A DNA stretch of 64,000 nucleotides from Blastococcus sp. TML/M2B. Its GTDB lineage: Bacteria; Actinomycetota; Actinomycetes; Mycobacteriales; Geodermatophilaceae. Below the pieces are notes generated by a model, which did no database searches, was not told the DNA's origin, and saw only the letters and a program-made list of their open reading frames with translations. Each line of letters starts with the position of its first letter. Within the stretch, counting starts at the first letter, position 1. The position numbers were made by a program, and so were the translations under genes. Positions 1 through 64,000 of the stretch are shown piece by piece. Location: NCBI RefSeq assembly GCF_016612865.1, contig NZ_JAENZZ010000003.1, forward strand, positions 124,001 to 188,000. The letters are read 5' to 3'.

Positions 1-80
1 TCGCGGGGAGGGGTCTCTGTCACGGTTCAGGTCTCCACAGGTGGGTGCACAGAGGTGGACAACGTCGCTGCTCGACGGGC

Positions 81-103
81 GGTCCCCGCCAGGTGCGGGG
101 ACC
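81..103 (-). terminator. Hairpin downstream of gyrB
   Basis: A 9-bp perfect stem (GGTCCCCGC / GCGGGGACC) with a 5-nt loop lies 7 bases beyond the gyrB stop codon. There is no clear U-tract, as is usual in GC-rich actinobacteria, so the terminator role is inferred from position and stem stability. Confidence 0.45.
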
Positions 104-109
104 GGCCGG

Positions 110-2314
<2,205 letters not shown>

Positions 2315-2409
2315 TCACGTCGTGTCTGCGGCCCTTCGGACCCGTCTCCCACCACAGATGCTGCCCCCGGTATCGACACGCCGTCCTCGGGGGCCTCACC
2401 CGGTCGGGC

Positions 2410-3831
2410 TCAGTTCTTGGGGCCCGCGGGGCGGTCGCCGCTGAGATTGCTCGGGTCGAAGGAGGCCCGCTCGGCCCCGGTCCGGCGGTTCACCAGGACG
2501 GTCACGAACCACAGGACGACGCCGATCGCCAGCAGGATCCCGGCGATCCGGTACTGCTCCGCGGGACGGCCGGCCCACGGCGTCGCGAGATACCCGCAGG
2601 CCAGCGCGCCGATGACCGGCAGCACCGTCGGCGTGCGGAAGTGGTCGGCGTCCACGGGGTCGCGGCGCAGCACCAGCACCGCGACGTTGACCACCGTGAA
2701 GACCAGCAGCAGGAGCAGCGCCGTGGTGCCGCCGAGCGCGGGGACCGCCCCCACGAAGGTGATCAGGCCGAAGGCCAGCGCGGTGGTGAACAGGATCGCC
2801 GTCGTCGGCGTCCGGCGGCGGGCGTGCACCCGGCCGAGCAGCGGCGGCAGCACCCGCTCCCGGCTCAGCCCGTAGACCAGCCGGCTGGCCATGAGCATGT
2901 TGATCAGCGCCGAGTTGGCGACGGCGAACATGGTGATGACGCCGAAGAGCCCGATCGGGAAGCCCGGCGCGCCGGCCTCGACCACCTGGAGCAGCGGGGT
3001 CTCGCCCTCGCTGAGCCGGTCCGGCGGCACGAGCGCGATCGCCGAGATCGACACCAGCACGTAGATGACGCCGGTCGCGACCAGCCCGCCGAGCAGCACC
3101 TTCGGGAAGATCCGCCGCGGCTCCTTGCACTCCTCGGCCATGTTCACCGAGTCCTCGAAGCCGACCATGGCGAAGAAGGCCAGGCCGGTCGCGGCGATGA
3201 CGCCGCCGAGCACCGACCGCTCGCCGGTGTCGAACTCCGTCACCCGCGAGAAGTCGCCCTCCCCGCCGCCGAGGGCCCAGACGCCGACGCCGATGACGAT
3301 CAGCAGGCCGGTGAGCTCCACGCAGGTGAGGACGACGTTGGCCTTGACGCTCTCGCCGACGCCCCGGTGGTTGACCAGCGCGACCAGACCCATGAAGCCC
3401 AGGCCGATGAGCGTGATCCCGAAGCCGTCACCGAGGTCGAGGTCGAACACGCTGGCGAAGTTGGCGCTGAAGGCCCGGGCCGCGGTCGAGGCCGAGGTGA
3501 TGCCCGAGCTCATGACCGCGAAGGCGACCAGGAACGTCAGGAAGTGCACCCCGAACGCCTTGTGCGTGTACAGCGCGGCGCCGGCGGCCTGCGGGTACTT
3601 CGTCACCAGCTCCAGGTAGCTGAACGCGGTGACCAGGGCGACGAGGAAGGCCACCAGGAACGGCAGCCAGACCACCCCGCCCACCTCGGCGGCGACCTGC
3701 CCGGTGAGCGCGTAGATCCCGGTGCCCAGGACGTCGCCGATGATGAACAGCAGCAGCAGGCCCGGGCCCATCACGCGCTTGAGCGCGGGCTGGCCGTCGG
3801 TGGTGCGTTCGTCGGTGGCGGCGTCGGCCAT
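2410..3831 (-). CDS. APC-family amino-acid permease
   Basis: Inner-membrane amino-acid transporter of the APC superfamily, 473 residues, with about twelve hydrophobic segments. The first segment carries the family signature GDVLGTGIYALTGQVAAEVGG (about residues 30-50), the unwound TM1 that binds substrate in APC transporters. A second conserved stretch, GFEDSVNMAEECKEPRR (about residues 220-236), matches the cationic amino-acid transporter/YfnA-like branch. The N-terminus is short and hydrophilic. The ATG start has a good AGGAGG about 6 bases upstream. Substrate cannot be read from sequence. The gene sits between gyrB and the dciA/recF group, where actinobacterial origin blocks usually have no transporter, so it looks like a lineage-specific insertion, although its codon use resembles its neighbours. 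Confidence 0.9.
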   Translation of the reverse strand: MADAATDERTTDGQPALKRVMGPGLLLLFIIGDVLGTGIYALTGQVAAEVGGVVWLPFLVAFLVALVTAFSYLELVTKYPQAAGAALYTHKAFGVHFLTFLVAFAVMSSGITSASTAARAFSANFASVFDLDLGDGFGITLIGLGFMGLVALVNHRGVGESVKANVVLTCVELTGLLIVIGVGVWALGGGEGDFSRVTEFDTGERSVLGGVIAATGLAFFAMVGFEDSVNMAEECKEPRRIFPKVLLGGLVATGVIYVLVSISAIALVPPDRLSEGETPLLQVVEAGAPGFPIGLFGVITMFAVANSALINMLMASRLVYGLSRERVLPPLLGRVHARRRTPTTAILFTTALAFGLITFVGAVPALGGTTALLLLLVFTVVNVAVLVLRRDPVDADHFRTPTVLPVIGALACGYLATPWAGRPAEQYRIAGILLAIGVVLWFVTVLVNRRTGAERASFDPSNLSGDRPAGPKN

Positions 3832-3956
3832 CGGGCCCTCCTGGGACGTCGTGCTGCGCCGGCGGGCGCCGTCGAGCGCGTCGATCGTCCGCCCTGTCCG
3901 CCGGCTCCGCGATCCGGGGGATCACCCGATCGGAGCGGCCCCCCGACCCCGCGCCC

Positions 3957-3970
3957 GTTCCACGTGGAAC
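3957..3970. promoter_or_regulatory. parS-like palindrome
   Basis: GTTCCACGTGGAAC is a perfect 14-bp palindrome identical to the core of the site just upstream of parA (15827..15842). The bacterial parS consensus is GTTTCACGTGAAAC; C/G variants at the fourth position also occur in known parS sites. It lies in the intergenic region upstream of the permease, about 6 kb from dnaA, as expected for an origin-proximal ParB site. Confidence 0.6.
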
Positions 3971-4007
3971 ACGGCGCCCGCGGCGTCCCGTCGTCCTCCC
4001 CCGGCGC

Positions 4008-4097
4008 CCGTCGTCCTCCCTCCCCGTAGCGCGTCCTCCCTCCCCGCGCACCGCGAGGGAGGACGCGCTGGGATCAGGTCACCTGATCCCAGCGGGG
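4008..4097. repeat. Double-hairpin dispersed repeat, copy 1
   Basis: Two adjacent hairpins: a 15-bp stem at 4028-4042/4055-4069 with a 12-nt loop, and a near-perfect 29-bp palindrome at 4066-4094 (14-bp arms, 1-nt centre, core ATCAGGTCACCTGAT). The arms of the two hairpins share bases, so they may be alternatives. A clearly related element lies at 20710..20803. Both copies end a few bases from the stop codon of a minus-strand gene, so they may act as transcription ends or belong to a mobile or REP-like family. Confidence 0.75.
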
Positions 4098-4101
4098 GGC
4101 G

Positions 4102-5063
4102 TCAGTAGCCGGCGGCGAGGGCGGTGACCAGCGCGGTGAGCAGCCGGGCGTGGTGCTCGATCAGCTCGGGGCGGTGGCCGTCGGGGCGGATCGCGGCGAG
4201 GTGGCCCGCCGCCGTCCAGAACTCGTCGCCGTCGTCGGTGCCCAGGAGCAGCCCGTGGACCGCCGGGTCCGCGGCGAGCCGGCGCACCTGCGGGCCGTCC
4301 TCGGCGGCGAGCAGGGTCCAGCGGCGGTCGAAGTCGGGGTTCTCGATGGGGATCTGCACCATCCCGCCGACGCGGTGCTTCCACAGCCGCGCCGGGGAGA
4401 GCCGCAGCGCCTGCGGTGCGCCGAGCAGCGGCGCGGCGGTGATCGCGTACTCCGGCACCAGGTGCCGGCCGGAGGCGTAGACGGCGTCGAACGCGACCAG
4501 CTCCAGCGATCCCGCGCGCCCGCGCAGCACGCTGCCCGGGCGGTGGTCCTTGGTCAGCCGGACCGGCGCGGAGGTGATCAGCTCCTGGAGGGCGGCGTCC
4601 TCGGGAGCGCTGCCGTCGGAGATCGTCCAGCCGCGCTGCAGCGCCCAGCCCTGCGCGCCGACGACGTCGCCCTGGTAGGTGAACGCCCGCTCCATCTCCG
4701 GATCGCTGCGCCGGCGGCCGCCGAACAGGCCGCGCCTCGGGGGCTCCGGCTGCGCGGGGGCCTGCTGCGGCGGCGCCCACGAGGGTCGACGCCGGCCGCG
4801 CCGCGCGCCGGGTCGGGTGCGGGCCGGTCGGGCTCGGCCGCGGGCAGGTCCCACCCGGCGGGCTGCCAGGTCGCGGGGTCGACGGGCGCCTCGTCGCGCG
4901 GCTGCCGGCGGCGGTCGGCGAAGTTCGGCTCGTCCGCGGCGGGCTCGTCCGGGGCGGGCGACGGCCGGTCCTGCGCGGGGTCCTCTCCGCCGAGGTGGGC
5001 CGGCTCCTGCCAGTGGCGGCCGGTGTCGTCGTCGAACCCGTCGCGGTCCCGGGGCGTGCTCAT
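4102..5063 (-). CDS. Uncharacterised protein, frameshifted
   Basis: I do not recognise this family. The start ATG at 5063 has GGAAGG upstream. The first ~100 residues (MSTPRDRDGFDDDTG...) are hydrophilic and proline/acid-rich. From about residue 90 the sensible reading continues in another frame: PPRRGLFGGRRRSDPEMERA, then a folded-looking region with WALQRGWTISDG, HLVPEYAITAAPLLG, NPDFDRRWTLLAAEDGP and a C-terminus ending ALAAGY. The switch lies near 4770-4800 in a GC-rich linker, and the total length is not a multiple of three (-1 or +2). The product would be about 320 residues, soluble, with no signal peptide. It is downstream of dciA in the same orientation with a 24-bp gap and is probably co-transcribed. 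The frame break may be a sequencing error. Confidence 0.7.
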
Positions 5064-5087
5064 CGCTGACCTTCCGTCGTGGTGCGG

Positions 5088-5588
5088 CTATCCGTACGTG
5101 TCGCGGGGCCCCCGGCCGCGCACGGAGCGCGGGCCCTTCTTCCAGCTGGGGGCCGTCGGTCCGACAACGCGCAACCGGGTCACGACGTCCCCGCCGACCC
5201 CGGCGCGCAGCTTGCCGAGGATGGTCGGGGCGAGCAGCCGCAGCTGGGTGGCCCAGGCGGTGGACTCCGCCACGATCAGCAGCTCGCCCTCCGTCAGCGT
5301 CTGCGGCGCGCAGTGGGCGGCGATCTCCGGGCCGACCAGCGCCTCCCACCGGCCGAAGACGGCGCCGGTGCGCGTGCGCTCGGACCAGTCCTGCTGGCTG
5401 ACCAGCGAGTCGACCAGCCGGCCCAGCGGCTGCGGGTCGTCGGCACCGGGACCGGGGCCGCTCCAGCTGCGCCGCGGCCCGGCGATCCGCCGCCGGGTCG
5501 GCCGCGGGCGGGAGGCGGACGCCGCGCGGGCCGCCTCGAGCGCGGCGCGGGCGATGTCGCTCGGCCGGGCCGGCTTCTCGTCGCTCAT
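5088..5588 (-). CDS. dciA: DciA-like protein (DUF721)
   Basis: A 166-residue DUF721 protein. In bacteria without DnaC or DnaI, DciA is the loader or operator of the replicative helicase DnaB. The N-terminal ~70 residues are basic and disordered (RPRPTRRRIAGPRRSW). The conserved domain runs from about residue 55 to 145: LGRLVDSLVSQQDWSER, VFGRWEALVGPEIAAHC and LLIVAESTAWATQLRLLAP, the W...VG...I...H...L.V...S..WA.QL pattern of the family. It lies next to recF as in mycobacteria (Rv0004 position), and its presumed partner dnaB is in the same window. No strong Shine-Dalgarno precedes the ATG; the 79-bp gap to recF is rich in GAGCG repeats. Confidence 0.88.
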   Translation of the reverse strand: MSDEKPARPSDIARAALEAARAASASRPRPTRRRIAGPRRSWSGPGPGADDPQPLGRLVDSLVSQQDWSERTRTGAVFGRWEALVGPEIAAHCAPQTLTEGELLIVAESTAWATQLRLLAPTILGKLRAGVGGDVVTRLRVVGPTAPSWKKGPRSVRGRGPRDTYG

Positions 5589-5667
5589 GGCTCGACTCCG
5601 CGCTCGTTCCGCTCCTCGCTCGCCGGCGCTCGCTGCGATGCTCGCTCGCCCGTCGTCCTCGCGTCGC

Positions 5668-6833
5668 TCATGACGCCACCTCCCCGGGGTCGAGCACGCG
5701 CACGGTACCGGCGCCGACCTCCACCCGGCCGCCGCGCAGCTCCGGCGGGACGTCCTCCAGCACCGCGGCGGTGATCAGCGTCTGCTCCGCGGAGCGGGCC
5801 ACCTCGGCCAGGGCGGCGCGGCGCTCGGCGTCGAGGGTGGCGAAGACGTCGTCGAGGATCAGGATCGGGTCCTCGCCGTCGGCGCGCAGCAGCGCGAAGG
5901 TGGCCAGCTTGAGCCCGAGCGCCAGCGACCAGGACTCCCCGTGGCTGGCGAACCCCTTCGCCGGTGCCGGCCCCAGGTGGATGACCAGGTCGTCGCGGTG
6001 CGGGCCGACCAGCGTCATGCCGCGGTCCAGCTCGTCGCCGCGGCGCTCGGCCACCCGCTCGCGCATCGACGCGGTCAGCTCGGCCGCCGTGGGCAGCACG
6101 CCGTCCGGTCGCATCGCCGCACCGTCACCGGCCAGCGGGGTCGTCGACGAGTAGCCCAGGCCCGCGGCCAGCGCGCCGTCCCCGGCGACCTCCGCGTAGG
6201 CGCGGGCGAGCTGCGGGGCGAGGTCGGCGATCAGCCCGAGGCGGGCGGCCAGCAGCTGGCCGCCGAGGTCGGTGAGGTGGCCGTCCCACACGTCGAGGGT
6301 CTCGATCGCCTTGCCGCGGGGCAGCCGCGCGGTCTTGAGCAGCGCGTTGCGCTGCTTGAGCACCCGGTCGTAGTCGGCGCGCACCCCGGCCAGCCGCGGC
6401 GTGCGGCTGACCAGCAGCTCGTCGAGGAACCGGCGCCGCTCGGTCGGGTCGCCGCGGACCAGCGCGAGGTCCTCGGGGGCGAAGAGCGCACGGTGCGCAC
6501 CATGCCGAGGAGGTCCCGCGGGCGCTGCATGGGCGCCCGGTTCACCCGCACCCGGTTGGCCCGGCCCGGGTTGATCTCGATCTCGACCAGCAGCTCGCGG
6601 TCCCCGCGGCGCAGCGCGGCGCGCACCACCGCCTGGCCGGCGCCGTGCCGCACCAGCGGGGCGTCGGACGAGACCCGGTGGCTGCTCATCGTCGCCAGGT
6701 AGCCCACGGCCTCGACCAGGTTGGTCTTGCCCTCGCCGTTGCGGCCGACGAACACCGTCGGCCCCGGGGCCAGCGGCAGGTCGACGGCGTCCCAGCTGCG
6801 GAAGGAACCGAGTTGCAGGTGGCGGACGTACAC
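5668..6833 (-). CDS. recF: RecF, frameshifted
   Basis: DNA repair and recombination protein RecF, which with RecO and RecR loads RecA at gaps. The GTG start at 6833 is preceded by GAAGGG and begins [14 protein letters not shown]. Walker A is [10 protein letters not shown] (about residue 30). The ABC signature region near [18 protein letters not shown] and Walker [20 protein letters not shown] lie in the C-terminal part. The reading frame breaks near 6486-6494: after LLGMVRTV, the expected [14 protein letters not shown] appears in another frame (length 1166, so +2 or -1). Both halves are otherwise well conserved; the restored product would be about 388 residues, normal for RecF. The gene is either inactivated or, more likely, the sequence carries an indel error. 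Confidence 0.9.
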
Positions 6834-6883
6834 CTCGGCCCTTCGGCTCGCGGGGGTGGTCGGACGGGGGACGTGCGGGGGGG

Positions 6884-7820
6884 TCAGGCGGGGCGCTCGG
6901 CCTCGGCCTGCTGCACCGCGCGGACGGCGTGGCCGCCGAACTGGTTGCGCAGCGCCGCGACCGCCTTCATCGTCGGCGAGTCCTCCTGGCGGGAGGAGAA
7001 ACGGGCGAACAGCGACGCCGCGATCGTCGGCATCGGGACGGCGTTCTCGATCGCCTGCTCCACCGTCCAGCGGCCCTCGCCGGAGTCCTCGGCGTAGCCG
7101 CGCACCCGCTCGAGCGAGGGGTCCTCCTCCAGGGCGCGCACCAGGAGGTCCAGCAGCCAGGAGCGGATGACGGTGCCCTGCGTCCAGGACTTGATGACGC
7201 CGGGCACGTCCTCGATGAGGTCGACGGCCTCGAGCAGCTCGTAGCCCTCGCCGTAGGCCTGCATCAGCGCGTACTCGATGCCGTTGTGGACCATCTTGCT
7301 GAAGTGGCCCGCACCGACCGGGCCGGCGTGCACGAAGCCGGCGTCGCCGGGCACCTCCTGACCGGACTCGTCGGTGGGCGCCGGCGGCTTGAGCGCGTCG
7401 AAGACCGGCTGGACCTTGGCGACGTCCTCGGCGGTGCCGCCGACCATCAGGGCGTAGCCGTTCTCCAGGCCCCACACGCCGCCGGAGCACGCCGGCGTCG
7501 ACGTAGCCGATGCCCTTGTCGCGGCACAGCACGTCGTGCACCTGGTCGTCGGTGTACTTGGAGTTGCCACCGTCGACGATGACGTCACCCGGCTCGAGCA
7601 GCTCGGCGAGCTCCTTGACGGTGGCCCGGGTGGGCTCCCCCGAGGGCACCATCACCCAGACCACGCGCGGGGCGGACAGCGCCTCCACCAGCGCCGGCAG
7701 GCTGTCGACGTCCCGCTTGCCCGGCGCGTGGTCGTACCCGACGACCTCGTGGCCGGCGCGGCGGATCCGCTCGGCCATGTTGCCACCCATCTTGCCCAGC
7801 CCGATCAGCCCCAGCTGCAC
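6884..7820 (-). CDS. gnd: 6-phosphogluconate dehydrogenase (decarboxylating), frameshifted
   Basis: Converts 6-phosphogluconate to ribulose 5-phosphate and CO2 with reduction of NAD(P)+, in the oxidative pentose phosphate pathway. It is the short form (about 312 residues after correction) typical of actinobacteria. The GTG start at 7820 has a GGGAG box. Seen: the Rossmann motif [28 protein letters not shown] (about residue 80), and the catalytic region [20 protein letters not shown]. The frame breaks at about 7487: GYVDAGV should continue as [17 protein letters not shown], but one extra C shifts it. Its position between dnaN and recF is common in actinobacteria. An open frame runs through from the N-terminal part into recF, but that is an artefact of the two breaks. 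Confidence 0.9.
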
Positions 7821-7923
7821 GTCTGCTCCCTCGGTGACATGGCTCCGTGGCCTCGGTTGGAAGGCCCCGTCGCAGGGTCCCACGCCGAGCGGAGCGAGGC
7901 ATGGGGGGCGACGGGGTCCTCCA

Positions 7924-9075
7924 TCAGCCCGGCAGGCGCACCGGCATGATCAGGTACCGGTAGCTGCCCGGCCGCGGCGCGGGGGCGTCGTCGCCTTCGG
8001 CGGGCTCCTCGACGCCGGACAGGACGGCGGGCTTGAGCGGGCTGGTGAAGTCCATCCGCGCCCGCGGGGTGTGGACGGCGGCCAGCCCGTCGAGCAGGAA
8101 CGTCGGGTTGAAGCCGATGGTCAGCGGCTCGCCGTCGAACTCGACGTCGCAGCGCTCCTCGGCCTGGCCCTCGTCGTCGGTGCCGCCGGCCCGCAGCGTG
8201 ACCTGGCCCGGGGTGAACTCGCAGCGCAGCGGGGTGCCGCGCTCGGCGACCAGGGCCACGCGCTTGGCGGCGTCGGTGAACAGGCCGACCGGCAGCGTGG
8301 CGCTCGAGGCGGACTCGCTGGGCATGATCGCCCGGTACTTGACGAACTCGGCGTCGAGCAGCCGGGTCGTGGTCTGCCGGTCCTTGCCCGACAGGCCCAG
8401 GATCCCCTCGCCGGAGCTCCCCGAGGAGAGCGAGACGGTGATCTCCGGTCCGCTGGTCAGCGTCTTCGCGGCGTCGGCGAGCGTGCGGGCCGGCACGAGG
8501 ACGGCGGCGGAGAGACCCGGGGTGTCCGGGCGCCAGGCGAACTCGCGGACCGCGAGCCGGTAGCGGTCGGTGGCCGCGAGGGTGATCTGGTCGCCCTCGA
8601 TCTCCAGCCGGACGCCGGTGAGCATGGGCAGCGTGTCGTCCCGCCCGGCGGCCACGGCCACCTGGCCCACGGCCTCGGCGAAGACGTCGCTGTCGACGGT
8701 GCCGGCCGACGAGGGCATGGACGGCAGCGACGGGTAGTCCTCGACCGGCAGGGTCGGCAGGCTGAACCGGGCGTTGCCGCAGGTGATGGCCAGGCGCGGG
8801 CCGTCGGCGGTCACGTCCACCGGGTGCGGCGGCAGCGCGCGGGTGATCTCGGCGAGCAGCCGGCCGGGCACCAGGACCCGGCCGCTCTCGGTGGACTGGA
8901 CGTCGGCCTCGGCGCGCGCGGACACCTCGTAGTCGAAGCCGGACACCGACAGCTGGTTGCCGTCGACCTCCAGCAGGATGCCGGCGAGGACGGGCACCGA
9001 GGGGCGCGGCGGCAGGCTGCGCGCCGTCCACGCGACGGTGTCGGCGAGCACCTCTCGTGCCACCCGGAACTTCAT
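7924..9075 (-). CDS. dnaN: DNA polymerase III sliding clamp (beta)
   Basis: Ring-shaped processivity clamp of DNA polymerase III, also the docking platform for Pol IV and other partners. About 383 residues in three repeated clamp domains. Seen: [20 protein letters not shown] at the start, [56 protein letters not shown] in the second domain, and a C-terminus ending [12 protein letters not shown]. The conserved MPVRLPG tail lines the partner-binding pocket. I chose the ATG at 9075 because MKFRV is the family's usual beginning; an in-frame ATG at 9087 (MDGQ) is possible. It is the first gene left of the oriC region. A beta-clamp-binding motif (QGDLF) is seen in the Pol IV gene at 59731..61092. 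Confidence 0.97.
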
Positions 9076-9863
9076 CTGTCCATCCACCCGATCTCTTCTG
9101 CGTCCACGGTGCGCCGGGCGGGGAGGGCAGGCCTCCGCGCCGGTGCGCTGCTCATGGTGCCTGCTGGGGTGCCCCGGGGGGAAACCCTGTCCCTCGATGA
9201 GTGCCCGTGCAGCTCTGCTCGTTCCTGCTGAGAGCTCCGCGGGGCCTGCCCGAGCGGAGCGTCCCCACCCTGAATGTGGTTCGAGAAATCCTGGTTGAAA
9301 TACCTCATCCTCGTCATCACAGGTGTGGAAGCTGGGGATCCGACCCGTTTGCGCAGGTCACGGCCCGGATGGCCCTGTTGGCCCGATGTGGGCGGTGACC
9401 GTGCAGCTGTTGTCGACACGTGGACAAGACGACGCCCGTGCACAGCGACCGCTCCCCGTCCACCTGCACTCCCCTGGTTGCCCCCTGTCCGTCCCCATCC
9501 CCTGTGCATCGCGGTCGATGACGCCTCCCGAGGGGCCGGCGAGCGCCTGCGACCGGGTCCGGTGCCGCTCTCGTGCTCGCGCGGCCCGCTGCGCCCGGCT
9601 GAGGGGATACGTGCAGGTCAGCGACGTGCCAGCAGGTGCGGGTGGGTCGCCGTCCGTTCCGGGCCGGCGTGGTCCGGTCGACATGGCGGACCGGCATCGG
9701 GACGGATCTCCCCAGCCTGTGCACATGTCTGGGGACAACTTCTCGACGTGTCGACGCGATCGCCGGTGACCGACCGCCGTCCGTCGCTCCGTACCTGGGA
9801 TTTCTCCGTCCACCGGGATCCGCACAACTGTGGACAGCGACTTGTCGACCCCGAGCGACGAGG

Positions 9864-9885
9864 GGGCCCGGAGGGTCCCCGAGGA
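9864..9885 (-). repeat. Partial copy of dispersed repeat A
   Basis: Contains GGGCCCGGAGGGTCCC followed by CGAGGA. A 20-mer within it (9866-9885) is repeated exactly 111 bp to the right at 9977-9996. It matches only the 3' part of the ~100-bp repeat at 20584..20690 and 37485..37590, in reverse orientation. Confidence 0.65.
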
Positions 9886-9974
9886 GCGAAGGACCGCGCG
9901 GCAGAGAACCCGACCCCACGACGCAACTCGCGGTCCGGAACGCACGCCGCCCCGCGAGGCGGCCTCGCCGAGGC

Positions 9975-10066
9975 GGGCCCGGAGGGTCCCCGAGGAACCG
10001 CAGAGCAGGGCTCATCGGCACAGGGGAACGGCACGTGGCCGCGGTGCGGTCCGGAGGACCGCGATC
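9975..10066 (-). repeat. Dispersed repeat A, origin copy
   Basis: Read on the minus strand: a hairpin GCGGTCCTCCGGACCGC (10046-10062), then CACCGCGGCCACGTGCCGT, a variable spacer, then GGGACCCTCCGGGCCC (9975-9990). The same order and spacing occur on the plus strand at 20584..20690 and 37485..37590. This copy lies inside the oriC region, next to the dnaA stop codon. Confidence 0.75.
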
Positions 10067-10097
10067 GTCAGGGCCGCGGTGCGGTCCGGAGGACCGC
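10037..10097. repeat. Tandem 26-bp palindromic repeat
   Basis: Two identical 26-bp units (10037-10062 and 10072-10097, period 35), each containing the hairpin GCGGTCC-GGA-GGACCGC. The second unit ends 5 bases from the dnaA stop codon, so it may act as the dnaA transcript end. The units duplicate the head of repeat A. Confidence 0.85.
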
Positions 10098-10102
10098 AGA
10101 CA

Positions 10103-11836
10103 TCACTGCCGGGCGCGGCTCTTGATCCGCGCGGTCAGCTCGGTGACCTGGGTGTAGGTGGCCCGCCGCTCGCTCATCAGGTTGGTGATCTTCTTGACGG
10201 CGTGCATGACGGTGGTGTGGTCCTTGCCGCCGAAGGAGGCACCGATGCGCGGGAGGGAGAGCTCGGTCAGCTCGCGGCACAGGTACATGGCGATCTGACG
10301 GGCGTTGACCAGCGTGCGGCTGCGGTTGGAGCCCTGCAGCTCCTCCATCGTCACGGAGAAGTACTCGGCGGTGGCGGCCATGATGATCGCCGCGGTGATC
10401 TGCGGGCCCTGCTCGTCGCTGATCAGGTCCTTGAGGACGAGCTCGGCCAGGGGCAGGTCGACCTGCTGCTTGTTGAGAGAGGCGAACGCGGTGACGCGGA
10501 TGAGGGCGCCCTCGAGTTCGCGGATGTTGGTCTGCACCTTGCTGGCGATGAACTCGAGCACGGCGTCGGGCACCTGGAGCCGCTCGCCCCACGCCTTCTT
10601 GCGCAGGATGGCGATGCGGGTCTCGAGGTCGGGCGCCTGGACGTCGGTGATCAGGCCCCACTCGAACCGGGTGCGCAGCCGGTCCTCCAGCGTCGTCAGC
10701 TTCTTCGGCGCGCGGTCGGAGGTGATGACGATCTGCTTGCTGGCGTTGTGCAGCGTGTTGAAGGTGTGGAAGAACTCCTCCTGCGTGCGCTCGGCGCGCT
10801 CGAGGAACTGGATGTCGTCGATCAGCAGGAAGTCGATGTCCCGGTAGCGCCGGCGGAAGTCCTCGGCCCGGCCGGAGTGCACCAGGTTGATGAACTCGTT
10901 GGTGAACTCCTCGGTGCTGACGTACCGCACCTTGACGTTGGGGAACATCCGCGCGGCGTAGTGGCCGATCGCGTGCAGCAGGTGGGTCTTGCCCAGCCCG
11001 GACTCCCCGTAGATGAACAGCGGGTTGTAGGCGCGGGCGGGGGCCTCGGCGACGGCGACCGCCGCGGCGTGGGCGAAGCGGTTGCTGTTGCCGATGACGA
11101 AGCTGTCGAAGACGTACTTGGGGTTCATGCCCGGGTCCAGGCCGGCGGGCCGGCTGGTCTCCGGGCGCCGGCCGCGGCCGGATGCCGAGCGACCGCCGCG
11201 CTGGTCGCCGTCGGCGGAGGCGAACGGGAGGACGTCGGCGGACTCGCCACCCCGGTCGTGGGTGCTCGAGCCGGGGTCGGTCGGCCCCCAGGGGGTGGTG
11301 CTCCAGTCCTCGGGTGCGCCGCGGTCGACCGGCGGGCGGCCCCCGTCGAGCGGGCGCAGCTCGCGCACCTCGGGGGCCCGGCCGGCGGTCTCCTCGGAGG
11401 AGTCGCGGTCCCAGGGGGCGGTGCCGACGACGTCGGTGCGGACGCCGAACGCGCTTCGCCCGTCGTCGGCGCGGTCGCGGGTGGCCTGGTCCTCGGCGGC
11501 GCGACGGGCCTCGAGCTCGGCGGCGGACCACGGACGGCGGGTCGGCTCGGGGTCGTCCTGCTCGTCGGCCTGCGGCGGCGCGTCCTCGAGCTGGATGGCG
11601 ACGCGGATGTCGCGGCCGAACTGCTCGGACAGCGCCTCGGCGAGCACCCGGCGCATGCGCGACTCGAGCACGGTCTGGGTGAACTCGTTCGGTGCGGCGA
11701 GCACCGCGGTGTCCTCGACCAGCCCCAGCGGGCGGGTGAGGTTCAGCATGGCGTTCTGCTGCGGGGAGAGGCTGGTGGCCAGCCGCTCCCGGATCTGGTC
11801 CCAGACCGTCGCCAGGTCCAGCGTGGCGTCCGCCAT
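10103..11836 (-). CDS. dnaA: Chromosomal replication initiator DnaA
   Basis: ATP-dependent initiator that binds DnaA boxes and opens oriC. 577 residues. Domain I (about 1-85) begins [20 protein letters not shown]. Domain II (about 90-235) is the long acidic, low-complexity linker typical of actinobacteria. Domain III is an AAA+ module with Walker [15 protein letters not shown] (about residue 280), Walker [11 protein letters not shown] and sensor motif ITSDRAPK. Domain IV has the signature [17 protein letters not shown] that contacts DnaA boxes. The ATG start has a strong GGGGAGGA. Upstream (about 11952-11976) are a CTCGTG-TTCCA-CACGAG hairpin and a DnaA-box-like GTGTCCACA, consistent with autoregulation. 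Confidence 0.98.
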
Positions 11837-12477
11837 GCCGTCGTCCTCCCCATGGTGTCGACCCCGGTGGCCCGAGCCCCTCGCTGCCACTCCCGTCAGC
11901 GTGCCGCCTGCCGGGTGTGGATGGTGCGTTCCCCGGCGGGCAGTGCGGACGCTCGTGTTCCACACGAGTGTCCACAGGCTGTGCACGAGCGGGGGCACCG
12001 GCTCCGGGGCCGGTGAGGGCCCCGGCAACCGACCAGCGTTTCCGCTGGTCAACGCCCCGTCGTCGGAGCTACGGGCGCAGAGGGGGCTGGGATGACCTTC
12101 GGGTCGGCCCGCGCGCCGTGACCCTGTCGTCCGGTGCGGGGCGACGGCGACGCTAACAGCCCCGTCCACAGCCCGGCAACGACGCGGTCGCCGCTCCGGG
12201 CGCGTCGCGACGGCGCGTCGTTCCCCCGCCGGGGCATCATGGGCGGTCCGGATCGCTCCCGGCCACCGTCGGGCGGGATTCCTCGGTTATGCTGTCCGGA
12301 GTCCGTGACGGCTCCTGCTGCCATGCCCGCCCTCGCGCGCGGCTGGTGGGCGGTGGGCCCGTTCCGGAAGACCAGCTTCCGGGGTCCGGAGCGGTGCGGC
12401 TCTCGCCGTCCCGCCCGCCCCCTGCGCGTCCGCCCACCGGTGGCGCGCACCGCCGAACGTGATTGTGGGAGTACCTC
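11837..12477. other. dnaA-rpmH intergenic region (641 bp)
   Basis: Divergent promoter region between dnaA and rpmH; no gene seen. It contains GTGTCCACA at 11968-11976 and CCGTCCACA at 12162-12170, each one or two mismatches from a DnaA box, a hairpin at 11952-11968, and a TATGCT promoter-like hexamer at 12288-12293. The 16-mer CCCGTCCACAGCCCGG (12161-12176) recurs exactly upstream of dnaB (46382-46397). It may extend the origin. Confidence 0.6.
12288..12293 (+). promoter_or_regulatory. Possible -10 box for rpmH operon
   Basis: TATGCT fits the sigma-70-type TANNNT consensus and stands out in GC-rich DNA, but no clear -35 is visible. It would give a leader of about 180 nt before rpmH. Confidence 0.3.
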
Positions 12478-12615
12478 GTGAGCAAGCGCACCTTCCAGCC
12501 GAACAACCGTCGCCGGTCCAAGACCCACGGCTTCCGGCTGCGGATGCGCACCCGCGCCGGCCGGGCGATCCTCGCCGGCCGCCGGCGCAAGGGTCGCGAG
12601 AAGCTCTCCGCCTGA
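12478..12615 (+). CDS. rpmH: 50S ribosomal protein L34
   Basis: 45-residue, strongly basic ribosomal protein L34. It starts at GTG ([20 protein letters not shown]) and ends [11 protein letters not shown], the family pattern throughout. A GGGAG box lies about 7 bases upstream. It opens the plus-strand operon rpmH-rnpA-yidD-yidC-jag-rsmG; rnpA starts one base after its stop codon, so the two are translationally linked. Confidence 0.97.
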
Positions 12616-12616
12616 C

Positions 12617-13006
12617 GTGCTGCCCGCGCAGGCACGCCTGCGCCGGCGCCCGGAGTTCACCGCGGTCGTCCGGTCCGGTCGACGTGCCGGGCGGCCGACC
12701 ATGGTGCTCCACCTCCTCCCCGAGCGGCCCACCGCGGCCGCTCCCCCGTCGCCGTCCCGACCCGTGCACCCCGCCGGTGCACGGGCCGGTTTCGTCGTGG
12801 GCAAGTCGGTGGGCAACTCCGTGGTGCGCCACCGCGTGACCCGCCAGCTGCGGGCCGTCGTCCGCGCCGAGCTCGACCGGCTGCCCGCCTCGGCCGACCT
12901 CGTCGTCCGGGCCCGCCCGGAGGCCGCGACCGCCGGCTCCGCGGTGCTGCAGCGCGACCTCCGCAGCGGACTGGACCGGCTCCTCGGCCGCCGGGACGGC
13001 CGGTGA
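12617..13006 (+). CDS. rnpA: Ribonuclease P protein component
   Basis: Protein subunit of RNase P, which helps the catalytic RNA remove 5' leaders from pre-tRNAs. 129 residues. The RNR motif region [20 protein letters not shown] (about residues 56-75) is intact, with [13 protein letters not shown] at the N-terminus. A Pro/Ser-rich insert (about 38-52) precedes the core and is typical of actinobacteria. GTG start at 12617; its last 4 bases overlap the yidD start. Confidence 0.95.
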
Positions 13007-13356
13007 GCGGCCGCGCGCCGGTGCGCCGCGCCCTGCTGGCCGCGATCGGCTTCTACTCGCGGGCGATCAGCCCCGCCCTGCCGCCGCGCTGCCGCTTCTA
13101 CCCGACGTGCAGCGCATACGCCGCCGAGGCGGTCGAGCGCCACGGCGCCGCCCGCGGGAGCTGGCTGGCGCTGCGCCGGGTCCTCAAGTGCGCCCCCTGG
13201 CATCCCGGCGGCGTGGACCCGGTGCCGACCGCCCCCGGAACCAGCGAGCCCGCCCGGGCGTCGAGCACTGCGGTGCCCGCGTCGGCGGGAGCCGCCCCCG
13301 ACCGTGCCACCCCGCCGGCCCTGTGCCGGGCGAACGAGGAGATCTCCGTTGCTTGA
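13003..13356 (+). CDS. yidD: Membrane protein insertion efficiency factor YidD
   Basis: Small membrane-associated protein that aids YidC-dependent insertion. The core is [42 protein letters not shown], then [19 protein letters not shown], with the conserved Cys residues and WHPGG. After about residue 75 comes a C-terminal extension of some 40 residues, Ala/Pro/Ser-rich, not part of the usual family core. GTG start overlaps rnpA by 4 bp; the end overlaps the yidC TTG start by 8 bp. Confidence 0.93.
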
Positions 13357-14425
13357 CTGGCTGTACACCGCCATCTCCTGGGTGATGGCCCGGTGGCACG
13401 ACCTGCTCTCCACCTTCCTGGACCCCGCGGGCGGCCTCACCTGGGCGCTGTCGATCATGCTGCTGGTCGTCACCGTCCGGCTGCTGCTGTTCCCGCTGTT
13501 CGTCAAGCAGGTGAAGTCGCAGCGGGCGATGCAGGAGCTGCAGCCGGAGATCGCGAAGCTGCGCAAGCAGTACGGCAGTGACCGCCAGGGCATGAGCCAG
13601 GCGATCATGGCGCTGCAGAAGGAGCGCGGGGTCAACCCGCTGGCCGGCTGCCTGCCGATCCTGCCGCAGATCCCGATCTTCATCGCGCTCTTCCACGTGC
13701 TGCGCCGGCTCGCGCCGGGCGCCGACGGCCTCTACAGCTGGTCGGACGAGCTCACCGACCAGGCGGCCAGCGCCGACCTGTTCGGGGCGCCGATCTCCGC
13801 GTCGTTCAACATGGACGGCGCCAAGGAGGCGGCCATCCTGGCGCTGCCCGGGGTCACCTACGGCAGCATCCGCACCGTCGCCCTGATCCTCATCCCGATC
13901 ATGTGCATCACGACCTTCTTCACGCAGAAGCAGATCATGAAGCGCTCCGGCCCGGTCGAGGGCCAGGCCGCCACCGTGCAGAAGCTGCTGCTCTACGGCA
14001 TGCCGCTGAGCCTCTTCGTCACCGGCTTCTTCTTCCCCATCGGCGTGCTCATCTACTGGGTCGTCAACAACTCCTGGACCTTCGGCCAGCAGTTCTTCAT
14101 CCTGCGCAAGATGCCGCCGCCCGGATCCCCCGCCGCGAAGGCCAAGGCCGCCGCCGACAAGCCCGCCATCGACCCGAAGGCCCTCGCCCCGAAGCCGGGC
14201 GCCAAGCCGGTCCGCCCGAAGCAGGGCCGGCCCGCGACGATCGCCCCGGAGAGCACGGTCGACACCGGCGCCGCTGACGGCGACGGCGTCCCCGGCGCGA
14301 ACGGCGCGACCGCGTCGGGTGCCGCCGACGGCCGCCCGGCCGGAGCGGCGGGCAACGGCCCGCGCGGCGGCGCCGGCCGCGCCGGCCAGGGCCCCGCGAA
14401 CCGGGGCAAGCGCAAGCGCCGCTGA
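13349..14425 (+). CDS. yidC: Membrane protein insertase YidC
   Basis: YidC/Oxa1-family insertase that integrates proteins into the cytoplasmic membrane, alone or with SecYEG. About 358 residues. I chose the TTG start at 13349 ([20 protein letters not shown]) because it gives the usual actinobacterial N-terminus and lies 7 bases after GAGGAG. Membrane segments: about 30-50, [14 protein letters not shown] (about 97-110), [16 protein letters not shown], and [20 protein letters not shown]. The cytoplasmic loop [20 protein letters not shown] is typical. The C-terminal ~110 residues are an Ala/Gly/Pro-rich basic tail ending RGKRKRR, a likely ribosome-contacting extension. Confidence 0.95.
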
Positions 14426-14505
14426 CGGCGCACCCCGGACCGACGGTCCGGACACCGACCACCGGGCCCGCCCCGGATGCCCGAACCCACAGTGGAGGAA
14501 CCTCC

Positions 14506-15111
14506 GTGAGTGCCCCGCAGCAGCCCACCACCGACAGCGCCCCCGCGCTCCCAGACGCGGACGCGGCCAGCGACGACGCGCTCGTCGGGCCCGTCGACGT
14601 CGAGACCGGCGGGGCGGGTGAGGCCCCCGGGTCCACCGCGCCGCGTGGGGAGGCCCTGCTCGTCCAGGAGGGCGACGTCGCCGGCGACTACCTCGAGCGG
14701 CTGCTCGACATCCTCGACGTGGACGGCGACATCGACCTCGACGTGGAGGGCGACCGCGCCTCGGTGGCGATCGTCGGCGGCCGGCTGAACGACCTGATCG
14801 GCCCGGACGGCGCCACCCTGGAGGCGCTCCAGGAGCTCACCCGGCTGGCCGTCGCCCAGTCGACCGGCGTCCGCAGCCGGCTGATGCTGGACGTCGGCGG
14901 GTTCCGCGCCAAGCGGCGCACCGACCTCACCGCTCTGGCGGGCGAGACGGCCCGCCGGGTCGCCACCAGCGGCCAGCCGGAGCGGCTGAGCCCGATGAAC
15001 CCGTTCGAGCGCAAGGTCGTCCACGACGTCATCGCCGGGGTCGCCGGCGTGCACAGCGAGTCGGAGGGCGAGGAGCCCAACCGCCGCGTCGTGGTCCTGC
15101 CGGACGCGTGA
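14506..15111 (+). CDS. jag: Jag/KhpB RNA-binding protein
   Basis: RNA-binding protein of the SpoIIIJ-associated Jag (KhpB) family, linked to YidC and to cell-division control. 201 residues. The N-terminal ~60 residues are acidic and disordered. Then a KH-like domain with YLERLLDILDVDGDIDLDVE and GRLNDLIGPDGATLEALQEL (about 65-125), and an R3H domain with SPMNPFERKVVHDVIAG and EPNRRVVVLPDA (about 162-201). The GTG start has GGAGG upstream. The end overlaps rsmG by 4 bp. Confidence 0.94.
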   Translation: MSAPQQPTTDSAPALPDADAASDDALVGPVDVETGGAGEAPGSTAPRGEALLVQEGDVAGDYLERLLDILDVDGDIDLDVEGDRASVAIVGGRLNDLIGPDGATLEALQELTRLAVAQSTGVRSRLMLDVGGFRAKRRTDLTALAGETARRVATSGQPERLSPMNPFERKVVHDVIAGVAGVHSESEGEEPNRRVVVLPDA

Positions 15112-15782
15112 GCGACCCCGCCGTCGGCACACCCGCTCCCCCACCCCCGCCCGGGGTGGCCGGGGAGGTCTTCGGGGACGCCCTGCCGGGGGCCCGTGCC
15201 TTCGTCGCGAAGCTCGCCTCCGACGGGGTCACCCGGGGCCTGATCGGGCCCCGGGAGGTGCCGCGGCTGTGGGAGCGGCACGTCCTGAACAGCGCGGCGG
15301 TCGCCGAGGCCGTCGCCGAGGGCGCCCGCGTCGTCGACGTGGGCAGCGGAGCCGGCCTGCCGGGCATCCCGCTCGGCCTGGCCCGCCCCGACGTGACGCT
15401 CACCCTGGTCGAGCCGATGGCGCGTCGGGTGGAGTTCCTGCAGGAGGCCGTCGCCGAGCTCGCCGAGCACCAGCGCTCACCCTGGCGGGTGCTCCGCGGC
15501 CGCGCGGAGGAGCGCTCGATCGCCCAGGCCGTGGGGCCGGTCGACGTCGTCACCGCCCGGGCGGTCGCCCCACTCCCCCGCCTCGTGGGGTGGTGCCGTG
15601 GACTGCTGCGCCCGGGCACACAGCTGGTCGCCCTCGTCGGCGCCCGGGCGCTCGAGGAGCTGCCCTCGCTCGTCCCCGAACTCGAAGCGGCGGGCATGCG
15701 CGACATCCACCCGCGGGCGGTCGGTGCGTCCCTGGGGTCGGCTGCCACTACCGTGGTGGTCATGACGCGTGGGGCGCGGTGA
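15108..15782 (+). CDS. rsmG: 16S rRNA (guanine-527-N7)-methyltransferase
   Basis: RsmG (GidB) methylates G527 of 16S rRNA using S-adenosylmethionine; loss gives low-level streptomycin resistance in several bacteria. 224 residues. Seen: RLWERHVLNSAAVAE (about 51-65), the SAM-binding loop VVDVGSGAGLPGIPLGLARP (about 73-92), TLVEPMARRVEFLQEAV and VTARAVAPLPRLVGW. GTG start within the jag stop codon (GTGA overlap). Last gene of the rpmH operon; parS-like sites follow. Confidence 0.96.
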   Translation: MSDPAVGTPAPPPPPGVAGEVFGDALPGARAFVAKLASDGVTRGLIGPREVPRLWERHVLNSAAVAEAVAEGARVVDVGSGAGLPGIPLGLARPDVTLTLVEPMARRVEFLQEAVAELAEHQRSPWRVLRGRAEERSIAQAVGPVDVVTARAVAPLPRLVGWCRGLLRPGTQLVALVGARALEELPSLVPELEAAGMRDIHPRAVGASLGSAATTVVVMTRGAR

Positions 15783-15826
15783 CCGTCTCTCCCCCGAGAG
15801 GTCGGAGAGCGTTGCCACCGTCGTCC

Positions 15827-15842
15827 TGTTCCACGTGGAACA
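15827..15842. promoter_or_regulatory. parS: parS site
   Basis: TGTTCCACGTGGAACA is a perfect 16-bp palindrome matching the parS consensus except C/G for T/A at the fourth position of each arm. It lies between rsmG and parA, 52 bases before the parA start, the classical place for ParB binding. Confidence 0.85.
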
Positions 15843-15859
15843 GGTGCAGTAACCCGACC

Positions 15860-15875
15860 CGTTCCACGTGAAACG
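15860..15875. promoter_or_regulatory. parS: parS site
   Basis: CGTTCCACGTGAAACG combines one C-variant arm and one consensus arm of parS. It lies 17 bases after the first site and 18 bases before the parA start, so ParB binding here could also control parAB transcription. Confidence 0.85.
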
Positions 15876-15893
15876 CCACCAGGAAGGACTGCG

Positions 15894-16929
15894 ATGACCG
15901 ACCCGGGCGAGCGGCTGCGGAGCAGTCTCGCCGCAGACCAGTCCTCCTCCGGTTCCGCGACGGACTTCGACAGCCCCATCGCCATGCGAGGCGCTCCGGG
16001 CGACGCGCGTCCTGCACGCCGCCGACCAGGACCCGTTCCCGGCGCCGTCGCGGATCCGCGTCATCACGATCGCCAACCAGAAGGGCGGCGTCGGCAAGAC
16101 CACCTCGACGGTGAACCTGGGCGTCGCGCTCGCGCTGTACGGGCTGCGGACGCTGGTCATCGACCTGGACCCGCAGGGCAACGCGAGCACCGCCCTCGGC
16201 GTGGACCACACCGTCGGGACGCCGTCGATCTACGACGCCCTGGTCGGCGACAGCACGCTCACCGAGGTCGTGCACCCGACGACGGCCAGCCCGCACCTGC
16301 TCTGCGTGCCGGCCACGATCGACCTCGCGGGTGCCGAGATCGAACTCGTCTCCGTCGTCGCGCGCGAGCACCGGCTGAGGCGGGCGATCGAGGGCTACAT
16401 CGCCGCGCTCCCCCCGGAGAAGCGCCCGCACTACGTCCTGATCGACTGCCCGCCGTCCCTGGGGCTGCTCACGCTGAACGCGCTCGTGGCCGGCGACGAG
16501 GTGCTCATCCCGATCCAGTGCGAGTACTACGCGCTCGAGGGCCTGGGCCAGCTGCTCAACAACATCGACCTGGTCCGGCAGCACCTGAACCCGGGCATCT
16601 CCGTGCGCACCATCCTGCTGACCATGTACGACGGGCGGACCAAGCTCGCCGATCAGGTGGCCGACGAGGTGCGCAACCACTTCGGCGACGTCGTGCTGGA
16701 CGCCGTCATCCCGCGGAACGTGCGGGTGTCCGAGGCGCCGGGCTACGGGCAGTCCGTGCTGACCTACGACCCGGGCTCGCGCGGCTCGACGAGCTACGTC
16801 GAGGCGGCCCGCGAGCTGGCGCACCGCGGGTTGGACCTCCCCCCGGTTGACCGCTCGGGCACCCCCGCCGCGGCGACGGCGTTCGCCGTCGCCGATGCCC
16901 CCGCAGCAGGCACGCAGGACGGCCAGTGA
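15894..16929 (+). CDS. parA: Chromosome-partitioning ATPase ParA (Soj), frameshifted
   Basis: Deviant Walker-type ATPase that moves ParB-parS complexes to segregate origins. It starts [19 protein letters not shown], and about residue 30 the frame breaks near 15984: after DSPIA, the expected [17 protein letters not shown] appears one frame over (+1). The rest is intact: [20 protein letters not shown] (deviant Walker A), [33 protein letters not shown], and a C-terminal Ala-rich tail. Restored length is about 345 residues. No start codon lies downstream of the break before the Walker motif, so an alternative start cannot rescue it. The break is most simply a one-base error, since parA is conserved and parB beside it is intact. 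Confidence 0.92.
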
Positions 16930-16954
16930 GTGCGAACGTGAGCGAGGAGCAGCG

Positions 16955-18037
16955 ATGAGCAAGCGCGGTGGACTGGGTCGCGGGCTGGCCGCCCTCATCC
17001 CGACGGGCCCGCCGCCGTCGGCGCCGGTCCCGGCGGTCGAGCCGCAGCCCACGGCGGCTCCCGCCGGCGAGCAGGGTGAGGCCGGCGAGGGGCACCCCGC
17101 CGAGCAGCGGCCCAGCTCGCCCGTCAGCCTCGTGCCGCCGCCGGCCGAGCCGGCTCCTGCCGCGACGCCCGCGCCCGCAGCTGTCGACGACGGGGCGCTC
17201 GGCGTCCCCGGCGCGCAGCTGCGCGAGGTCGCGGTGGAGGACGTCGTCCCCAACCCGAAGCAGCCGCGGCAGGTCTTCGACGACGAGGCGCTGGAGGAGC
17301 TCAGCCACAGCGTCAAGGAGTTCGGGCTGCTCCAGCCGATCGTCGTCCGCGAGAACCCCGCGACCGACGGTGCCGGTGTCACCTACGAGCTCATCATGGG
17401 CGAGCGCCGGCTCCGCGCCGCCCGCGCCGCCGGCCTGGAGAGCGTGCCGGCGATCGTCCGGGACACCACCGACGACGCCATGCTGCGGGACGCGCTGCTG
17501 GAGAACATCCACCGCGTCCAGCTCAACCCGCTCGAGGAGGCGGCCGCCTACCAGCAGCTGCTGGAGGAGTTCGGCGCCACCCACGAGGAGCTGGCCAGCA
17601 AGATCGGGCGCAGCCGCTCGCAGGTCACCAACACCATCCGGCTCATGAAGCTGCCGGTGAAGGTGCAGACCCGGGTCGCCGCCGGCGTCATCTCCGCCGG
17701 CCACGCCCGGGCGCTGCTCGGCCTGCCGGACGCCGACGCGCAGGACGCCCTCGCCACCCGCATCGTCGCCGAGGGCATGTCGGTGCGGGCCACCGAGGAG
17801 GCCGTCGCGATGGCCGCCGCGGAACGGCCCACCGCCAAGCGCCGGGCCCGCAACATCTCCGCCCCCGGGGTGGAGGAGCTGGGCTCGCGGCTCTCCGACC
17901 GGTTCGAGACGAAGGTCAAGATCCAGATCGGCCGGTCCAAGGGGAAGATCGTCGTCGAGTTCGGCTCGGTCGACGACCTCCAGCGGATCATCGGCGTGAT
18001 GGCCCCGGAGATCACCGGGCGCCGTACGGAGCCCTGA
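16955..18037 (+). CDS. parB: Chromosome-partitioning protein ParB (Spo0J)
   Basis: CTP-dependent DNA clamp that loads at parS and spreads. 360 residues. [18 protein letters not shown] is the ParA-stimulating N-terminus. A Pro/Ala-rich linker follows (about 20-85). The ParB/Srx domain has [20 protein letters not shown] and the CTP-binding [13 protein letters not shown] (about 149). The helix-turn-helix that reads parS is [20 protein letters not shown] (about 212-231). The C-terminal dimerisation part ends [17 protein letters not shown] start 25 bases after parA; same operon. Confidence 0.97.
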
Positions 18038-18054
18038 CCAGGCCTGTCATGGAG

Positions 18055-18091
18055 AACGCCCCCATAACGTCACAGACGTTATGGGGGCGTT
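18055..18091. terminator. Bidirectional terminator between parB and ddl
   Basis: A perfect 17-bp stem, AACGCCCCCATAACGTC / GACGTTATGGGGGCGTT, with a 3-nt loop, placed between the convergent parB and ddl-like genes. The stem ends in TT on the plus strand. It is the strongest hairpin in this part of the window. Confidence 0.85.
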
Positions 18092-18107
18092 GTCGTCGAG
18101 CGGGTGA

Positions 18108-19103
18108 TCAGCGGGCGCGGCCCGCCCGCGCCGAGAGCAGCCGGGCGATGACGTCGCCGAGCTCGTAGCCGGCCGCCTCGACGGCCATCGGGAACATCGA
18201 CGTCTCGGTCAGCCCCGGGGAGACGTTCACCTCGAGGAAGTGCACCTCGCCGTCCGGGGTGATGATCGCGTCGGTGCGGGACAGGTCGGCGAGCCCGAGG
18301 ACCTCGTGCACCCGGACCGCCACCTCCGCGGCGCGCGCGGCGACGTCGTCGTCGAGTCGGGCGGGCGCGTGGTACTCGGTGAGGCCGGGGGTGTAGCGGG
18401 CGGTGTAGTCGAAGACGCCGGACTCCGGCTCGATCTCCACCGCGGGCAGCGCCTGCGGGCCGTCGCCGAGGTCGATGACGGCCAGCGCCACCTCCACGCC
18501 CTCGACGTAGCGCTCCACCATGACGGTGTCGCCGTAGGCGAAGCAGCTCACCATGGCCGCGGGCAGGTCCTCGACCCGGTTGATCCGCTGCACACCGAGC
18601 GCCGAGCCACCCGAGGCGGGCTTGACCATGAGCGGCAGGCCCAGGCGGGCGACCATCAGGTCGAGCACGGTGCCCGCGCCCAGCTCGCGGAAGGTGCTGT
18701 GCGGCAGCGCCACCCAGTCCGGGGTCGTGAGCCCGGCGGAACGGACGACGGACTTCGCGGCCGGCTTGTCCCACGCCAGCCGGCAGGCGGCGGCCGGCGA
18801 GCCGACGTAGGGCACCCCCGCGAGGTCGAGCACCGCGCGCAGGGCGCCGTCCTCACCGGTCGCGCCGTGCAGCGCGATGAACACCGCGTCCGCGGGCGCG
18901 GCGGCGAGACCCGGCAGCAGCTCGGCGTCGGCGTCCCGCAGCTCGGCGTCCAGACCGGCGCGGGTGAGCTCCTCGACCACCTGGGTGCCCGAGGAGAGCG
19001 ACACCTCGCGCTCGAAGGTCAGCCCACCGGCCAGGACGACGGCGCGCAACGGGTGCGCCTCCTCGGCCGGAGCGGGCGCCGGGGCGGGTGCGGACTCGGT
19101 CAT
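18108..19103 (-). CDS. D-alanine--D-alanine ligase-like ATP-grasp protein
   Basis: Probable Ddl, which joins two D-alanines for peptidoglycan precursors. 331 residues. Seen: VLAGGLTFEREVSLSSG (N-terminal glycine loop, about 24-40), FIALHGATGEDGALRAVLDL, the ATP-grasp stretch PLMVKPASGGSALGVQRI (about 157-174) and VHFLEVNVSPGLTETSMFP. In well-studied Ddl enzymes the last motif is EVNTLPGFT; here T is V and LPG is SPG, so it may be a paralogue or have relaxed specificity. The N-terminus is an Ala/Pro-rich stretch. It overlaps the upstream aminotransferase by 4 bp. Confidence 0.85.
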   Translation of the reverse strand: MTESAPAPAPAPAEEAHPLRAVVLAGGLTFEREVSLSSGTQVVEELTRAGLDAELRDADAELLPGLAAAPADAVFIALHGATGEDGALRAVLDLAGVPYVGSPAAACRLAWDKPAAKSVVRSAGLTTPDWVALPHSTFRELGAGTVLDLMVARLGLPLMVKPASGGSALGVQRINRVEDLPAAMVSCFAYGDTVMVERYVEGVEVALAVIDLGDGPQALPAVEIEPESGVFDYTARYTPGLTEYHAPARLDDDVAARAAEVAVRVHEVLGLADLSRTDAIITPDGEVHFLEVNVSPGLTETSMFPMAVEAAGYELGDVIARLLSARAGRAR

Positions 19104-20524
19104 CGGCCGTCCTCGTAGGCGTTGCTGTTGGCGGGCCCGACGATCGTGCCCGAGCCGGTGAACGGGGCGTCACCCGCCGGCCGGACCGCCCGGAACGAGC
19201 CGGTGTCCACGGCGTCGAAGGTGCTGTGCAGGTCGAGCTCGGCCTCGATGACGCGGGCCAGCCGGCGCACGCCCTCGCGGATCTGGTCGGGCTCGGGGTA
19301 GCAGTAGGAGAGCCGCATGAACTCCTGGCCGCTGCCGTCGGCGTAGAAGCCGATGCCCGGCACGTAGGCGACCAGCGCGTTCACCGCGCGCGGCTGCATG
19401 AGCTTGGCGTCCAGGCCGCGGGGCAGCTTCAGCCACACGTAGAAGCCGCCGTCGGGCCTGGTCCAGGTGGTGCCGGCCGGCATGAGCGCCTCGAGGGAAT
19501 CCAGGCAGGCGTCCCGCCGCTCGCGGTACAGCTCGGTGAACAGCTTGATCTGCTCGCGCCACGGCTGGGTGTCCAGGTAGCGCGCGACCGCGTACTGGGT
19601 CAGCGACGGCGGGCAGAGCACCTGCGCCTCGGTGGCCAGGACCAGCTTCTCGCGGACGGCGAGCGGCGCCAGCACCCAGCCGACCCGCAGGCCCGGGGAG
19701 AAGGTCTTGGAGAACGACCCCAGGTAGATGACCCGCTCGGCGTTGCGGGCGCGCAGCGCGCGCATCGGCTCGTGCTCGAAGCCGAGCAGGCCGTAGGGGT
19801 TGTCCTCGATGATCAGCAGGTCGTACTTCTCGGCCAGCGCGACGATCGCCTCGCGGCGCGGCTCGGTCAGCGTGACGCCGGCCGGGTTGTGGAAGTTCGG
19901 CACCGTGTAGAGGAACTTGACCCGGTCGCCGCGGGCGCGGCAGTCGATCAGCGCCTCCTCCAGCGCCTCGGGGATCAGCCCGTCGTCGTCCATCGCGACG
20001 TGCCGGACGGTCGCCTGCGCGGACTGGAACACCCCGAGCGCCCCGACGTAGGACGGCGCCTCGGCGAGGATGACGTCACCGGGGTCGACGAAGACGCGGG
20101 TGACGAGGTCCAGACCCTGCTGCGAGCCGACGGTGACGACGACCTCGCTGGCCGACGCGTCGTGGATGCCCTCCAGGGCCATGACGTCGCAGATCCGCTC
20201 GCGCAGCCGCGGATCGCCCTGCCCCGAGCCGTACTGCAGCGTCTGGGCGCCCATGCCGGAGACCAGGTCGCCGATCATCGAGCCGACGGCGTCGAGCGGG
20301 AGGGCGGTGACCGCGGGCATGCCGCCGGCCAGGGACACCACCTCGGGCCGGCTGACCACGGAGAACAGCGCCCGGATCTCCGAGCTCTTCATCCCGTGGG
20401 TGCGTGCTGCGTAGCGGTCGGCCAGCGGGTCCAGCCGCGGATGCCGCGGTGAGGGGTGGGCGGCACCGCGGTGCGCGCCCTGCTGTCCGGAACCGGCCGA
20501 CGAGCCGGGCGGGAGAGTGGCCAC
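19100..20524 (-). CDS. PLP-dependent aminotransferase (class I/II, MocR-like fold)
   Basis: Fold-type I aminotransferase resembling 2-aminoadipate and aromatic amino-acid transaminases; no DNA-binding domain. 474 residues with the GTG start; about 430 if it starts at ATG 20391 (MKSSEIRALFSVV). Seen: SLAGGMPAVTALPLDAV, LQYGSGQGDPRLRERI, VPNFHNPAGVTLTEPRR, IIEDNPYGLLGFE, the PLP lysine in LGSFSKTFSPGLRVGWVLAP, and DGGFYVWLKLPRG. The substrate is not predictable. It forms a 4-bp-overlapping pair with the ddl-like gene, so it may supply or interconvert amino acids for the envelope; this is inference from neighbourhood only. Confidence 0.88.
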   Translation of the reverse strand: MATLPPGSSAGSGQQGAHRGAAHPSPRHPRLDPLADRYAARTHGMKSSEIRALFSVVSRPEVVSLAGGMPAVTALPLDAVGSMIGDLVSGMGAQTLQYGSGQGDPRLRERICDVMALEGIHDASASEVVVTVGSQQGLDLVTRVFVDPGDVILAEAPSYVGALGVFQSAQATVRHVAMDDDGLIPEALEEALIDCRARGDRVKFLYTVPNFHNPAGVTLTEPRREAIVALAEKYDLLIIEDNPYGLLGFEHEPMRALRARNAERVIYLGSFSKTFSPGLRVGWVLAPLAVREKLVLATEAQVLCPPSLTQYAVARYLDTQPWREQIKLFTELYRERRDACLDSLEALMPAGTTWTRPDGGFYVWLKLPRGLDAKLMQPRAVNALVAYVPGIGFYADGSGQEFMRLSYCYPEPDQIREGVRRLARVIEAELDLHSTFDAVDTGSFRAVRPAGDAPFTGSGTIVGPANSNAYEDGR

Positions 20525-20583
20525 CCCCGGAGTCTAGGCCCGCCCTCCACCGAGTTCCGGGAGGCGATGAGACCGACCCGTCA

Positions 20584-20690
20584 CAGTGACATCGTCGTCC
20601 TCCGGACGACACCGCGGCCACGTGCCGTCCCCCTGCGGCGGCGAGCGCGTCGGTCATCCCTGCGCGGGACCCTCCGGGCCCCACTCGGGC
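20584..20690 (+). repeat. Dispersed repeat A, copy at 20.6 kb
   Basis: Order: CAGTGACAT, hairpin GTCGTCCTCCGGACGAC (20594-20610), CACCGCGGCCACGTGCCGT, a spacer, GCGCGGGACCCTCCGGGCCC, then CACTCGG. The same elements occur in the same order at 37485..37590 and, reversed, at 9975..10066. It lies upstream of the aminotransferase gene. Confidence 0.75.
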
Positions 20691-20709
20691 TGCGCACTGC
20701 CGACTGCGC

Positions 20710-20803
20710 CCGCCGTCGTCGTCCTCCCTCAGCTCCGAGCGTCCTCCCTCACCGCGCACCACGAGGGAGGACGCTCGACGATCAGGTGACCTGATCGTGG
20801 CGG
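20710..20803. repeat. Double-hairpin dispersed repeat, copy 2
   Basis: A 15-bp stem (20736-20750/20763-20777, 12-nt loop with GCGCACC) followed by ACGATCAGGT-G-ACCTGATCGT (20778-20798). It matches 4008..4097 along its whole length. It ends just before the cwlM stop codon, as the first copy ends just before the stop codon of its neighbour. Confidence 0.75.
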
Positions 20804-20806
20804 GGG

Positions 20807-21994
20807 TCAGAGGTCGCCGGGGAGGGCGAAGGTGCCCGTGGGAGGGTCGGCCTCGGCGGGCAGGAAGAGCCGCTGGACGGCGGCGAGCACGCCCTGGGCG
20901 ATCGAGCCGCGCAGGCGGGCGTCGAGCAGCAGCAGCCGGTCCACCGGGTGGGAGAGGTAGCCGACGTCGAGGCGGACGGCCGGCATCCGGCTCATCCGGA
21001 GCAGGTCCCAGGTCTTGGCGTGCGAGTCCAGGTCGAGCAGGCCGGTGCGGGCGACCACCTCGCGGCGGGCGAGGTTGGCGAACTGCTCGCCGACGGTGGA
21101 CGACGCCCCGGAGCCGGTGCCGTAGTAGAAGCTGGCGACCCCGCGGGCGTGCTCGGACTCGTGCGCGTCCACGTGCAGGGAGAGGAAGAGGTCGGCCCGC
21201 GCGTCGTTGGCGAAGGCGGTGCGCTCGGTGGCCGTCGGGTTCTGGTGCCGGCCGCGGGTCAGGTAGACCGTGGCGCCGGCGGCCGCCAGCCGGCCCTCGA
21301 TCCGCGAGGCGAGGTCGAAGACGAGGTCGGCCTCGGTCGTCTCGCCGTGCGTGTGGCCGGGGTCCTCGCCGCCGTGGCCGGGGTCGATGACGATCCGGCG
21401 GCGGATGAGGTGCGGCCCGCTGTCGACGAACGACGCGCTCTGCCGCAGCAGCTGGGGGCGGCCACCGGTGACCTTGCGGCCGAGCTGGCGCAGCGCGCGC
21501 AGGGTGGCCGGGCCGCAGGTGCCGTCGGAGGTCAGGCCGTAGTCGCGCTGGAAGGCCCGCAGCCCGGTCTCGGTGTCGACGCCGAAGACGCCGTCCACCG
21601 GGCCCGCGTCGTAGCCGAGCTCGTGCAGCCGCTCCTGCAGGTTGATGACGTCGTCACCGCGGACGGCGCGCTCGGGGTCGTAGCGCAGCAGCCGGTCACC
21701 GAGGGACCAGCGGGCCTCGTTGAGTGCGCGGTAGGTCTCCTCGCCCACCCGGCCGTCCACCGACAGCCCGCGGTTCTGCTGGAAGTGCCGGACGGCGAGC
21801 TCGGTCGCGGCGTCGTAGACGGCGGCGTCGAGCGCGACGTCGGGGAGGGTGGCCGTGGCCTGCGGTGGGTGGGGCGCGGCGCTGCCGTCGCCGTCGGGCA
21901 GCAGCCCCAGGCTGCGCAGCGCCGTCTGCACGTCGGCCACCGCGGCTCCACGATCGCCGAGCCTCAGGATCTGCATACCGGTGTTGGCTCCCAT
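20807..21994 (-). CDS. cwlM: CwlM-like N-acetylmuramoyl-L-alanine amidase-fold protein
   Basis: Two peptidoglycan-binding repeats (about residues 8-95 and 112-172: AVADVQTALRSLGLLPDG, NLQERLHELGYDAGPVDGVF) precede an Amidase_3 domain (about 195-380). In mycobacteria the orthologue beside trx genes is a regulator of MurA rather than an active amidase and has lost zinc ligands. Here IDPGHGGEDPG, TTEADLVFDLASRI and LFLSLHVDAHES keep the His, Glu and His positions, but the catalytic Glu near the end is Asp (VRLDVGYLSHPVD). There is no signal peptide, so it is cytoplasmic like mycobacterial CwlM. ATG at 21994 gives 395 residues; ATG 21976 is possible. It is followed by the double-hairpin repeat. 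Confidence 0.88.
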   Translation of the reverse strand: MGANTGMQILRLGDRGAAVADVQTALRSLGLLPDGDGSAAPHPPQATATLPDVALDAAVYDAATELAVRHFQQNRGLSVDGRVGEETYRALNEARWSLGDRLLRYDPERAVRGDDVINLQERLHELGYDAGPVDGVFGVDTETGLRAFQRDYGLTSDGTCGPATLRALRQLGRKVTGGRPQLLRQSASFVDSGPHLIRRRIVIDPGHGGEDPGHTHGETTEADLVFDLASRIEGRLAAAGATVYLTRGRHQNPTATERTAFANDARADLFLSLHVDAHESEHARGVASFYYGTGSGASSTVGEQFANLARREVVARTGLLDLDSHAKTWDLLRMSRMPAVRLDVGYLSHPVDRLLLLDARLRGSIAQGVLAAVQRLFLPAEADPPTGTFALPGDL

Positions 21995-22134
21995 CGTGCC
22001 CACGATTGTCGTCCCCGGCCCCCGTCCCGGCCCAGCGGGGGTACCCCGGAACGGCCACGGGTCCACCTGCCCGGGTGGGCGGGTGGACCCGTTGGGTTCC
22101 GCGGAGTCGTTCCCCTGCGCCGCAGGGGTCCGGC

Positions 22135-22461
22135 TCAGATGTAGTCGGCGAGGTCGCTGAGGATCGCGCCCTTGGGCTTGGCGCCGATGATGCTCTTCAC
22201 CGGCTTGCCGCCCTGGAACACCGTCATCGTCGGGATCGACATGACCTGGTAGTCGCGCGCGATCTGCGGGTTCTCGTCGATGTTGAGCTTGGCGATCGTC
22301 AGCTTGTCGCCGTGCTCGGCGGCGATCTCCTCCAGCACGGGGGCGACCATCTTGCAGGGGCCGCACCACTCCGCCCAGAAGTCGACCAGGACGGGCTTGT
22401 CGCTGCCCAGCACGTCGCTGGCGAAGCTGGTGTCGGTGACCGTCACGGTGTTGCCTGCCAT
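22135..22461 (-). CDS. trxA: Thioredoxin
   Basis: 108-residue thioredoxin, a cytoplasmic disulfide reductant recharged by the adjacent reductase. The active site is FWAEWCGPCKMVAPVLEEIA (Cys-Gly-Pro-Cys at about 32-35). Further family features: VLVDFWAEW, KLNIDENPQIARDYQVMSIP with the cis-proline, and TMTVFQGGKP. ATG start with GGGAG about 9 bases upstream. It lies 86 bases downstream of trxB in the same direction. Confidence 0.97.
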   Translation of the reverse strand: MAGNTVTVTDTSFASDVLGSDKPVLVDFWAEWCGPCKMVAPVLEEIAAEHGDKLTIAKLNIDENPQIARDYQVMSIPTMTVFQGGKPVKSIIGAKPKGAILSDLADYI

Positions 22462-22547
22462 CGGTCGTTCTCCCTCTCGGTCGCTTGCTCGAAGTCCTGC
22501 GGGAAGAACCCGCGGGACGGTGGTTCTATGCCCGGTCGGCCGGGCGC

Positions 22548-23558
22548 TCAGCGCTCGTCGAAGGTGTCGGCGAGCCAGCGCTCGGCGTCGATCGCTGCGG
22601 CGGCACCGGTGCCGGCCGAGGTGATCGCCTGTCGGTAGATACGGTCGACGACGTCGCCGCAGGCGAAGACGCCGTCGATGTTGGTGCGGGTGGTCGGGTG
22701 CTCGACCTGGATGTAGCCCTCGTCGTCGAGCTTGAGCTGCCCGACGAACAGCTCGGTGCGCGGGTCGTGGCCGATGGCCACGAACAGGCCGCTCACCGGC
22801 AGGGTCTCGGTGGCGCCGGTGGTGGCGTCGGTGAGCTCGACCGAGGAGACGGTGCTGTCGCCGTGCACCTCGGTGACCTGCTTGCCCAGCGCCCAGCGGA
22901 TCTTCTCGTTGTCCTGCGCGCGCTTCTGCATGATCTTGGAGGCGCGCAGCTCGTCCCGCCGGTGGACGACGGTGACGCTCTTGGCGAAGCGGGTGAGGAA
23001 GGTCGCCTCCTCCATCGCCGAGTCACCACCGCCGACGACGGCGATGTCCTGGTCGCGGAAGAAGAACCCGTCGCAGGTGGCGCAGGCGGAGACGCCGCGG
23101 CCCAGCAGGCGCTGCTCGTTCTCCAGGCCCAGGTACCGGTACTTGGAGCCGGTGGCCACGATGACCGCGTGCGCGCGGTGCACCTCGTCGCCCACCTTCA
23201 CGATCTTCGGGGTGGCGGTGAGGTCGACCTCGGTGACGTCCCTCGGGACCAGCTCGGCGCCGAACTTCTCGGCCTGCGTGCGCATGTCGTCCATGAGCTG
23301 CGGGCCCTGGATCCCCGCGGGGAAACCGGGGAAGTTCTCGACCTCGGTGGTCGTCATCAGCGCGCCGCCGAACTGCGAGCCCTCGAACACCAGCGGGTGG
23401 AGGTTGGCGCGCGCGGCGTAGGTGGCGGCGGTGTAGCCCGCGGGGCCGGACCCGATGATGATCAGGTCGCGGATGCCGTCGTGCTCGGCCGGCGGGATGA
23501 CGGGGTCGACGATCTCTTCCGTCGTCACGGCGGGACCGGGGGTGGGGGAGTCACTCAC
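22548..23558 (-). CDS. trxB: Thioredoxin-disulfide reductase
   Basis: FAD/NADPH enzyme that reduces thioredoxin. About 336 residues with the GTG start at 23558 ([15 protein letters not shown]); a GTG nine bases further upstream is possible. FAD motif: [20 protein letters not shown] (about 32-51). Redox site: [11 protein letters not shown] (Cys-Ala-Thr-Cys). NADPH motif: [18 protein letters not shown]. The end of the FAD domain is [20 protein letters not shown]. In mycobacteria sigM lies between murJ and trxB; here the pseudokinase gene precedes trxB directly and no sigma factor is present. Confidence 0.96.
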
Positions 23559-23611
23559 AGGCGGCACAACGACGATCGTAGGTGCGGCATTCCGGGCCGC
23601 ACCCCGACGGG

Positions 23612-25258
23612 TCAGCCCGCTGCCTGGACGGTGACCTCGCCGATCTCGCCGGTGAACCCGTCGCCGCTCTCGACCAGCCCGGTGATCCACAGCAGCACGT
23701 ACCGGGCCTGGACCGGCTCGTCGAACCGCAGGTCGCTGGACTCCTGGAGCGTGCCGGAGGCGACCTGCTCGTAGCCGTCGAGGTCGTCGGCCCGGGTGTC
23801 CGCGGTGCGGATCTCGACGGTCGCGCCGGGACGGGGGGTGGTGACGGTGACGCCGGCGAGCGGCTGCGAGGAGCCCAGGTCGTAGACGATGCCCATGCCG
23901 GACTTGAGGTTGCCGAAGGCCGCCGAGCCCCGGTAGGTCACGGTGGACCAGGTGGTGCCCGGGTCGCCGTCGTAGGTCAGCGGGACGTCGCCGTCGTTCT
24001 CCGGCTCGCCGTCGCCCTCGGGGTCGAAGACCTCCGCGCCCTGCACCGTGGCGGCGGGGCCGGCCGGAGCGGCGTCGTCGCTCCCGGAGGCGCCGGCGGT
24101 GGGCACGCTGATCGAGGGCGTCGAGCCCTCGTCGACCGAGCCCGCGACCGACAGCAGGCTCGTGCCGACCCACCAGGCGAGCCCGATGACGACCAGCAGG
24201 GCGAGCAGGGGCAGGCCGACGACGAGCAGGCGGCGCCGGCCGCGGCCCTCGTCGTCGTCCTCGTCGTCGTACCCGGAGCCGGTGGGCGGACCGGTGTAGA
24301 GGTCCTCGCCCAGCGGGGGGAGGGCGCGGTCGTCGGACCGGGTGCCCGCGTAGGCGCCGGCGACGGGCGGGACCGAGCGGGCGTCGACGGTGTCGCCGTG
24401 CACGGCCGCGGCGACGACGGTGTCGCCCGCGCCGGGCGGGCGGACCGGCGGGACGGTGCCGGGGGCCGAGGGCCCGACCGGGTCGGGACGCTGCTCCTCG
24501 GCCGGCCGCTGCCGGTCGCCCCACGGCTGCTCGGAGCGCACGCCGGCGCCGGGGCGGGTGCGCGGCCGGTCGGCGAGGATCGCGGCCATCGCGGCGACGC
24601 TGGACAGCGCCTGGCCGGGCTCGGTGGAGCGCGCCCGCCGGGCCAGCGCCACCAGGTCGGAGGGGCCGCGCAGGGGCCGGGGCTCGGCCTCGCCGGGCCG
24701 CAGGCCGGTCAGGCACACCTCGAGCAGCGCGCCGAGGGCGGCGACGTCGCCGTCGATGCTGCCGCTCGCGGCGGGTACGCCGCGCAGGCCGACCAGGCCG
24801 TTGGGCCGCAGCACCACGTTGTCCGGCGTCAGCCCGCCGACCGCCAGGCCGACGCGGTGCGCCTCGGCGACGCCGTCGGCCAGCCGGCGCAGGACGGTGC
24901 GGATCTCCCGCTCGGGCAGCGGGCCCTCGGCCAGCCGCTCGGCCAGCGGGACGCCGTCGATCCACTCGTTGACGACGTAGGCGGCGCCGCCGGGGGCCTG
25001 CGGATCGCCGCTGCCCTCCGAGGCGTCGTAGACCATCGCCAGCGCGGGGGTGGCCAGGCCGCCGGCGGTCAGCGCGCGGGTGATCCACGCGTGCGCGGCG
25101 GGGCCGGCGGGGGTGTGCACGCGGACGGCGACGTCGCGGTTCAGGATCCGGTCCTTGGCCCGCCAGGTCTGGATGACGCCGGTCTCGGTCTGCTCGTCGG
25201 GACCCACCTGGTCCAGCGGCCGGTAGCGATCCGGGAGGCCGGTGACCGTGGACGTCAT
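23612..25258 (-). CDS. Membrane pseudokinase (MviN C-terminal equivalent)
   Basis: About 548 residues. Residues 1-250 have the overall shape of a Ser/Thr protein kinase but lack catalytic residues: the VAIK lysine is Arg ([11 protein letters not shown]), the HRD region reads [15 protein letters not shown], and the DFG position reads LRGV. A Pro-rich linker follows, then one membrane segment ([20 protein letters not shown], about 353-372), and an extracellular part with a discoidin/sugar-binding-like C-terminus ([26 protein letters not shown]). In Mycobacterium the same modules are fused to MurJ in one MviN protein, whose phosphorylated pseudokinase binds FhaA. Here it is a separate gene 82 bases after murJ. 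ATG 25258 is chosen because GGAG lies 5 bases upstream. Confidence 0.88.
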
Positions 25259-25340
25259 CGACACTCCGACCCCCTGTCCTGCTGCGGCGGCCGGTGCGGC
25301 CCACCGGCATCGGCGCCGCCTCCCTGCGAGGACGTGCGGG

Positions 25341-27314
25341 TCATCCGCGTCCGATGCGGGCCCTGACGGCTGCCAGGGGTCCGCGGAGCTCCGGTACGCG
25401 GGCGACCACGAGACCTGCGAGAGCCGCGGCGCCGATGACCACGGTACCGACCGCCACCCGGCCGAGCGACCCTGCGGTGGACGATCCGAACAGGTCGTCG
25501 GTCACGATCAGGACAAGGAGGCCGAGCAGGGCCGCGGCCAACGACGCCGCGGCGACCCGGGCGACCTGGAGCAGGGTCGCGCGGGTGCGCAGCGCCCCGA
25601 GCCGCCGGCGCAGCGCGAGGTCCCCGAGGACCCAGCCGGCGAGGTAGGTGATGCTGGTCGCGAGCATCAGCCCGGCCACCACGTGCTCCGGCCCGACGAC
25701 GGCCGGCACGAGCAGCAGCAGCGGCACCCGGACGGCGACCATGCCCAGCTGGATCAGCGTGGGCGTGCGGGCGTCCTTCATCGCGTAGAAGACGCGCAGC
25801 TGGAGCAGGGTGACCGCCATGGGCAGCAGCCCGAAGGCGCCCAGGGCCAGTGCGGTGCCGATCGCCTCGGCGTCGGCGACCGAGGTGTTGCCGCGGGCGA
25901 AGGCGACGACGCCGAGAGCCGGGCCGAGCACGGTGAGCAGGGCGGTCACCGGGAGCAGCCCGAGCGCGGAGAGCCGGGTGCCGAGGGAGAGGTCGGAGAC
26001 GACGCCGGGAACGTCGTGCCGGGAGGCCGCCCGGCTCATGCGCGGCACGAGCGCGGTGAGCAGCGCGACGCCGATGATCCCGTAGGGCATCTGGAACAGC
26101 AGGCTGGCGTTGGCGAAGCCGTAGGAGCCCAGGCCGCCCTCCCGGCCGGCGGCGTTGGCCACCCGGGTGGCGACGACGACGCCCACCTGGCTGATCGCCA
26201 CGTAGCCGATCACCCACAGGCCGAGCGAGCCGGCCTCCCTGAGCCCGGTGTCGCGCAGCCCCCAGCGGGGTCGCAGCGGGACGCCGGCCCGCGACAGGAG
26301 CGGCAGCAGCACCAGCGCCTGGACGGCGATGCCCAAGGTGGTGCCGATGCCCAGCAGCCACACCTGCCCGGAGGTGATGGTCACCGGCGTGAGCTCGCCG
26401 GGCCCGCTCGCCGCGATGAGCAGGCCCCCGGTGGCGATGACCACCAGGTTGTTGAGGACCGGCGCCCACGCGGGCGGGCCGAAGACCCCCCGGGAGTTGA
26501 GGATCGCCTGCGCCAGGGCGCCCACGCCGTAGAAGACGATCTCCAGCAGCAGGATGCGGGCCAGCCAGTTGGCCAGGCTCACCTGGTCCGGGTCGTCGCT
26601 GATCCCGTAGAGCCGGGTCAGGAGCGGCGCAGCCAGCACCGCCAGCGCGGTGACGACGACGAGCCCGGCGGTGGCGATGGTGGCCAGCCGCTGGGCATAG
26701 CCGACGCCGCCGTCGCGGTCCCGCTCCTGGGCGTGCACCAGCAGCGGGACGACCACGGAGGTCAGCACCCCGCCGAGGAGCAGCTCGTAGACGATGTTCG
26801 GCAGCGTGTTGGCGGTGTTGTAGGCGTCGCCGACCAGCGCGATACCCAGGGCCGCGGTGAGCACCATCGTGCGGGCCAGGCCGGTGATGCGGGAGACCAG
26901 CGTGGCCACGGCCATGGTGCCCGCGGCGCGCAGGATGCCCCCGCTGGCGCCGGGCGCGCCCTCGCGCTGCTCGACGTCGTCGTCGGTCTCCTGCTCCGCG
27001 CGGGGCACCGGCGGCAGCACCGGCATCGGGAAGACCTGGGTCTCGTCCGCGGCCGGCACCCAGCGGTGCCGCAGCGGCGGCAGCGGGGGGACCGGCGTCC
27101 CCTCGGCGCGCGGGCGCCGGCCCGGCTGCAGCGGCGGCTGGCCACGGCGCACCGGCGGGGGCACCGGCGGCAGTGCGTGCCGGCCGTCGTCGGGGACGGC
27201 GAAAGGGGCGCCCTCGGGCGGGGTGGCGCGGTAGGGCGCGGGCGGCAGCGGCCGCCCCACCGGCGGCCGGGCCCGGTCGGGCACCTGCTGCTCGTCGTCG
27301 GGAGGGGTGCTCAC
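25341..27314 (-). CDS. murJ: Lipid II flippase MurJ
   Basis: MOP-superfamily transporter that flips lipid II across the membrane for peptidoglycan synthesis. 657 residues: about 130 residues of Pro-rich, charged cytoplasmic N-terminus, then 14 predicted membrane segments. Typical stretches: AAGTMAVATLVSRITGLART, YNTANTLPNIVYELLLGGVL, SYGFANASLLFQMPYGIIGV and LRVFYAMKDARTPTLIQLG. It ends after the last membrane segments (VPELRGPLAAVRARIGRG) and lacks the kinase-like region found in mycobacterial MviN. GTG start overlaps the stop of the upstream gene. The order NUDIX - surface protein - murJ matches the mycobacterial mutT4-Rv3909-mviN. Confidence 0.95.
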   Translation of the reverse strand: MSTPPDDEQQVPDRARPPVGRPLPPAPYRATPPEGAPFAVPDDGRHALPPVPPPVRRGQPPLQPGRRPRAEGTPVPPLPPLRHRWVPAADETQVFPMPVLPPVPRAEQETDDDVEQREGAPGASGGILRAAGTMAVATLVSRITGLARTMVLTAALGIALVGDAYNTANTLPNIVYELLLGGVLTSVVVPLLVHAQERDRDGGVGYAQRLATIATAGLVVVTALAVLAAPLLTRLYGISDDPDQVSLANWLARILLLEIVFYGVGALAQAILNSRGVFGPPAWAPVLNNLVVIATGGLLIAASGPGELTPVTITSGQVWLLGIGTTLGIAVQALVLLPLLSRAGVPLRPRWGLRDTGLREAGSLGLWVIGYVAISQVGVVVATRVANAAGREGGLGSYGFANASLLFQMPYGIIGVALLTALVPRMSRAASRHDVPGVVSDLSLGTRLSALGLLPVTALLTVLGPALGVVAFARGNTSVADAEAIGTALALGAFGLLPMAVTLLQLRVFYAMKDARTPTLIQLGMVAVRVPLLLLVPAVVGPEHVVAGLMLATSITYLAGWVLGDLALRRRLGALRTRATLLQVARVAAASLAAALLGLLVLIVTDDLFGSSTAGSLGRVAVGTVVIGAAALAGLVVARVPELRGPLAAVRARIGRG

Positions 27315-29716
27315 ACGGGGCTCCGCGTCGGGATGCCGTCGGGGCCCAGCGGCGGCCCGCCGGCCTCGGCGCCGGCGGCGCGGGCCCGGCGGCGCAGCAC
27401 GAACACCACCAGCCGGCGGAGGAACAGCAGCCCGAGCAGGGCGGCGGCCCCGATGGTGATGATCAGCGAGATCGGCCCGTAGGCGGTGCTGCGCACCTGG
27501 AGCTGCACGCGCTCGCCGAGCGGGGCGCCGCCGGGGGTGGTCAGCGTGGCCGTGACCGCGAAGCCGCCGGACTGGCCCACCGAGGTCGGCACCTGCAGCA
27601 CCGCGCGCTCACCCGGCGCGAGCACCCGGACGCCGATGTCGCCGATGGACAGCGCCCGGTTGCCGCGGGCCCGCACCTCGGGCAGCACCCGCACGGCGAA
27701 GGGCAGGTCGTTGCGGACGGTGAGTACTAGGGGCGCGTCGCTGGAGGCCAGCGTGTACGTGCCGTCGGCCGGCGCCAGCAGGGTCACCTGGCCACGCATC
27801 CGCTGCATCGTGGCCGCCAGGTCGACGGCGGCGTCCCGGAAGCCGCCGGGGTCGGTCCGCCAGGCCACCGAGGTGCCGCGGGCGGTCGCGGCGTCGAACG
27901 CCTGCAGCGCGGTGCCGGCGTCGCCCTCGACGGCGCGCGCCAGGTCGTCCCGCGAGGCGGTGGCGTCGCGGACGGTCAGCAGCCCGGCCGGGTCGAGGCG
28001 GGCGGCGTCGTCGCCCGGCTCGACCAGCTCGCCGTCCTCGGTGGGGGTGCCGGCGGTGAGCGACTCGAGGGTCGTGGCGCGCAGCCAGGGCAGCGTGGCG
28101 GTGTCGGCCATCATCGCGCCGGCGCTGTCGGGCCCGGCGTCGACGTCGCGCGGCGCGGCGACCAGCACGGTCTGCTCCGTCCCGGGCGGCGCCTGCGCGG
28201 TGAGGACGCCGAGCTCGGCGAGGTAGCGCTGCTCGGCCAGCCGCGGGCCGCCCTCGGCCACCTCGCCGAGGCCGACGACGTGCCCGAGCCGGGCGTCGGC
28301 GACCAGGCCGCCGACCGGGCCGGACGGGGAGCCGACGGTGACGGCGGCCGCGGCGGTGGGGTCGCCCAGGCCGATGGCGGAGTTCCCGGTGCTGACGGCG
28401 TCGGGGCCGAGCACCACCTGCTCGATCCCGCCCTCCTGGAGGCGGGCCAGCGTGCCTGGGAGCAGGGTGCCGCCCGGCGCCCAGGCGAGGTCGGTGCGCG
28501 GCTCGACGTCGAGCGCCTCGGCGAGGATGCGTGCCCCGGCCCCCTCGTCGGGGGCGGTGGGCCCGGCGGGGGCCTCGGACTCCGCCGCGGGTGCCGTCGG
28601 GGTGCCGGTCGGGGTCCCGTCCGCAGCGGCGGGCGGGTCCTGGGCGGTGCCCGCCCCGGTGCCGGGCAGGCTGCGGGTGACGACCTCGCCGAGGCCGGCC
28701 CGCTCGAGGGCGTCGGCGTCGACGTCGCCGTAGGGCAGGGCGACGACGGCGTGCACCGCGGCCACGGTGCGCAGCCGGGCCAGGAACTCCCTCGCGGCGT
28801 CGGTGCCGGCGCCCTGCCCGCCGGGGACCTCGTAGGGGCCGGCGGCCATGACCTCGAGCTCCTCGATCAGCGCCGGGTCGATCGCGAGGGTCACCGGCAC
28901 GTCCGGGACGGGGGTGGCCGAGCCCGGCGGCGTCGGCGTGGGCAGCCGCTCGACGACGCTGAGCGCGCGGTCGAGCCGGCCCTCCGGGGAGACCGACTCG
29001 GCCAGGTCGTCGTCGGCGAACCGGCCCGACGCGGTCCGGTGCGTGCGCTCGGTGAGCGGCCACAGCCAGGCGACGGCGGTGCGCGCCACCGGCTGGAGCG
29101 GCTGCTGCACGACGAAGGTGGACAGCTCGCCGACGCGGCGGACGTCGCCGTCCACGCTGCCGTTGACGTTGAGCAGCACGGGGTAGACGCCGTCGCGGTC
29201 CAGGCGCAGCTCGGCGGAGTCGACGGTGTAGCTGAAGGAGACGGTCTCGCCGGCGGGGACGAGCTCCGGGCCGTCCTGGAAGGGCGCGACGACGGCCGAG
29301 GGCTCGTCCCCGTCGGCGTCCGCGTCGGCCAGGTCGGCCCGGCTGAGCAGGACGTCGCCGCGCTGGAGGCGGATGGTGACGCCCTCGATCGGCGTCGTCC
29401 CGGTGTTGGTCAGGAAGCCGCGGACGGTCACCAGGGACCCGGGGGTGACGGTCCGCGGCTCGAAGCCCTTGACGTCGACGCGGATCGGGCGGTCGGGATC
29501 GCTGTCGTCGTCGTCGCTGGGCGCCGCGGCGAGCACCGGCGGGGCCGTGGCGGGGGCGGGTGCCGCCGACGCGGGCGGGGCCAGCGCGCACACGGTGCTG
29601 AGCAGGACGGGCAGGAGGGCGGCGCGCAGCAGCGCCCCGCGCCGGGCGCCGGGGCGGTCGGGACCGGGGGCGACGGCAGGGCGGCCACCGGTGCCGCCGG
29701 CGGCCGGCCGGATCAC
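27311..29716 (-). CDS. Large membrane-anchored surface protein (Rv3909-like, DUF6049)
   Basis: 801 residues, function unknown. A signal peptide is seen at about 22-50 ([20 protein letters not shown], cleavage near ASA). The extracellular part starts with an NEW3/CARDB-like beta domain ([20 protein letters not shown]), followed by a large region with [13 protein letters not shown] and [18 protein letters not shown] that recalls polysaccharide-deacetylase-like folds. It ends with one membrane helix ([20 protein letters not shown]) and a basic tail. Mycobacterial Rv3909 (about 800 residues) occupies the same position before mviN. The GTG start overlaps the NUDIX gene by 4 bp, and the end overlaps murJ by 4 bp, so the three are one operon. 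The role is probably envelope-related, by context. Confidence 0.88.
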
Positions 29717-30189
29717 GCGGTGTCGGCCAGCAGACCGGGCGCACGCTCGACGAGGGCGCGCTCGTCGGCGTAGGCGAGCCGGCCGCTCAGCTCGTCCAGC
29801 GGCACCCAGGCCACCTCGGTCACCTCGACGTCGGCGTCGGAGAGCGCGCCCCCGACGGCCCGGAGGAGGAAGTGGTGCACCGTCTTGTGCACGCGGCGGC
29901 CGTCGGCGACGAACCAGAAGTCGATGATCCCGAGCGGGGCGACGACCTCGCCGATGATCCCGGTCTCCTCCTCGACCTCGCGGACGGCGGTGTCCTCGGG
30001 GGTCTCGCCGGCCTCGATGTGACCCTTGGGGAGGGACCACAGCAGGCGGCCGCGGCGGTCGGTGCGGCCGATGAGGGCGGCACGGGGCCCGTGCACGCCG
30101 TCGTCGGAGACCACCAGGCCCCCGGCGGAGGTCTCGTCGACCCGACGCAGCCGGCGGCCGGGGCGCCCTCGTCCGCCGGTCCCAGCCAT
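29713..30189 (-). CDS. NUDIX hydrolase (MutT4-like)
   Basis: 158 residues. The Nudix box is complete: [20 protein letters not shown] followed by TGI (GX5EX7REUXEEXGU). It is preceded by LLWSLPKG and followed by [20 protein letters not shown], the latter shared with mycobacterial MutT4, which lies in the same place between pcnA and Rv3909. It hydrolyses a nucleoside diphosphate linked to another moiety; the substrate is unknown. ATG 30189 is chosen because no Shine-Dalgarno exists and a TACCCT hexamer lies 6 bases upstream, as for a leaderless mRNA. It is divergent from pcnA with only 42 bases between. Confidence 0.9.
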
Positions 30190-30195
30190 GCCAGG

Positions 30196-30201
30196 AGGGT
30201 A
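30196..30201 (-). promoter_or_regulatory. -10 box of leaderless NUDIX operon
   Basis: TACCCT on the minus strand, 6 bases upstream of the ATG, with no ribosome binding site between. This spacing puts the transcription start at or next to the start codon. Confidence 0.5.
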
Positions 30202-30217
30202 GCGCGACAACTCGCAC

Positions 30218-30223
30218 TACTCT
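30218..30223 (+). promoter_or_regulatory. -10 box of leaderless pcnA
   Basis: TACTCT, 8 bases upstream of the GTG start, with no Shine-Dalgarno. It is back to back with the NUDIX promoter. Confidence 0.5.
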
Positions 30224-30231
30224 GGTCGGTC

Positions 30232-31743
30232 GTGTCCGTCCCACCCGTGAGTCGTCCGGACGGGACCGGTGGGTCGCGTCCCGCCGCCGAGCCCGTGCCG
30301 CCCGCCGTCCAGCAGACCGTGCGCGACCTCGTGGACCTCTCCCCCGTCCTGGACGAGGTGGGGCGGCGCTTCGCCGCGGCCGGTTTCCAGGTCCACCTGG
30401 TCGGCGGTTCGGTGCGCGACGCGCTGCTGGCGGCGGCGTCCGGGCGGCCGGGGCTGCCGGGCGACCTGGACCTGACGACCGACGCCCGGCCGGAGCAGAC
30501 GCTGGAGGTGCTGCGCGGCTGGGCCGGTTCCACGTGGAACACCGGCATCGCCTTCGGCACGGTGGGCGCGGAGGTCCGCGGCGAGCGGCTGGAGATCACC
30601 ACCTTCCGGGCCGACCGCTACGACCGCGAGTCCCGCAACCCCGAGGTCGCCTGGGGTGACTCGCTCGAGGACGACCTGGCCCGCCGCGACTTCACCGTCA
30701 ACGCGATGGCCGTCTCCCTGGGCCCGGACCGCACGGTGACCGACCCCTTCGGCGGGCTGGGCGACCTGATCCGCCGCCGGCTGCGCACCCCGGCGGCGGC
30801 CGAGGAGTCCTTCGCCGACGACCCGCTGCGGATGCTGCGCGCCGTCCGCTTCGTCGCCCAGCTCGGCCTCACCCCCGAGGACGACGTCGTCGTCGCCATG
30901 ACGGCGATGTCGGCGGAGCTGGGCCGGATCACCGCCGAGCGGGTGCAGGCGGAGCTGTCCAAGACCCTGCTCCAGGACTCCCCGCGGGGCGCGCTGGAGC
31001 TGTTCGTCGCCACCGGGCTGGCCGACGTCGTGCTGCCGGAGCTGTCCGCGCTGCGGATGGAGATCGACGAGCACCACCAGCACAAGGACGTCTACTCCCA
31101 CTCCCTGACCGTGCTGGACCAGGCGATCGCGCTGGAGAAGGCGGACCCGGACGCCCCCTCCCCCGACCTGGTGCTCCGACTGGCCGCGCTGCTGCACGAC
31201 ATCGGCAAGCCGGCCACGCGGCGGCACGAGGAGCGCGGCCGGGTCTCCTTCCACCACCACGAGGTGGTCGGCGCCAAGCTGGTGCGCAAGCGGTTGGTCG
31301 CGCTCAAGTACCCGAAGGAGGTCGTGGAGCAGGTCTCCCGGCTGACCTTCCTGCACCTGCGCTTCCACGGCTACGGCCGCGGCGAGTGGACCGACTCCGC
31401 GGTGCGCCGCTACGTCACCGACGCCGGCCCCCTGCTCCCCCGGCTGCACAAGCTGGTGCGCTCGGACTGCACGACCCGCAACCGCCGGCGGGCGGCCGCG
31501 CTGGCCGAGACCTACGACTCGCTGGAGCTCCGCATCGCCGAGCTGTCGGCGGCCGAGGACCTCGCGCGGGTGCGGCCCGACCTCGACGGCAACGCGATCA
31601 TGGAGCTGCTGGGCGTGCCGCCCGGCCCGGAGGTCGGCCGGGCGTGGCGCTTCCTCAAGGAGCTGCGGCTCGAGCGCGGCCCGCTGGACCGGGACGAGGC
31701 CGAGGCGGCGTTGCGCGAGTGGTGGGCGGGCCAGCAGGGCTGA
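30232..31743 (+). CDS. CCA tRNA nucleotidyltransferase (PcnA-like)
   Basis: Class II nucleotidyltransferase that adds or repairs the tRNA 3' CCA end. About 503 residues. Head: FQVHLVGGSVRDALL (about 60-74) and the catalytic acidic pair in GDLDLTTDARPEQ. Neck: RRDFTVNAMAVSLGPD and DPLRMLRAVRFVAQLG. An HD domain follows at about 325-345: LAALLHDIGKPATRRHEERG, FHHHEVVGAKLVRKRL. The HD domain gives phosphatase activity in some homologues. GTG start at 30232, apparently leaderless. A 14-bp parS-like palindrome lies within the coding sequence (30527..30540). Confidence 0.93.
   Translation: MSVPPVSRPDGTGGSRPAAEPVPPAVQQTVRDLVDLSPVLDEVGRRFAAAGFQVHLVGGSVRDALLAAASGRPGLPGDLDLTTDARPEQTLEVLRGWAGSTWNTGIAFGTVGAEVRGERLEITTFRADRYDRESRNPEVAWGDSLEDDLARRDFTVNAMAVSLGPDRTVTDPFGGLGDLIRRRLRTPAAAEESFADDPLRMLRAVRFVAQLGLTPEDDVVVAMTAMSAELGRITAERVQAELSKTLLQDSPRGALELFVATGLADVVLPELSALRMEIDEHHQHKDVYSHSLTVLDQAIALEKADPDAPSPDLVLRLAALLHDIGKPATRRHEERGRVSFHHHEVVGAKLVRKRLVALKYPKEVVEQVSRLTFLHLRFHGYGRGEWTDSAVRRYVTDAGPLLPRLHKLVRSDCTTRNRRRAAALAETYDSLELRIAELSAAEDLARVRPDLDGNAIMELLGVPPGPEVGRAWRFLKELRLERGPLDRDEAEAALREWWAGQQG
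30527..30540. promoter_or_regulatory. parS-like palindrome inside pcnA
   Basis: GTTCCACGTGGAAC, identical to 3957..3970 and to the core of 15827..15842. It encodes GSTWNTG in the CCA-adding enzyme, so coding constraint and ParB binding would overlap, as is known for parS sites inside genes in other bacteria. Confidence 0.6.
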
Positions 31744-31804
31744 GGTCCTGACGCCCCCGGCGTGCCGGGTGCGCGAGGGGCGCCGCAGCGCCGACAGTGC
31801 TGGT

Positions 31805-32659
31805 GTGAGGGCTTTCCGTCGGCTGCTGCGCGGGGCCGGCGTCGTGCTGGTCCTGCTGGTGATCGTGCTCGGCGCCGGCGTGCTGAGCGGCCCGGGCGGG
31901 CTGCCGTGGGCGGTGCGGGTGACCGCGCTTCCGGCGCCCGCGCCGCCGTCCCCGCCCCCACCCCCGGAGCCGGAGAAGCCCCGGGACCGGCCGCCGGCCG
32001 GGCTCGAGGTCGCTGAGTTCCCGCGGGGGGTGCCCCAGCCGCCGCCGGCCGGCGGCGGCACGTACGCCTTCACCGGCCTGCAGGGGGACGGCGTCACCCC
32101 GGTGGCCTACGACCCCTGCCGGCCGATCCACTACGTGCTGAACGGGCTGGGTGCACCGCCCGGCGGCGAGCCGATCGTGCACGCGGCCGTGGCGCGGATC
32201 AGCGAGATCACCGGCCTGGTCTTCGTGCACGACGGCGCCAGCGACGAGCCGATCGCCGTCGACCGCCCGGTCTACCAGCCTGAGCGGTACGGCGACCGCT
32301 GGGCGCCGGTGCTCATCGGCTGGCAGTCGGAGCAGGAGGAGCCCGCGCTCGCCGGCGACGTCGTCGGCCAGGCCGGCAGCGCCGCGGTCTCGCTGGGCCG
32401 CAGCCCGAGCATCTACGTCACCGGCACCCTCGTCCTGGACGCCCCGCAGATCGCGCCGGTGCTGGAACGCCGGGGCGGCCGCGCGGTCGTGGAGGCGATC
32501 GTGCTGCACGAGCTGGGCCACCTGGTCGGCCTGGCGCACGTCGACGACGCCACCGAGCTCATGTACCCGCAGGTGCAGCAGCAGGTCACCGACCTCGGCG
32601 CCGGCGACCGCACCGGGCTGGCCCGGCTGGGCGCGGGAGCGTGCGTGCCGCAGCTCTGA
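31805..32659 (+). CDS. Secreted zinc metalloprotease-like protein
   Basis: 284 residues. The N-terminal hydrophobic helix (LLRGAGVVLVLLVIVLGAGV, about 6-25) is a signal anchor or signal peptide, followed by a Pro-rich stretch (PAPAPPSPPPPPEPEKP). The C-terminal catalytic part has the extended zinc motif LHELGHLVGLAH (HExxHxxGxxH, about residue 235) and a methionine further on (ATELMYP) that fits a Met-turn, so it belongs to the metzincin-like/matrixin group. Substrate and role are unknown. GTG start without a clear ribosome binding site. It is convergent with the MFS gene, 6 bases apart. Confidence 0.85.
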   Translation: MRAFRRLLRGAGVVLVLLVIVLGAGVLSGPGGLPWAVRVTALPAPAPPSPPPPPEPEKPRDRPPAGLEVAEFPRGVPQPPPAGGGTYAFTGLQGDGVTPVAYDPCRPIHYVLNGLGAPPGGEPIVHAAVARISEITGLVFVHDGASDEPIAVDRPVYQPERYGDRWAPVLIGWQSEQEEPALAGDVVGQAGSAAVSLGRSPSIYVTGTLVLDAPQIAPVLERRGGRAVVEAIVLHELGHLVGLAHVDDATELMYPQVQQQVTDLGAGDRTGLARLGAGACVPQL

Positions 32660-32665
32660 AGGGGG

Positions 32666-33925
32666 TCAGCCGCGGACGGGGGCGGGGGTGCGGCGGCGCA
32701 GGCCCAGGAACGCCACGACGGCGAGCAGGTACCCGGCGCCGATCGCCAGCAGCACCGGCACCGAGCGGCCCGACTCGGGCAGCACGAACGCGGCGGCCAC
32801 GACGGCCCCGACGAAGGCGACGTTGAACAGGGTGTCGTAGACGGAGAACACCCGGCCGCGGACGTCGTCCTCGACGTCCTCCTGCAGGGTCGCGTCCACG
32901 CAGATCTTCACGCCCTGGCCGACCAGGCCCAGGACGAAGCCCCCGGCGAGGACCGCCGGCGGTGAGAACGGCAGCCCGAGCAGCACCTGGGCCACCCCGC
33001 CGACCAACAGCAGCCCGACGGTCCAGCGGACCCGCCCGGCGCGGCGCACGGCCGCCGGGGTGACGAACGCGGCCAGCAGCGAGCCGGCCGCGATCGCTGC
33101 CACCAGCTGGCCCAGCCCGGCCAGCCCGCCCCGGACGAGGCCGGTGGCGTCCTCGAACGGGCCGCGGTGCAGCAGCAGCGTCATGAGGGTGAACAGGCCG
33201 AAGCAGACCCGGTGCAGCCCGATCGCGGCCAGCGCCGCGGCGACGCGGGGCAGCCCCCAGGCGTACCGGGCGCCGGCGACCATGCCGGCGACGACGTGCC
33301 GGGCCGCCGGCTGCTCGGCACCCGCGTCCGGCCCCAGGTAGCGGCGGTCGAAGCCCGAGACGACGGCGGAGGCGGCGAGGTAGGGCAGCGCCGCGGCCAG
33401 CGCGATCGCGGCGTACCCGGCGTCGCCCGAGCCGGTGAGCGGCAGCAGGAGCAGCGCCGTGCCGCCACCGGCCACGGTGGCGATCGACCCCGCCGTCGTC
33501 GACAGCGCGTTCGCCGGCACGAGGGCGTCGGTCGTGTGCGGCAGCCCGGCCGACAGCGCGGCCAGCACGAACCGGTTGACCGAGAAGACCGCCAGCCCCG
33601 CGAGGTAGAACGGGACGCCGTCGACCCCGCCGAGGATGACCGCCGCGACGACCGCGACCAGGGCGGCGCGCAGCACGTTGGCCCGCAGCAGCACCGCCCG
33701 CCGGCTCCAGCGGTCCAGCCACACGCCGGCGAACGGGCCGAGCAGCGACCAGGGCAGCAGCAGGACGGCGAACCCCGCGGCGACCTCCAGCGGGTCCGCG
33801 GCGCGCTGCGGGTTGAACAGCACCGTGCCCGCCAGCGCGGCCTGGAAGACGCCGTCCCCGAACTGGGCCAGCAGGCGGGTCGCGAACAGCCGGCGGAAGT
33901 CGCGCCGGGCGAGCAGGGAGCGCAC
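32666..33925 (-). CDS. MFS transporter
   Basis: 419-residue major facilitator with about 11-12 membrane segments. It starts VRSLLARRDFRRLFATRLLA. The loop after TM2 reads AGVWLDRWSRRAVLLRANVL, the MFS-3-like G-x-D-R-x-x-R-R motif; the second half includes GQGVKICVDATLQEDVEDDV and RGRVFSVYDTLFNVAFVGA. Similar proteins are annotated as putative drug or macrolide exporters; the substrate is unknown. The GTG start has GGAGGAGG about 9 bases upstream. Mycobacterial origin regions lack this gene at this place. Confidence 0.88.
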   Translation of the reverse strand: MRSLLARRDFRRLFATRLLAQFGDGVFQAALAGTVLFNPQRAADPLEVAAGFAVLLLPWSLLGPFAGVWLDRWSRRAVLLRANVLRAALVAVVAAVILGGVDGVPFYLAGLAVFSVNRFVLAALSAGLPHTTDALVPANALSTTAGSIATVAGGGTALLLLPLTGSGDAGYAAIALAAALPYLAASAVVSGFDRRYLGPDAGAEQPAARHVVAGMVAGARYAWGLPRVAAALAAIGLHRVCFGLFTLMTLLLHRGPFEDATGLVRGGLAGLGQLVAAIAAGSLLAAFVTPAAVRRAGRVRWTVGLLLVGGVAQVLLGLPFSPPAVLAGGFVLGLVGQGVKICVDATLQEDVEDDVRGRVFSVYDTLFNVAFVGAVVAAAFVLPESGRSVPVLLAIGAGYLLAVVAFLGLRRRTPAPVRG

Positions 33926-34016
33926 CGTGGCCCCCTCCTCCCGCACCCGGCCAGCGTAGGAGGACGGCGGGACGACGACGACGCCGGCGGCCCGGAGGTG
34001 GGGCACACTGGGGACG

Positions 34017-34674
34017 ATGACGCCGGTGCCCGATCCCGAGTCCGGCCCGCCCGCGCGGCCCGGGACCGGTCGTCGGCGCGCGCCGGTGCCGGCGCTGTCC
34101 ATCGGCGACCTCGACGACGTGCGCCCCGGCTCGTTGCTCGTGGCCATGCCCGGGCTCTCCGACCCCACCTTCGCGGGCTCGGTGGTCTACGTCCTCGACC
34201 ACTCGGAGACCGGCACGCTCGGCGTCGTCCTGGGCAGCCCGAGCCAGGTGGAGATCCGGGACGTGCTGCCCGGCTGGCGCGACCTGGCGGTCGAGCCCGG
34301 CGTGTTCCACGTGGGCGGGCCGTGCGAGACCGACACCGCGCTGTGCCTCGCCCGCTGCCCCGCGCCGGGGCCGCCGGCCGGCCTCGGGCTGCGCCCGGTC
34401 GCCGACGGGATCCACCTGATCGACCTCGACGTCGACCCCGAGCCGCTGACCGGCTGCGTGGCCGGGCTGCGGGTCTTCGCCGGTTGACGCGGGCTGGTCG
34501 CCCGGGCAGCTGGCCGGCGAGCTCACCGAGGGCGCCTGGGCCGTGGTGCCGGGCTCGCCGGACGACGTCCTGGCCGATATCTCGGGCCCGGAGCTGTGGC
34601 GCGCGGTCGTGCGGCGGCAGCGCGGGCGGCTCGCCGTGCTGAGCACCGCGCCGGCCGACCCGACGGTGAACTGA
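34017..34674 (+). CDS. YqgE/AlgH family protein, frameshifted
   Basis: UPF0301 family, function not established. Starts MTPVPDPESGPPARPG; conserved stretches are RPGSLLVAMPGLSDPTFAGS (about 39-58), VYVLDHSETGTLGVVLGSPS and VFHVGGPCETDTALCL. At about 34484 one extra G turns GGT TAC GCG into GGT TGA, giving an early stop after GLRVFAG. One frame over, the expected C-terminus continues (AGWSPGQLAGELTEGAWAVV, ending STAPADPTVN, stop 34672-34674). Restored length about 218 residues. The break is probably a sequencing error. The start resembles a leaderless one (CACACT 7 bases upstream). In mycobacteria a yqgE homologue lies close to pcnA as well. Confidence 0.88.
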
Positions 34675-34715
34675 GGGTGGCTGCCGGAACGCCGCGCATC
34701 TGGTAGGAAGTACCC

Positions 34716-34752
34716 GGGAAGGGGCGGTCTGGGGAAGAGGCCGCCCCTTCCC
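34716..34752. terminator. Bidirectional terminator
   Basis: A 12-bp stem GGGAAGGGGCGG / CCGCCCCTTCCC with a 13-nt loop, between the convergent yqgE and lipoprotein genes. ACTTGTCT follows on the plus strand. Confidence 0.8.
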
Positions 34753-34799
34753 ACTTGTCTGCCCGGGCCCGGATGGGCCCTATAGGCGCCCTACAGGCC

Positions 34800-35549
34800 C
34801 TAGAGGCCGATGGCCCCGGCGAGCTCCGGGTGCTCGGCCAGCGGTGCCGACTGCGCCTCCCCCGGCAGGTCCAGCGCGCGGGGGCCGTGCTCGGCCAGCG
34901 TCGTCATCGCCTCCAGCTCGCCGTCGGCGGCCGGCAGCGGCGTCGCGAACTGCACGAGCAGGTCCTCGGTCGAGGAGACCGCCACCGTGCGCTCGCCGGG
35001 CAGGCCGAACAGGTCGGTCGGGCGGCCGTCGATCGAGCGCCGCCCCTCCCAGCTGTAACCGCCGGCCAGGAAGCCGGCCGGGTCGTCGCCGTCGTCGGCG
35101 GCGAGGCCCAGCACGATGCCCACCAGGACGTCGACCAGCGGGGGCTCGGCCTCGCCGGCCTCCACGGGGCGGGTCAGGAAGGTCGCGCCCGAGCCGCCCA
35201 GCGCCTCGGTCGCGCCCGGGACGTCGCCGAACCACAGCTGATCGCGGGAGAAGAAGACCGTGCGCACGAGGTCCACGCCGTCGGCGCTGGTCACCGCCGT
35301 CGCCCGACCCGTCCCGGCGCGGAAGTCGACCTCGCCGGTGAGCGTCAGGACGGCGCCGTCGCCGAAGGGCGCGGTCACCACGAAGTCGGCGCCGCCCTCG
35401 GCGCGGTTGCGCTCCAGCAGCGCGGCCAGCACCGCCGCCTCGTCCCGCGTCACGGCGTCCCCGGCGTCGCGCCGCCCGCCGTCCCCCGCGCACCCGGTCA
35501 GCAGCGCGAGGGCCACCGCCGCGGCGGGGAGCAGGGTCCGGGGCCGCAT
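34800..35549 (-). CDS. Putative lipoprotein (LppX/LprG-like size)
   Basis: 249 residues. Signal sequence LLPAAAVALALLTGCAGDGG with lipobox LLTGC (Cys about 20), so it is probably diacylated and held on the outer face of the membrane. The mature part reads as beta-rich, with DFVVTAPFGDGAVLTLTGEV and YSWEGRRSIDGRPTDLFGLP. Size and pattern recall mycobacterial LppX/LprG carriers, but I cannot claim homology. ATG start; stop TAG just beside the terminator. Downstream of ino1 but separated by a terminator hairpin. Confidence 0.8.
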   Translation of the reverse strand: MRPRTLLPAAAVALALLTGCAGDGGRRDAGDAVTRDEAAVLAALLERNRAEGGADFVVTAPFGDGAVLTLTGEVDFRAGTGRATAVTSADGVDLVRTVFFSRDQLWFGDVPGATEALGGSGATFLTRPVEAGEAEPPLVDVLVGIVLGLAADDGDDPAGFLAGGYSWEGRRSIDGRPTDLFGLPGERTVAVSSTEDLLVQFATPLPAADGELEAMTTLAEHGPRALDLPGEAQSAPLAEHPELAGAIGL

Positions 35550-35596
35550 GGCCGCCAGCGTAGGCAGCGCGCGGCCCGCAGCCCCGCAGACGCGAC

Positions 35597-35630
35597 GAGG
35601 GCCCGCACTCCGGGTGGAGTGCGGGCCCTC
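35597..35630 (-). terminator. Terminator of ino1
   Basis: A perfect 15-bp stem GAGGGCCCGCACTCC / GGAGTGCGGGCCCTC with a GGGT loop, about 50 bases after the ino1 stop and before the lipoprotein gene. Confidence 0.8.
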
Positions 35631-35632
35631 AT

Positions 35633-35683
35633 GCGGTGCTGGGATCAGTGCGGTGCTGGGATCAGTGCGGTCCCGGGATCAGC
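35633..35683. repeat. Three tandem 17-bp units at the ino1 3' end
   Basis: Units GCGGTGCTGGGATCAGT (35633-35649, 35650-35666) and a variant GCGGTCCCGGGATCAGC (35667-35683). The last unit contains the ino1 stop codon, so the array looks like duplication of the 3' end of the gene. Confidence 0.8.
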
Positions 35684-36758
35684 GCTCGATGTCGCCGCGG
35701 ATGAAGGCCTCCACGGCGTCCCGGGCCTGGCTGTCGTCGTACTGCTCCGGCGGGGACTTCATGAAGTACGAGGACGCCGACAGGATCGGGCCACCGATGC
35801 CACGGTCCTTGGCGATCTTCGCGGCACGGACGGCGTCGATGATGATGCCGGCCGAGTTCGGGGAGTCCCAGACCTCGAGCTTGTACTCCAGGCTCAGGGG
35901 GACGTCGCCGAACGCGCGGCCCTCGAGGCGGACGTAGGCCCACTTGCGGTCCGAGAGCCACGGCACGTGGTCCGACGGGCCGATGTGCACGTTGTCCTTG
36001 CCCATGTCCCGGTCGACCTGGCTGGTGACGGCCTGGGTCTTGGAGATCTTCTTGGACTCCAGGCGCTCGCGCTCGAGCATGTTCTTGAAGTCCATGTTGC
36101 CGCCGACGTTGAGCTGCATCGTGCGGTCCAGCTGCACGCCGCGGTCCTCGAACAGCTTGGCGAGCACGCGGTGGGTGATGGTGGCGCCGACCTGGCTCTT
36201 GATGTCGTCACCGACGATCGGCACGCCGGCGGCGGTGAACTTGTCCGCCCACTCCTTGGTGCCGGCGATGAAGACCGGGAGGGCGTTCACGAACGCCACA
36301 CCGGCGTCGATCGCGGCCTGGGCGTAGAACTCCGCGGCCTGCTGCGAGCCCACGGGGAGGTAGCAGACCAGGACGTCGGCACCGGACTCGCGCAGGGCGG
36401 CCACGACGTCGACCGGCTGCTCGTCGGACTCCTCGATCGTCTCGCGGTAGTACTTGCCGAGCCCGTCGAGGGTGGTGCCGCGCTGGACGGAGACGCCGAG
36501 CGGCGGGACGTCGCAGATCTTGATGGTGTTGTTCTCGCTGGCGACGATGGCCTCGGAGAGGTCGCGGCCGACCTTCTTGGCGTCCACGTCGAACGCGGCG
36601 ACGAACTCCACGTCGGAGACGTGGTAGTCGCCGAAGCGGACGTGCATCAGGCCGGGCACGGACGTGGACTCGTCCGCGTCGCGGTAGTAGTGAACGCCCT
36701 GCACGAGCGACGCGGCGCAGTTGCCGACGCCGACGATGGCGACCTTCACGGAGCCCAT
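35679..36758 (-). CDS. ino1: Inositol-3-phosphate synthase
   Basis: NAD-dependent isomerisation of glucose 6-phosphate to myo-inositol 1-phosphate, the first step towards mycothiol and phosphatidylinositol in actinobacteria. 359 residues, normal for the actinobacterial short form. Seen: [20 protein letters not shown] (NAD-binding, about 4-23), [63 protein letters not shown] and [13 protein letters not shown]. The ATG has GAAGGAGAG upstream and lies 13 bases inside the 3' end of the padR gene, so the two are co-transcribed. Confidence 0.96.
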
Positions 36759-37438
36759 GGCTCTCCTTCCCCTGGACCCTCAGCGGGTCCGACGGACGCG
36801 GACCGGGTGCGGTCCGCGGATGACGGTGCAGGGGCCGCCGGTGCCGGGGCGTCGCCCGGCTCCTCGCGTCCTGCTGTGCTCCCCGACGCCTCACGGCGTT
36901 CGGAATCGATCAGCTCCGAGAGCCAGCGGACCTCCCGGTCCACCGATTCCAGGCCGTGGCGCTGCAGCTCGAGGGTGTAGCGGTCGAGCCGCTGACGGGT
37001 CCGCGACAACGAGGACCGCAACCCTTCGCGCTGCCGCTCGACGGTGCGACGGCGGCCCTCGAGGATCCGCAGTCGCACGTCGGAGGCCGTGTGCCCGAAG
37101 AAGGCGAGGCGGACCCCGAAGAGCCCACCGTCGTCGTACGCCTCCGGCCCGGTCTGGCTGACCAGGTCGTGGAAGCGCTCCTTGCCCTCCGCGGTGATCG
37201 TGTAGACCACCTTCCCGCGCCGGCCGGTGAGCGCCGGGGCGTCCGCCGGGAGCAGCGCGTGCGGCGTGGGCTCGTCAGCGCTGATGAGCCCGGCCGCGCG
37301 CATCCGCTTGAGCGCGGGATACAGCGAGCCGTAGGAGATGCTCCGCAACCCGCCGAGCACCTGCGCGAGCTGCTTGCGCAGCTCGTAGCCGTGCATCGGC
37401 GCCTTGTGCAGCAGACCGAGGATGGCGAACTCGAGCAC
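36746..37438 (-). CDS. PadR-family transcriptional regulator
   Basis: 230 residues. The N-terminal winged helix is typical: [20 protein letters not shown] (about 2-21), [18 protein letters not shown] and [19 protein letters not shown]. Next is the Vir_C-like helical region (residues about 120-185, [20 protein letters not shown]...), then an Ala/Pro/Ser-rich tail of about 40 residues. A GTG start with GAGGAGG immediately upstream; of two adjacent GTGs I chose 37438 for spacing. Rv0047c occupies the same place before ino1 in mycobacteria. It likely controls itself and ino1 through the palindrome at 37464..37480. Confidence 0.92.
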
Positions 37439-37463
37439 CACGCCTCCTCGGTCCCACGGTCGA

Positions 37464-37480
37464 TGTATCGAGACGATACA
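37464..37480. promoter_or_regulatory. Candidate PadR operator
   Basis: TGTATCG-AGA-CGATACA, a perfect 7+7 inverted repeat 25 bases upstream of the padR start. PadR operators often contain ATGT...ACAT half sites; ATGTATCG here fits. It also contains TATCG/CGATA, less GC than the surroundings, so it may overlap the promoter. Confidence 0.7.
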
Positions 37481-37484
37481 ACGA

Positions 37485-37590
37485 CATGTGACATTGCGAC
37501 CCTCCGGGTCGCACCGCGGCCAGGAGTCGTCCCCCGGCTGGGTGGAGCGCGTCCGTCGCGCCTGCGCGGGACCCTCCGGGCCCCACTCGG
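37485..37590 (+). repeat. Dispersed repeat A, copy at 37.5 kb
   Basis: Order: CATGTGACATT, hairpin GCGACCCTCCGGGTCGC (37495-37511), CACCGCGGCCAGGAGTCGT, a spacer, TGCGCGGGACCCTCCGGGCC followed by CCACTCGG. It matches 20584..20690 along about 105 bp. The hairpin arms differ but remain complementary. It lies between padR and the zinc-ribbon gene. Confidence 0.75.
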
Positions 37591-37658
37591 CACGACACGG
37601 CGCCGGTGTGCCGCGTGTAGCACGGCTCACGAACCTGCCCGTTCACAGGTCCGGCACG

Positions 37659-37664
37659 TACATT
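37659..37664 (+). promoter_or_regulatory. -10 box of leaderless DUF5318 gene
   Basis: TACATT, exactly 6 bases upstream of the GTG start, with no Shine-Dalgarno in between. Confidence 0.5.
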
Positions 37665-37670
37665 GGCGCG

Positions 37671-38081
37671 GTGCCCGGACGTCGATCCGTCGTGGACTAC
37701 TCGCTGCAGCGGCGAGCCGTCCTGGCCGACGTGCACTCCGGGCGCACCGGCCTGTTCGAGGTGTGCGACGCCAGCCCGTACCTCTCACGGGCGGCCAAGT
37801 ACCACGGCGAGGCGACGGAGACGCCCTGCCCGGTGTGCCGCCGACAGCGCCTCACCCGCGTGAACTACGTGTACGGCGACCGGCTCGGCCCGGTGTCCGG
37901 GCAGGCCAAGTCACCCGTCGAGCTGGCCCGGATGGACGCCGCGCAGGAGGAGTTCACCGTGTACGCCGTCGAGGTGTGCCGGAGCTGCGGCTGGAACCAC
38001 CTCGAGTGCTCCTACGTCCTCGGGGTCGAGCCCGCCCCGGGCCGGCCGCAGCGCGGCCGGCGCCGGACCGCCACGGACTAG
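37671..38081 (+). CDS. DUF5318 zinc-ribbon-like protein
   Basis: 136 residues, function unknown. It starts VPGRRSVVDYSLQRRAVLAD. Two Cys pairs suggest a zinc ribbon: TPCPVCRRQ (about 57) and VEVCRSCGWNHLE (about 104). Basic C-terminus. The Rv0049-like gene has the same place before ponA1 in mycobacteria, which supports this identity. The GTG start is apparently leaderless. It may belong to the same transcription unit as the PBP gene after a 180-bp gap in which I see no other gene. Confidence 0.88.
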   Translation: MPGRRSVVDYSLQRRAVLADVHSGRTGLFEVCDASPYLSRAAKYHGEATETPCPVCRRQRLTRVNYVYGDRLGPVSGQAKSPVELARMDAAQEEFTVYAVEVCRSCGWNHLECSYVLGVEPAPGRPQRGRRRTATD

Positions 38082-38261
38082 CCACCCGCGCGGGAGGGTT
38101 CACCGTCACGGCGGACCCCTCCGTCACACCAGCCCCTGGCGGGGCGAGCACCACGCGGGCCTCCCCCGCGCCCACAGCTGAAGACGCAAGGCTGCCACCA
38201 CGCACGACCGCGACCGGGCACCGCCCGCCGCCCACCACCAGTTCAGGAAGGGGTTCACCGC

Positions 38262-40825
38262 GTGCCGACCCACGACGAGACCTCGCCCGTCGGACCGCGC
38301 GCCGGTTCGGTGCGCCGTCCGGCTCCCACCCGCACCCGCAGCACGGGGGGTGGTGGCGGGTCCGCACGCGGGGGCTCCGGCGCGCGACGGCCGGCGGGTC
38401 AGCCGGCCGGCCGGCCCCGCACCCCGGCCGCGCGCAGCGGCGGCCGGGCGGCGGGCGACCGCCGTCCTCCGGTGGCCGCCCGCCCGGCTCCGGCGGCGGC
38501 CGTCCGCCGGGGTCCGGTGGCCCGCCCGGGTCCGGTCGCCCGCCGGGCTCCGGTGGCCGCCCCTCCGGCAGCGGCAAGGGCCGGCCGGCGCGCACGAAGA
38601 AGCAGCGCCGTCGGCGGCGGCTGAAGATCGGCGCCGGCATCATCGGCGGGCTGGTCGTGCTGCTCGGCGTCTTCATCGGCGTCGTCTACGCCAGCACCGA
38701 GGTGCCGAGCCCCGACTCGATCACCAACGCCCAGACCACCGTCGTCTACTACGCCGACGGCACTACCGAGATGGCGCGGCTCGGCGACGAGAACCGCACC
38801 AACGTGCGGCTGGACCAGGTGAGCGAGGCCGCGCAGAACGCGATCCTGGCCGCGGAGAACCGGGACTTCTACAACGACCCGGGCATCTCGGCGACCGGCA
38901 TCGCCCGCGCCGCCTGGAGCAACCTGACCGGCGGCTCCACCCAGGGTGGCTCGACGATCACCCAGCAGTACGTGAAGAACGCGATCCTGCAGAACTCCGA
39001 GCAGACGTTCAGCCGCAAGTTCCAGGAGCTCTTCCTGGCGATCAAGCTGGACAACAACTACTCGAAGGAGCAGATCCTCGAGAACTACCTGAACACCATC
39101 TACTTCGGCCGCGGCGCCTACGGCATCGAGTCGGCGGCGAACACCTACTTCGACGTGCCGGCCTCCGAGCTGACCGCCCAGCAGGGCGCCGTGCTGGCCG
39201 TGCTGATCCGCAGCCCCGGGGCCTACGACCCGGAGACCAATCCCGAGGGTGCGCAGGACCGCTGGGGCCTCGTGCTCGACGGGATGGTCGGCGAGGGCTG
39301 GCTGTCGGCCGAGGAGCGCGCGCTGTCGGTCTACCCGCCGGTGCTGCCCAAGGTGGCGCCGTCCATGGGCATCCCGTCGGGCCCCGAGGGACTGATCGTC
39401 AGCCGGGCGCTCGCCGAGCTGCGCGGCAAGGGCTACACCGACGACCAGCTCTACGGCGGCGGCCTGAAGATCGTCACCACGGTCGACCAGCGCTCGCAGG
39501 AGCTCGCCGTCAACGCCGTCAACACCGTGATGGAGGGCGAGAACCAGGAGGTGCTCCGCGAGGCGCTGGTGGCGGTCGACCCGCGCACCGGTGCGGTCAA
39601 GGCCTACTACGGCGGGCCCAACGGCACCGGCACGGACTACGGCATGAACCAGCGCCAGCCCGGCTCGTCGGTCAAGCCCTACGTGCTGGCCACCGCCCTC
39701 GAGGAGGGCATCAGCGTCACCGCCCGCCGCGACGGCAGCGCGTCGAAGACCTTCCCGGACCGCCCGGACAAGCCGGTGCGCAACTCCGGCGGCGCCTCCT
39801 GCCCCTCCTGCACCCTGGAGGAGGCGATGAAGCGCTCGCTCAACACCACGTACTACGGCCTCACCTACGAGCTCGGGGCGGAGAAGGTGCGCGAGACGAT
39901 CCTCGCCGCCACAGGCCTGCCGGAGACGTGGGAGAGCGGCAGCGACCTGTTCCGCGGCAACCGGACGCTGGCCGACCCGCAGACCGCGGGCGTCGACGCC
40001 GGTCTGGGCATCGGCCAGTACGACATGCGACCGATCGACCAGGCGGTCGGCTTCAGCACCTTCGCCAGCGGGGGCATCCGCCGCGACGCCTACTTCGTCG
40101 CGAAGGTGACCGACAGCGAGGGCACGGTCCTGCTGGAGAACGCCGGCCAGGCCGGCGAGCAGGTCATGGACGCCCGCGTGGCCAACGACGTCACCTACGC
40201 GCTGCGCGACGTCGCCAGCTACTCCAAGCGACCGCTGGACGACGGCCGCGAGGTGGCCAGCAAGACCGGCACCGTCGGCTCCTCCGACGAGGAGAACGCG
40301 GACGCCTGGATGGTCGGCTACACGCCGTCGCTCACCGCGGCGGTCTGGATGGGCACCGACGCCTACGAGCCGATCCGCAACGCCCAGGGCAGGATCATCT
40401 ACGGCTCCGGGCTGCCCGGCGCGATCTGGCAGCAGTTCATGGACGGCGTCCTCGAGGGCACGCCCAAGGAGAAGCTGCCGTCCTCGCCGTCGATCAAGGG
40501 CGACACCGGCGAGGGCGTGCCCGAGCCGACCCAGGAGGCGCCGGCCGAGCCGACCGGAACCGCCACCGAGACGGCCACCCCGACGACGTCGGCGCCGACC
40601 ACCACCGCCCCGCGGCAGCCGGTGGACTCCGACGGCGACGGCGTCCCGGACGAGCAGGACTACGCCCCGAACGACCCGAACGTCTCCACCCGGCCGACCT
40701 ACACCGGGCCCAGCACGAGTACACCGCCGACCCAGGGCCCGGGCACCCAGGGGCCGCCGGTCGCGCCGGGCGTGCCGGGCGGGCCGGGCGGACCGGGTGG
40801 TCCGGTGCTCCCCGAGAACGGCTGA
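38262..40825 (+). CDS. Class A penicillin-binding protein (PonA1-like), frameshifted
   Basis: Bifunctional peptidoglycan glycosyltransferase/transpeptidase. The GTG start (VPTHDETSPVGPRAGSVRRP) has AGGAAGG upstream. A Pro/Gly/Arg-rich cytoplasmic tail follows; within it (between about 38400 and 38470) the frame shifts (-1 or +2) to the frame of the main domains. One membrane helix (IIGGLVVLLGVFIGVVYAS). Transglycosylase domain with AILAAENRDFYNDPGIS and GGSTITQQYVKNAI. Transpeptidase motifs: SSVK (QPGSSVKPYVLATAL), SLN (MKRSLNTTYY) and KTGT. The C-terminus is Pro/Thr-rich with DSDGDGVPDEQDYAPNDP, a thrombospondin-type-3-like calcium repeat, and a Gly/Pro tail. Restored length about 854 residues. 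The position matches mycobacterial ponA1. Confidence 0.93.
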
Positions 40826-40846
40826 CCGGTCCCGCACACTGAGCGG

Positions 40847-42370
40847 GTGAGCAGCACACCGACGGGCCCGTTCGCTTCCGCGGGCGGGCCCGCGGCGTCC
40901 CCGGACCGGGTTGTGCCGACCTGGACCGATCCGGTCGCCGCACAGGCCAGCGAAGCGGTCGGCGGCCCGTGGGGGCGGCACGCGGTCACCGGGCGGGCGC
41001 TGTTCTGGACGCCGCTGCGGGTCTGCCTGCTGTTCGCCGTCCTGGCGCTGAGCCTGGCGTGGGTGAAGCAGGAACCGTGCGCCGACGGCGACTGGACCGG
41101 CTCCCCGCAGTACACCCACTTCTGCTACTCGGACACCGTTCCGCTGTTCGGCGTCTACGACCTGGACTCCGGAGCGCTGCCCTACCTGGACACCTCGGTC
41201 GAGTACCCGGTGCTGACCGGCGCGTTCATGGTCGCGGCAAACGCGCTGGGCGGGGCCTACGAGGCGCTCGCGGAGACCACCGGCCTGCTGCCCGAGGTGC
41301 CCCCGGTGCAGGCCTACTACGTGGTGACCTGCCTGCTGCTCGCGATCTGCGCGCTGGTCACCGTCCGCGCCGTGCAGGGCGTCTCGGGCCGGCGGCCGTG
41401 GGACGCCGCGATGATCGGGCTCTCCCCGCTGCTGGTCGTGCACGCCTTCACCAACTGGGACCTGTTCGCCGTCGCCCTGGCCGCGCTCGGCATGTGGGCG
41501 TGGGCCCGCCGGATGCCGGTCACCGCCGGCGTCCTGCTGGGGCTGGGGGTGGCCGCGAAGTTCTACCCGGTGCTCGTCCTGGGGGCGCTGTTCCTGCTCT
41601 GCGCCCGTGCGGGGCTGCTCCGCACCTGGCTGCGGACGGCGGTCGCCGCAGGGGTGGCCTGGCTGGCGGTCAACCTGCCGGTCGCGCTGGCCGCCCCGGA
41701 GAACTGGGGCCGGTTCTTCGAGCTGAACAGCTCCCGCGAGGCCGATCCGGACTCGCTGTGGAACATCGCCCTGCACCTGACCGACGACCGCATCCTGGAC
41801 GGCCCGCTCGCCCCCGGGCAGACGCCGGTCGTGCTCAACGGCGCCGTCGCCATGACCACGCTGCTCATGCTCACCGCGGTCACCTGGCTGACCGTCGCCG
41901 CTCCCGTGCGCCCGCGGCTGCCCCAGATCGCCTTCCTGCTCGTCGCCGGGTTCCTGCTCCTCAACAAGGTGTGGAGCCCGCAGTACTCGCTGTGGCTGCT
42001 GCCGCTGGTGGTGCTGGCCCGCCCGGCCTGGCGCTCGCTGCTGGCATGGCAGGCCACCGAGGCGCTGGTCTGGGTCACGCGGATGCTCTGGTACCTCGGC
42101 CCCGAGGACAACGGCATCGCCGTCGAGTGGTTCCTGCTCGCCGTCGTCATCCGCGACGTCGCCGTCCTGGTGCTCGTGGCGCTGGTGGTCCGCGACGTCC
42201 TCGACCCCGACCGCGACATCGTGCGCACCAGCTGGCCCGGCGTCGACGACCCGGCCGGGGGCCCGCTGGAGGACTCCCCCGCCGACCACCGGCTGGGCGC
42301 GCGCCGCCCCGCCCGCACCGCCGCGGAGCCCGCCGGGGCGCCGCCCGGGCCGGTCACCGGGCGGGGCTGA
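40847..42370 (+). CDS. GT87/DUF2029-like membrane glycosyltransferase
   Basis: 507 residues with about ten membrane segments (first at about 55-75, PLRVCLLFAVLALSLAWVKQ). Extracytoplasmic features: SVEYPVLTGAFMVAANALGG with the acidic residue typical of GT-C enzymes, and FTNWDLFAVALAALGMWAWA; C-terminal SLWLLPLVVLARPAWRSLLA. The GT87 family includes polyprenyl-phosphomannose-dependent mannosyltransferases of mycobacteria; the Rv0051 protein occupies the same place after ponA1. Donor and acceptor are unknown. GTG start 21 bases after the PBP stop. Its 3' end overlaps the convergent nfo gene by 17 bases. Confidence 0.88.
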   Translation: MSSTPTGPFASAGGPAASPDRVVPTWTDPVAAQASEAVGGPWGRHAVTGRALFWTPLRVCLLFAVLALSLAWVKQEPCADGDWTGSPQYTHFCYSDTVPLFGVYDLDSGALPYLDTSVEYPVLTGAFMVAANALGGAYEALAETTGLLPEVPPVQAYYVVTCLLLAICALVTVRAVQGVSGRRPWDAAMIGLSPLLVVHAFTNWDLFAVALAALGMWAWARRMPVTAGVLLGLGVAAKFYPVLVLGALFLLCARAGLLRTWLRTAVAAGVAWLAVNLPVALAAPENWGRFFELNSSREADPDSLWNIALHLTDDRILDGPLAPGQTPVVLNGAVAMTTLLMLTAVTWLTVAAPVRPRLPQIAFLLVAGFLLLNKVWSPQYSLWLLPLVVLARPAWRSLLAWQATEALVWVTRMLWYLGPEDNGIAVEWFLLAVVIRDVAVLVLVALVVRDVLDPDRDIVRTSWPGVDDPAGGPLEDSPADHRLGARRPARTAAEPAGAPPGPVTGRG

Positions 42371-43176
42371 GCGCCTCCCGCAGCAGGGCGATCTCCCCGG
42401 CGTGGCCCGCCGCGTCGCCCGGTGTCTCCAGGACGACCGGGCAGCCCGCGGCCCGGGCCACGTCGAGCAGCAGCTCCGTCGGGAATCTCGCCGTCGCCCA
42501 GGGGGGCGTGCCGGTCGCGGCTGGAGCCCGCCGGGTCCCGGCTGTTGTTGAGGTGCACCAGGTCGATCCGGCCGGTGATCGCGCGGACGTCGTCGACGAC
42601 GGTGGTCAGGTCCCAGCCCGCGGCCCAGGCGTGGCAGGTGTCGAGGACGAACCCGGCGCCGAAGTCGCCGAGCGCCTCCCACAGCCGGGCGACGGCGTCG
42701 AGGTCGCGCGCCATGGCGTTGCCACCGCCGGCGGTGTTCTCGATCAGCAGCGGCAGCGCGAAGCCGCCGTCCTTCTCCTGGTAGGCGAAGGTCTTGCGCC
42801 AGTTGTCGACGCCGACCGCGGGGTCGTCGGTGGCGAGCACGTGCCCGCCGTGGACGACCAGGCCGATCGCGCCGAGTGCCGCGGCCGCCGTGGCGTGCTG
42901 GCCGAGCAGCTTGCGGCCCGGGACGCGGATCCGGTTGTTCGTGGACGCCACGTTGAGCATGTACGGCGCGTGGACCACGACGGTGACGTCGGCCGCCCGG
43001 AGCTCCGCCTCGTCAGGCCGGGGACGGGGCGCCTTGTAGCTCTGCGGGTCGGTCAGGAACAGCTGGACGACGTCGGCGTCCAGCTCGGCGGCACGGGCCA
43101 GCGGCCCGCCGTCGAGCAGTTGCCCGTCCTCGTCGAGCCCGGAGCCCACGTGTACGCCGATCGGGTGGTTGGCCAC
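42354..43176 (-). CDS. nfo: Deoxyribonuclease IV (endonuclease IV), frameshifted
   Basis: AP endonuclease of base excision repair, a TIM barrel with three metal ions. Metal ligands seen: VVVHAPYMLNVAS, GLVVHGGHV, LLIENTAGGGNAMARDL, FVLDTCHAWAAGWDL, LVHLNNSRDPAGSSRDRHAP. After HAPLGDGEI one extra T (near 42487) moves the C-terminus (PTELLLDVARAAGCPVVLET...REALSPAR) to another frame, which ends at 42354. Restored length about 274 residues. The GTG start at 43176 has only a weak AGG upstream; TACTGT lies 8 bases before it. Confidence 0.87.
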
Positions 43177-43295
43177 GCCTGGCGACAGTAGTTCGCGACC
43201 GGATCCGGGTTTAGCCGTAACCGCGATCACACATCATCGTTCAGCAGCGTGACGCTGGTTACCCAGCAGTAGGTCGAGTCGGAGGTACTACGCAG

Positions 43296-44336
43296 ATGGC
43301 AACCGGTCGCATCCACCGGACGGCACGGCGCGGTGTCGCCGTCGCGGTTCTCGGCTGGCTCTCCGTCGCCGCGGCCTCGGTCGTGCTGGCGCCGCCCGCC
43401 GCGGCCGCTCCCGCCGTCACCGTGCCCATCCGCGACCTCACCCCGCCGATCGTCTCCGTCGACGGCGGCGGCTCGGTCACCTTCGTCAACGAGATCCAGG
43501 ACAAGCCGGTCCAGGTCGGCGGGGGCGGGCTGCTGCCCACGCTGGTGAGCGTCACCGCGAAGACCGAGGTCACCCTCGGCCTGCCGTCCGGCAAGCGGGT
43601 GCTCGCCCCGGGCGCCTCGGTCACCGAGACGTTCGCCTCGACCTGCCTGACCTGCTCGATCACCTACACCCACAAGCTGCAGAGCAACGCCTCGCTCACG
43701 TCGATCCTCACCGACACCGTGCTGGGGTTGCTGCCCCCGCTGCCGGCGCCCACGCCGTTCGTGGTGAACACGCTGGTCCCGCTGCCGAACCTGCCCGGCG
43801 TCAACCTCCCGCAGCTGCCCCCGCTCACCCTCCCGGCGCCACAGGCCGGTGGTCTGCTGCCGGTGCCGAGCACGCCGGGCACCCAGCCGGCACCAGCGCC
43901 CGCGCCCACTGCCACGCCGGCGGTGCCCGAGCAGCCGGCCGCGCCCGCCGTCGAGGGCGTGCCGGGCAGCCAGTACGCGTACGCGACCGGTGCCGGGGCC
44001 GCCCAGCTGCGCCCGGGGGCGGGGTCGGCCGCCGCGGCCTTCGACCCGGCCCGCTTCCTGGCCGAGCGCGGCACGACCCGCTCGACCGGGACCGGGACCG
44101 GCGGCTCCGGCGGGCTGGCGGGCAGCTACGACGGCGCGACCGTCCCGGTGTTCGGCCAGCTGGCCGGCCTGAACGGCACCGGGCTGGACGAGGACGGCGA
44201 GCAGCTCGACACCACCGCCGACACCGCCTCCGCGGCGGAGCCGCTGCCGGCAGCAGCGCTGGCCGCCGTCGTCGCCCTGGCCGCCGCCGGCGCGGCGCTG
44301 GTGCGCACCCACCAGGCCGCGCGCGCCTCGCGCTGA
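43296..44336 (+). CDS. Secreted, C-terminally anchored surface protein of unknown function
   Basis: 346 residues. Signal peptide at about 10-42 (GVAVAVLGWLSVAAASVVLA, cleavage near AAA-AP). The folded part (43-140) reads as beta-rich, with VTVPIRDLTPPIVSVDGGGS and TFVNEIQDKPVQVGGGG, and has one Cys pair in ETFASTCLTCSITYTHKLQ. A long Pro/Ala/Leu-rich linker follows (LPPLPAPTPF..., about 150-225). The C-terminus has a hydrophobic helix (PLPAAALAAVVALAAAGAAL) and a short basic tail, as in membrane- or wall-anchored proteins; there is no LPXTG. ATG start with GGAGG. No family recognised. It is inserted between nfo and the rpsF operon. Confidence 0.8.
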   Translation: MATGRIHRTARRGVAVAVLGWLSVAAASVVLAPPAAAAPAVTVPIRDLTPPIVSVDGGGSVTFVNEIQDKPVQVGGGGLLPTLVSVTAKTEVTLGLPSGKRVLAPGASVTETFASTCLTCSITYTHKLQSNASLTSILTDTVLGLLPPLPAPTPFVVNTLVPLPNLPGVNLPQLPPLTLPAPQAGGLLPVPSTPGTQPAPAPAPTATPAVPEQPAAPAVEGVPGSQYAYATGAGAAQLRPGAGSAAAAFDPARFLAERGTTRSTGTGTGGSGGLAGSYDGATVPVFGQLAGLNGTGLDEDGEQLDTTADTASAAEPLPAAALAAVVALAAAGAALVRTHQAARASR

Positions 44337-44351
44337 CCGACCGGCACGCAC

Positions 44352-44385
44352 GCGGCCGCCGTCCCCGGCAGGGGGCGGCGGCCGC
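44352..44385 (+). terminator. Terminator of the surface-protein gene
   Basis: GCGGCCGCCG / CGGCGGCCGC stem (10 bp) with a 14-nt loop, 16 bases after the stop codon and before the rpsF operon. Confidence 0.7.
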
Positions 44386-44437
44386 TGCCGTCCGGGGCTG
44401 CCTGTGGACGGCGCCGGGGCGGTCCGGTGATCACTGG

Positions 44438-44443
44438 TAGCCT
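44438..44443 (+). promoter_or_regulatory. Possible -10 box of rpsF operon
   Basis: TAGCCT fits TANNNT, 111 bases before rpsF. No clear -35. The leader contains AGAGGAGG just before rpsF. Confidence 0.3.
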
Positions 44444-44554
44444 GGGCCCGCGCGTTCCGGCTCTCCACGAGCTCGTCGGGACGCGCAACGCATGCACAAC
44501 CCTCCTGCCGCAGATCCCCTGCGGCCGCTGAGACCAGAGGAGGTGGGGTTCTCC

Positions 44555-44842
44555 GTGCGCAATTACGAACTGATGATCATCCTCGACCCCGATCTCGAGG
44601 AGCGCACCATCGCGCCCTCGCTCGACCGGTTCCTGACCGTGGTCACCAACTCCGGTGGCACCGTCAAGACCGAGATCTGGGGTCGTCGTCGGATGGCCTA
44701 CGAGATCAACAAGCAGGCCGAGGGCATCTACGCGATCGTCGACATCCAGGCCGAGCCCGCCGCCGTCCAGGAGCTGGACCGCCAGCTGAACCTGAACGAG
44801 TCGGTGCTCCGCACGAAGCTGATGCGCCCCGAGGCTCACTGA
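44555..44842 (+). CDS. rpsF: 30S ribosomal protein S6
   Basis: 95 residues, bound to S18 in the platform of the small subunit. [20 protein letters not shown] at the start; [20 protein letters not shown] in the middle; ends [14 protein letters not shown] at 44555 is chosen since AGAGGAGG lies just upstream and the family starts with RNYE; an in-frame ATG at 44492 would add 21 atypical residues. First gene of rpsF-ssb-rpsR-rplI. Confidence 0.97.
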
Positions 44843-44844
44843 GC

Positions 44845-45345
44845 ATGGCCGGCGAAACCGTCATCACCGTGATCGGCAACCTGACGTCGGACCCCGAGCT
44901 GCGGTTCACGCCGTCGGGTGCCGCCGTCGCCAACTTCACCGTGGCCTCGACGCCGCGCACCTTCGACCGCCAGTCGCAGGAGTGGAAGGACGGCGAAGCG
45001 CTGTTCCTCCGGTGCAACGTGTGGCGCCAGGTCGCCGAGAACGTCGCCGAGTCCCTCACCCGCGGTTCGCGGGTCATCGTCAGCGGGCGGCTCAAGCAGC
45101 GCTCGTTCGACACGAAGGAAGGCGAGAAGCGCACCGTCATCGAGCTGGAGGTCGACGAGATCGGCCCCTCGCTGCGCTACGCCACCGCGAAGGTCACCAA
45201 GGCCTCCCGCGGTGAGGGTGGCGGCGGCGGCTTCGGTGGGGGCAGCGGCGGTGGCGGCGGCTTCGGTGGCTCCAGCGGTGGTGGCGGCGGTGCGAGCGAC
45301 CCCTGGTCGACGCCGGCCGGCCCCTCCGACGAGCCGCCCTTCTGA
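44845..45345 (+). CDS. ssb: Single-stranded DNA-binding protein
   Basis: 166 residues. OB fold at about 1-112: [61 protein letters not shown] Gly/Ser-rich linker follows (about 118-150). The C-terminal tip is PSDEPPF, the acidic Phe-ending peptide that recruits partners (DDIPF in E. coli). It starts 2 bases after the rpsF stop. Confidence 0.97.
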
Positions 45346-45384
45346 TCCTTCGATCCCTGTTCCACTGAACTCTGGAGTACTCCG

Positions 45385-45621
45385 GTGCCCAAGCCACCCA
45401 TTCGCAAGGCCAAGAAGAAGGTCTGCCAGTTCTGCAAGGACAAGGCGACCTACGTGGACTACAAGGACACGACGCTGCTGCGGAAGTTCATCTCCGACCG
45501 CGGCAAGATCCGTGCCCGCCGCGTCAGCGGCAACTGCAGCCAGCACCAGCGGGACGTCGCCGTGGCCGTGAAGAACAGCCGCGAGATGGCCCTGCTGCCC
45601 TACACCTCGACGGCGCGCTGA
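45385..45621 (+). CDS. rpsR: 30S ribosomal protein S18
   Basis: 78 residues. [20 protein letters not shown], then [20 protein letters not shown] and [20 protein letters not shown]. It has CxxC and a further Cys, the zinc-type S18. GTG start; CTGGAGTA upstream. Third gene of the rpsF operon. Confidence 0.97.
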
Positions 45622-45623
45622 TC

Positions 45624-46079
45624 ATGTCGACGATGAAGCTGATCCTCACGCAGGAGGTCACCGGTCTCGGGTCCTCCGGCGACACCGTCGAGGTCAAGGG
45701 CGGCTACGGCCGCAACTACCTCCTGCCCCGCGGGCTGGCCATCAAGGCCACCCGGGGTGCCGAGAAGCAGGTCGAGTCCCTCCGCCGGGCGCGTGCCACC
45801 CGCGAGGTGCGCTCGCTCGAGGAGGCGCAGGCCGTGGCCGGCCAGCTGTCCGGCCTCAAGGTCCGCGTCCCGGCTCGCGCCGGTGACGGTGGCCGCCTGT
45901 TCGGCCGCGTCACGACCGCCGACGTCGCCGCCGCGGTCACCGCGGCCGGTGGCCCGGAGCTCGACCGCCGCCGGATCGAGCTGCCCAGCAGCATCAAGAC
46001 CACGGGCCAGCACGCCGTCACCGTGCGCGTGCACCCGGAGGTCAGCAGCACCCTGGCGATCGAGGTCGTCGCGGGCTGA
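45624..46079 (+). CDS. rplI: 50S ribosomal protein L9
   Basis: 151 residues. N-terminal domain [20 protein letters not shown] with [20 protein letters not shown], the family signature. A long connecting helix (about 45-80) leads to the C-terminal domain, [23 protein letters not shown] 45624 is given; ATG 45633 (MKLILTQEV) gives the more usual start. Last gene of the operon; a terminator follows. Confidence 0.96.
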
Positions 46080-46115
46080 ACCGCCTGAGCGCGCCCTGAG
46101 CGCGTGCAGCGTCCC

Positions 46116-46149
46116 CGAGGGGCGTCGGACTCCGGTCCGGCGCCCCTCG
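46116..46149 (+). terminator. Terminator of rpsF-rplI operon
   Basis: CGAGGGGCG / CGCCCCTCG with an inner CGGAC/GTCCG stem, 37 bases after the rplI stop. Confidence 0.8.
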
Positions 46150-46206
46150 TGGCGTTTCCGGGGCGCTGAGCCGCCTCGTGCACCCGCGCCACCGGCTCCT
46201 CTCGCA

Positions 46207-46273
46207 GCGAGATCGGCGATCTCGCGCTGTCGGAGCCCCTTAGCGCGCGAGATCGGCGATCTCGCGCTGTCGG
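46207..46273. repeat. Two tandem palindromic repeats (27-bp unit)
   Basis: Each unit has GCGAGATCGGCGATCTCGC, a perfect 19-bp palindrome, followed by GCTGTCGG. Units at 46207-46233 and 46247-46273 (period 40); the second palindrome extends to 23 bp. Confidence 0.9.
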
Positions 46274-46493
46274 GCGCCGGGAGCGAGCGCTGCGGGAGGG
46301 GTGCTCGGGTGTGGACGGGACGGTCCCGTCCGTCACGGCGACACCACGCGTGCCAACGCGGAAAAAACTTTCGGGGAACTTCCCGTCCACAGCCCGGGGA
46401 CGGCGTCGGCGCAGGTGGGGCGCTCGTGGTGGGGACCCGCCCCCACGCCGTCCCCCGCCGTCTCCACATGTCGACACGCCTCCGTCCACCGAC

Positions 46494-46502
46494 TTGTCCA
46501 CA
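46494..46502 (+). promoter_or_regulatory. Perfect DnaA box upstream of dnaB
   Basis: TTGTCCACA, the high-GC actinobacterial DnaA-box consensus, 197 bases before dnaB. Weaker relatives are nearby (CCGTCCACA at 46383-46391). Confidence 0.65.
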
Positions 46503-46698
46503 TGTTGTGCAGATCGAGGTGTTGGACGCCGCCGCTCCGGGTTCCTAACGTCGTCCCCAGCTCTCCGGGCTCGAAGTGTCAGTGCCCGGCGGTAGCAATT
46601 CCCCGAACACGCGTTCGGTCCGGCGTGCCCGCCGAACTCCCGGCTTCCCCTCGGTGAGCGGCGGTGCGGGCGCGCCTGCAGGAGAAGGAGGACGACCC

Positions 46699-48069
46699 GT
46701 GGCGGTGGCCGACGAGTACAGCCGGCCGATGGCGTCGGCGCCGGAGTACGACCGGCAGCCGCCGCAGGACGTGCAGGCCGAGCAGTCGGTGCTCGGCGGC
46801 ATGCTGCTGAGCAAGGACGCCATCGCCGACGTCGTCGAGGTCCTGCACGGGGCCGACTTCTACCGCCCGGCGCACCAGATCATCTTCGACGTCGTCCTGG
46901 ACCTCTACGGCCGTGGCGAGCCCGCCGACGCGATCACCGTGGCCGCCGAGCTCAACCGCACCGACCAGTTGTCGAAGATGGGCGGCGCGGTCTACCTGCA
47001 CACGCTCATCGCCTCGACGCCGACGGCGGCCAACGCCGGCTACTACGCCGCGATCGTCGCGGAGCAGGCCGTGCTGCGCCGGCTGGTCGAGGCCGGCACC
47101 CGCGTGGTCCAGCTGGGCTACGGCGCCGCGGGCGGCCGGGGCGACGTCGACGACATCGTCGACCGCGCCCAGCAGGAGATCTACGACGTCACCGAGAAGC
47201 GGATGAGCGAGGACTACTCCCGCCTCGCCGACGTCCTCCAGCCCACCATGGACGAGCTGGACGCCATCGCCTCCCGGGGCGGCACCGCGCGCGGCGTCCC
47301 CACCGGCATCCGCGACCTCGACGAGCTGACCAACGGCCTGCAGTCCGGCCAGATGGTCGTCATCGCGGCCCGGCCCGGTGTCGGCAAGAGCACCCTCGGG
47401 CTGGACATCGCCCGCTCGGCCGCGGTGAAGCACCACATGCCCGCCGCCATCTTCTCGCTCGAGATGAGCAAGCACGAGATCACCATGCGTCTGCTGTCCG
47501 CCGAGGCGAAGGTGCCGCTGCACCACATGCGCGCCGGCTCGCTCAGCGACGAGGACTGGTCGAAGCTGGCCCGCCGCATGGGCGAGATCGCCGACGCCCC
47601 GCTCTACATCGACGACTCGCCGAACATGACGATGATGGAGATCCGGGCCAAGGCGCGCCGGCTCAAGCAGCGCAACGACCTCAAGCTGATCGTCATCGAC
47701 TACCTCCAGCTGATGACCTCGGGCAAGAAGGTCGAGAGCCGCCAGCAGGAGGTCTCGGAGTTCTCCCGTGCGCTGAAGCTGCTGGCCAAGGAGCTCGAGC
47801 TCCCGGTGATCGCGATGTCGCAGCTCAACCGTGGCTCGGAGCAGCGTCAGGACAAGAAGCCGATGCTGTCCGACCTCCGCGAGTCCGGCTCGATCGAGCA
47901 GGACGCCGACATGGTGATGATGATCCACCGCGAGGACATGTACGAGAAGGAGTCCCCGCGGGCCGGCGAGGCCGACATCATGCTGGTCAAGCACCGCAAC
48001 GGGCCCACCGCGAACGTCACCGTCGCCTTCCAGGGCCACTACAGCCGCTTCGTGGACATGGCCAACTGA
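46699..48069 (+). CDS. dnaB: Replicative DNA helicase DnaB
   Basis: Hexameric helicase that unwinds DNA at the replication fork. About 456 residues. N-terminal domain: PPQDVQAEQSVLGGMLLSKD. RecA-like domain: Walker A AARPGVGKSTLGLDIARSAA (about 222-241), FSLEMSKHEITMRLLSAEAK, Walker B LKLIVIDYLQLMTSG and SDLRESGSIEQDADMVMMIH. No intein, unlike dnaB of several mycobacteria. GTG start at 46699 with AAGGAGG about 8 bases upstream; an upstream in-frame ATG (46576) would add an atypical basic stretch. Confidence 0.97.
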   Translation: MAVADEYSRPMASAPEYDRQPPQDVQAEQSVLGGMLLSKDAIADVVEVLHGADFYRPAHQIIFDVVLDLYGRGEPADAITVAAELNRTDQLSKMGGAVYLHTLIASTPTAANAGYYAAIVAEQAVLRRLVEAGTRVVQLGYGAAGGRGDVDDIVDRAQQEIYDVTEKRMSEDYSRLADVLQPTMDELDAIASRGGTARGVPTGIRDLDELTNGLQSGQMVVIAARPGVGKSTLGLDIARSAAVKHHMPAAIFSLEMSKHEITMRLLSAEAKVPLHHMRAGSLSDEDWSKLARRMGEIADAPLYIDDSPNMTMMEIRAKARRLKQRNDLKLIVIDYLQLMTSGKKVESRQQEVSEFSRALKLLAKELELPVIAMSQLNRGSEQRQDKKPMLSDLRESGSIEQDADMVMMIHREDMYEKESPRAGEADIMLVKHRNGPTANVTVAFQGHYSRFVDMAN

Positions 48070-48122
48070 CCCGTCCCCGGCACGTCTGGTTCCACGGGAA
48101 ACATCGCGCACCGGCCGCCCGC

Positions 48123-48128
48123 TAGCCT
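48123..48128 (+). promoter_or_regulatory. -10 box of leaderless DUF2804 gene
   Basis: TAGCCT, exactly 6 bases before the GTG start at 48135, with no ribosome binding site. Confidence 0.5.
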
Positions 48129-48134
48129 GCCGCG

Positions 48135-49112
48135 GTGCCCACCAGCGAACGCGAGATCACCGAGCCCGTCGACCTGTGCGGCCCCGACGGGCGGCTGAAC
48201 CCGGCCGCGGTGGGCTGGAGCCGGACGCCGCTGCACCGCGCCAACCTGCGGGGCTGGGGGCGGGCGAAGCGCTGGGAGTACTGGGGCGTCATGACGCCGA
48301 CCCACGTCCTCGGTGTCACCGTCTCCTCGCTGGACTACGCCGCGCTGTACAGCCTCTACGTGCTCGACCGGGCCACGGGGCACGAGATCGAGCGGGCCGA
48401 CATCGTGCCGCTGGCCAAGGGCGTCGTGCTGCCGGAGCGCACCGGCACCGCCGCCGGCCGCGGCAAGACGCTCGCCTTCGACTTCGGCGGCACCCCGGCG
48501 GCGACCACGCTGAAGGGCACCGCCCCCGACGTCGACTTCGACCTCACGGTGCACCGCGCCCCGGACCACGAGGCGCTCGCCGTCGTCGTCCCGTGGAGCG
48601 CGAAGCGCTTCCAGTACACGGTGAAGGACGTCGCACTGCCGGTCACCGGCTCCCTCCTGGTCGCCGGCATCGAGGTGCCCGTCGGGGAGGGCTCGTTCGC
48701 CGTCCTCGACTCCGGCCGGGGCAAGTGGCCCCGCTCCATCACGTGGAACTGGGCCGCCGGCAGCGCCCCGGGCGGCCGCGGGCTGACCGTCGGCGGGAAG
48801 TGGACCGACGGCACCGGCTCGACGGAGAACGGCGTGCTGGTCGACGGCCGGCTGCACAAGATCGGCGAGGAGCTGCGCTGGGAGTACGACCGCACCGACT
48901 GGGAGCGCCCCTGGCGGATCTCCGGCGAGACGGTCGACGTCACCTTCCACCCCTTCCACGAGCGCTCGGCCGCCACCGACCTCACGGTCATCTCCTCGGA
49001 GACCCACCAGTGCTTCGGTGAGTTCACCGGCTGGGCGACCACCGACGACGGCGAGCGGGTGAGCGTCGACGGCCTGGTCGGCTGGGCCGAGGAGGCCCGC
49101 CAGCTCTGGTGA
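48135..49112 (+). CDS. DUF2804 family protein
   Basis: 325 residues, function unknown. Conserved: TEPVDLCGPDGRLNPAAVGW, HRANLRGWGRAKRWEYWGVM (about 34-53), GKWPRSITWNWAAGSAPGGR and VTFHPFHERSAATDL. No signal peptide; the fold is probably all-beta. GTG start appears leaderless. Overlaps the next gene by 4 bp (GTGA), so they are co-transcribed. Confidence 0.9.
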   Translation: MPTSEREITEPVDLCGPDGRLNPAAVGWSRTPLHRANLRGWGRAKRWEYWGVMTPTHVLGVTVSSLDYAALYSLYVLDRATGHEIERADIVPLAKGVVLPERTGTAAGRGKTLAFDFGGTPAATTLKGTAPDVDFDLTVHRAPDHEALAVVVPWSAKRFQYTVKDVALPVTGSLLVAGIEVPVGEGSFAVLDSGRGKWPRSITWNWAAGSAPGGRGLTVGGKWTDGTGSTENGVLVDGRLHKIGEELRWEYDRTDWERPWRISGETVDVTFHPFHERSAATDLTVISSETHQCFGEFTGWATTDDGERVSVDGLVGWAEEARQLW

Positions 49113-50995
49113 CCCCCCGCCCCCGGCACCGCATGACGTCCGCCGCCGCCGCGCTGCTGCTGGCCGCGGCGCTGGCGGTCACCGCGACGCCCGCGGCCGC
49201 CGCCCCGCGGACCGCCGAGCCGCAGGGGCTCTTCCCCACCGACGCGCTCACCGTGCCCGATCCGGGGCAGGCCACCGGCCGGCGGATCGCGCTGCCCACC
49301 GGCGGCTGCGAGGGCGAGCAGCAGTGCGGCCTGGCCCGCCGGCTCAACCAGCTGGACGGCTTCGACCTCGACCCGCGGATCTCGGTCCGCTTCAGCGCCC
49401 CGGTCGACCCGGCCGAGATCGCCGAGCTGCTCTCCGTGGAGGACGAGGACGGCGTGCGCACCGGGGTGGACCGCGTCGTCTACGACCCGGCGACCTCCAC
49501 CGTGCACGCCTCCCCGGAGCGGCAGCTGGCGCCGGCGACGACCTACCGGCTGGTGCTGGCCGAGGGGCGCGGGAACGCGGCCGCGGAGACCACCTTCACG
49601 ACCCTGAGCGCCCCCGACGGGCTGCAGGACCTGCAGCGGCAGATCGACAGCGGGGAGGCATCGAGGCGGCTCGGGATCCGCCCCGGGCTGCGGGTGGAGG
49701 GCGTCTTCGCGGTCGGCGGGGCGGGCGGCGCCGTCGTCAGCCGGCTGCCGGACCGGGCGCCGGGTGCGGACCGGAACCCGGTGCCCACCGCCCAGCTGCC
49801 CGAGGGAAGCCGCATGGTCGTGGGCTCCTTCCTCGCGCCCAGCTGGCTGCAGCCCGACGGGACCATCCGGCAGGCCCCCACCGCCGGCCCCGGGCCGGGG
49901 CCGGTGACGGCCGAGCGGCTGCCGTTCGTGGCCGTCCTGCCGCCCGGTCAGGCGCCCCCCGGCGGCTGGCCGGTGACCGTCTTCGGGCACGGCTACACCG
50001 GCTCCACCGACGCGATCGGCCTGGCCGCCACCCTGGCCGCCCGGCGCGGCACGGCGATGATCGCCACCGACGTGGTCGGCCACGGCGCGGGGCCGCGCAG
50101 CGCCTGGGAGTTCGTCGAGGGCGGCCGCACGACCGTGCTGCCGGCCCACGGCCGCGGCGAGGACCAGGACGGCGACGGCGTCATCGAGGGCGGTGAGGGC
50201 TCCCGGGCCACCGGGGACGCCGCGGCCGTGTGGTTCCGGGACGCGCTGCGCCAGACGACCGCCGACCTGGTCACCCTGGTCCGATCGCTCGGCGGCACCG
50301 ACGTCGACGGTGACGGCGCGGCCGACCTGTCCGGCGACGGTGTGACCTACCTCGGGCAGAGCTTCGGCGGCGTCTACGGCGCGCTGCTGGCCGGGGTGGA
50401 CCCCGCCGTCACCCGGGCGGTGCTCGACGTCCCCGGCGGGCCGGTGGTCGAGTTCTTCCGGCTGTCGGACCACTTCCGGCCGATCGTCGGCCGCGCCCTG
50501 GCCGACGCCGGCCTCCTCGACGACGCGGACGACGGCTTCGACGAGCAGCTGCCCCTGCGCGGGCAGCCGCCGGTGGTCGCCGACGCCGCGGCGCTGGCCC
50601 TCCAGGACCACCTGGCCCGCGTCGCGTGGCTCAACCGGCCCGGCAGCCCGGAGACCTTCGCGCCGCTCGTCGAGCCCGACCGGGTGCTCGTGCAGGCGGC
50701 CTTCGGGGACGGGCTGGTGCCCAACCCCACCACGTGGACGCTGGTCGAGGCGGGCGAGCTGTGGGACCGGACCAGCCTCTTCCGCAACGACCGCACCGCG
50801 ACCGCCGGGTTCGACCCGCACGCCTTCCTGCTCGACCAGGGGCTGTTCTGGATCCCCGGCCTGCAGGGCCTCGGGCAGGCGATGACGTTCCTGGCCGACG
50901 GCCGCGTCGTCGACCCGGACGCCGAGGGGGACGTCTGGGAGGTGCCGGTCGCCGATCCGGGGGTGCTGCGCGCGCTGAACACCGGCCCCCGCTGA
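49109..50995 (+). CDS. Secreted alpha/beta hydrolase with Ig-like and calcium-binding segments
   Basis: 628 residues. Signal peptide at about 10-32 (AAAALLLAAALAVTATPAAA). An Ig-like domain (about 85-165: DLDPRISVRFSAPVDPAEIA). Then an alpha/beta hydrolase: PVTVFGHGYTGSTDAIGLAA (oxyanion region, about 290-309), and the nucleophile elbow LGQSFGGVYGA (about 416). Two Asp-rich loops, EDQDGDGVIEG and DVDGDGAADLSGDG, resemble calcium-binding repeats and lie within the hydrolase domain. A lipase/esterase role is likely; the substrate is unknown. The GTG start overlaps the DUF2804 gene. Confidence 0.85.
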   Translation: MTPRPRHRMTSAAAALLLAAALAVTATPAAAAPRTAEPQGLFPTDALTVPDPGQATGRRIALPTGGCEGEQQCGLARRLNQLDGFDLDPRISVRFSAPVDPAEIAELLSVEDEDGVRTGVDRVVYDPATSTVHASPERQLAPATTYRLVLAEGRGNAAAETTFTTLSAPDGLQDLQRQIDSGEASRRLGIRPGLRVEGVFAVGGAGGAVVSRLPDRAPGADRNPVPTAQLPEGSRMVVGSFLAPSWLQPDGTIRQAPTAGPGPGPVTAERLPFVAVLPPGQAPPGGWPVTVFGHGYTGSTDAIGLAATLAARRGTAMIATDVVGHGAGPRSAWEFVEGGRTTVLPAHGRGEDQDGDGVIEGGEGSRATGDAAAVWFRDALRQTTADLVTLVRSLGGTDVDGDGAADLSGDGVTYLGQSFGGVYGALLAGVDPAVTRAVLDVPGGPVVEFFRLSDHFRPIVGRALADAGLLDDADDGFDEQLPLRGQPPVVADAAALALQDHLARVAWLNRPGSPETFAPLVEPDRVLVQAAFGDGLVPNPTTWTLVEAGELWDRTSLFRNDRTATAGFDPHAFLLDQGLFWIPGLQGLGQAMTFLADGRVVDPDAEGDVWEVPVADPGVLRALNTGPR

Positions 50996-51011
50996 CCCCT
51001 GCAGGACGCCG

Positions 51012-51044
51012 GAGGCCCGGGACCGCGGTGCGGTCCCGGGCCTC
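51012..51044. terminator. Bidirectional terminator
   Basis: A 15-bp perfect stem GAGGCCCGGGACCGC / GCGGTCCCGGGCCTC with a 3-nt loop, between the convergent hydrolase and desaturase genes. Confidence 0.85.
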
Positions 51045-51064
51045 GGGGTGGTGCGGACGAGCGA

Positions 51065-52267
51065 TCAGGCGGCGGCGGGCCGTGCCTGCATCGCGCGGCG
51101 CACCTTCTTGCCACCGGTCGTCATCTTCCAGAGCTTGCCCAGCTGGGAGGGCAGGTTCGCCGGCGTCGTCTCGGCCAGCCAGTCGTTGGGCAGCGAGAGC
51201 CGGATGACCTTGTGCCACGCGGAGGCGACCTGCTGCGGCAGCGGCGCGGAGTGGTAGGTCAGGTCGTACCGGTCGAAGATGTCCTTCACCTTCGGGGCGA
51301 TCTCGGCGTAGCGGTTGCTCGGCAGGTCGGGGAACAGGTGGTGCTCGACCTGGTGGCTCAGGTTGCCGGTCATGATGTGCATGGCCTTCGACCCGGAGAT
51401 GTTGGCCGAGCCGAGCATCTGCCGCAGGTACCACTCGCCGCGGGTCTCGCCGTCGATCGAGGTCTTCTCGAAGGTCTCGACGCCCTCGGGGAAGTGCCCG
51501 CACATGATCACCGAGTGCGACCAGAGGTTGCGGACCACGTTGGCGGTGAAGTTCGCGGCCAGCGTCGAGACGAACGAGGGGCCCGAGAGCAGCGGGTGCA
51601 GCAGGTAGTCCTTGCCGGCCTGCTTGCGGATCTTCTTGACCACCTGGCGGGCGCGGGCCCGGAACTCCGGGTCGTTGCGGCGCCGCTTCGACGACAGGTT
51701 CTTGCCCAGCTCGAGGTCGTAGGCGGCGATGCCGTACTCGAAGCAGCAGGCGTTGACGAAGTTCCACAGCGGCTGGCCCAGGTACAGCGGGTGCCAGGGC
51801 TGGTCCTCGTCGACGCGCATGATGCCGTAGCCGAGGTCGTTGTCCTTGCCGATCACGTTCGTGTACGTGTGGTGCAGCTCGTTGTGCGAGTGCTTCCACT
51901 GGTCGGCCGGGCTGGCGCTGTCCCACTCCCAGGTCGTGGAGTGGATCTTCGGGTCGCGCATCCAGTCCCACTGGCCGTGCAGGATGTTGTGCCCGATCTC
52001 CATGTTCTCGAGGATCTTGGCGACCGACAGGCCGACGGTGCCCACGATCCAGGCCGGCGGGAAGAACGAGGCCAGCAGGACGGCGCGGCTGCCCAGCTCG
52101 AGCTTGCGCTGGGTGTCGATGACCTTGCGGATGTAGGCGGCGTCGGACTCGCCGAGGCTGTCGCGCACCTCCTGGCGGATCGTGTCCAGCTCCTTGCCGA
52201 TGAGCTCGATGTCCTCGGCGGAGAGGTGGGCGATCGGGTTCTCGGGCTTCTTCTGGATGGCGGTCAT
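51065..52267 (-). CDS. Membrane fatty-acid desaturase (DesA3-like)
   Basis: 400 residues; introduces a double bond into acyl chains using a di-iron centre. The three His boxes are present: GHNILHGQW (about 95), HSHNELHH (about 126) and QVEHHLFP (about 306). Hydrophobic segments are at about 62-84 and around the second and third boxes. ATG start at 52267. The reductase gene lies 25 bases upstream in the same operon; mycobacterial DesA3 works with a similar adjacent oxidoreductase (Rv3229c/Rv3230c), so a stearoyl-CoA delta-9 desaturase role is likely by analogy. Confidence 0.92.
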   Translation of the reverse strand: MTAIQKKPENPIAHLSAEDIELIGKELDTIRQEVRDSLGESDAAYIRKVIDTQRKLELGSRAVLLASFFPPAWIVGTVGLSVAKILENMEIGHNILHGQWDWMRDPKIHSTTWEWDSASPADQWKHSHNELHHTYTNVIGKDNDLGYGIMRVDEDQPWHPLYLGQPLWNFVNACCFEYGIAAYDLELGKNLSSKRRRNDPEFRARARQVVKKIRKQAGKDYLLHPLLSGPSFVSTLAANFTANVVRNLWSHSVIMCGHFPEGVETFEKTSIDGETRGEWYLRQMLGSANISGSKAMHIMTGNLSHQVEHHLFPDLPSNRYAEIAPKVKDIFDRYDLTYHSAPLPQQVASAWHKVIRLSLPNDWLAETTPANLPSQLGKLWKMTTGGKKVRRAMQARPAAA

Positions 52268-52292
52268 GTCCGGCTCCTCTGCTGTGGATCGG

Positions 52293-53402
52293 TCAGTGGT
52301 CGATGGCGCAGGCGCCCGCGGGCGCGCTGATGCAGGTCTGGACGAGGACGCCGTCGCCGATGTCCTCCGCGGTGGTGATCTCGCCGGTGCGCAGGTCGCG
52401 CACGGCGCCCTCGCGCAGGGGCAGGACGCAGCCGAAGCAGATGCCCATGCGGCAGCCGCTGGGCATGAGGACGCCGGCCTCCTCGGCGGCGTCGAGGATC
52501 GGGGTGGTGCCCTCGACCTCGACGGTGGTGCCGTTCGTCGTGAACGTGACGGGGCCGCCCTCGCCGGCACCGGCGAGGATCCGCGGGCGGAAGCGCTCGG
52601 TGTAGAGCCGGTCGGCGATGCCCGCTGCGGCCCAGTGCTCCTCGAGCGCCTCGAGCATGCCGACGGGGCCGCAGGCCCAGGTGGCGCGCTCGTGCAGGTC
52701 GGGGACGAGCTCGGCGATCGACCGGGCGTCGAGCATGCCGGCGCTGTCGGTGTGCTGCTCGATCAGCCGGATCCGGCCCTCGGCGGCCATCTGCCGCAGC
52801 TCCGCGCCGAAGACGACGTCCTCGGCGGTCGGGGCGGAGTGCACCAGCACGGTGTCGGCGAGCCGGTCCGCGGCGTTGCGCAGGATGCCCATGACCGGGG
52901 TGATCCCGGAGCCGGCGGTGACGAACAGCGCCTTTTCCGGCGCCTGCTCGGGCAGGCAGAACTCACCGGTGGCCTGGTCCAGCTGGATGATCGTGCCGGG
53001 CTGCACCCGGTGCACGAGGTGGTTGCTGACCTTCCCCTCCGGGATGGCCTTCACGGTGATCGTGAAGCACCCGTCGCCGCGGCCGAGCACCGAGGTGATC
53101 GAGTACGCGCGCCACTGGCGGACGCCGTCGATGTCGATGCCGATGCGCACGTACTGGCCGGGGCGGTGCGGCTGCCAGTCCCTGCCGGGGCGGATGACGA
53201 TGCTCGCCGCGTCCCGCGTCTCGGGCAGCACGGCCTCGATCCGGCCGCGCAGCGCGGCGCCGGAGCGGAGCGGGTCGAACAGGTCCAGGTAGTCGACGGG
53301 CAGCAGGGGCGTGGTCACCAGCTCGGCCAGCCGCACAGCACGCTTCCGCAGCGAGGCCAGGGGCGACCGCACCGAGTCCGGGCGGGGAACGGTCGTCGTC
53401 AT
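52293..53402 (-). CDS. Ferredoxin reductase-type electron donor for desaturase
   Basis: 369 residues. FAD domain (about 50-155): RPGQYVRIGIDIDGVRQWRA and YSITS. NAD(P)H domain: ALFVTAGSGITPVMGILRNA (about 187-206) and ATWACGPVGMLEAL. The C-terminal plant-type [2Fe-2S] ferredoxin domain has PSGCRMGICFGCVLPLREGA and VQTCISAPAG (Cys-x4-Cys-x2-Cys...Cys). It supplies electrons to the downstream desaturase. ATG 53402; CACAGT 6 bases upstream suggests a leaderless mRNA. Confidence 0.93.
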   Translation of the reverse strand: MTTTVPRPDSVRSPLASLRKRAVRLAELVTTPLLPVDYLDLFDPLRSGAALRGRIEAVLPETRDAASIVIRPGRDWQPHRPGQYVRIGIDIDGVRQWRAYSITSVLGRGDGCFTITVKAIPEGKVSNHLVHRVQPGTIIQLDQATGEFCLPEQAPEKALFVTAGSGITPVMGILRNAADRLADTVLVHSAPTAEDVVFGAELRQMAAEGRIRLIEQHTDSAGMLDARSIAELVPDLHERATWACGPVGMLEALEEHWAAAGIADRLYTERFRPRILAGAGEGGPVTFTTNGTTVEVEGTTPILDAAEEAGVLMPSGCRMGICFGCVLPLREGAVRDLRTGEITTAEDIGDGVLVQTCISAPAGACAIDH

Positions 53403-53468
53403 ACACCGACTGTGTCCGACTCCTGGATCAGTTACCTGTGTTCCCGACGTGAATCAACCGGTACGTTC

Positions 53469-53483
53469 TGTTCGCTGCGAACA
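53469..53483. promoter_or_regulatory. Candidate operator in the divergent desaturase/PucR region
   Basis: TGTTCGC-T-GCGAACA, a perfect 15-bp palindrome 11 bases before the regulator start and 66 bases from the reductase start. Its position suggests binding by the adjacent PucR-type regulator or another factor. Confidence 0.65.
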
Positions 53484-53494
53484 AAGGGGGCGGG

Positions 53495-54703
53495 ATGACC
53501 GGCGAGCTGACCGTCATGCCGGATGCCGTCGCCCGGGCCATGCGCGCCGAGCTGCCCTCGGTCGCCGAGCAGACCGTCGCCGAGATCATCGTCGAGGTCC
53601 CCAGCTACGCCGACGCCTTCTCCGGCCGGATGGGCCAGAAGATCCGCAACGCCGTGGAGCTGACCCTTGCCGGCTTCCTCGAGCTGGCCACCGCCGGGAC
53701 AGGTGTGGACCCCAGCACGCCCATCGGCCCGGCGCTGGCCGCGGCCTACGAGCTGGGCCGCGGCGAGGCCCGCGACGGCCGGTCCATGGACGCGCTGCAG
53801 GCGGCCTACCGCGTGGGCGCCCGCGTCTCGTGGCGGGAGATGAGCGCGACCGCCGTCCGCGCCGGCCTGTCGGTGGAGCACATGGCGCGCTTCGCCGAGC
53901 TGGTGTTCGCCTTCATCGACCAGCTCTCGGCGGCCAGCGTCGCCGGGCACAGCGACGAGCTGGCGACGACGGGGCGGGTCCGCCAGCGCTACCTCGAACG
54001 GCTGGCCACCCTGCTGCTGGCCGGGGCGCCGGCCGACGAGCTGCTGGCCGCGGCCGAGCGCGCCGGCTGGACGCCCCCGCGCACGCTGACCGCCGTCCTG
54101 CTGCCCGAGGAGCGGGTGCGCGGCGCCATGGTGTCGCTCGACCCGCGGACCCTGCGGGCCACGGTCGAGCTGCCCGAGCTACCCGAGCGGGTCGGCGAGG
54201 GCGAGCTGGTCGTGCTCCTGGTCCCTGACGCCGAGGGCCGGTCCCGGCCGGCCCTGCTGCGCTCGCTGGACGGCCGGGGCGCCGTCGTGGGGCCGGCCCG
54301 CCCGTGGCCGGGGGCCGCCGACTCGCACGCCCGGGTGGTCCGCGCGGTGCAGCTCGGCCTGACCGCGGGCGGCACCGAGCCGCTGGACACCGACTGCCGG
54401 CTCACCGAGCTGGTGCTGCGCGCCGACGAGACGGCGCTGGCCGACCTGCGGGAGCGCGCCCTGGCCCCGCTGGCCGACCTGGGCGAGAGCGCCCGGGAGA
54501 AGCTCACCGAGACGCTGCGCTCGTGGCTGCTGCACCAGGGCCGCCGCGACGCCGTCGCCGCCGAGCTGTTCGTCCACCCCCAGACCGTCCGCTACCGGAT
54601 GGGCCAGCTGCGCGAGCTGTACGGGGACCGGCTGGAGGACCCCCGCGCCGTGCTGGAGCTGGTCCTCGCCCTCGGGGTGCACGATGGGACGACGACGACG
54701 TGA
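53495..54703 (+). CDS. PucR-family transcriptional regulator
   Basis: 402 residues. An N-terminal helical sensor-like region (about 10-165: PDAVARAMRAELPSVAEQTV, GRSMDALQAAYRVGARVSWR), a central GGDEF-like-shaped or variable region, and the C-terminal PucR HTH (about 340-390): SWLLHQGRRDAVAAELFVHP, QTVRYRMGQLRELYGDRLED. Divergent from the desaturase-reductase operon, which it may control. ATG with GGGGGCGGG upstream. The next three genes follow in the same direction with short gaps or overlaps. Confidence 0.9.
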   Translation: MTGELTVMPDAVARAMRAELPSVAEQTVAEIIVEVPSYADAFSGRMGQKIRNAVELTLAGFLELATAGTGVDPSTPIGPALAAAYELGRGEARDGRSMDALQAAYRVGARVSWREMSATAVRAGLSVEHMARFAELVFAFIDQLSAASVAGHSDELATTGRVRQRYLERLATLLLAGAPADELLAAAERAGWTPPRTLTAVLLPEERVRGAMVSLDPRTLRATVELPELPERVGEGELVVLLVPDAEGRSRPALLRSLDGRGAVVGPARPWPGAADSHARVVRAVQLGLTAGGTEPLDTDCRLTELVLRADETALADLRERALAPLADLGESAREKLTETLRSWLLHQGRRDAVAAELFVHPQTVRYRMGQLRELYGDRLEDPRAVLELVLALGVHDGTTTT

Positions 54704-54713
54704 GGGGTCCGGC

Positions 54714-55298
54714 GTGAGCGTCCTGATCGTGCACGGCTGGCAGAACCACCGCCCGGAGGGGCACTGGCAGCGCGAGCTGGCCGGGAAGCTGGCCGCGGAC
54801 GGGCACGAGGTGCGCTACCCGCAGTTCCCGTCGCCCGACGAGCCGGTGCTCGCCGACTGGCTGGCGCTGCTGCGCGCGGAGCTGGCCGCCCTCGGGGCCG
54901 ACGGCGGCGAGCGGGTGCTGGTCTGCCACAGCCTCGCCGTCCTGCTCTGGTGGCAGGCGGCGCCGTCGCTGGGGGCGCTGCAGGCCGACCGGGTGCTGCT
55001 CGTCGCCCCGCCGGCGGCCGACGTGCTGCGCGGCTTCCCGGAGGTGGCCGCCTTCGCGCCGCCGGGCATCGAGACGACGCCGCTGCCCGAGGAGCTGCGC
55101 GCGCGGGTGCGGCTGGTCGCCAGCGACGACGACCCGTACTTCCCCGGTGGGGCCGCCGCGCTGTACGCCGACCGGTTCGGCCTGGACACCGACGTGGTCC
55201 CCGGCGGGCAGCACCTCGACCTGCCCGCCGGCTACGGCTCCTGGCCCTCGGTGCACGCCTGGTGCACCGACCCCGCCACCCGGGTGGTCGCGCGGTGA
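54714..55298 (+). CDS. RBBP9/YdeN-type serine hydrolase
   Basis: About 194 residues. Seen: LIVHGWQNHRPEGHWQREL (about 4-22), the nucleophile region LVCHSLAVLLWW (Ser in CHSLA, about 67), and a final D...H pair: VASDDDPYFPG and PGGQHLDLPAGYGSWP. This is the single-domain RBBP9 fold; the substrate is unknown. GTG start with GAGGGG upstream, 10 bases after the PucR gene. Overlaps the CoA-transferase gene by 4 bp. Confidence 0.9.
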   Translation: MSVLIVHGWQNHRPEGHWQRELAGKLAADGHEVRYPQFPSPDEPVLADWLALLRAELAALGADGGERVLVCHSLAVLLWWQAAPSLGALQADRVLLVAPPAADVLRGFPEVAAFAPPGIETTPLPEELRARVRLVASDDDPYFPGGAAALYADRFGLDTDVVPGGQHLDLPAGYGSWPSVHAWCTDPATRVVAR

Positions 55299-56600
55299 GG
55301 GGGCTGCTCGCCGAGGTCGCGGCCGCCACCGGGCTGCCCGCCGGGCCGGTCGAGGTGAGCGGCACCCCCGGCCTGGGCGGTCCGCTGGCGGTCGACGAGC
55401 TGGTGACCGGCGCCGTCGCCGCGCAGCTGCTGGCCGCCCGGGCGCTCCGCGGCGACGACGCGCCGGTGCGGATCGACGGGCCGCACGTCGGGCTCGCGGT
55501 GCGCAGCGAGCGGTACGCCCGGCTGGCCGGGCGGCCGGTGGGGCTCGGCTTCGCCCCGCTGTCCCGCTTCTTCGCCACCTCCGACGGCTGGGTGCGGCTG
55601 CACGGCAACTACGCCCACCACCGGGCGGCCGCGGCGACCGTCCTGGGCTCGGAGGACCCCGCGCAGGTCGCGCGAGTGGCGACCCGCTGGCGGGCCGAGG
55701 AGCTGGAGAGCGCGGTCGTCGCGGCCGGTGGTGCGGCGGCCGCCGTCCGGACGCCGGAGGGCTGGGCCGCGTCGGAGCCCGGCCGGGCGGTGGCCGGGCT
55801 GCCGCTGCTGGAGCTGCGCCGCAGTGCCGAGGCCCCGCCCCGCCGTCCGCCGCTCGAGGGGCTGCGCGTCCTGGACCTCACGCGGGTCATCGCCGGCCCG
55901 GTGGCCACGCGGGTGCTCGCCTCGCACGGCGCGGACGTGCTGCGCGTGGACGGGCCGCAGCTGCCCGACCTGCCCGGCGGGCTGCTGGACACCGGCGTCG
56001 GCAAGCGGCACGTGGTGCTCGACCTGGCCGCGGCCCGCGACCGCGCCACGGTCGAGGAGCTGCTCGCCGGGGCCGACGTCGTCGTGCAGGGCTACCGGCC
56101 GGGTGCGCTGGACGCCTTCGGCCTGGACCCCGCCGCGCTGGCGGAGCGGCACCCGCACCTCGTCGTCGTCCGCATCTCCGCCTGGGGACTGCACGGGCCG
56201 TGGGCCGGCCACCGCGGCTTCGACTCGCTGGTGCAGGCCGCGAGCGGGATCGCGACGGTCTGCGGCTCCCCGGAGCAGCCCGGCGCACTGCCGGCGCAGG
56301 CCCTCGACCACGCGACCGGCTACCTCGCCGCCGCGACCGTGCTGGCCGGGCTGGTGCGGCAGCGGGCCGAGGGCGGCGGCTGGCACGGGGAGCTGTCGCT
56401 GGCGCAGACCGCGCGGTGGCTGCTGGACGCGCCGCGCGACCCGTCGTCCCCGGCGCCGGACCCCGATCCCGCGCCCTACCATGCAACGCCTGGACTCGCC
56501 GGGCGGGCCGGTCGAGGTCGTGGCCCCGCCTGGTTCCCCGCCGTGGACGTCGGCGGCCGTGCTGCCGCCGGTCACCGAACCGGCCTGGCGCGAGCGGTGA
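55295..56600 (+). CDS. Class III CoA-transferase (CaiB/BaiF), frameshifted
   Basis: Family III acyl-CoA transferase. GTG start 55295 (VRGLLAEVAAATGLPAGPV). The conserved part is GLRVLDLTRVIAGPVATRVL (about 190-209), LDLAAARDRATVEELLAGAD and VRISAWGLHGPWAGHRGFDS. The catalytic Asp in many family members lies at GFDS. Near 56478 the frame breaks (+1): the last 40 residues (MQRLDSPGGPVEVVAPPGSP...EPAWRER) are read one frame over and end at 56600. Restored length about 435 residues. Without the correction the frame runs through into the next gene as a false fusion. Confidence 0.87.
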
Positions 56601-57478
56601 CCGTCGACCTGGCCGCGGCCGGTGCGTTCCTGGCCGCGCACGGGCGGCTGCTCGACCGGCGCCGCTTCGAGCTGCTCACCGGCGCCGGGGACGCCGACGC
56701 CGTCGTCGCGGCCGTCGACGGCTACCGCAACCCCGACGGCGGCTACGGCTGGGGCCTGGAGCCGGACCTCCGCTCGGCGACCAGCCAGCCCGGCGGCGCG
56801 CTGCACGCGCTGGAGGCGTTCGCCGACCTGGCACCGGTCGCCACGCCCCGCGCGGCGCAGGTGTGCGACTGGCTGGCGTCGGTCTCCCTGCCCGACGGCG
56901 GCGTGCCGTTCGCGCTCCCGGTGCCCGATCCCGCGGCGTGCGCGCCGTTCTGGGTGCAGGCGGACGCGGCGACGTCGTCGCTGCAGCTCACCGGCGTGAT
57001 CGCCGCGACCGCGTACCGGGTGCCCGGCCTCGACCCGGCCACGACCCCCTGGCTGGCGCGGGCGACGGCGTACTGCCTGGATGCGATCCGGGAGCTGGAC
57101 GCCTCGGTGCACGCGATGGAGCTGGCGTTCGCGGTCCAGTTCCTCGACGCGGCCGGCCGCTCGGTGCCGGAGGCCGCCGACCTGGTCGACCGGGTGCGGC
57201 CCTGGATCCCCGCCGACGGGCTGCTGCACGTGGCCGGCGGGGCCGAGGGCGAGTTCATGCGACCGCTGGACTTCGCGCCGTTCCCCGGCGGCCCGGCCCG
57301 CGCGCTGTTCGCGCCGTCCGTGGTCGAGGCCGAGCTGGACCGGCTGGCCGCGGGGCAGCAGGACGACGGCGGCTGGACCGTCGACTTCGACAGCTACTCA
57401 CCCGCGGCGGCGCTGGAGTGGCGCGGGCACGCCACCGTGCGGGCGCTCGTGCTGCTGCGCGCCAACGGACGCCTCTGA
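56597..57478 (+). CDS. Terpene-cyclase/prenyltransferase-like toroid protein
   Basis: 293 residues. Repeat motifs of the squalene-cyclase/prenyltransferase alpha-toroid: VAAVDGYRNPDGGYGWGLEP (about 36-55), VSLPDGGVPFAL and QQDDGGWTVDFDSYSPAAAL. No DxDD or HXXCC motif, so catalytic activity is not evident; it may be a binding or structural protein. GTG start inside the end of the CoA-transferase gene (GTGA overlap). Last gene of the plus-strand group. Confidence 0.85.
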   Translation: MTVDLAAAGAFLAAHGRLLDRRRFELLTGAGDADAVVAAVDGYRNPDGGYGWGLEPDLRSATSQPGGALHALEAFADLAPVATPRAAQVCDWLASVSLPDGGVPFALPVPDPAACAPFWVQADAATSSLQLTGVIAATAYRVPGLDPATTPWLARATAYCLDAIRELDASVHAMELAFAVQFLDAAGRSVPEAADLVDRVRPWIPADGLLHVAGGAEGEFMRPLDFAPFPGGPARALFAPSVVEAELDRLAAGQQDDGGWTVDFDSYSPAAALEWRGHATVRALVLLRANGRL

Positions 57479-57499
57479 GGTGTCGTCTCCGGGCCACGC

Positions 57500-57548
57500 T
57501 GTGCGCGAGTCGGCAGTTCCGGGCTCCCGACCTGCCGACCGGCGCACA
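57500..57548. terminator. Bidirectional terminator with internal loop
   Basis: TGTGCGC / GCGCACA and TCGGCAG / CTGCCGA form two stacked 7-bp stems separated by a symmetric 3-nt loop, between convergent genes. Confidence 0.7.
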
Positions 57549-57561
57549 CCGTCGGCGGGCC

Positions 57562-58167
57562 TCAGACCGGGCGGAGCACCGCGACGAGGAAGTCCGCGTC
57601 GGGGGTGAACGGGCGCAGGTCCCAGGTGGACAGCAGCAGGTCCTCGGCCCACCCGGTCGCGCGGGCGTCGGCCAGGAACTCGTCGAACTCGTAGCCGCGG
57701 CCGGCGCCGAAGCCGAAGACCGCCCGGCCGTCGGCGGCGATCACGTCGCGCAGCCGGCGCAGCACCTGCCGACGGGTGCTCTCGGCCAGGAACGCCATGA
57801 CGTTGCCCGCGCAGACGATCGCGTCGAAGGCGCCGTCGACGCCGGCCGCCCGCAGGTCCAGCTCGGCGAGGTCCTGCACCAGCCAGCGCGGGCCGGGGTG
57901 GTCCTCCTCGGCGGCCGCGATCAGCACCGGGTCGCCGTCGACCCCGACCACGCGGTGCCCGACCTCGTGCAGGTGGGCGCCCACCCGGCCCGGGCCGCAG
58001 CCGGCGTCGAGCACCCGCGAGCCGCGCGGCAGCATCGCGTCGACCAGCCGCGCCTCGCCGACGAGGTCCACGCCCTGGGCCGCCAGCGCCCGGAACCGCT
58101 CGACGTAGGCGGTCGAGTGCGAGGGGTCCTCCTCGGTCATCCGCATCCACGCGCTCTGCTCGGTCAC
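57562..58167 (-). CDS. SAM-dependent methyltransferase
   Basis: 201 residues, class I Rossmann methyltransferase. Motif I: VLDAGCGPGRVGAHLHEVGH (about 52-71); acidic residue after strand 2: VVGVDGDPVLI; FDAIVCAGNVMAFL after strand 4. Substrate unknown. GTG start at 58167, 10 bases after the stop of the FAD-oxidase gene; TAGAAC precedes it by 7 bases. Confidence 0.88.
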   Translation of the reverse strand: MTEQSAWMRMTEEDPSHSTAYVERFRALAAQGVDLVGEARLVDAMLPRGSRVLDAGCGPGRVGAHLHEVGHRVVGVDGDPVLIAAAEEDHPGPRWLVQDLAELDLRAAGVDGAFDAIVCAGNVMAFLAESTRRQVLRRLRDVIAADGRAVFGFGAGRGYEFDEFLADARATGWAEDLLLSTWDLRPFTPDADFLVAVLRPV

Positions 58168-58177
58168 GCCCCCCGTT

Positions 58178-59734
58178 CTACACGGGGTCGACGAGCACCC
58201 CCGGGTTGAGGACGCCGGCCGGGTCCAGCGCGGCCTTCGCGGCCCGCAGCGCGACGGCGAACGGATCGGGGCGCTGCCGGTCGTAGCCGGGGCGGTGGTC
58301 GCGGCCGACGGCGTGGTGGTGCGTGACGGTGGCGCGCAGCCGGGTCAGCACCTCCATCGCGGCGGTCTTCACGTCGTCCCACATGGCGACCTCGGAGCCT
58401 GGCCGGCCGACCCCGACGACGGTGAAGTACGGCGCCGGGCCGTCCGGGTAGACGTGCGTGAACCGGCAGTTGACCAGGCCCGGCGCGCCGGTGACCTCGC
58501 GGACCGCGGCGCCCACCTCGGCCTGCACCGTCGCGTAGAGCTCGTCCACGCGGTCCCACGTGGTGGCGGTCTCGAAGGTCTCGACGACGGCGCTCATCCG
58601 CGCCAGCCCGTCCCGGCCGTAGGGGGCGCGCAGGAACGACGACCGCCAGGCGTCGGCGGCGGCGTCCCGGGGGCCGTCCGCGCGGGGTGCGACGACCCCG
58701 CCGTGGTCGCTGGCCAGGTCGGTGAGCTCGGCCAGCCGCGACTCCACCGGGTGGTGCGCGGACTCGACGCCCAGCACGAGCACGCAGCTCCCGTCCGCCG
58801 AGGCGCCCGAGGTGGCGGCCTCGCCGGCGTCGAGCAACCGGCAGTTCGCGGGGTGCAGGCCGGCCTGCGAGACGGCGCGGACCGCGCCCGTCGCGGTGGC
58901 CATGTCGCGGAAGGTCACCGACGCGGAGGCCTTGAACCGCGGCCGGTCCTGCAGCCGCATCCAGGCCTCGGTGATGACGCCGAGGGTGCCCTCCGAGCCG
59001 AGGAACATCCGGTCCGGCGAGGGCCCGGCGCCCGAGCCGGGCAGCCGCCACGACTCGCTGACGCCCACCGGCGTCACCACGCGCATCGACTCGACCAGGT
59101 CGTCGATGTGGGTGAGGACGGTCGCGAAGTGCCCGCCGGCGCGGGTGGCCAGCCAGCCGCCGAGCGTGGAGAACTCGAAGCTCTGCGGGTAGTGCCGCAG
59201 CGTCAGCCCGTGCGGGCGCAGCTGCTCCTCGAGCACCGGGCCCAGCGCACCACCCTGGATGCGGGCCGCCCGGCTGGTCCGGTCGATCTCCAGGACGCGG
59301 TCCAGCGCGGTGAGGTCCATCGACACCCACGGGCGCTCGCCGCGGTACTCGACGCCGCCGACCACCGAGCTGCCGCCGCCGAAGGGCACCACGACGACGC
59401 CGGCCGTCGTCGCCCAGTCGAGCAGCCGGACGACGTCGGCCTCGTCCGCGGGGTGCGCGACGGCGTCCGGCGCCCCGGGCAGCTCGCCGGAGAGCGCGCG
59501 GACGACGTCCCGGTAGGCCTTGCCGTAGGCGTGCCGGGCCCGGTCGTCGTGGTCGGTGGTGACCGGCAGCCCGTCGGGGGCGGTCACCCGGGAGGTGGGC
59601 AGGACGACGTCGGCGAGCGCCGGGACCGGCCGCGGCCGGTCGGGCAGCCCGGGCAGCGCCGCCGCGCGGGCGGTGCACTGCTCGTCGGTCAGCGCCTGGT
59701 CCTCCGTGCCCCAGCCCCACCACGACCTCGTCAC
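58178..59734 (-). CDS. FAD-linked oxidase, alkylglycerone-phosphate synthase-like
   Basis: 518 residues. It begins VTRSWWGWGTEDQALTDEQ, where WWGWG is common in AGPS-like proteins. The FAD-binding PCMH domain (about 90-270) has VVPFGGGSSVVGGVEYRGE, IDRTSRAARIQGGALGPVLE and FSTLGGWLATRAGGHFATVL. C-terminal FAD oxidase domain with RFTHVYPDGPAPYFTVVGVG, VTHHHAVGRDHRPGY and LDPAGVLNPGVLV. Human AGPS makes ether lipids; mycobacterial relatives (AgpS) are annotated by similarity only. The GTG start overlaps the stop of dinB by 4 bp. Confidence 0.88.
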   Translation of the reverse strand: MTRSWWGWGTEDQALTDEQCTARAAALPGLPDRPRPVPALADVVLPTSRVTAPDGLPVTTDHDDRARHAYGKAYRDVVRALSGELPGAPDAVAHPADEADVVRLLDWATTAGVVVVPFGGGSSVVGGVEYRGERPWVSMDLTALDRVLEIDRTSRAARIQGGALGPVLEEQLRPHGLTLRHYPQSFEFSTLGGWLATRAGGHFATVLTHIDDLVESMRVVTPVGVSESWRLPGSGAGPSPDRMFLGSEGTLGVITEAWMRLQDRPRFKASASVTFRDMATATGAVRAVSQAGLHPANCRLLDAGEAATSGASADGSCVLVLGVESAHHPVESRLAELTDLASDHGGVVAPRADGPRDAAADAWRSSFLRAPYGRDGLARMSAVVETFETATTWDRVDELYATVQAEVGAAVREVTGAPGLVNCRFTHVYPDGPAPYFTVVGVGRPGSEVAMWDDVKTAAMEVLTRLRATVTHHHAVGRDHRPGYDRQRPDPFAVALRAAKAALDPAGVLNPGVLVDPV

Positions 59735-61092
59735 CCGCCGCAGTCTGCCGCAGGGTCCTCTCGCCAGTCCGGCGGGTCCGCCGGGTGCAGCAGCGGGTCG
59801 TCCGCGGCGAGCGTGCGCACCGGACCGGGCGCGGTGAGCGGCCCCTCGAAGCGCACCGTCACCCGGCCCAGCCCGCGGCCCCACACCCAGCCGGCACCGA
59901 GCTCGTCGTGCCGCACGTCCTGCCCGGGCCACCAGCGCTTGTCCGCCGGCAGCGGCTCGGGCGGCAGGTCGACCGCGGTGCTGGTCTCCTCGGCGGCCGA
60001 CACCGGTGAGCCGTCGTCCTCCTCGGCGAACAGGTCGCCCTGCGCGTAGAGCGAGAGCCCGGAGACCCCGACGCCGAGCAGCCGCAGGCCGCCCTCGGCA
60101 CCGGCGTCGGCGAGCAGCCGGCGAGCGACGGCGGCGATCTGCCGGGCGTCGTCGGTGGGCTGCGGGAGCGTCTGCGAGCGGGTGAGGGTGGTGAAGTCGT
60201 AGCGGCGGAGCTTGAGGGTGACCGTGCGGCCGGAGAAGGCGGAGTCGCGCAGCCGCTTGCCGACCCGCGTCGCCATGGAGTCGATCTCCCGGCCCAGGAC
60301 GGCGAGGTCGGTGAGGTCGCGCTCGAAGGTCTCCTCGTGCGAGACCGACTTCGCCTCGCGGTCGGGGACGACGGCGCGGTCGTCCTCGGCGCGGGCCAGC
60401 GCGTGGAGGCCCGCGCCGTGCGCGCGCCCGGCCAGCGCGACGAGGTCGGCGAGGGAACGGGCCGCGAGATCTCCCACCGTCTTGATGCCGACCTGGTGCA
60501 GCCGCTCCGCCGTCGCCGGGCCGACGCCGCCCAGCGTGGTCACCGGGAGCGGGTGCAGCAGGTCGAGCTCGTCGCCGGGCGGGACGACGACCAGCCCGTC
60601 GGGCTTCTGCAGCTCCGAGCCGATCTTGGCCATCAGCTTCGACGAGCCGATGCCCACCGAGCCGGTCACGCCCCCGGTGGCCGCGGCGATCCGCTCCTTG
60701 AGGGCCCGGCCGAGTTCCGTCACACCCGCGACCGACAGGTCGTGCCCGCCGGCGGCGAGGTCGACGTAGGCCTCGTCGATCGAGACCGGCTCGACCAGCG
60801 GTGACAGCTCGCGGAGCATCCCCATCACGACGTCGGAGGTCCGGCGGTAGGCGGCGAACCGGCCGCCGAGGAACGCCGTCCCCGACGGGCAGCGGCGCCG
60901 GGCCTCGGCGGTGGACATCGCCGAGCGGGCACCGTAGGCGCGCGCCTCGTAGGACGCCGTCGCCACCACACCCCGGCCGCCCACCCCGCCGACGACGACC
61001 GGCCGCCCGCGCAGCGAGGGCTTGTCGCGCTGCTCGACGGCGGCGAAGAAGGCGTCGAGGTCGAGGTGCAGCACGCTCGCCTCCCGCCTCAC
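59731..61092 (-). CDS. dinB: DNA polymerase IV
   Basis: Y-family translesion polymerase. 453 residues. Catalytic motifs: LHLDLDAFFAAVEQRDKPS (about 8-26) and VEPVSIDEAYVDLAAGG (about 99-115). HhH region TLGGVGPATAERLHQVGIK; little-finger domain LKLRRYDFTTLTRSQTLPQP. A beta-clamp-binding motif QGDLF follows, then an actinobacterial C-terminal extension (about 85 residues) with WWPGQDVRHDELGAGWVWGR. GTG 61092 is given; GTG 61074, 5 bases after GGGAGG, is also plausible. Confidence 0.94.
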   Translation of the reverse strand: MRREASVLHLDLDAFFAAVEQRDKPSLRGRPVVVGGVGGRGVVATASYEARAYGARSAMSTAEARRRCPSGTAFLGGRFAAYRRTSDVVMGMLRELSPLVEPVSIDEAYVDLAAGGHDLSVAGVTELGRALKERIAAATGGVTGSVGIGSSKLMAKIGSELQKPDGLVVVPPGDELDLLHPLPVTTLGGVGPATAERLHQVGIKTVGDLAARSLADLVALAGRAHGAGLHALARAEDDRAVVPDREAKSVSHEETFERDLTDLAVLGREIDSMATRVGKRLRDSAFSGRTVTLKLRRYDFTTLTRSQTLPQPTDDARQIAAVARRLLADAGAEGGLRLLGVGVSGLSLYAQGDLFAEEDDGSPVSAAEETSTAVDLPPEPLPADKRWWPGQDVRHDELGAGWVWGRGLGRVTVRFEGPLTAPGPVRTLAADDPLLHPADPPDWREDPAADCGG

Positions 61093-61109
61093 CCCTCCAT
61101 CCTCCCCGC

Positions 61110-61115
61110 TACGTT
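61110..61115 (+). promoter_or_regulatory. -10 box of leaderless DinB-fold gene
   Basis: TACGTT, 7 bases before the GTG start at 61123, with no ribosome binding site. Confidence 0.45.
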
Positions 61116-61122
61116 CGATCCC

Positions 61123-61668
61123 GTGACGGACGGCGGGCAGGGCGAGCACGACCGCGTCGAGCCGCCGCCGGCGGGCGACGAGCTCGCCGTGCTGACCGGG
61201 TTCCTGGACTACCAGCGCGCGACGCTGGCCTGGAAGACCCGCGGGCTGGACGCCGAGGGCCTGGGGGTGACCGTGGCCGCCTCCACCGTGACGCTGGGCG
61301 GGCTGCTCAAGCACCTCGCCTTCGTCGAGGAGATGTGGCTCTCCCGGCGGCTGCTCGGGCGCGACTGGGGCCCGGCGTTCGCCGACGTCGACTGGGACGA
61401 CGACCCGGACTGGGAGTGGCACTCCGCGGCCGACGACACCCCGGAGCAGCTGCGCGCGCTGTGGTCGGGCGCCGTCGAGCGGTCCCGGGTCATCCTGGCC
61501 GAGGCGGTGGCCGACGGCGGCCTGGACCGGCTCGCCGCCGCGAGCTCGCCGGACGGCACCACGCCCAGCCTGCGCTGGATCCTCGTGCACCGGATCGAGG
61601 AGTACGCCCGGCACAACGGGCACGCCGACCTGATCCGGGAGTGGATCGACGGCGAGGTCGGCGAGTAG
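61123..61668 (+). CDS. DinB-fold protein (DUF664)
   Basis: 181 residues, four-helix DinB fold. Seen: LTGFLDYQRATLAWKTRGL (about 25-43), LGGLLKHLAFVEEMWLSRRL (about 60-79) and RWILVHRIEEYARHNGHADL (about 148-167), giving the three His/Glu metal-ligand positions of the family. Many actinobacterial members are mycothiol-dependent transferases; this is possible but not shown. Divergent from dinB; GTG start apparently leaderless. Confidence 0.9.
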   Translation: MTDGGQGEHDRVEPPPAGDELAVLTGFLDYQRATLAWKTRGLDAEGLGVTVAASTVTLGGLLKHLAFVEEMWLSRRLLGRDWGPAFADVDWDDDPDWEWHSAADDTPEQLRALWSGAVERSRVILAEAVADGGLDRLAAASSPDGTTPSLRWILVHRIEEYARHNGHADLIREWIDGEVGE

Positions 61669-61756
61669 CCGGTTCACCCGACTGTGGACAGCCGTGGCGT
61701 GGGCGTACCGGAACTGCGAAGCTGCAGGTCGGACGGGGACGAGGAGGGCGCGCGGA

Positions 61757-62303
61757 GTGGCAACGGTCTTCCTCGTCCTGGGTGCCGTCGGCCTCGTCGT
61801 CCTCGTGGTCTCGCTGTTCGTCGGTGAGCTCGACCTGGGCCTGGGCGACGCCGAGGGGCCCTTCTCGCTGCCGGCGATCGCGGCGCTGATCGGCGGCGTC
61901 GGCTTCGGCGGTGCCGCCGCCACGGCGCTGCTCCCGGATGACCTGCCCGACGGCGCGGCCGCGCTGCTCGCGGCCGCCGCCCGGTCTCGTCGTCGCAGTC
62001 CCCCTCGCCTGGGGTGCGATCCGGCTCTCCCGCGCGCTCACCGACATGCCGACCGAGCCGACGCTCACCCGCCACTCGCTGATCGGCGCCCAGGGCGTCG
62101 TCGTCTCCGCCGTCCCGAGCACCGGGTACGGGGAGGTCCGGCTCGCGCTGGCCGGGCAGCAGCTCAAGTACTCGGCCCGCAGCGCCGTCGCGCTGCCGGC
62201 CGGCACGCCCGTCTACGTGATCGACACCCTCAGCGAGACCGCGGTCGAGGTCGTCTCCACCGCTGCCGACCCCCTTCCCCTGCCCGGAGGCGACCCCTCG
62301 TGA
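61757..62303 (+). CDS. NfeD-like membrane protein, frameshifted
   Basis: Short NfeD-type protein: N-terminal membrane segments (ATVFLVLGAVGLVVLVVSLF; LPAIAALIGGVGFGGAAATA) and, after a third segment, an OB-like C-terminal domain (HSLIGAQGVVVSAVPSTGYG, YGEVRLALAGQQLKYSAR). Near 61980 one extra C shifts the frame: LLAAAA should continue GLVVAVPLAWGAIRLSRALT. Restored length about 181 residues. GTG start with no strong ribosome binding site. It overlaps the flotillin gene by 4 bp; NfeD and flotillin are partners in many bacteria. Confidence 0.85.
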
Positions 62304-63823
62304 CGCTGCTCTACGCCATCGGTGGCCTCGCCGCCCTGGTCATCCTGCTGGTGCTGCTCGTGCTCTCCCGGATCAAGGTGGCCGGCCCGAACCAGGCCTT
62401 CCTGGTCACCGGGCGGCAGGGCCGGCAGATCACCGACGCCGCCGGCGTGGTGTCGCGGGACAGCTCGGGCCAGAAGGTCGTCATGGGCGCCAGCGTCTTC
62501 GTGCTGCCCGTCGTCCAGAAGCTGCACACGATGGACCTGTCCAGCCGCCGGATCCCGGTGGGCATCCGGGGCGCGGTGTCCAAGCAGGGCGTGAAGTGCG
62601 ACCTCGAGGGCGTCGCGATCGTGAAGGTCGGCGGCACCGAGGACTCGATCCGCGCCGCCGCACAGCGGTTCCTCAACCAGCAGGAGGGCATCGACACCTT
62701 CACCTCGGAGGTGCTGGCCGGTGCGCTGCGCTCGATCGTGGGCCGGCTGACGATCGAGGAGATCATCCGCGACCGCGCGGCGTTCGCCTCCGCCGTCGCC
62801 GAGGAGGCGGAGTCCTCGCTGACCGGGCAGGGCCTGGTGCTGGACACCTTCCAGCTGCAGGACATCCAGGCCGAGGGCTCCTACCTCGCCGACCTGGGCC
62901 GCCCCGAGGCCGCGCGGGTGCTCAAGGAGGCCAGCATCGCCGAGGCGCGCGCCCGGCAGGCCGCGCAGCAGGAGCAGCTGCTGGCCGACGAGGCGATCGC
63001 GGTCGCCCAGCGGCAGCTGGCGCTGCGCCAGGCCGAGATCACCGCCGAGACCGACGCCGCGAAGGCCCGCGCCGCCGCGGCCGGGCCGCTCGCCCAGGCC
63101 GCGCAGGACCAGGCCGTGCTCATGGAGCAGGAGAAGGTCGCCGAGCGGACGGCGTCGCTGACCGAGCGGCAGCTGGACACCCAGGTGCGCCGCCCCGCCG
63201 ACGCGCAGCGGTACAAGGTCGAGCAGGAGGCGGAGGGCCGCAAGAACTCGGCGATCCTCACCGCCGAGGCGCAGCGGCAGGCGACGATCGCCGCGGCCCA
63301 GGCCGCCGCCGAGCAGGCGAAGCTCTCCGGTGAGGGCGAGCGGGCCCGCCGCTCGGCCCTGGCCGAGGCGGAGGCGATCGAGGGCGCGAAGCGCGGTGAG
63401 GCCGAGAAGCTGCGCCGCCAGGCCATCGCCGACGCCGTGGAGCGCGAGGGTGCCGCCGAGGCGGCCGCGATCCTCGCCCGCGGCCAGGCCGAGGCCGAGG
63501 CGATGGACGCCCGCTCCGACGCGTTCGCCAAGTACGGCGAGGCAGCGATCCTGGAGATGCTGGTCAAGGTGCTGCCCGACGTCGTGGGCGCGGCGTCGGC
63601 CCCGCTGGCCGGCGTGGACAAGATGACCGTCATCTCCACCGACGGCGCGGGTTCGCTCGGCAGGTCGGTCGCCTCGAACGTCGCGCAGGGGCTGCAGCTC
63701 TCCGGCGACCTCACCGGCATCGACGTCGCCGCGCTGCTCCGCCGCCTCGGCGGCGCCCCTGGCACCGAGCCGGTCAGCATCCCGGTCACGGGCGACGGCG
63801 CGAACGGCAACGGGCTCGCCTGA
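62300..63823 (+). CDS. Flotillin-like SPFH protein
   Basis: 507 residues. N-terminal membrane segment YAIGGLAALVILLVLLVLSR (about 4-23), then the SPFH domain: VAGPNQAFLVTGRQGRQITD, LDLSSRRIPVGIRGAVSKQG and IRDRAAFASAVAEEAESSLT. A long coiled coil (about 210-415) rich in Glu/Ala/Gln (EAEAIEGAKRGEAEKLRRQA). C-terminal part with ILEMLVKVLPDVVGAASAPL. Probably organises membrane microdomains with the NfeD partner. GTG start at 62300. Confidence 0.93.
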   Translation: MTLLYAIGGLAALVILLVLLVLSRIKVAGPNQAFLVTGRQGRQITDAAGVVSRDSSGQKVVMGASVFVLPVVQKLHTMDLSSRRIPVGIRGAVSKQGVKCDLEGVAIVKVGGTEDSIRAAAQRFLNQQEGIDTFTSEVLAGALRSIVGRLTIEEIIRDRAAFASAVAEEAESSLTGQGLVLDTFQLQDIQAEGSYLADLGRPEAARVLKEASIAEARARQAAQQEQLLADEAIAVAQRQLALRQAEITAETDAAKARAAAAGPLAQAAQDQAVLMEQEKVAERTASLTERQLDTQVRRPADAQRYKVEQEAEGRKNSAILTAEAQRQATIAAAQAAAEQAKLSGEGERARRSALAEAEAIEGAKRGEAEKLRRQAIADAVEREGAAEAAAILARGQAEAEAMDARSDAFAKYGEAAILEMLVKVLPDVVGAASAPLAGVDKMTVISTDGAGSLGRSVASNVAQGLQLSGDLTGIDVAALLRRLGGAPGTEPVSIPVTGDGANGNGLA

Positions 63824-63928
63824 CCCGGGCCCACTGTGCGGGCGTTCTCCGGACGTTGCCGGGACGATCGCGCCCGCATCGTCCGGAACGGGTCCGCAGA
63901 GTCGCGCCTGCGGGGGCCGGGCGGGACG

Positions 63929-64000
63929 TCAGCTGAGCAGGCCGCGGACGTCGTCGGCGGTGAGCGCCCCGGAGCTCAGCCGCGCCGTCGTCGACCACCC
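63929..64000 (-). CDS. C-terminal fragment of a truncated gene
   Basis: The last 23 residues before a TGA read GWSTTARLSSGALTADDVRG followed by LLS; the gene runs off the right edge. The phrase looks like a real C-terminus, but no family can be named. A 105-bp gap separates it from the convergent flotillin gene. Confidence 0.4.
   Translation of the reverse strand, partial: GWSTTARLSSGALTADDVRGLLS

Follow-up and report, generated by a model that had tools for sequence, protein, structure and literature searches.

Copies of the repeat in the window

Three full-length copies of a repeat of about 108 bp, made up of two unlike hairpins (H1 and H2), are located in the window, which is the whole stretch of 64,000 nucleotides of Blastococcus sp. 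TML/M2B analysed here. Inspection of the sequence recovered all three with their parts in the order given in a preliminary description of this DNA, and a covariance model built from 15 copies, the three window copies included, bears this out (91.1, 105 and 112.2 bits). The features are as follows.

9960-10070, minus strand: copy 1, full-length element (covariance model, 91.1 bits), 3' of dnaA and in the same direction as dnaA
10046-10062, minus strand: H1 of copy 1, GCGGTCC TCC GGACCGC (sequence)
9975-9990, minus strand: tip of H2 of copy 1, GGGACCCTCCGGGCCC (16-mer match)
10081-10097, minus strand: extra H1 with linker, a tandem duplication (sequence; partial model match 10071-10097)
9864-9888, minus strand: second tip of H2 near copy 1 (16-mer and model match)
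20586-20696, plus strand: copy 2, full-length element (covariance model, 105 bits), between an aminotransferase gene (19100-20524, minus) and an amidase gene (20807-22369, minus; Pfam neighbours)
20594-20610, plus strand: H1 of copy 2, GTCGTCC TCC GGACGAC (sequence)
20666-20681, plus strand: tip of H2 of copy 2 (16-mer match)
37488-37598, plus strand: copy 3, full-length element (covariance model, 112.2 bits), in a divergent gap with minus-strand coding on the left and a DUF5318 gene (37671-38081, plus) on the right
37496-37512, plus strand: H1 of copy 3, GCGACCC TCC GGGTCGC (sequence)
37568-37583, plus strand: tip of H2 of copy 3 (16-mer match)

The H1 arms differ between the copies (GCGGTCC, GTCGTCC and GCGACCC) yet stay complementary, as had been noticed before. 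The element runs beyond some of the ends quoted earlier, the outer stem of H2 closing near 37598 in copy 3 and near 20696 in copy 2. In copy 3 this outer stem, GTCGCGCC / GGCACGAC, encloses the H2 tip. Exact occurrences of the 16-mer in the window number four, being the three copies and 9864-9879; with up to two mismatches there are five matches, against 0.70 expected. Placement is atypical in two of the three copies, copy 3 lying in a divergent gap and H1 of copy 2 facing a gene start.

The oriC copy is on the dnaA side of the dnaA-dnaN gap, immediately behind the dnaA stop codon (10103-10105). The extra H1 lies 5 nt behind this stop codon and before copy 1. A partial copy had previously been proposed near 9864 and the 16-mer is indeed there, but it is apparently a piece of a longer composite form (9856-10100) made of this second tip and copy 1. 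The composite form recurs elsewhere, the stretch 9856-10100 being matched almost entire at a few other places, for example in genomes G012 and G060.

Architecture of the repeat

Each unit is ordered as a head, H1, the linker ACCGCGGCCASGAGCCGTCCCC, which is conserved, a spacer that varies, and H2. The head is most often TGACAYNG, the commonest form in 148 copies being TGACAY followed by C or T before H1, and its TGA can serve as a stop codon. H1 is a 7 bp hairpin with a TCC loop, while H2 is a long hairpin with an inner stem of about 9 bp and an outer stem of about 8 bp. Some copies carry tandem duplications of either H1 or the block of linker plus H2. Tandem H1 is found at locus L075 and in the window (10081-10097), and tandem units of 83–92 bp that have no H1 are found at loci L051, L071, L092 and L124.

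The reading of the head as purely a target site was dropped because TGACAY is also present in 16 of the 29 copies with an upstream stop codon more than 14 nt away. At the H2 end, 74 copies have hardly any conservation past CGAC and no duplication was seen, the flanks being much diverged. A conserved target tetranucleotide on the H2 side is absent from the same number of copies, and a terminal inverted repeat sought from the ends of 74 copies was not established.

Conservation of the fold and its strand

Both hairpins are held by compensatory change. This was assessed in 53 copies chosen by their Watson-Crick pairing (5 or more of 8 pairs in the outer stem, 5 or more of 7 in the inner stem), in which 95.9% of cells are paired, a percentage inflated by the choice of copies for stem pairing. 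Double changes are present in 12 of 24 pairs in these selected copies (7.9 in shuffles), and the covariation score is 0.324. Shuffling gives 0.142, with none of 500 shuffles reaching the observed score, and sliding gives no more than 0.069. The selection on structure proposed earlier is supported by these changes.

G-U pairs are distributed very unequally between the strands. Where plus is the strand read from H1 to H2, the 53 selected copies have 145 G-U cells on the minus strand and 5 on the plus strand, and 31 distinct outer stems have 17 and 3 respectively (p 0.0026), although the copies behind these counts are not independent. The selection rule treats both strands alike and the asymmetry is therefore not its product. 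The wobble pairs place the RNA-like fold probably on the strand opposite to the H1-to-H2 direction, and the strand of the earlier reading is thus probably not the folding strand. RNA folding of single copies is unimpressive, with z from -0.16 to -4.58 on the minus strand and from -0.18 to -2.27 on the plus strand of six copies. Rfam has no match at the gathering score over the window, and in six loci only two sub-threshold matches, both outside the element. No named element of this form was found in the open literature searched either, in keeping with the preliminary description.

Distribution across genomes

The genome of strain TML/M2B has 34 matches at E<=0.001, partial ones counted, and its best full-length match reaches 115 bits. 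Matches are present in 47 of 57 genomes of the family, own included, which would be the Geodermatophilaceae. The 80 listed of the 89 stretches in named genomes are all from Blastococcus, Geodermatophilus, Modestobacter, Klenkia or a Geodermatophilaceae bacterium. Copies per genome range from 0 to at least 67, and genome G040 (genus g4) is without any match. No match to one consensus-like copy was found in plasmid (72,556) and phage (50,697) records.

A chance similarity, or one confined to a GC-rich low-complexity core, might be suspected from the GC content of the copies (76–77%) and from an H2 tip almost wholly of G and C. This is exceedingly improbable, being refuted by the genome and class scans: matches are full-length and reach the score given above, only 3 of 295 other genomes of the class match at E<=0.001, one of them convincingly, in a shallower scan, and double changes are more numerous than in shuffles. 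The covariance-model search of this and related genomes suggested in the preliminary description returned many further copies, matched over their full length and with paired changes. Neither of the two refuting outcomes named there occurred.

On the minus strand the loops of both hairpins present GGA (CC-GGA-GG), and transcripts of many copies could titrate CsrA, which is encoded in this genome and in 45 of 54 family genomes. CsrA is missing from exactly the nine genomes sampled from genera g6, g9 and g11, all of which are without the element. However, these nine represent three genera, are in 190–550 contigs each, and may owe their state to a single loss or few losses and shared ancestry, and G040 has CsrA but no element. 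In addition, tight binding of CsrA comes with an A(N)GGAX context according to the accessible part of PMC4005645, a context which the CC-GGA-GG loop does not have. Titration of CsrA by minus-strand RNA is a candidate role, and a very unlikely one.

Position relative to genes

The counts leave out L141 and L142, which belong to the array of L124, and copies with too little sequence around them for flanks. Also left out are copies whose coding call was not clear, which among 131 concerned 9 on the upstream and 18 on the downstream side. The upstream gene is on the same strand in 106 of the 122 callable copies and reversed in 16. In 57 of those 106 a stop codon is located 3–14 nt before H1, and a reading frame enters or passes the element in 18 of the 106 sense copies. 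Gaps with a copy are convergent in 55 of 82 cases, compared to 28 of 282 gaps without one, and the element is often bordered directly by the stop codons of the genes on both sides. In co-directional gaps it is the plus strand, not the folding strand, that is the transcribed one (26 versus 10), and this would not be expected if the minus strand acted in 3'-UTRs.

Within 8 nt after H1 or H2, none of 100 copies has five or more T on either strand, and the repeat is therefore no canonical terminator. Three terminator scans around the three window copies likewise gave no sites. CAY stands at the RTG place in 92 of 148 heads. A ribosome-binding site on the minus strand (GGAGG, 6 nt, RTG) was rejected on the one copy inspected visually (loci L003 and L132), in which the ATG is out of frame with the likely gene.

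These positions could reflect an element with a host function at gene 3' ends, working between convergent genes as a stop or roadblock in both directions and spreading mainly by gene conversion and duplication and not by transposition. The share of convergent gaps among those occupied, the abutting stop codons and the usable TGA of the head are consistent with this, as is the copy behind dnaA, which the profile still finds in 15 of 23 genomes of the genus, several of these matches being partial or mosaic. The lack of a U-tract and of terminator-like sites argues against it, as do G040 with no match and the opposite orientations in one gap described below, and this explanation is rather doubtful. 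It is also conceivable, but quite unlikely, that the repeat is a formerly mobile one that guards gene ends in a strand-specific way. The fold would then be kept only antisense to the gene before it, with the stop codon of the head and H1 against the stop, and would halt or cap polymerase or RNA from the other side before antisense entry into the gene.

Mobility

Occupancy of the window sites differs between species. A match at the 20.6-kb site is present in 9 of 23 genomes of the genus (3 plus, 6 minus; some matches weak) and at the 37.5-kb site in 4 of 23 (some matches weak). In one gap the orientation of the copy is reversed from one species to another, and both filled and empty alleles are seen at orthologous sites, with a shortened protein. 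The differing occupancy and the opposite orientations in one gap are as for a mobile element, and the earlier suggestion of a small mobile element is supported to this extent. Because identity is alike within and between genomes (means of 0.698 and 0.685 in 95 copies) and the best identity within a genome is only 0.905, there has been no recent burst of copying. Five orthologous pairs have 94–100% identity, compared to 85.7–92.5% in their aligned flanks, and this conservation exceeds the expectation for a passenger.

No transposase that could move the repeat was identified among the Y1 and Y2 types sought in 54 family genomes. Mobilisation of the RAYT/IS200 type was rejected, with Y1_Tnp (PF01797) found in 0 of 54 family genomes, own included, and in 5 of 14 control genomes, E. 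coli among them. The IS91 type was likewise rejected, with Y2_Tnp in 1 of 54, that one being without the element, in a search that had no positive control. A strict pattern scan of 89 loci found no ORF-bearing parent between the halves of the repeat. In that scan 29 left halves found a partner on the right, of which 27 stand at the usual distance, one 162 bp away and one at least 4 kb away; the remaining copies were left unpaired by the strict patterns, and the search is therefore a weak negative.

The repeat could accordingly be read as a selfish, decaying miniature transposon, the fold being what a lost single-strand-specific transposase recognised and the position behind genes being merely tolerated. 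The transposases of IS200/IS605 and RAYT systems recognise only one of the two strands, in its folded form, and such recognition would also generate a one-strand fold. The strand-specific pair of hairpins with no inverted terminal repeats found, the variable occupancy and the presence of both orientations in one gap all fit, and in the accessible part of PMC3049150 the IS elements and repeats of pneumococcus are likewise over-represented in convergent gaps. The near absence of Y1_Tnp and Y2_Tnp, the lack of a parent in the strict scan and the conservation of the five orthologous pairs speak against a selfish transposon, as do the maintained G-U wobbles, which would suit RNA better than DNA. 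It is a possible explanation, although not a probable one.

Comparison with known repeats

Elements derived from IS200/IS605 have hairpins near both ends and a one-strand fold, and have no inverted terminal repeats. The Geodermatophilaceae repeat shares these hairpins and this fold, and inverted terminal repeats were not found in it. Unlike IS200/IS605, it has no Y1 transposase in the 54 family genomes and no conserved tetranucleotide on the H2 side of 74 copies. ERIC/IRU elements are over 100 bp, imperfectly palindromic and intergenic. The likeness to them in size, palindrome and location is one of description, and the palindrome of ERIC is single and central, whereas here there are two separate hairpins and a conserved linker.

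REP of the GTAG and CGTC super-families are high-copy palindromes mostly 3' of genes, as here (106 of 122), and those of the CGTC super-family similarly have no dedicated transposase, as far as the accessible part of PMC3733652 describes them. From the same source, REP measure 20–40 bp and carry a GTAG or CGTC tag that is unpaired. The present repeat is of about 108 bp with a CAYN head, is not a single palindrome of 20–40 bp, has no unpaired GTAG or CGTC at its end, and is in hosts without Y1 transposase (0 of 54). The terms Actinobacteria, Geodermatophil, Blastococcus and Frankia each occur 0 times in the main text of PMC3733652.

BOX, RUP and SPRITE of Streptococcus pneumoniae are also small, dispersed, RNA-foldable and enriched between convergent genes, in the accessible part of PMC3049150. 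BOX is built of modules, the middle one of which is repeated in tandem (PMC3049150), and here too there are end modules and a middle that can repeat in tandem, the block of linker plus H2. SPRITE, like this repeat, is near gene 3' ends (PMC3049150). Their host is of another phylum, and they are likened by description, not by sequence. BOX and RUP end in inverted repeats and are flanked by target duplications (PMC3049150), neither of which was found here. The long U-rich tract of SPRITE (PMC3049150) is absent, no stem being followed by a T run in 100 copies. Wobble pairs on one strand alone set the Geodermatophilaceae repeat apart from all three as they are described there.

Interpretation

Taken together, the earlier interpretation is partly supported. 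The element is probably a non-autonomous, family-specific dispersed palindromic repeat whose fold is of RNA type and which is either kept or tolerated at the 3' ends of genes, and on balance it appears to be the same in kind as REP, BOX, ERIC and SPRITE. Copies of such a repeat may have been spread by a putative trans-acting enzyme long ago, in an ancestor from which most genera of the family descend, and would persist where insertion harms no promoter. The most likely role of those kept would be as stable structures at transcript 3' ends, which would stop exonucleases or hinder read-through from one convergent gene into the other, in a way unlike U-tract terminators.

The Geodermatophilaceae (Blastococcus, Geodermatophilus, Modestobacter and Klenkia) thereby gain a dispersed structured repeat where none is described in the open literature searched, and the covariance model recovers tens of copies in many genomes. 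It is present in a lineage with no detected Y1 transposases, the enzymes that explain classical REPs. The one-strand wobble and the tight spacing to stop codons make the question of a parasite or a 3'-end device directly testable.

Structure of the element

The three copies of the dispersed repeat claimed in the preliminary description are present in the window sequence, and a covariance model made from 15 copies of the organism's own genome locates them as follows.

9960-10070, minus strand, window copy 1
20586-20696, plus strand, window copy 2
37488-37598, plus strand, window copy 3

Read from H1 to H2, which is the plus strand, the consensus starts with TGACAYNG and the 7-bp hairpin H1 with its TCC loop, followed by the linker ACCGCGGCCASGAGCCGTCCCC, a spacer that is variable except for an invariant GAG, and the hairpin H2. 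Typically H2 has the tip GGGACCC TCC GGGCCC and an outer stem of GTCGCGCC paired with GGCGCGAC or GGCACGAC. Tandem arrays at loci L051, L071, L092 and L124 have units of 83-92 bp made of linker and H2, without H1, and are a possible marker for strain typing.

There are 145 distinct H1 hairpins, orthologous loci counted in, and 978 of their 1015 pairs are Watson-Crick, with common variation at four of the seven pairs. The arms are of two main types, GTC.. and GCG.., therefore many of the double changes are inherited rather than independent. Over 24 pairs in the 53 copies that have a complete H2, 95.9% of the 1266 cells are paired, a value inflated by the choice of these copies for a partly paired stem. 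Double changes occur at 12 of the 24 pairs, and the covariation score is 0.324 against 0.142 when shuffled (0 of 500 as high) and at most 0.069 when slid. Among the 15 model copies alone, there are no H2 double changes.

The folding strand

As minus-strand RNA the 1266 cells comprise 1069 Watson-Crick pairs, 145 G-U and 52 others; as the plus strand they comprise 1069, 5 and 192, respectively. Much of this minus-strand G-U excess reflects inheritance at certain fixed columns: U-G pairs occupy 14/34 in 49 of 52, and G-U pairs occupy 17/31 in 27 and 18/30 in 29. When 31 distinct outer stems are counted, the wobble ratio is still 17 minus versus 3 plus (two-sided binomial p 0.0026). H1 wobbles number 18 minus versus 5 plus, 13 of the 18 being in one column. 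Folding energies of six copies agree weakly with the minus-strand fold, with z of -2.05, -2.62, -0.16, -0.56, -4.58 and -1.78 on the minus strand and, in the same order, -1.12, -0.33, -0.18, -1.24, -2.27 and -1.12 on the plus strand. On the minus strand of H1, the GGAGG of the loop is followed after 6 nt by RTG in 92 of 148 heads, which resembles the spacing of a ribosome-binding site, with no reading frame known for it.

Copy number and distribution

At E<=0.001, the whole-genome model search proposed in the preliminary description gives 34 matches in the organism's own genome, which is 4.11 Mb in 4 contigs; the count takes in partial and tandem matches. Of 57 family genomes, this one counted, 47 have matches, from 2 to at least 67 each; the upper figure is a lower bound, since it equals the number of candidates that were scored. 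The other ten have none, also on a repeat search with laxer filters. In a class scan, 4 of 296 genomes match (this genome, one convincing copy and two weak hits of about 31 bits each), although absence beyond the family is less certain because 12 candidates were scored per genome, recovering 12 of the own genome's 34. The convincing copy, single and diverged (46.8 bits, locus L180 about 1501-1583), is in genome G093, a 280-contig assembly from another family of the class, and may stem from transfer or assembly contamination. A search with an exact pattern gave 89 stretches from the collection of named genomes, and the 80 titles that were listed are all Geodermatophilaceae.

Best identity between copies within a genome is 0.905, with means of 0.698 within and 0.685 between genomes. 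Copies within a genome are not younger than those between genomes, therefore the spread of the element looks old. No parent element was found in a strict pattern scan. Among candidate mobilising enzymes, PF01797 (Y1_Tnp) is found in 0 of 54 family genomes, and PF04986 (Y2_Tnp) in 1 of 54 in a search without a positive control.

Gain and loss at individual sites

By profile, the element is at the 37.5-kb site in 4 of 23 genus genomes, once weakly and once as two inverted copies; a fifth has, by eye, a lone H1-like hairpin. At the 20.6-kb site it is present in 9 of 23, three in one orientation and six in the other. Five of these six have a tandem H1, which suggests that they probably derive from one event. 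Behind dnaA, 15 of 23 have a profile match, some of them weak, in a single orientation throughout, and several are mosaics with another hairpin repeat. At loci L123 and L033 the protein is ended by the TGA of the element; at L062 and L032, whose site lacks the element, it is six codons longer (translated by eye).

In shared gaps, flanks are mostly about 80-87% identical and element likeness is often not above that of random pairs (0.76, sd 0.05). Orientation is opposite in 11 of 53 pairs, or 10 of 51 if the window and own loci L122 and L127 are counted once, and five pairs are conserved at 94-100%. These pairs cannot be treated as independent, and the loci had been chosen for carrying the element.

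Next to copy 2 (window 20717-20806) is a second dispersed repeat, with a hairpin GCGTCCTCCCTCA...CACGAGGGAGGACGC and then a palindrome GATCAGGTGACCTGATC, which has at least 10 further places in the own genome and copies within the genus; its palindrome recurs at window 4072-4088 as GATCAGGTCACCTGATC. A near-palindrome, CGATGTATCGAGACGATACAACG, adjoins copy 3 (window 37461-37483), is seen by eye, with small changes, in the 23 genus genomes, and may serve the left-hand gene as an operator. A third hairpin repeat, by eye roughly AAGGACCCCNTCC...GGANGGGG, begins at the dnaA stop codon (TAG or TAA); several genomes have it fused into the element's H1 or standing in place of that hairpin.

Third hairpin repeat, behind dnaA, by eye: loci L217, L220, L221, L223, L225, L227, L231, L235

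Location relative to genes

Gene strands were called from codon usage for 131 copies. The upstream gene is sense in 106, reverse in 16 and not called in 9, and the downstream gene is convergent in 80, forward in 33 and not called in 18. A stop codon lies 3-14 nt ahead of H1 in 57 of the 106 sense copies, with peaks at -7 (20) and -10 (15); in 18 of the 106 a reading frame enters or passes the element. A simple gene caller applied to the 89 loci gives 55 convergent gaps, 26 co-directional and 1 divergent where the element is present, against 28, 152 and 102 for element-free gaps of at least 40 nt in the same loci (Fisher p 3e-24), counts that are not independent because the loci contain orthologous groups. 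In co-directional gaps the sense orientation is favoured, 26 versus 10 (p 0.011).

Known repeats and potential function

The closest known kinds are the pneumococcal BOX, RUP and SPRITE (PMC3049150) and the REP families (PMC3733652, PMC2817692, PMC12306157). The element is like these in genomic place and dispersal, but it differs from REP in tag, size and transposase and from SPRITE in the U-tract. In 100 copies neither H1 nor H2 has a U-tract after it, whichever strand is read, and a search around the three window copies found neither terminator-like nor sigma-70-like sites. Listings of open-licence papers showed none on such repeats in Geodermatophilaceae; a description may be in print elsewhere.

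CsrA was sought because both minus-strand loops contain GGA. It is present in 45 of 54 family genomes, and the own-genome gene, at G000:C1:624600-624755, is a csrA gene in an actinobacterium. The nine genomes lacking it are exactly those of three genera (g6, g9 and g11), all element-free; the sole mismatch among the 54 is G040, with CsrA and no element. This association is weak, since it comes from three genera whose ancestry is shared, and the loops offer CsrA an unfavourable context (PMC4005645).

The position behind genes suggests tolerance or use at transcript ends, and the fold on the antisense strand suggests that it matters for RNA, or single-stranded DNA, arriving from the opposite side. 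A purely selfish, decaying miniature transposon and a host-functional 3'-end element between convergent genes both share parts with the reading preferred here, and the likelihoods of the three overlap and do not sum to one. With moderate confidence, we take the element to be a formerly mobile dispersed repeat that now forms stable 3'-end structures, for which we infer a role in transcripts.
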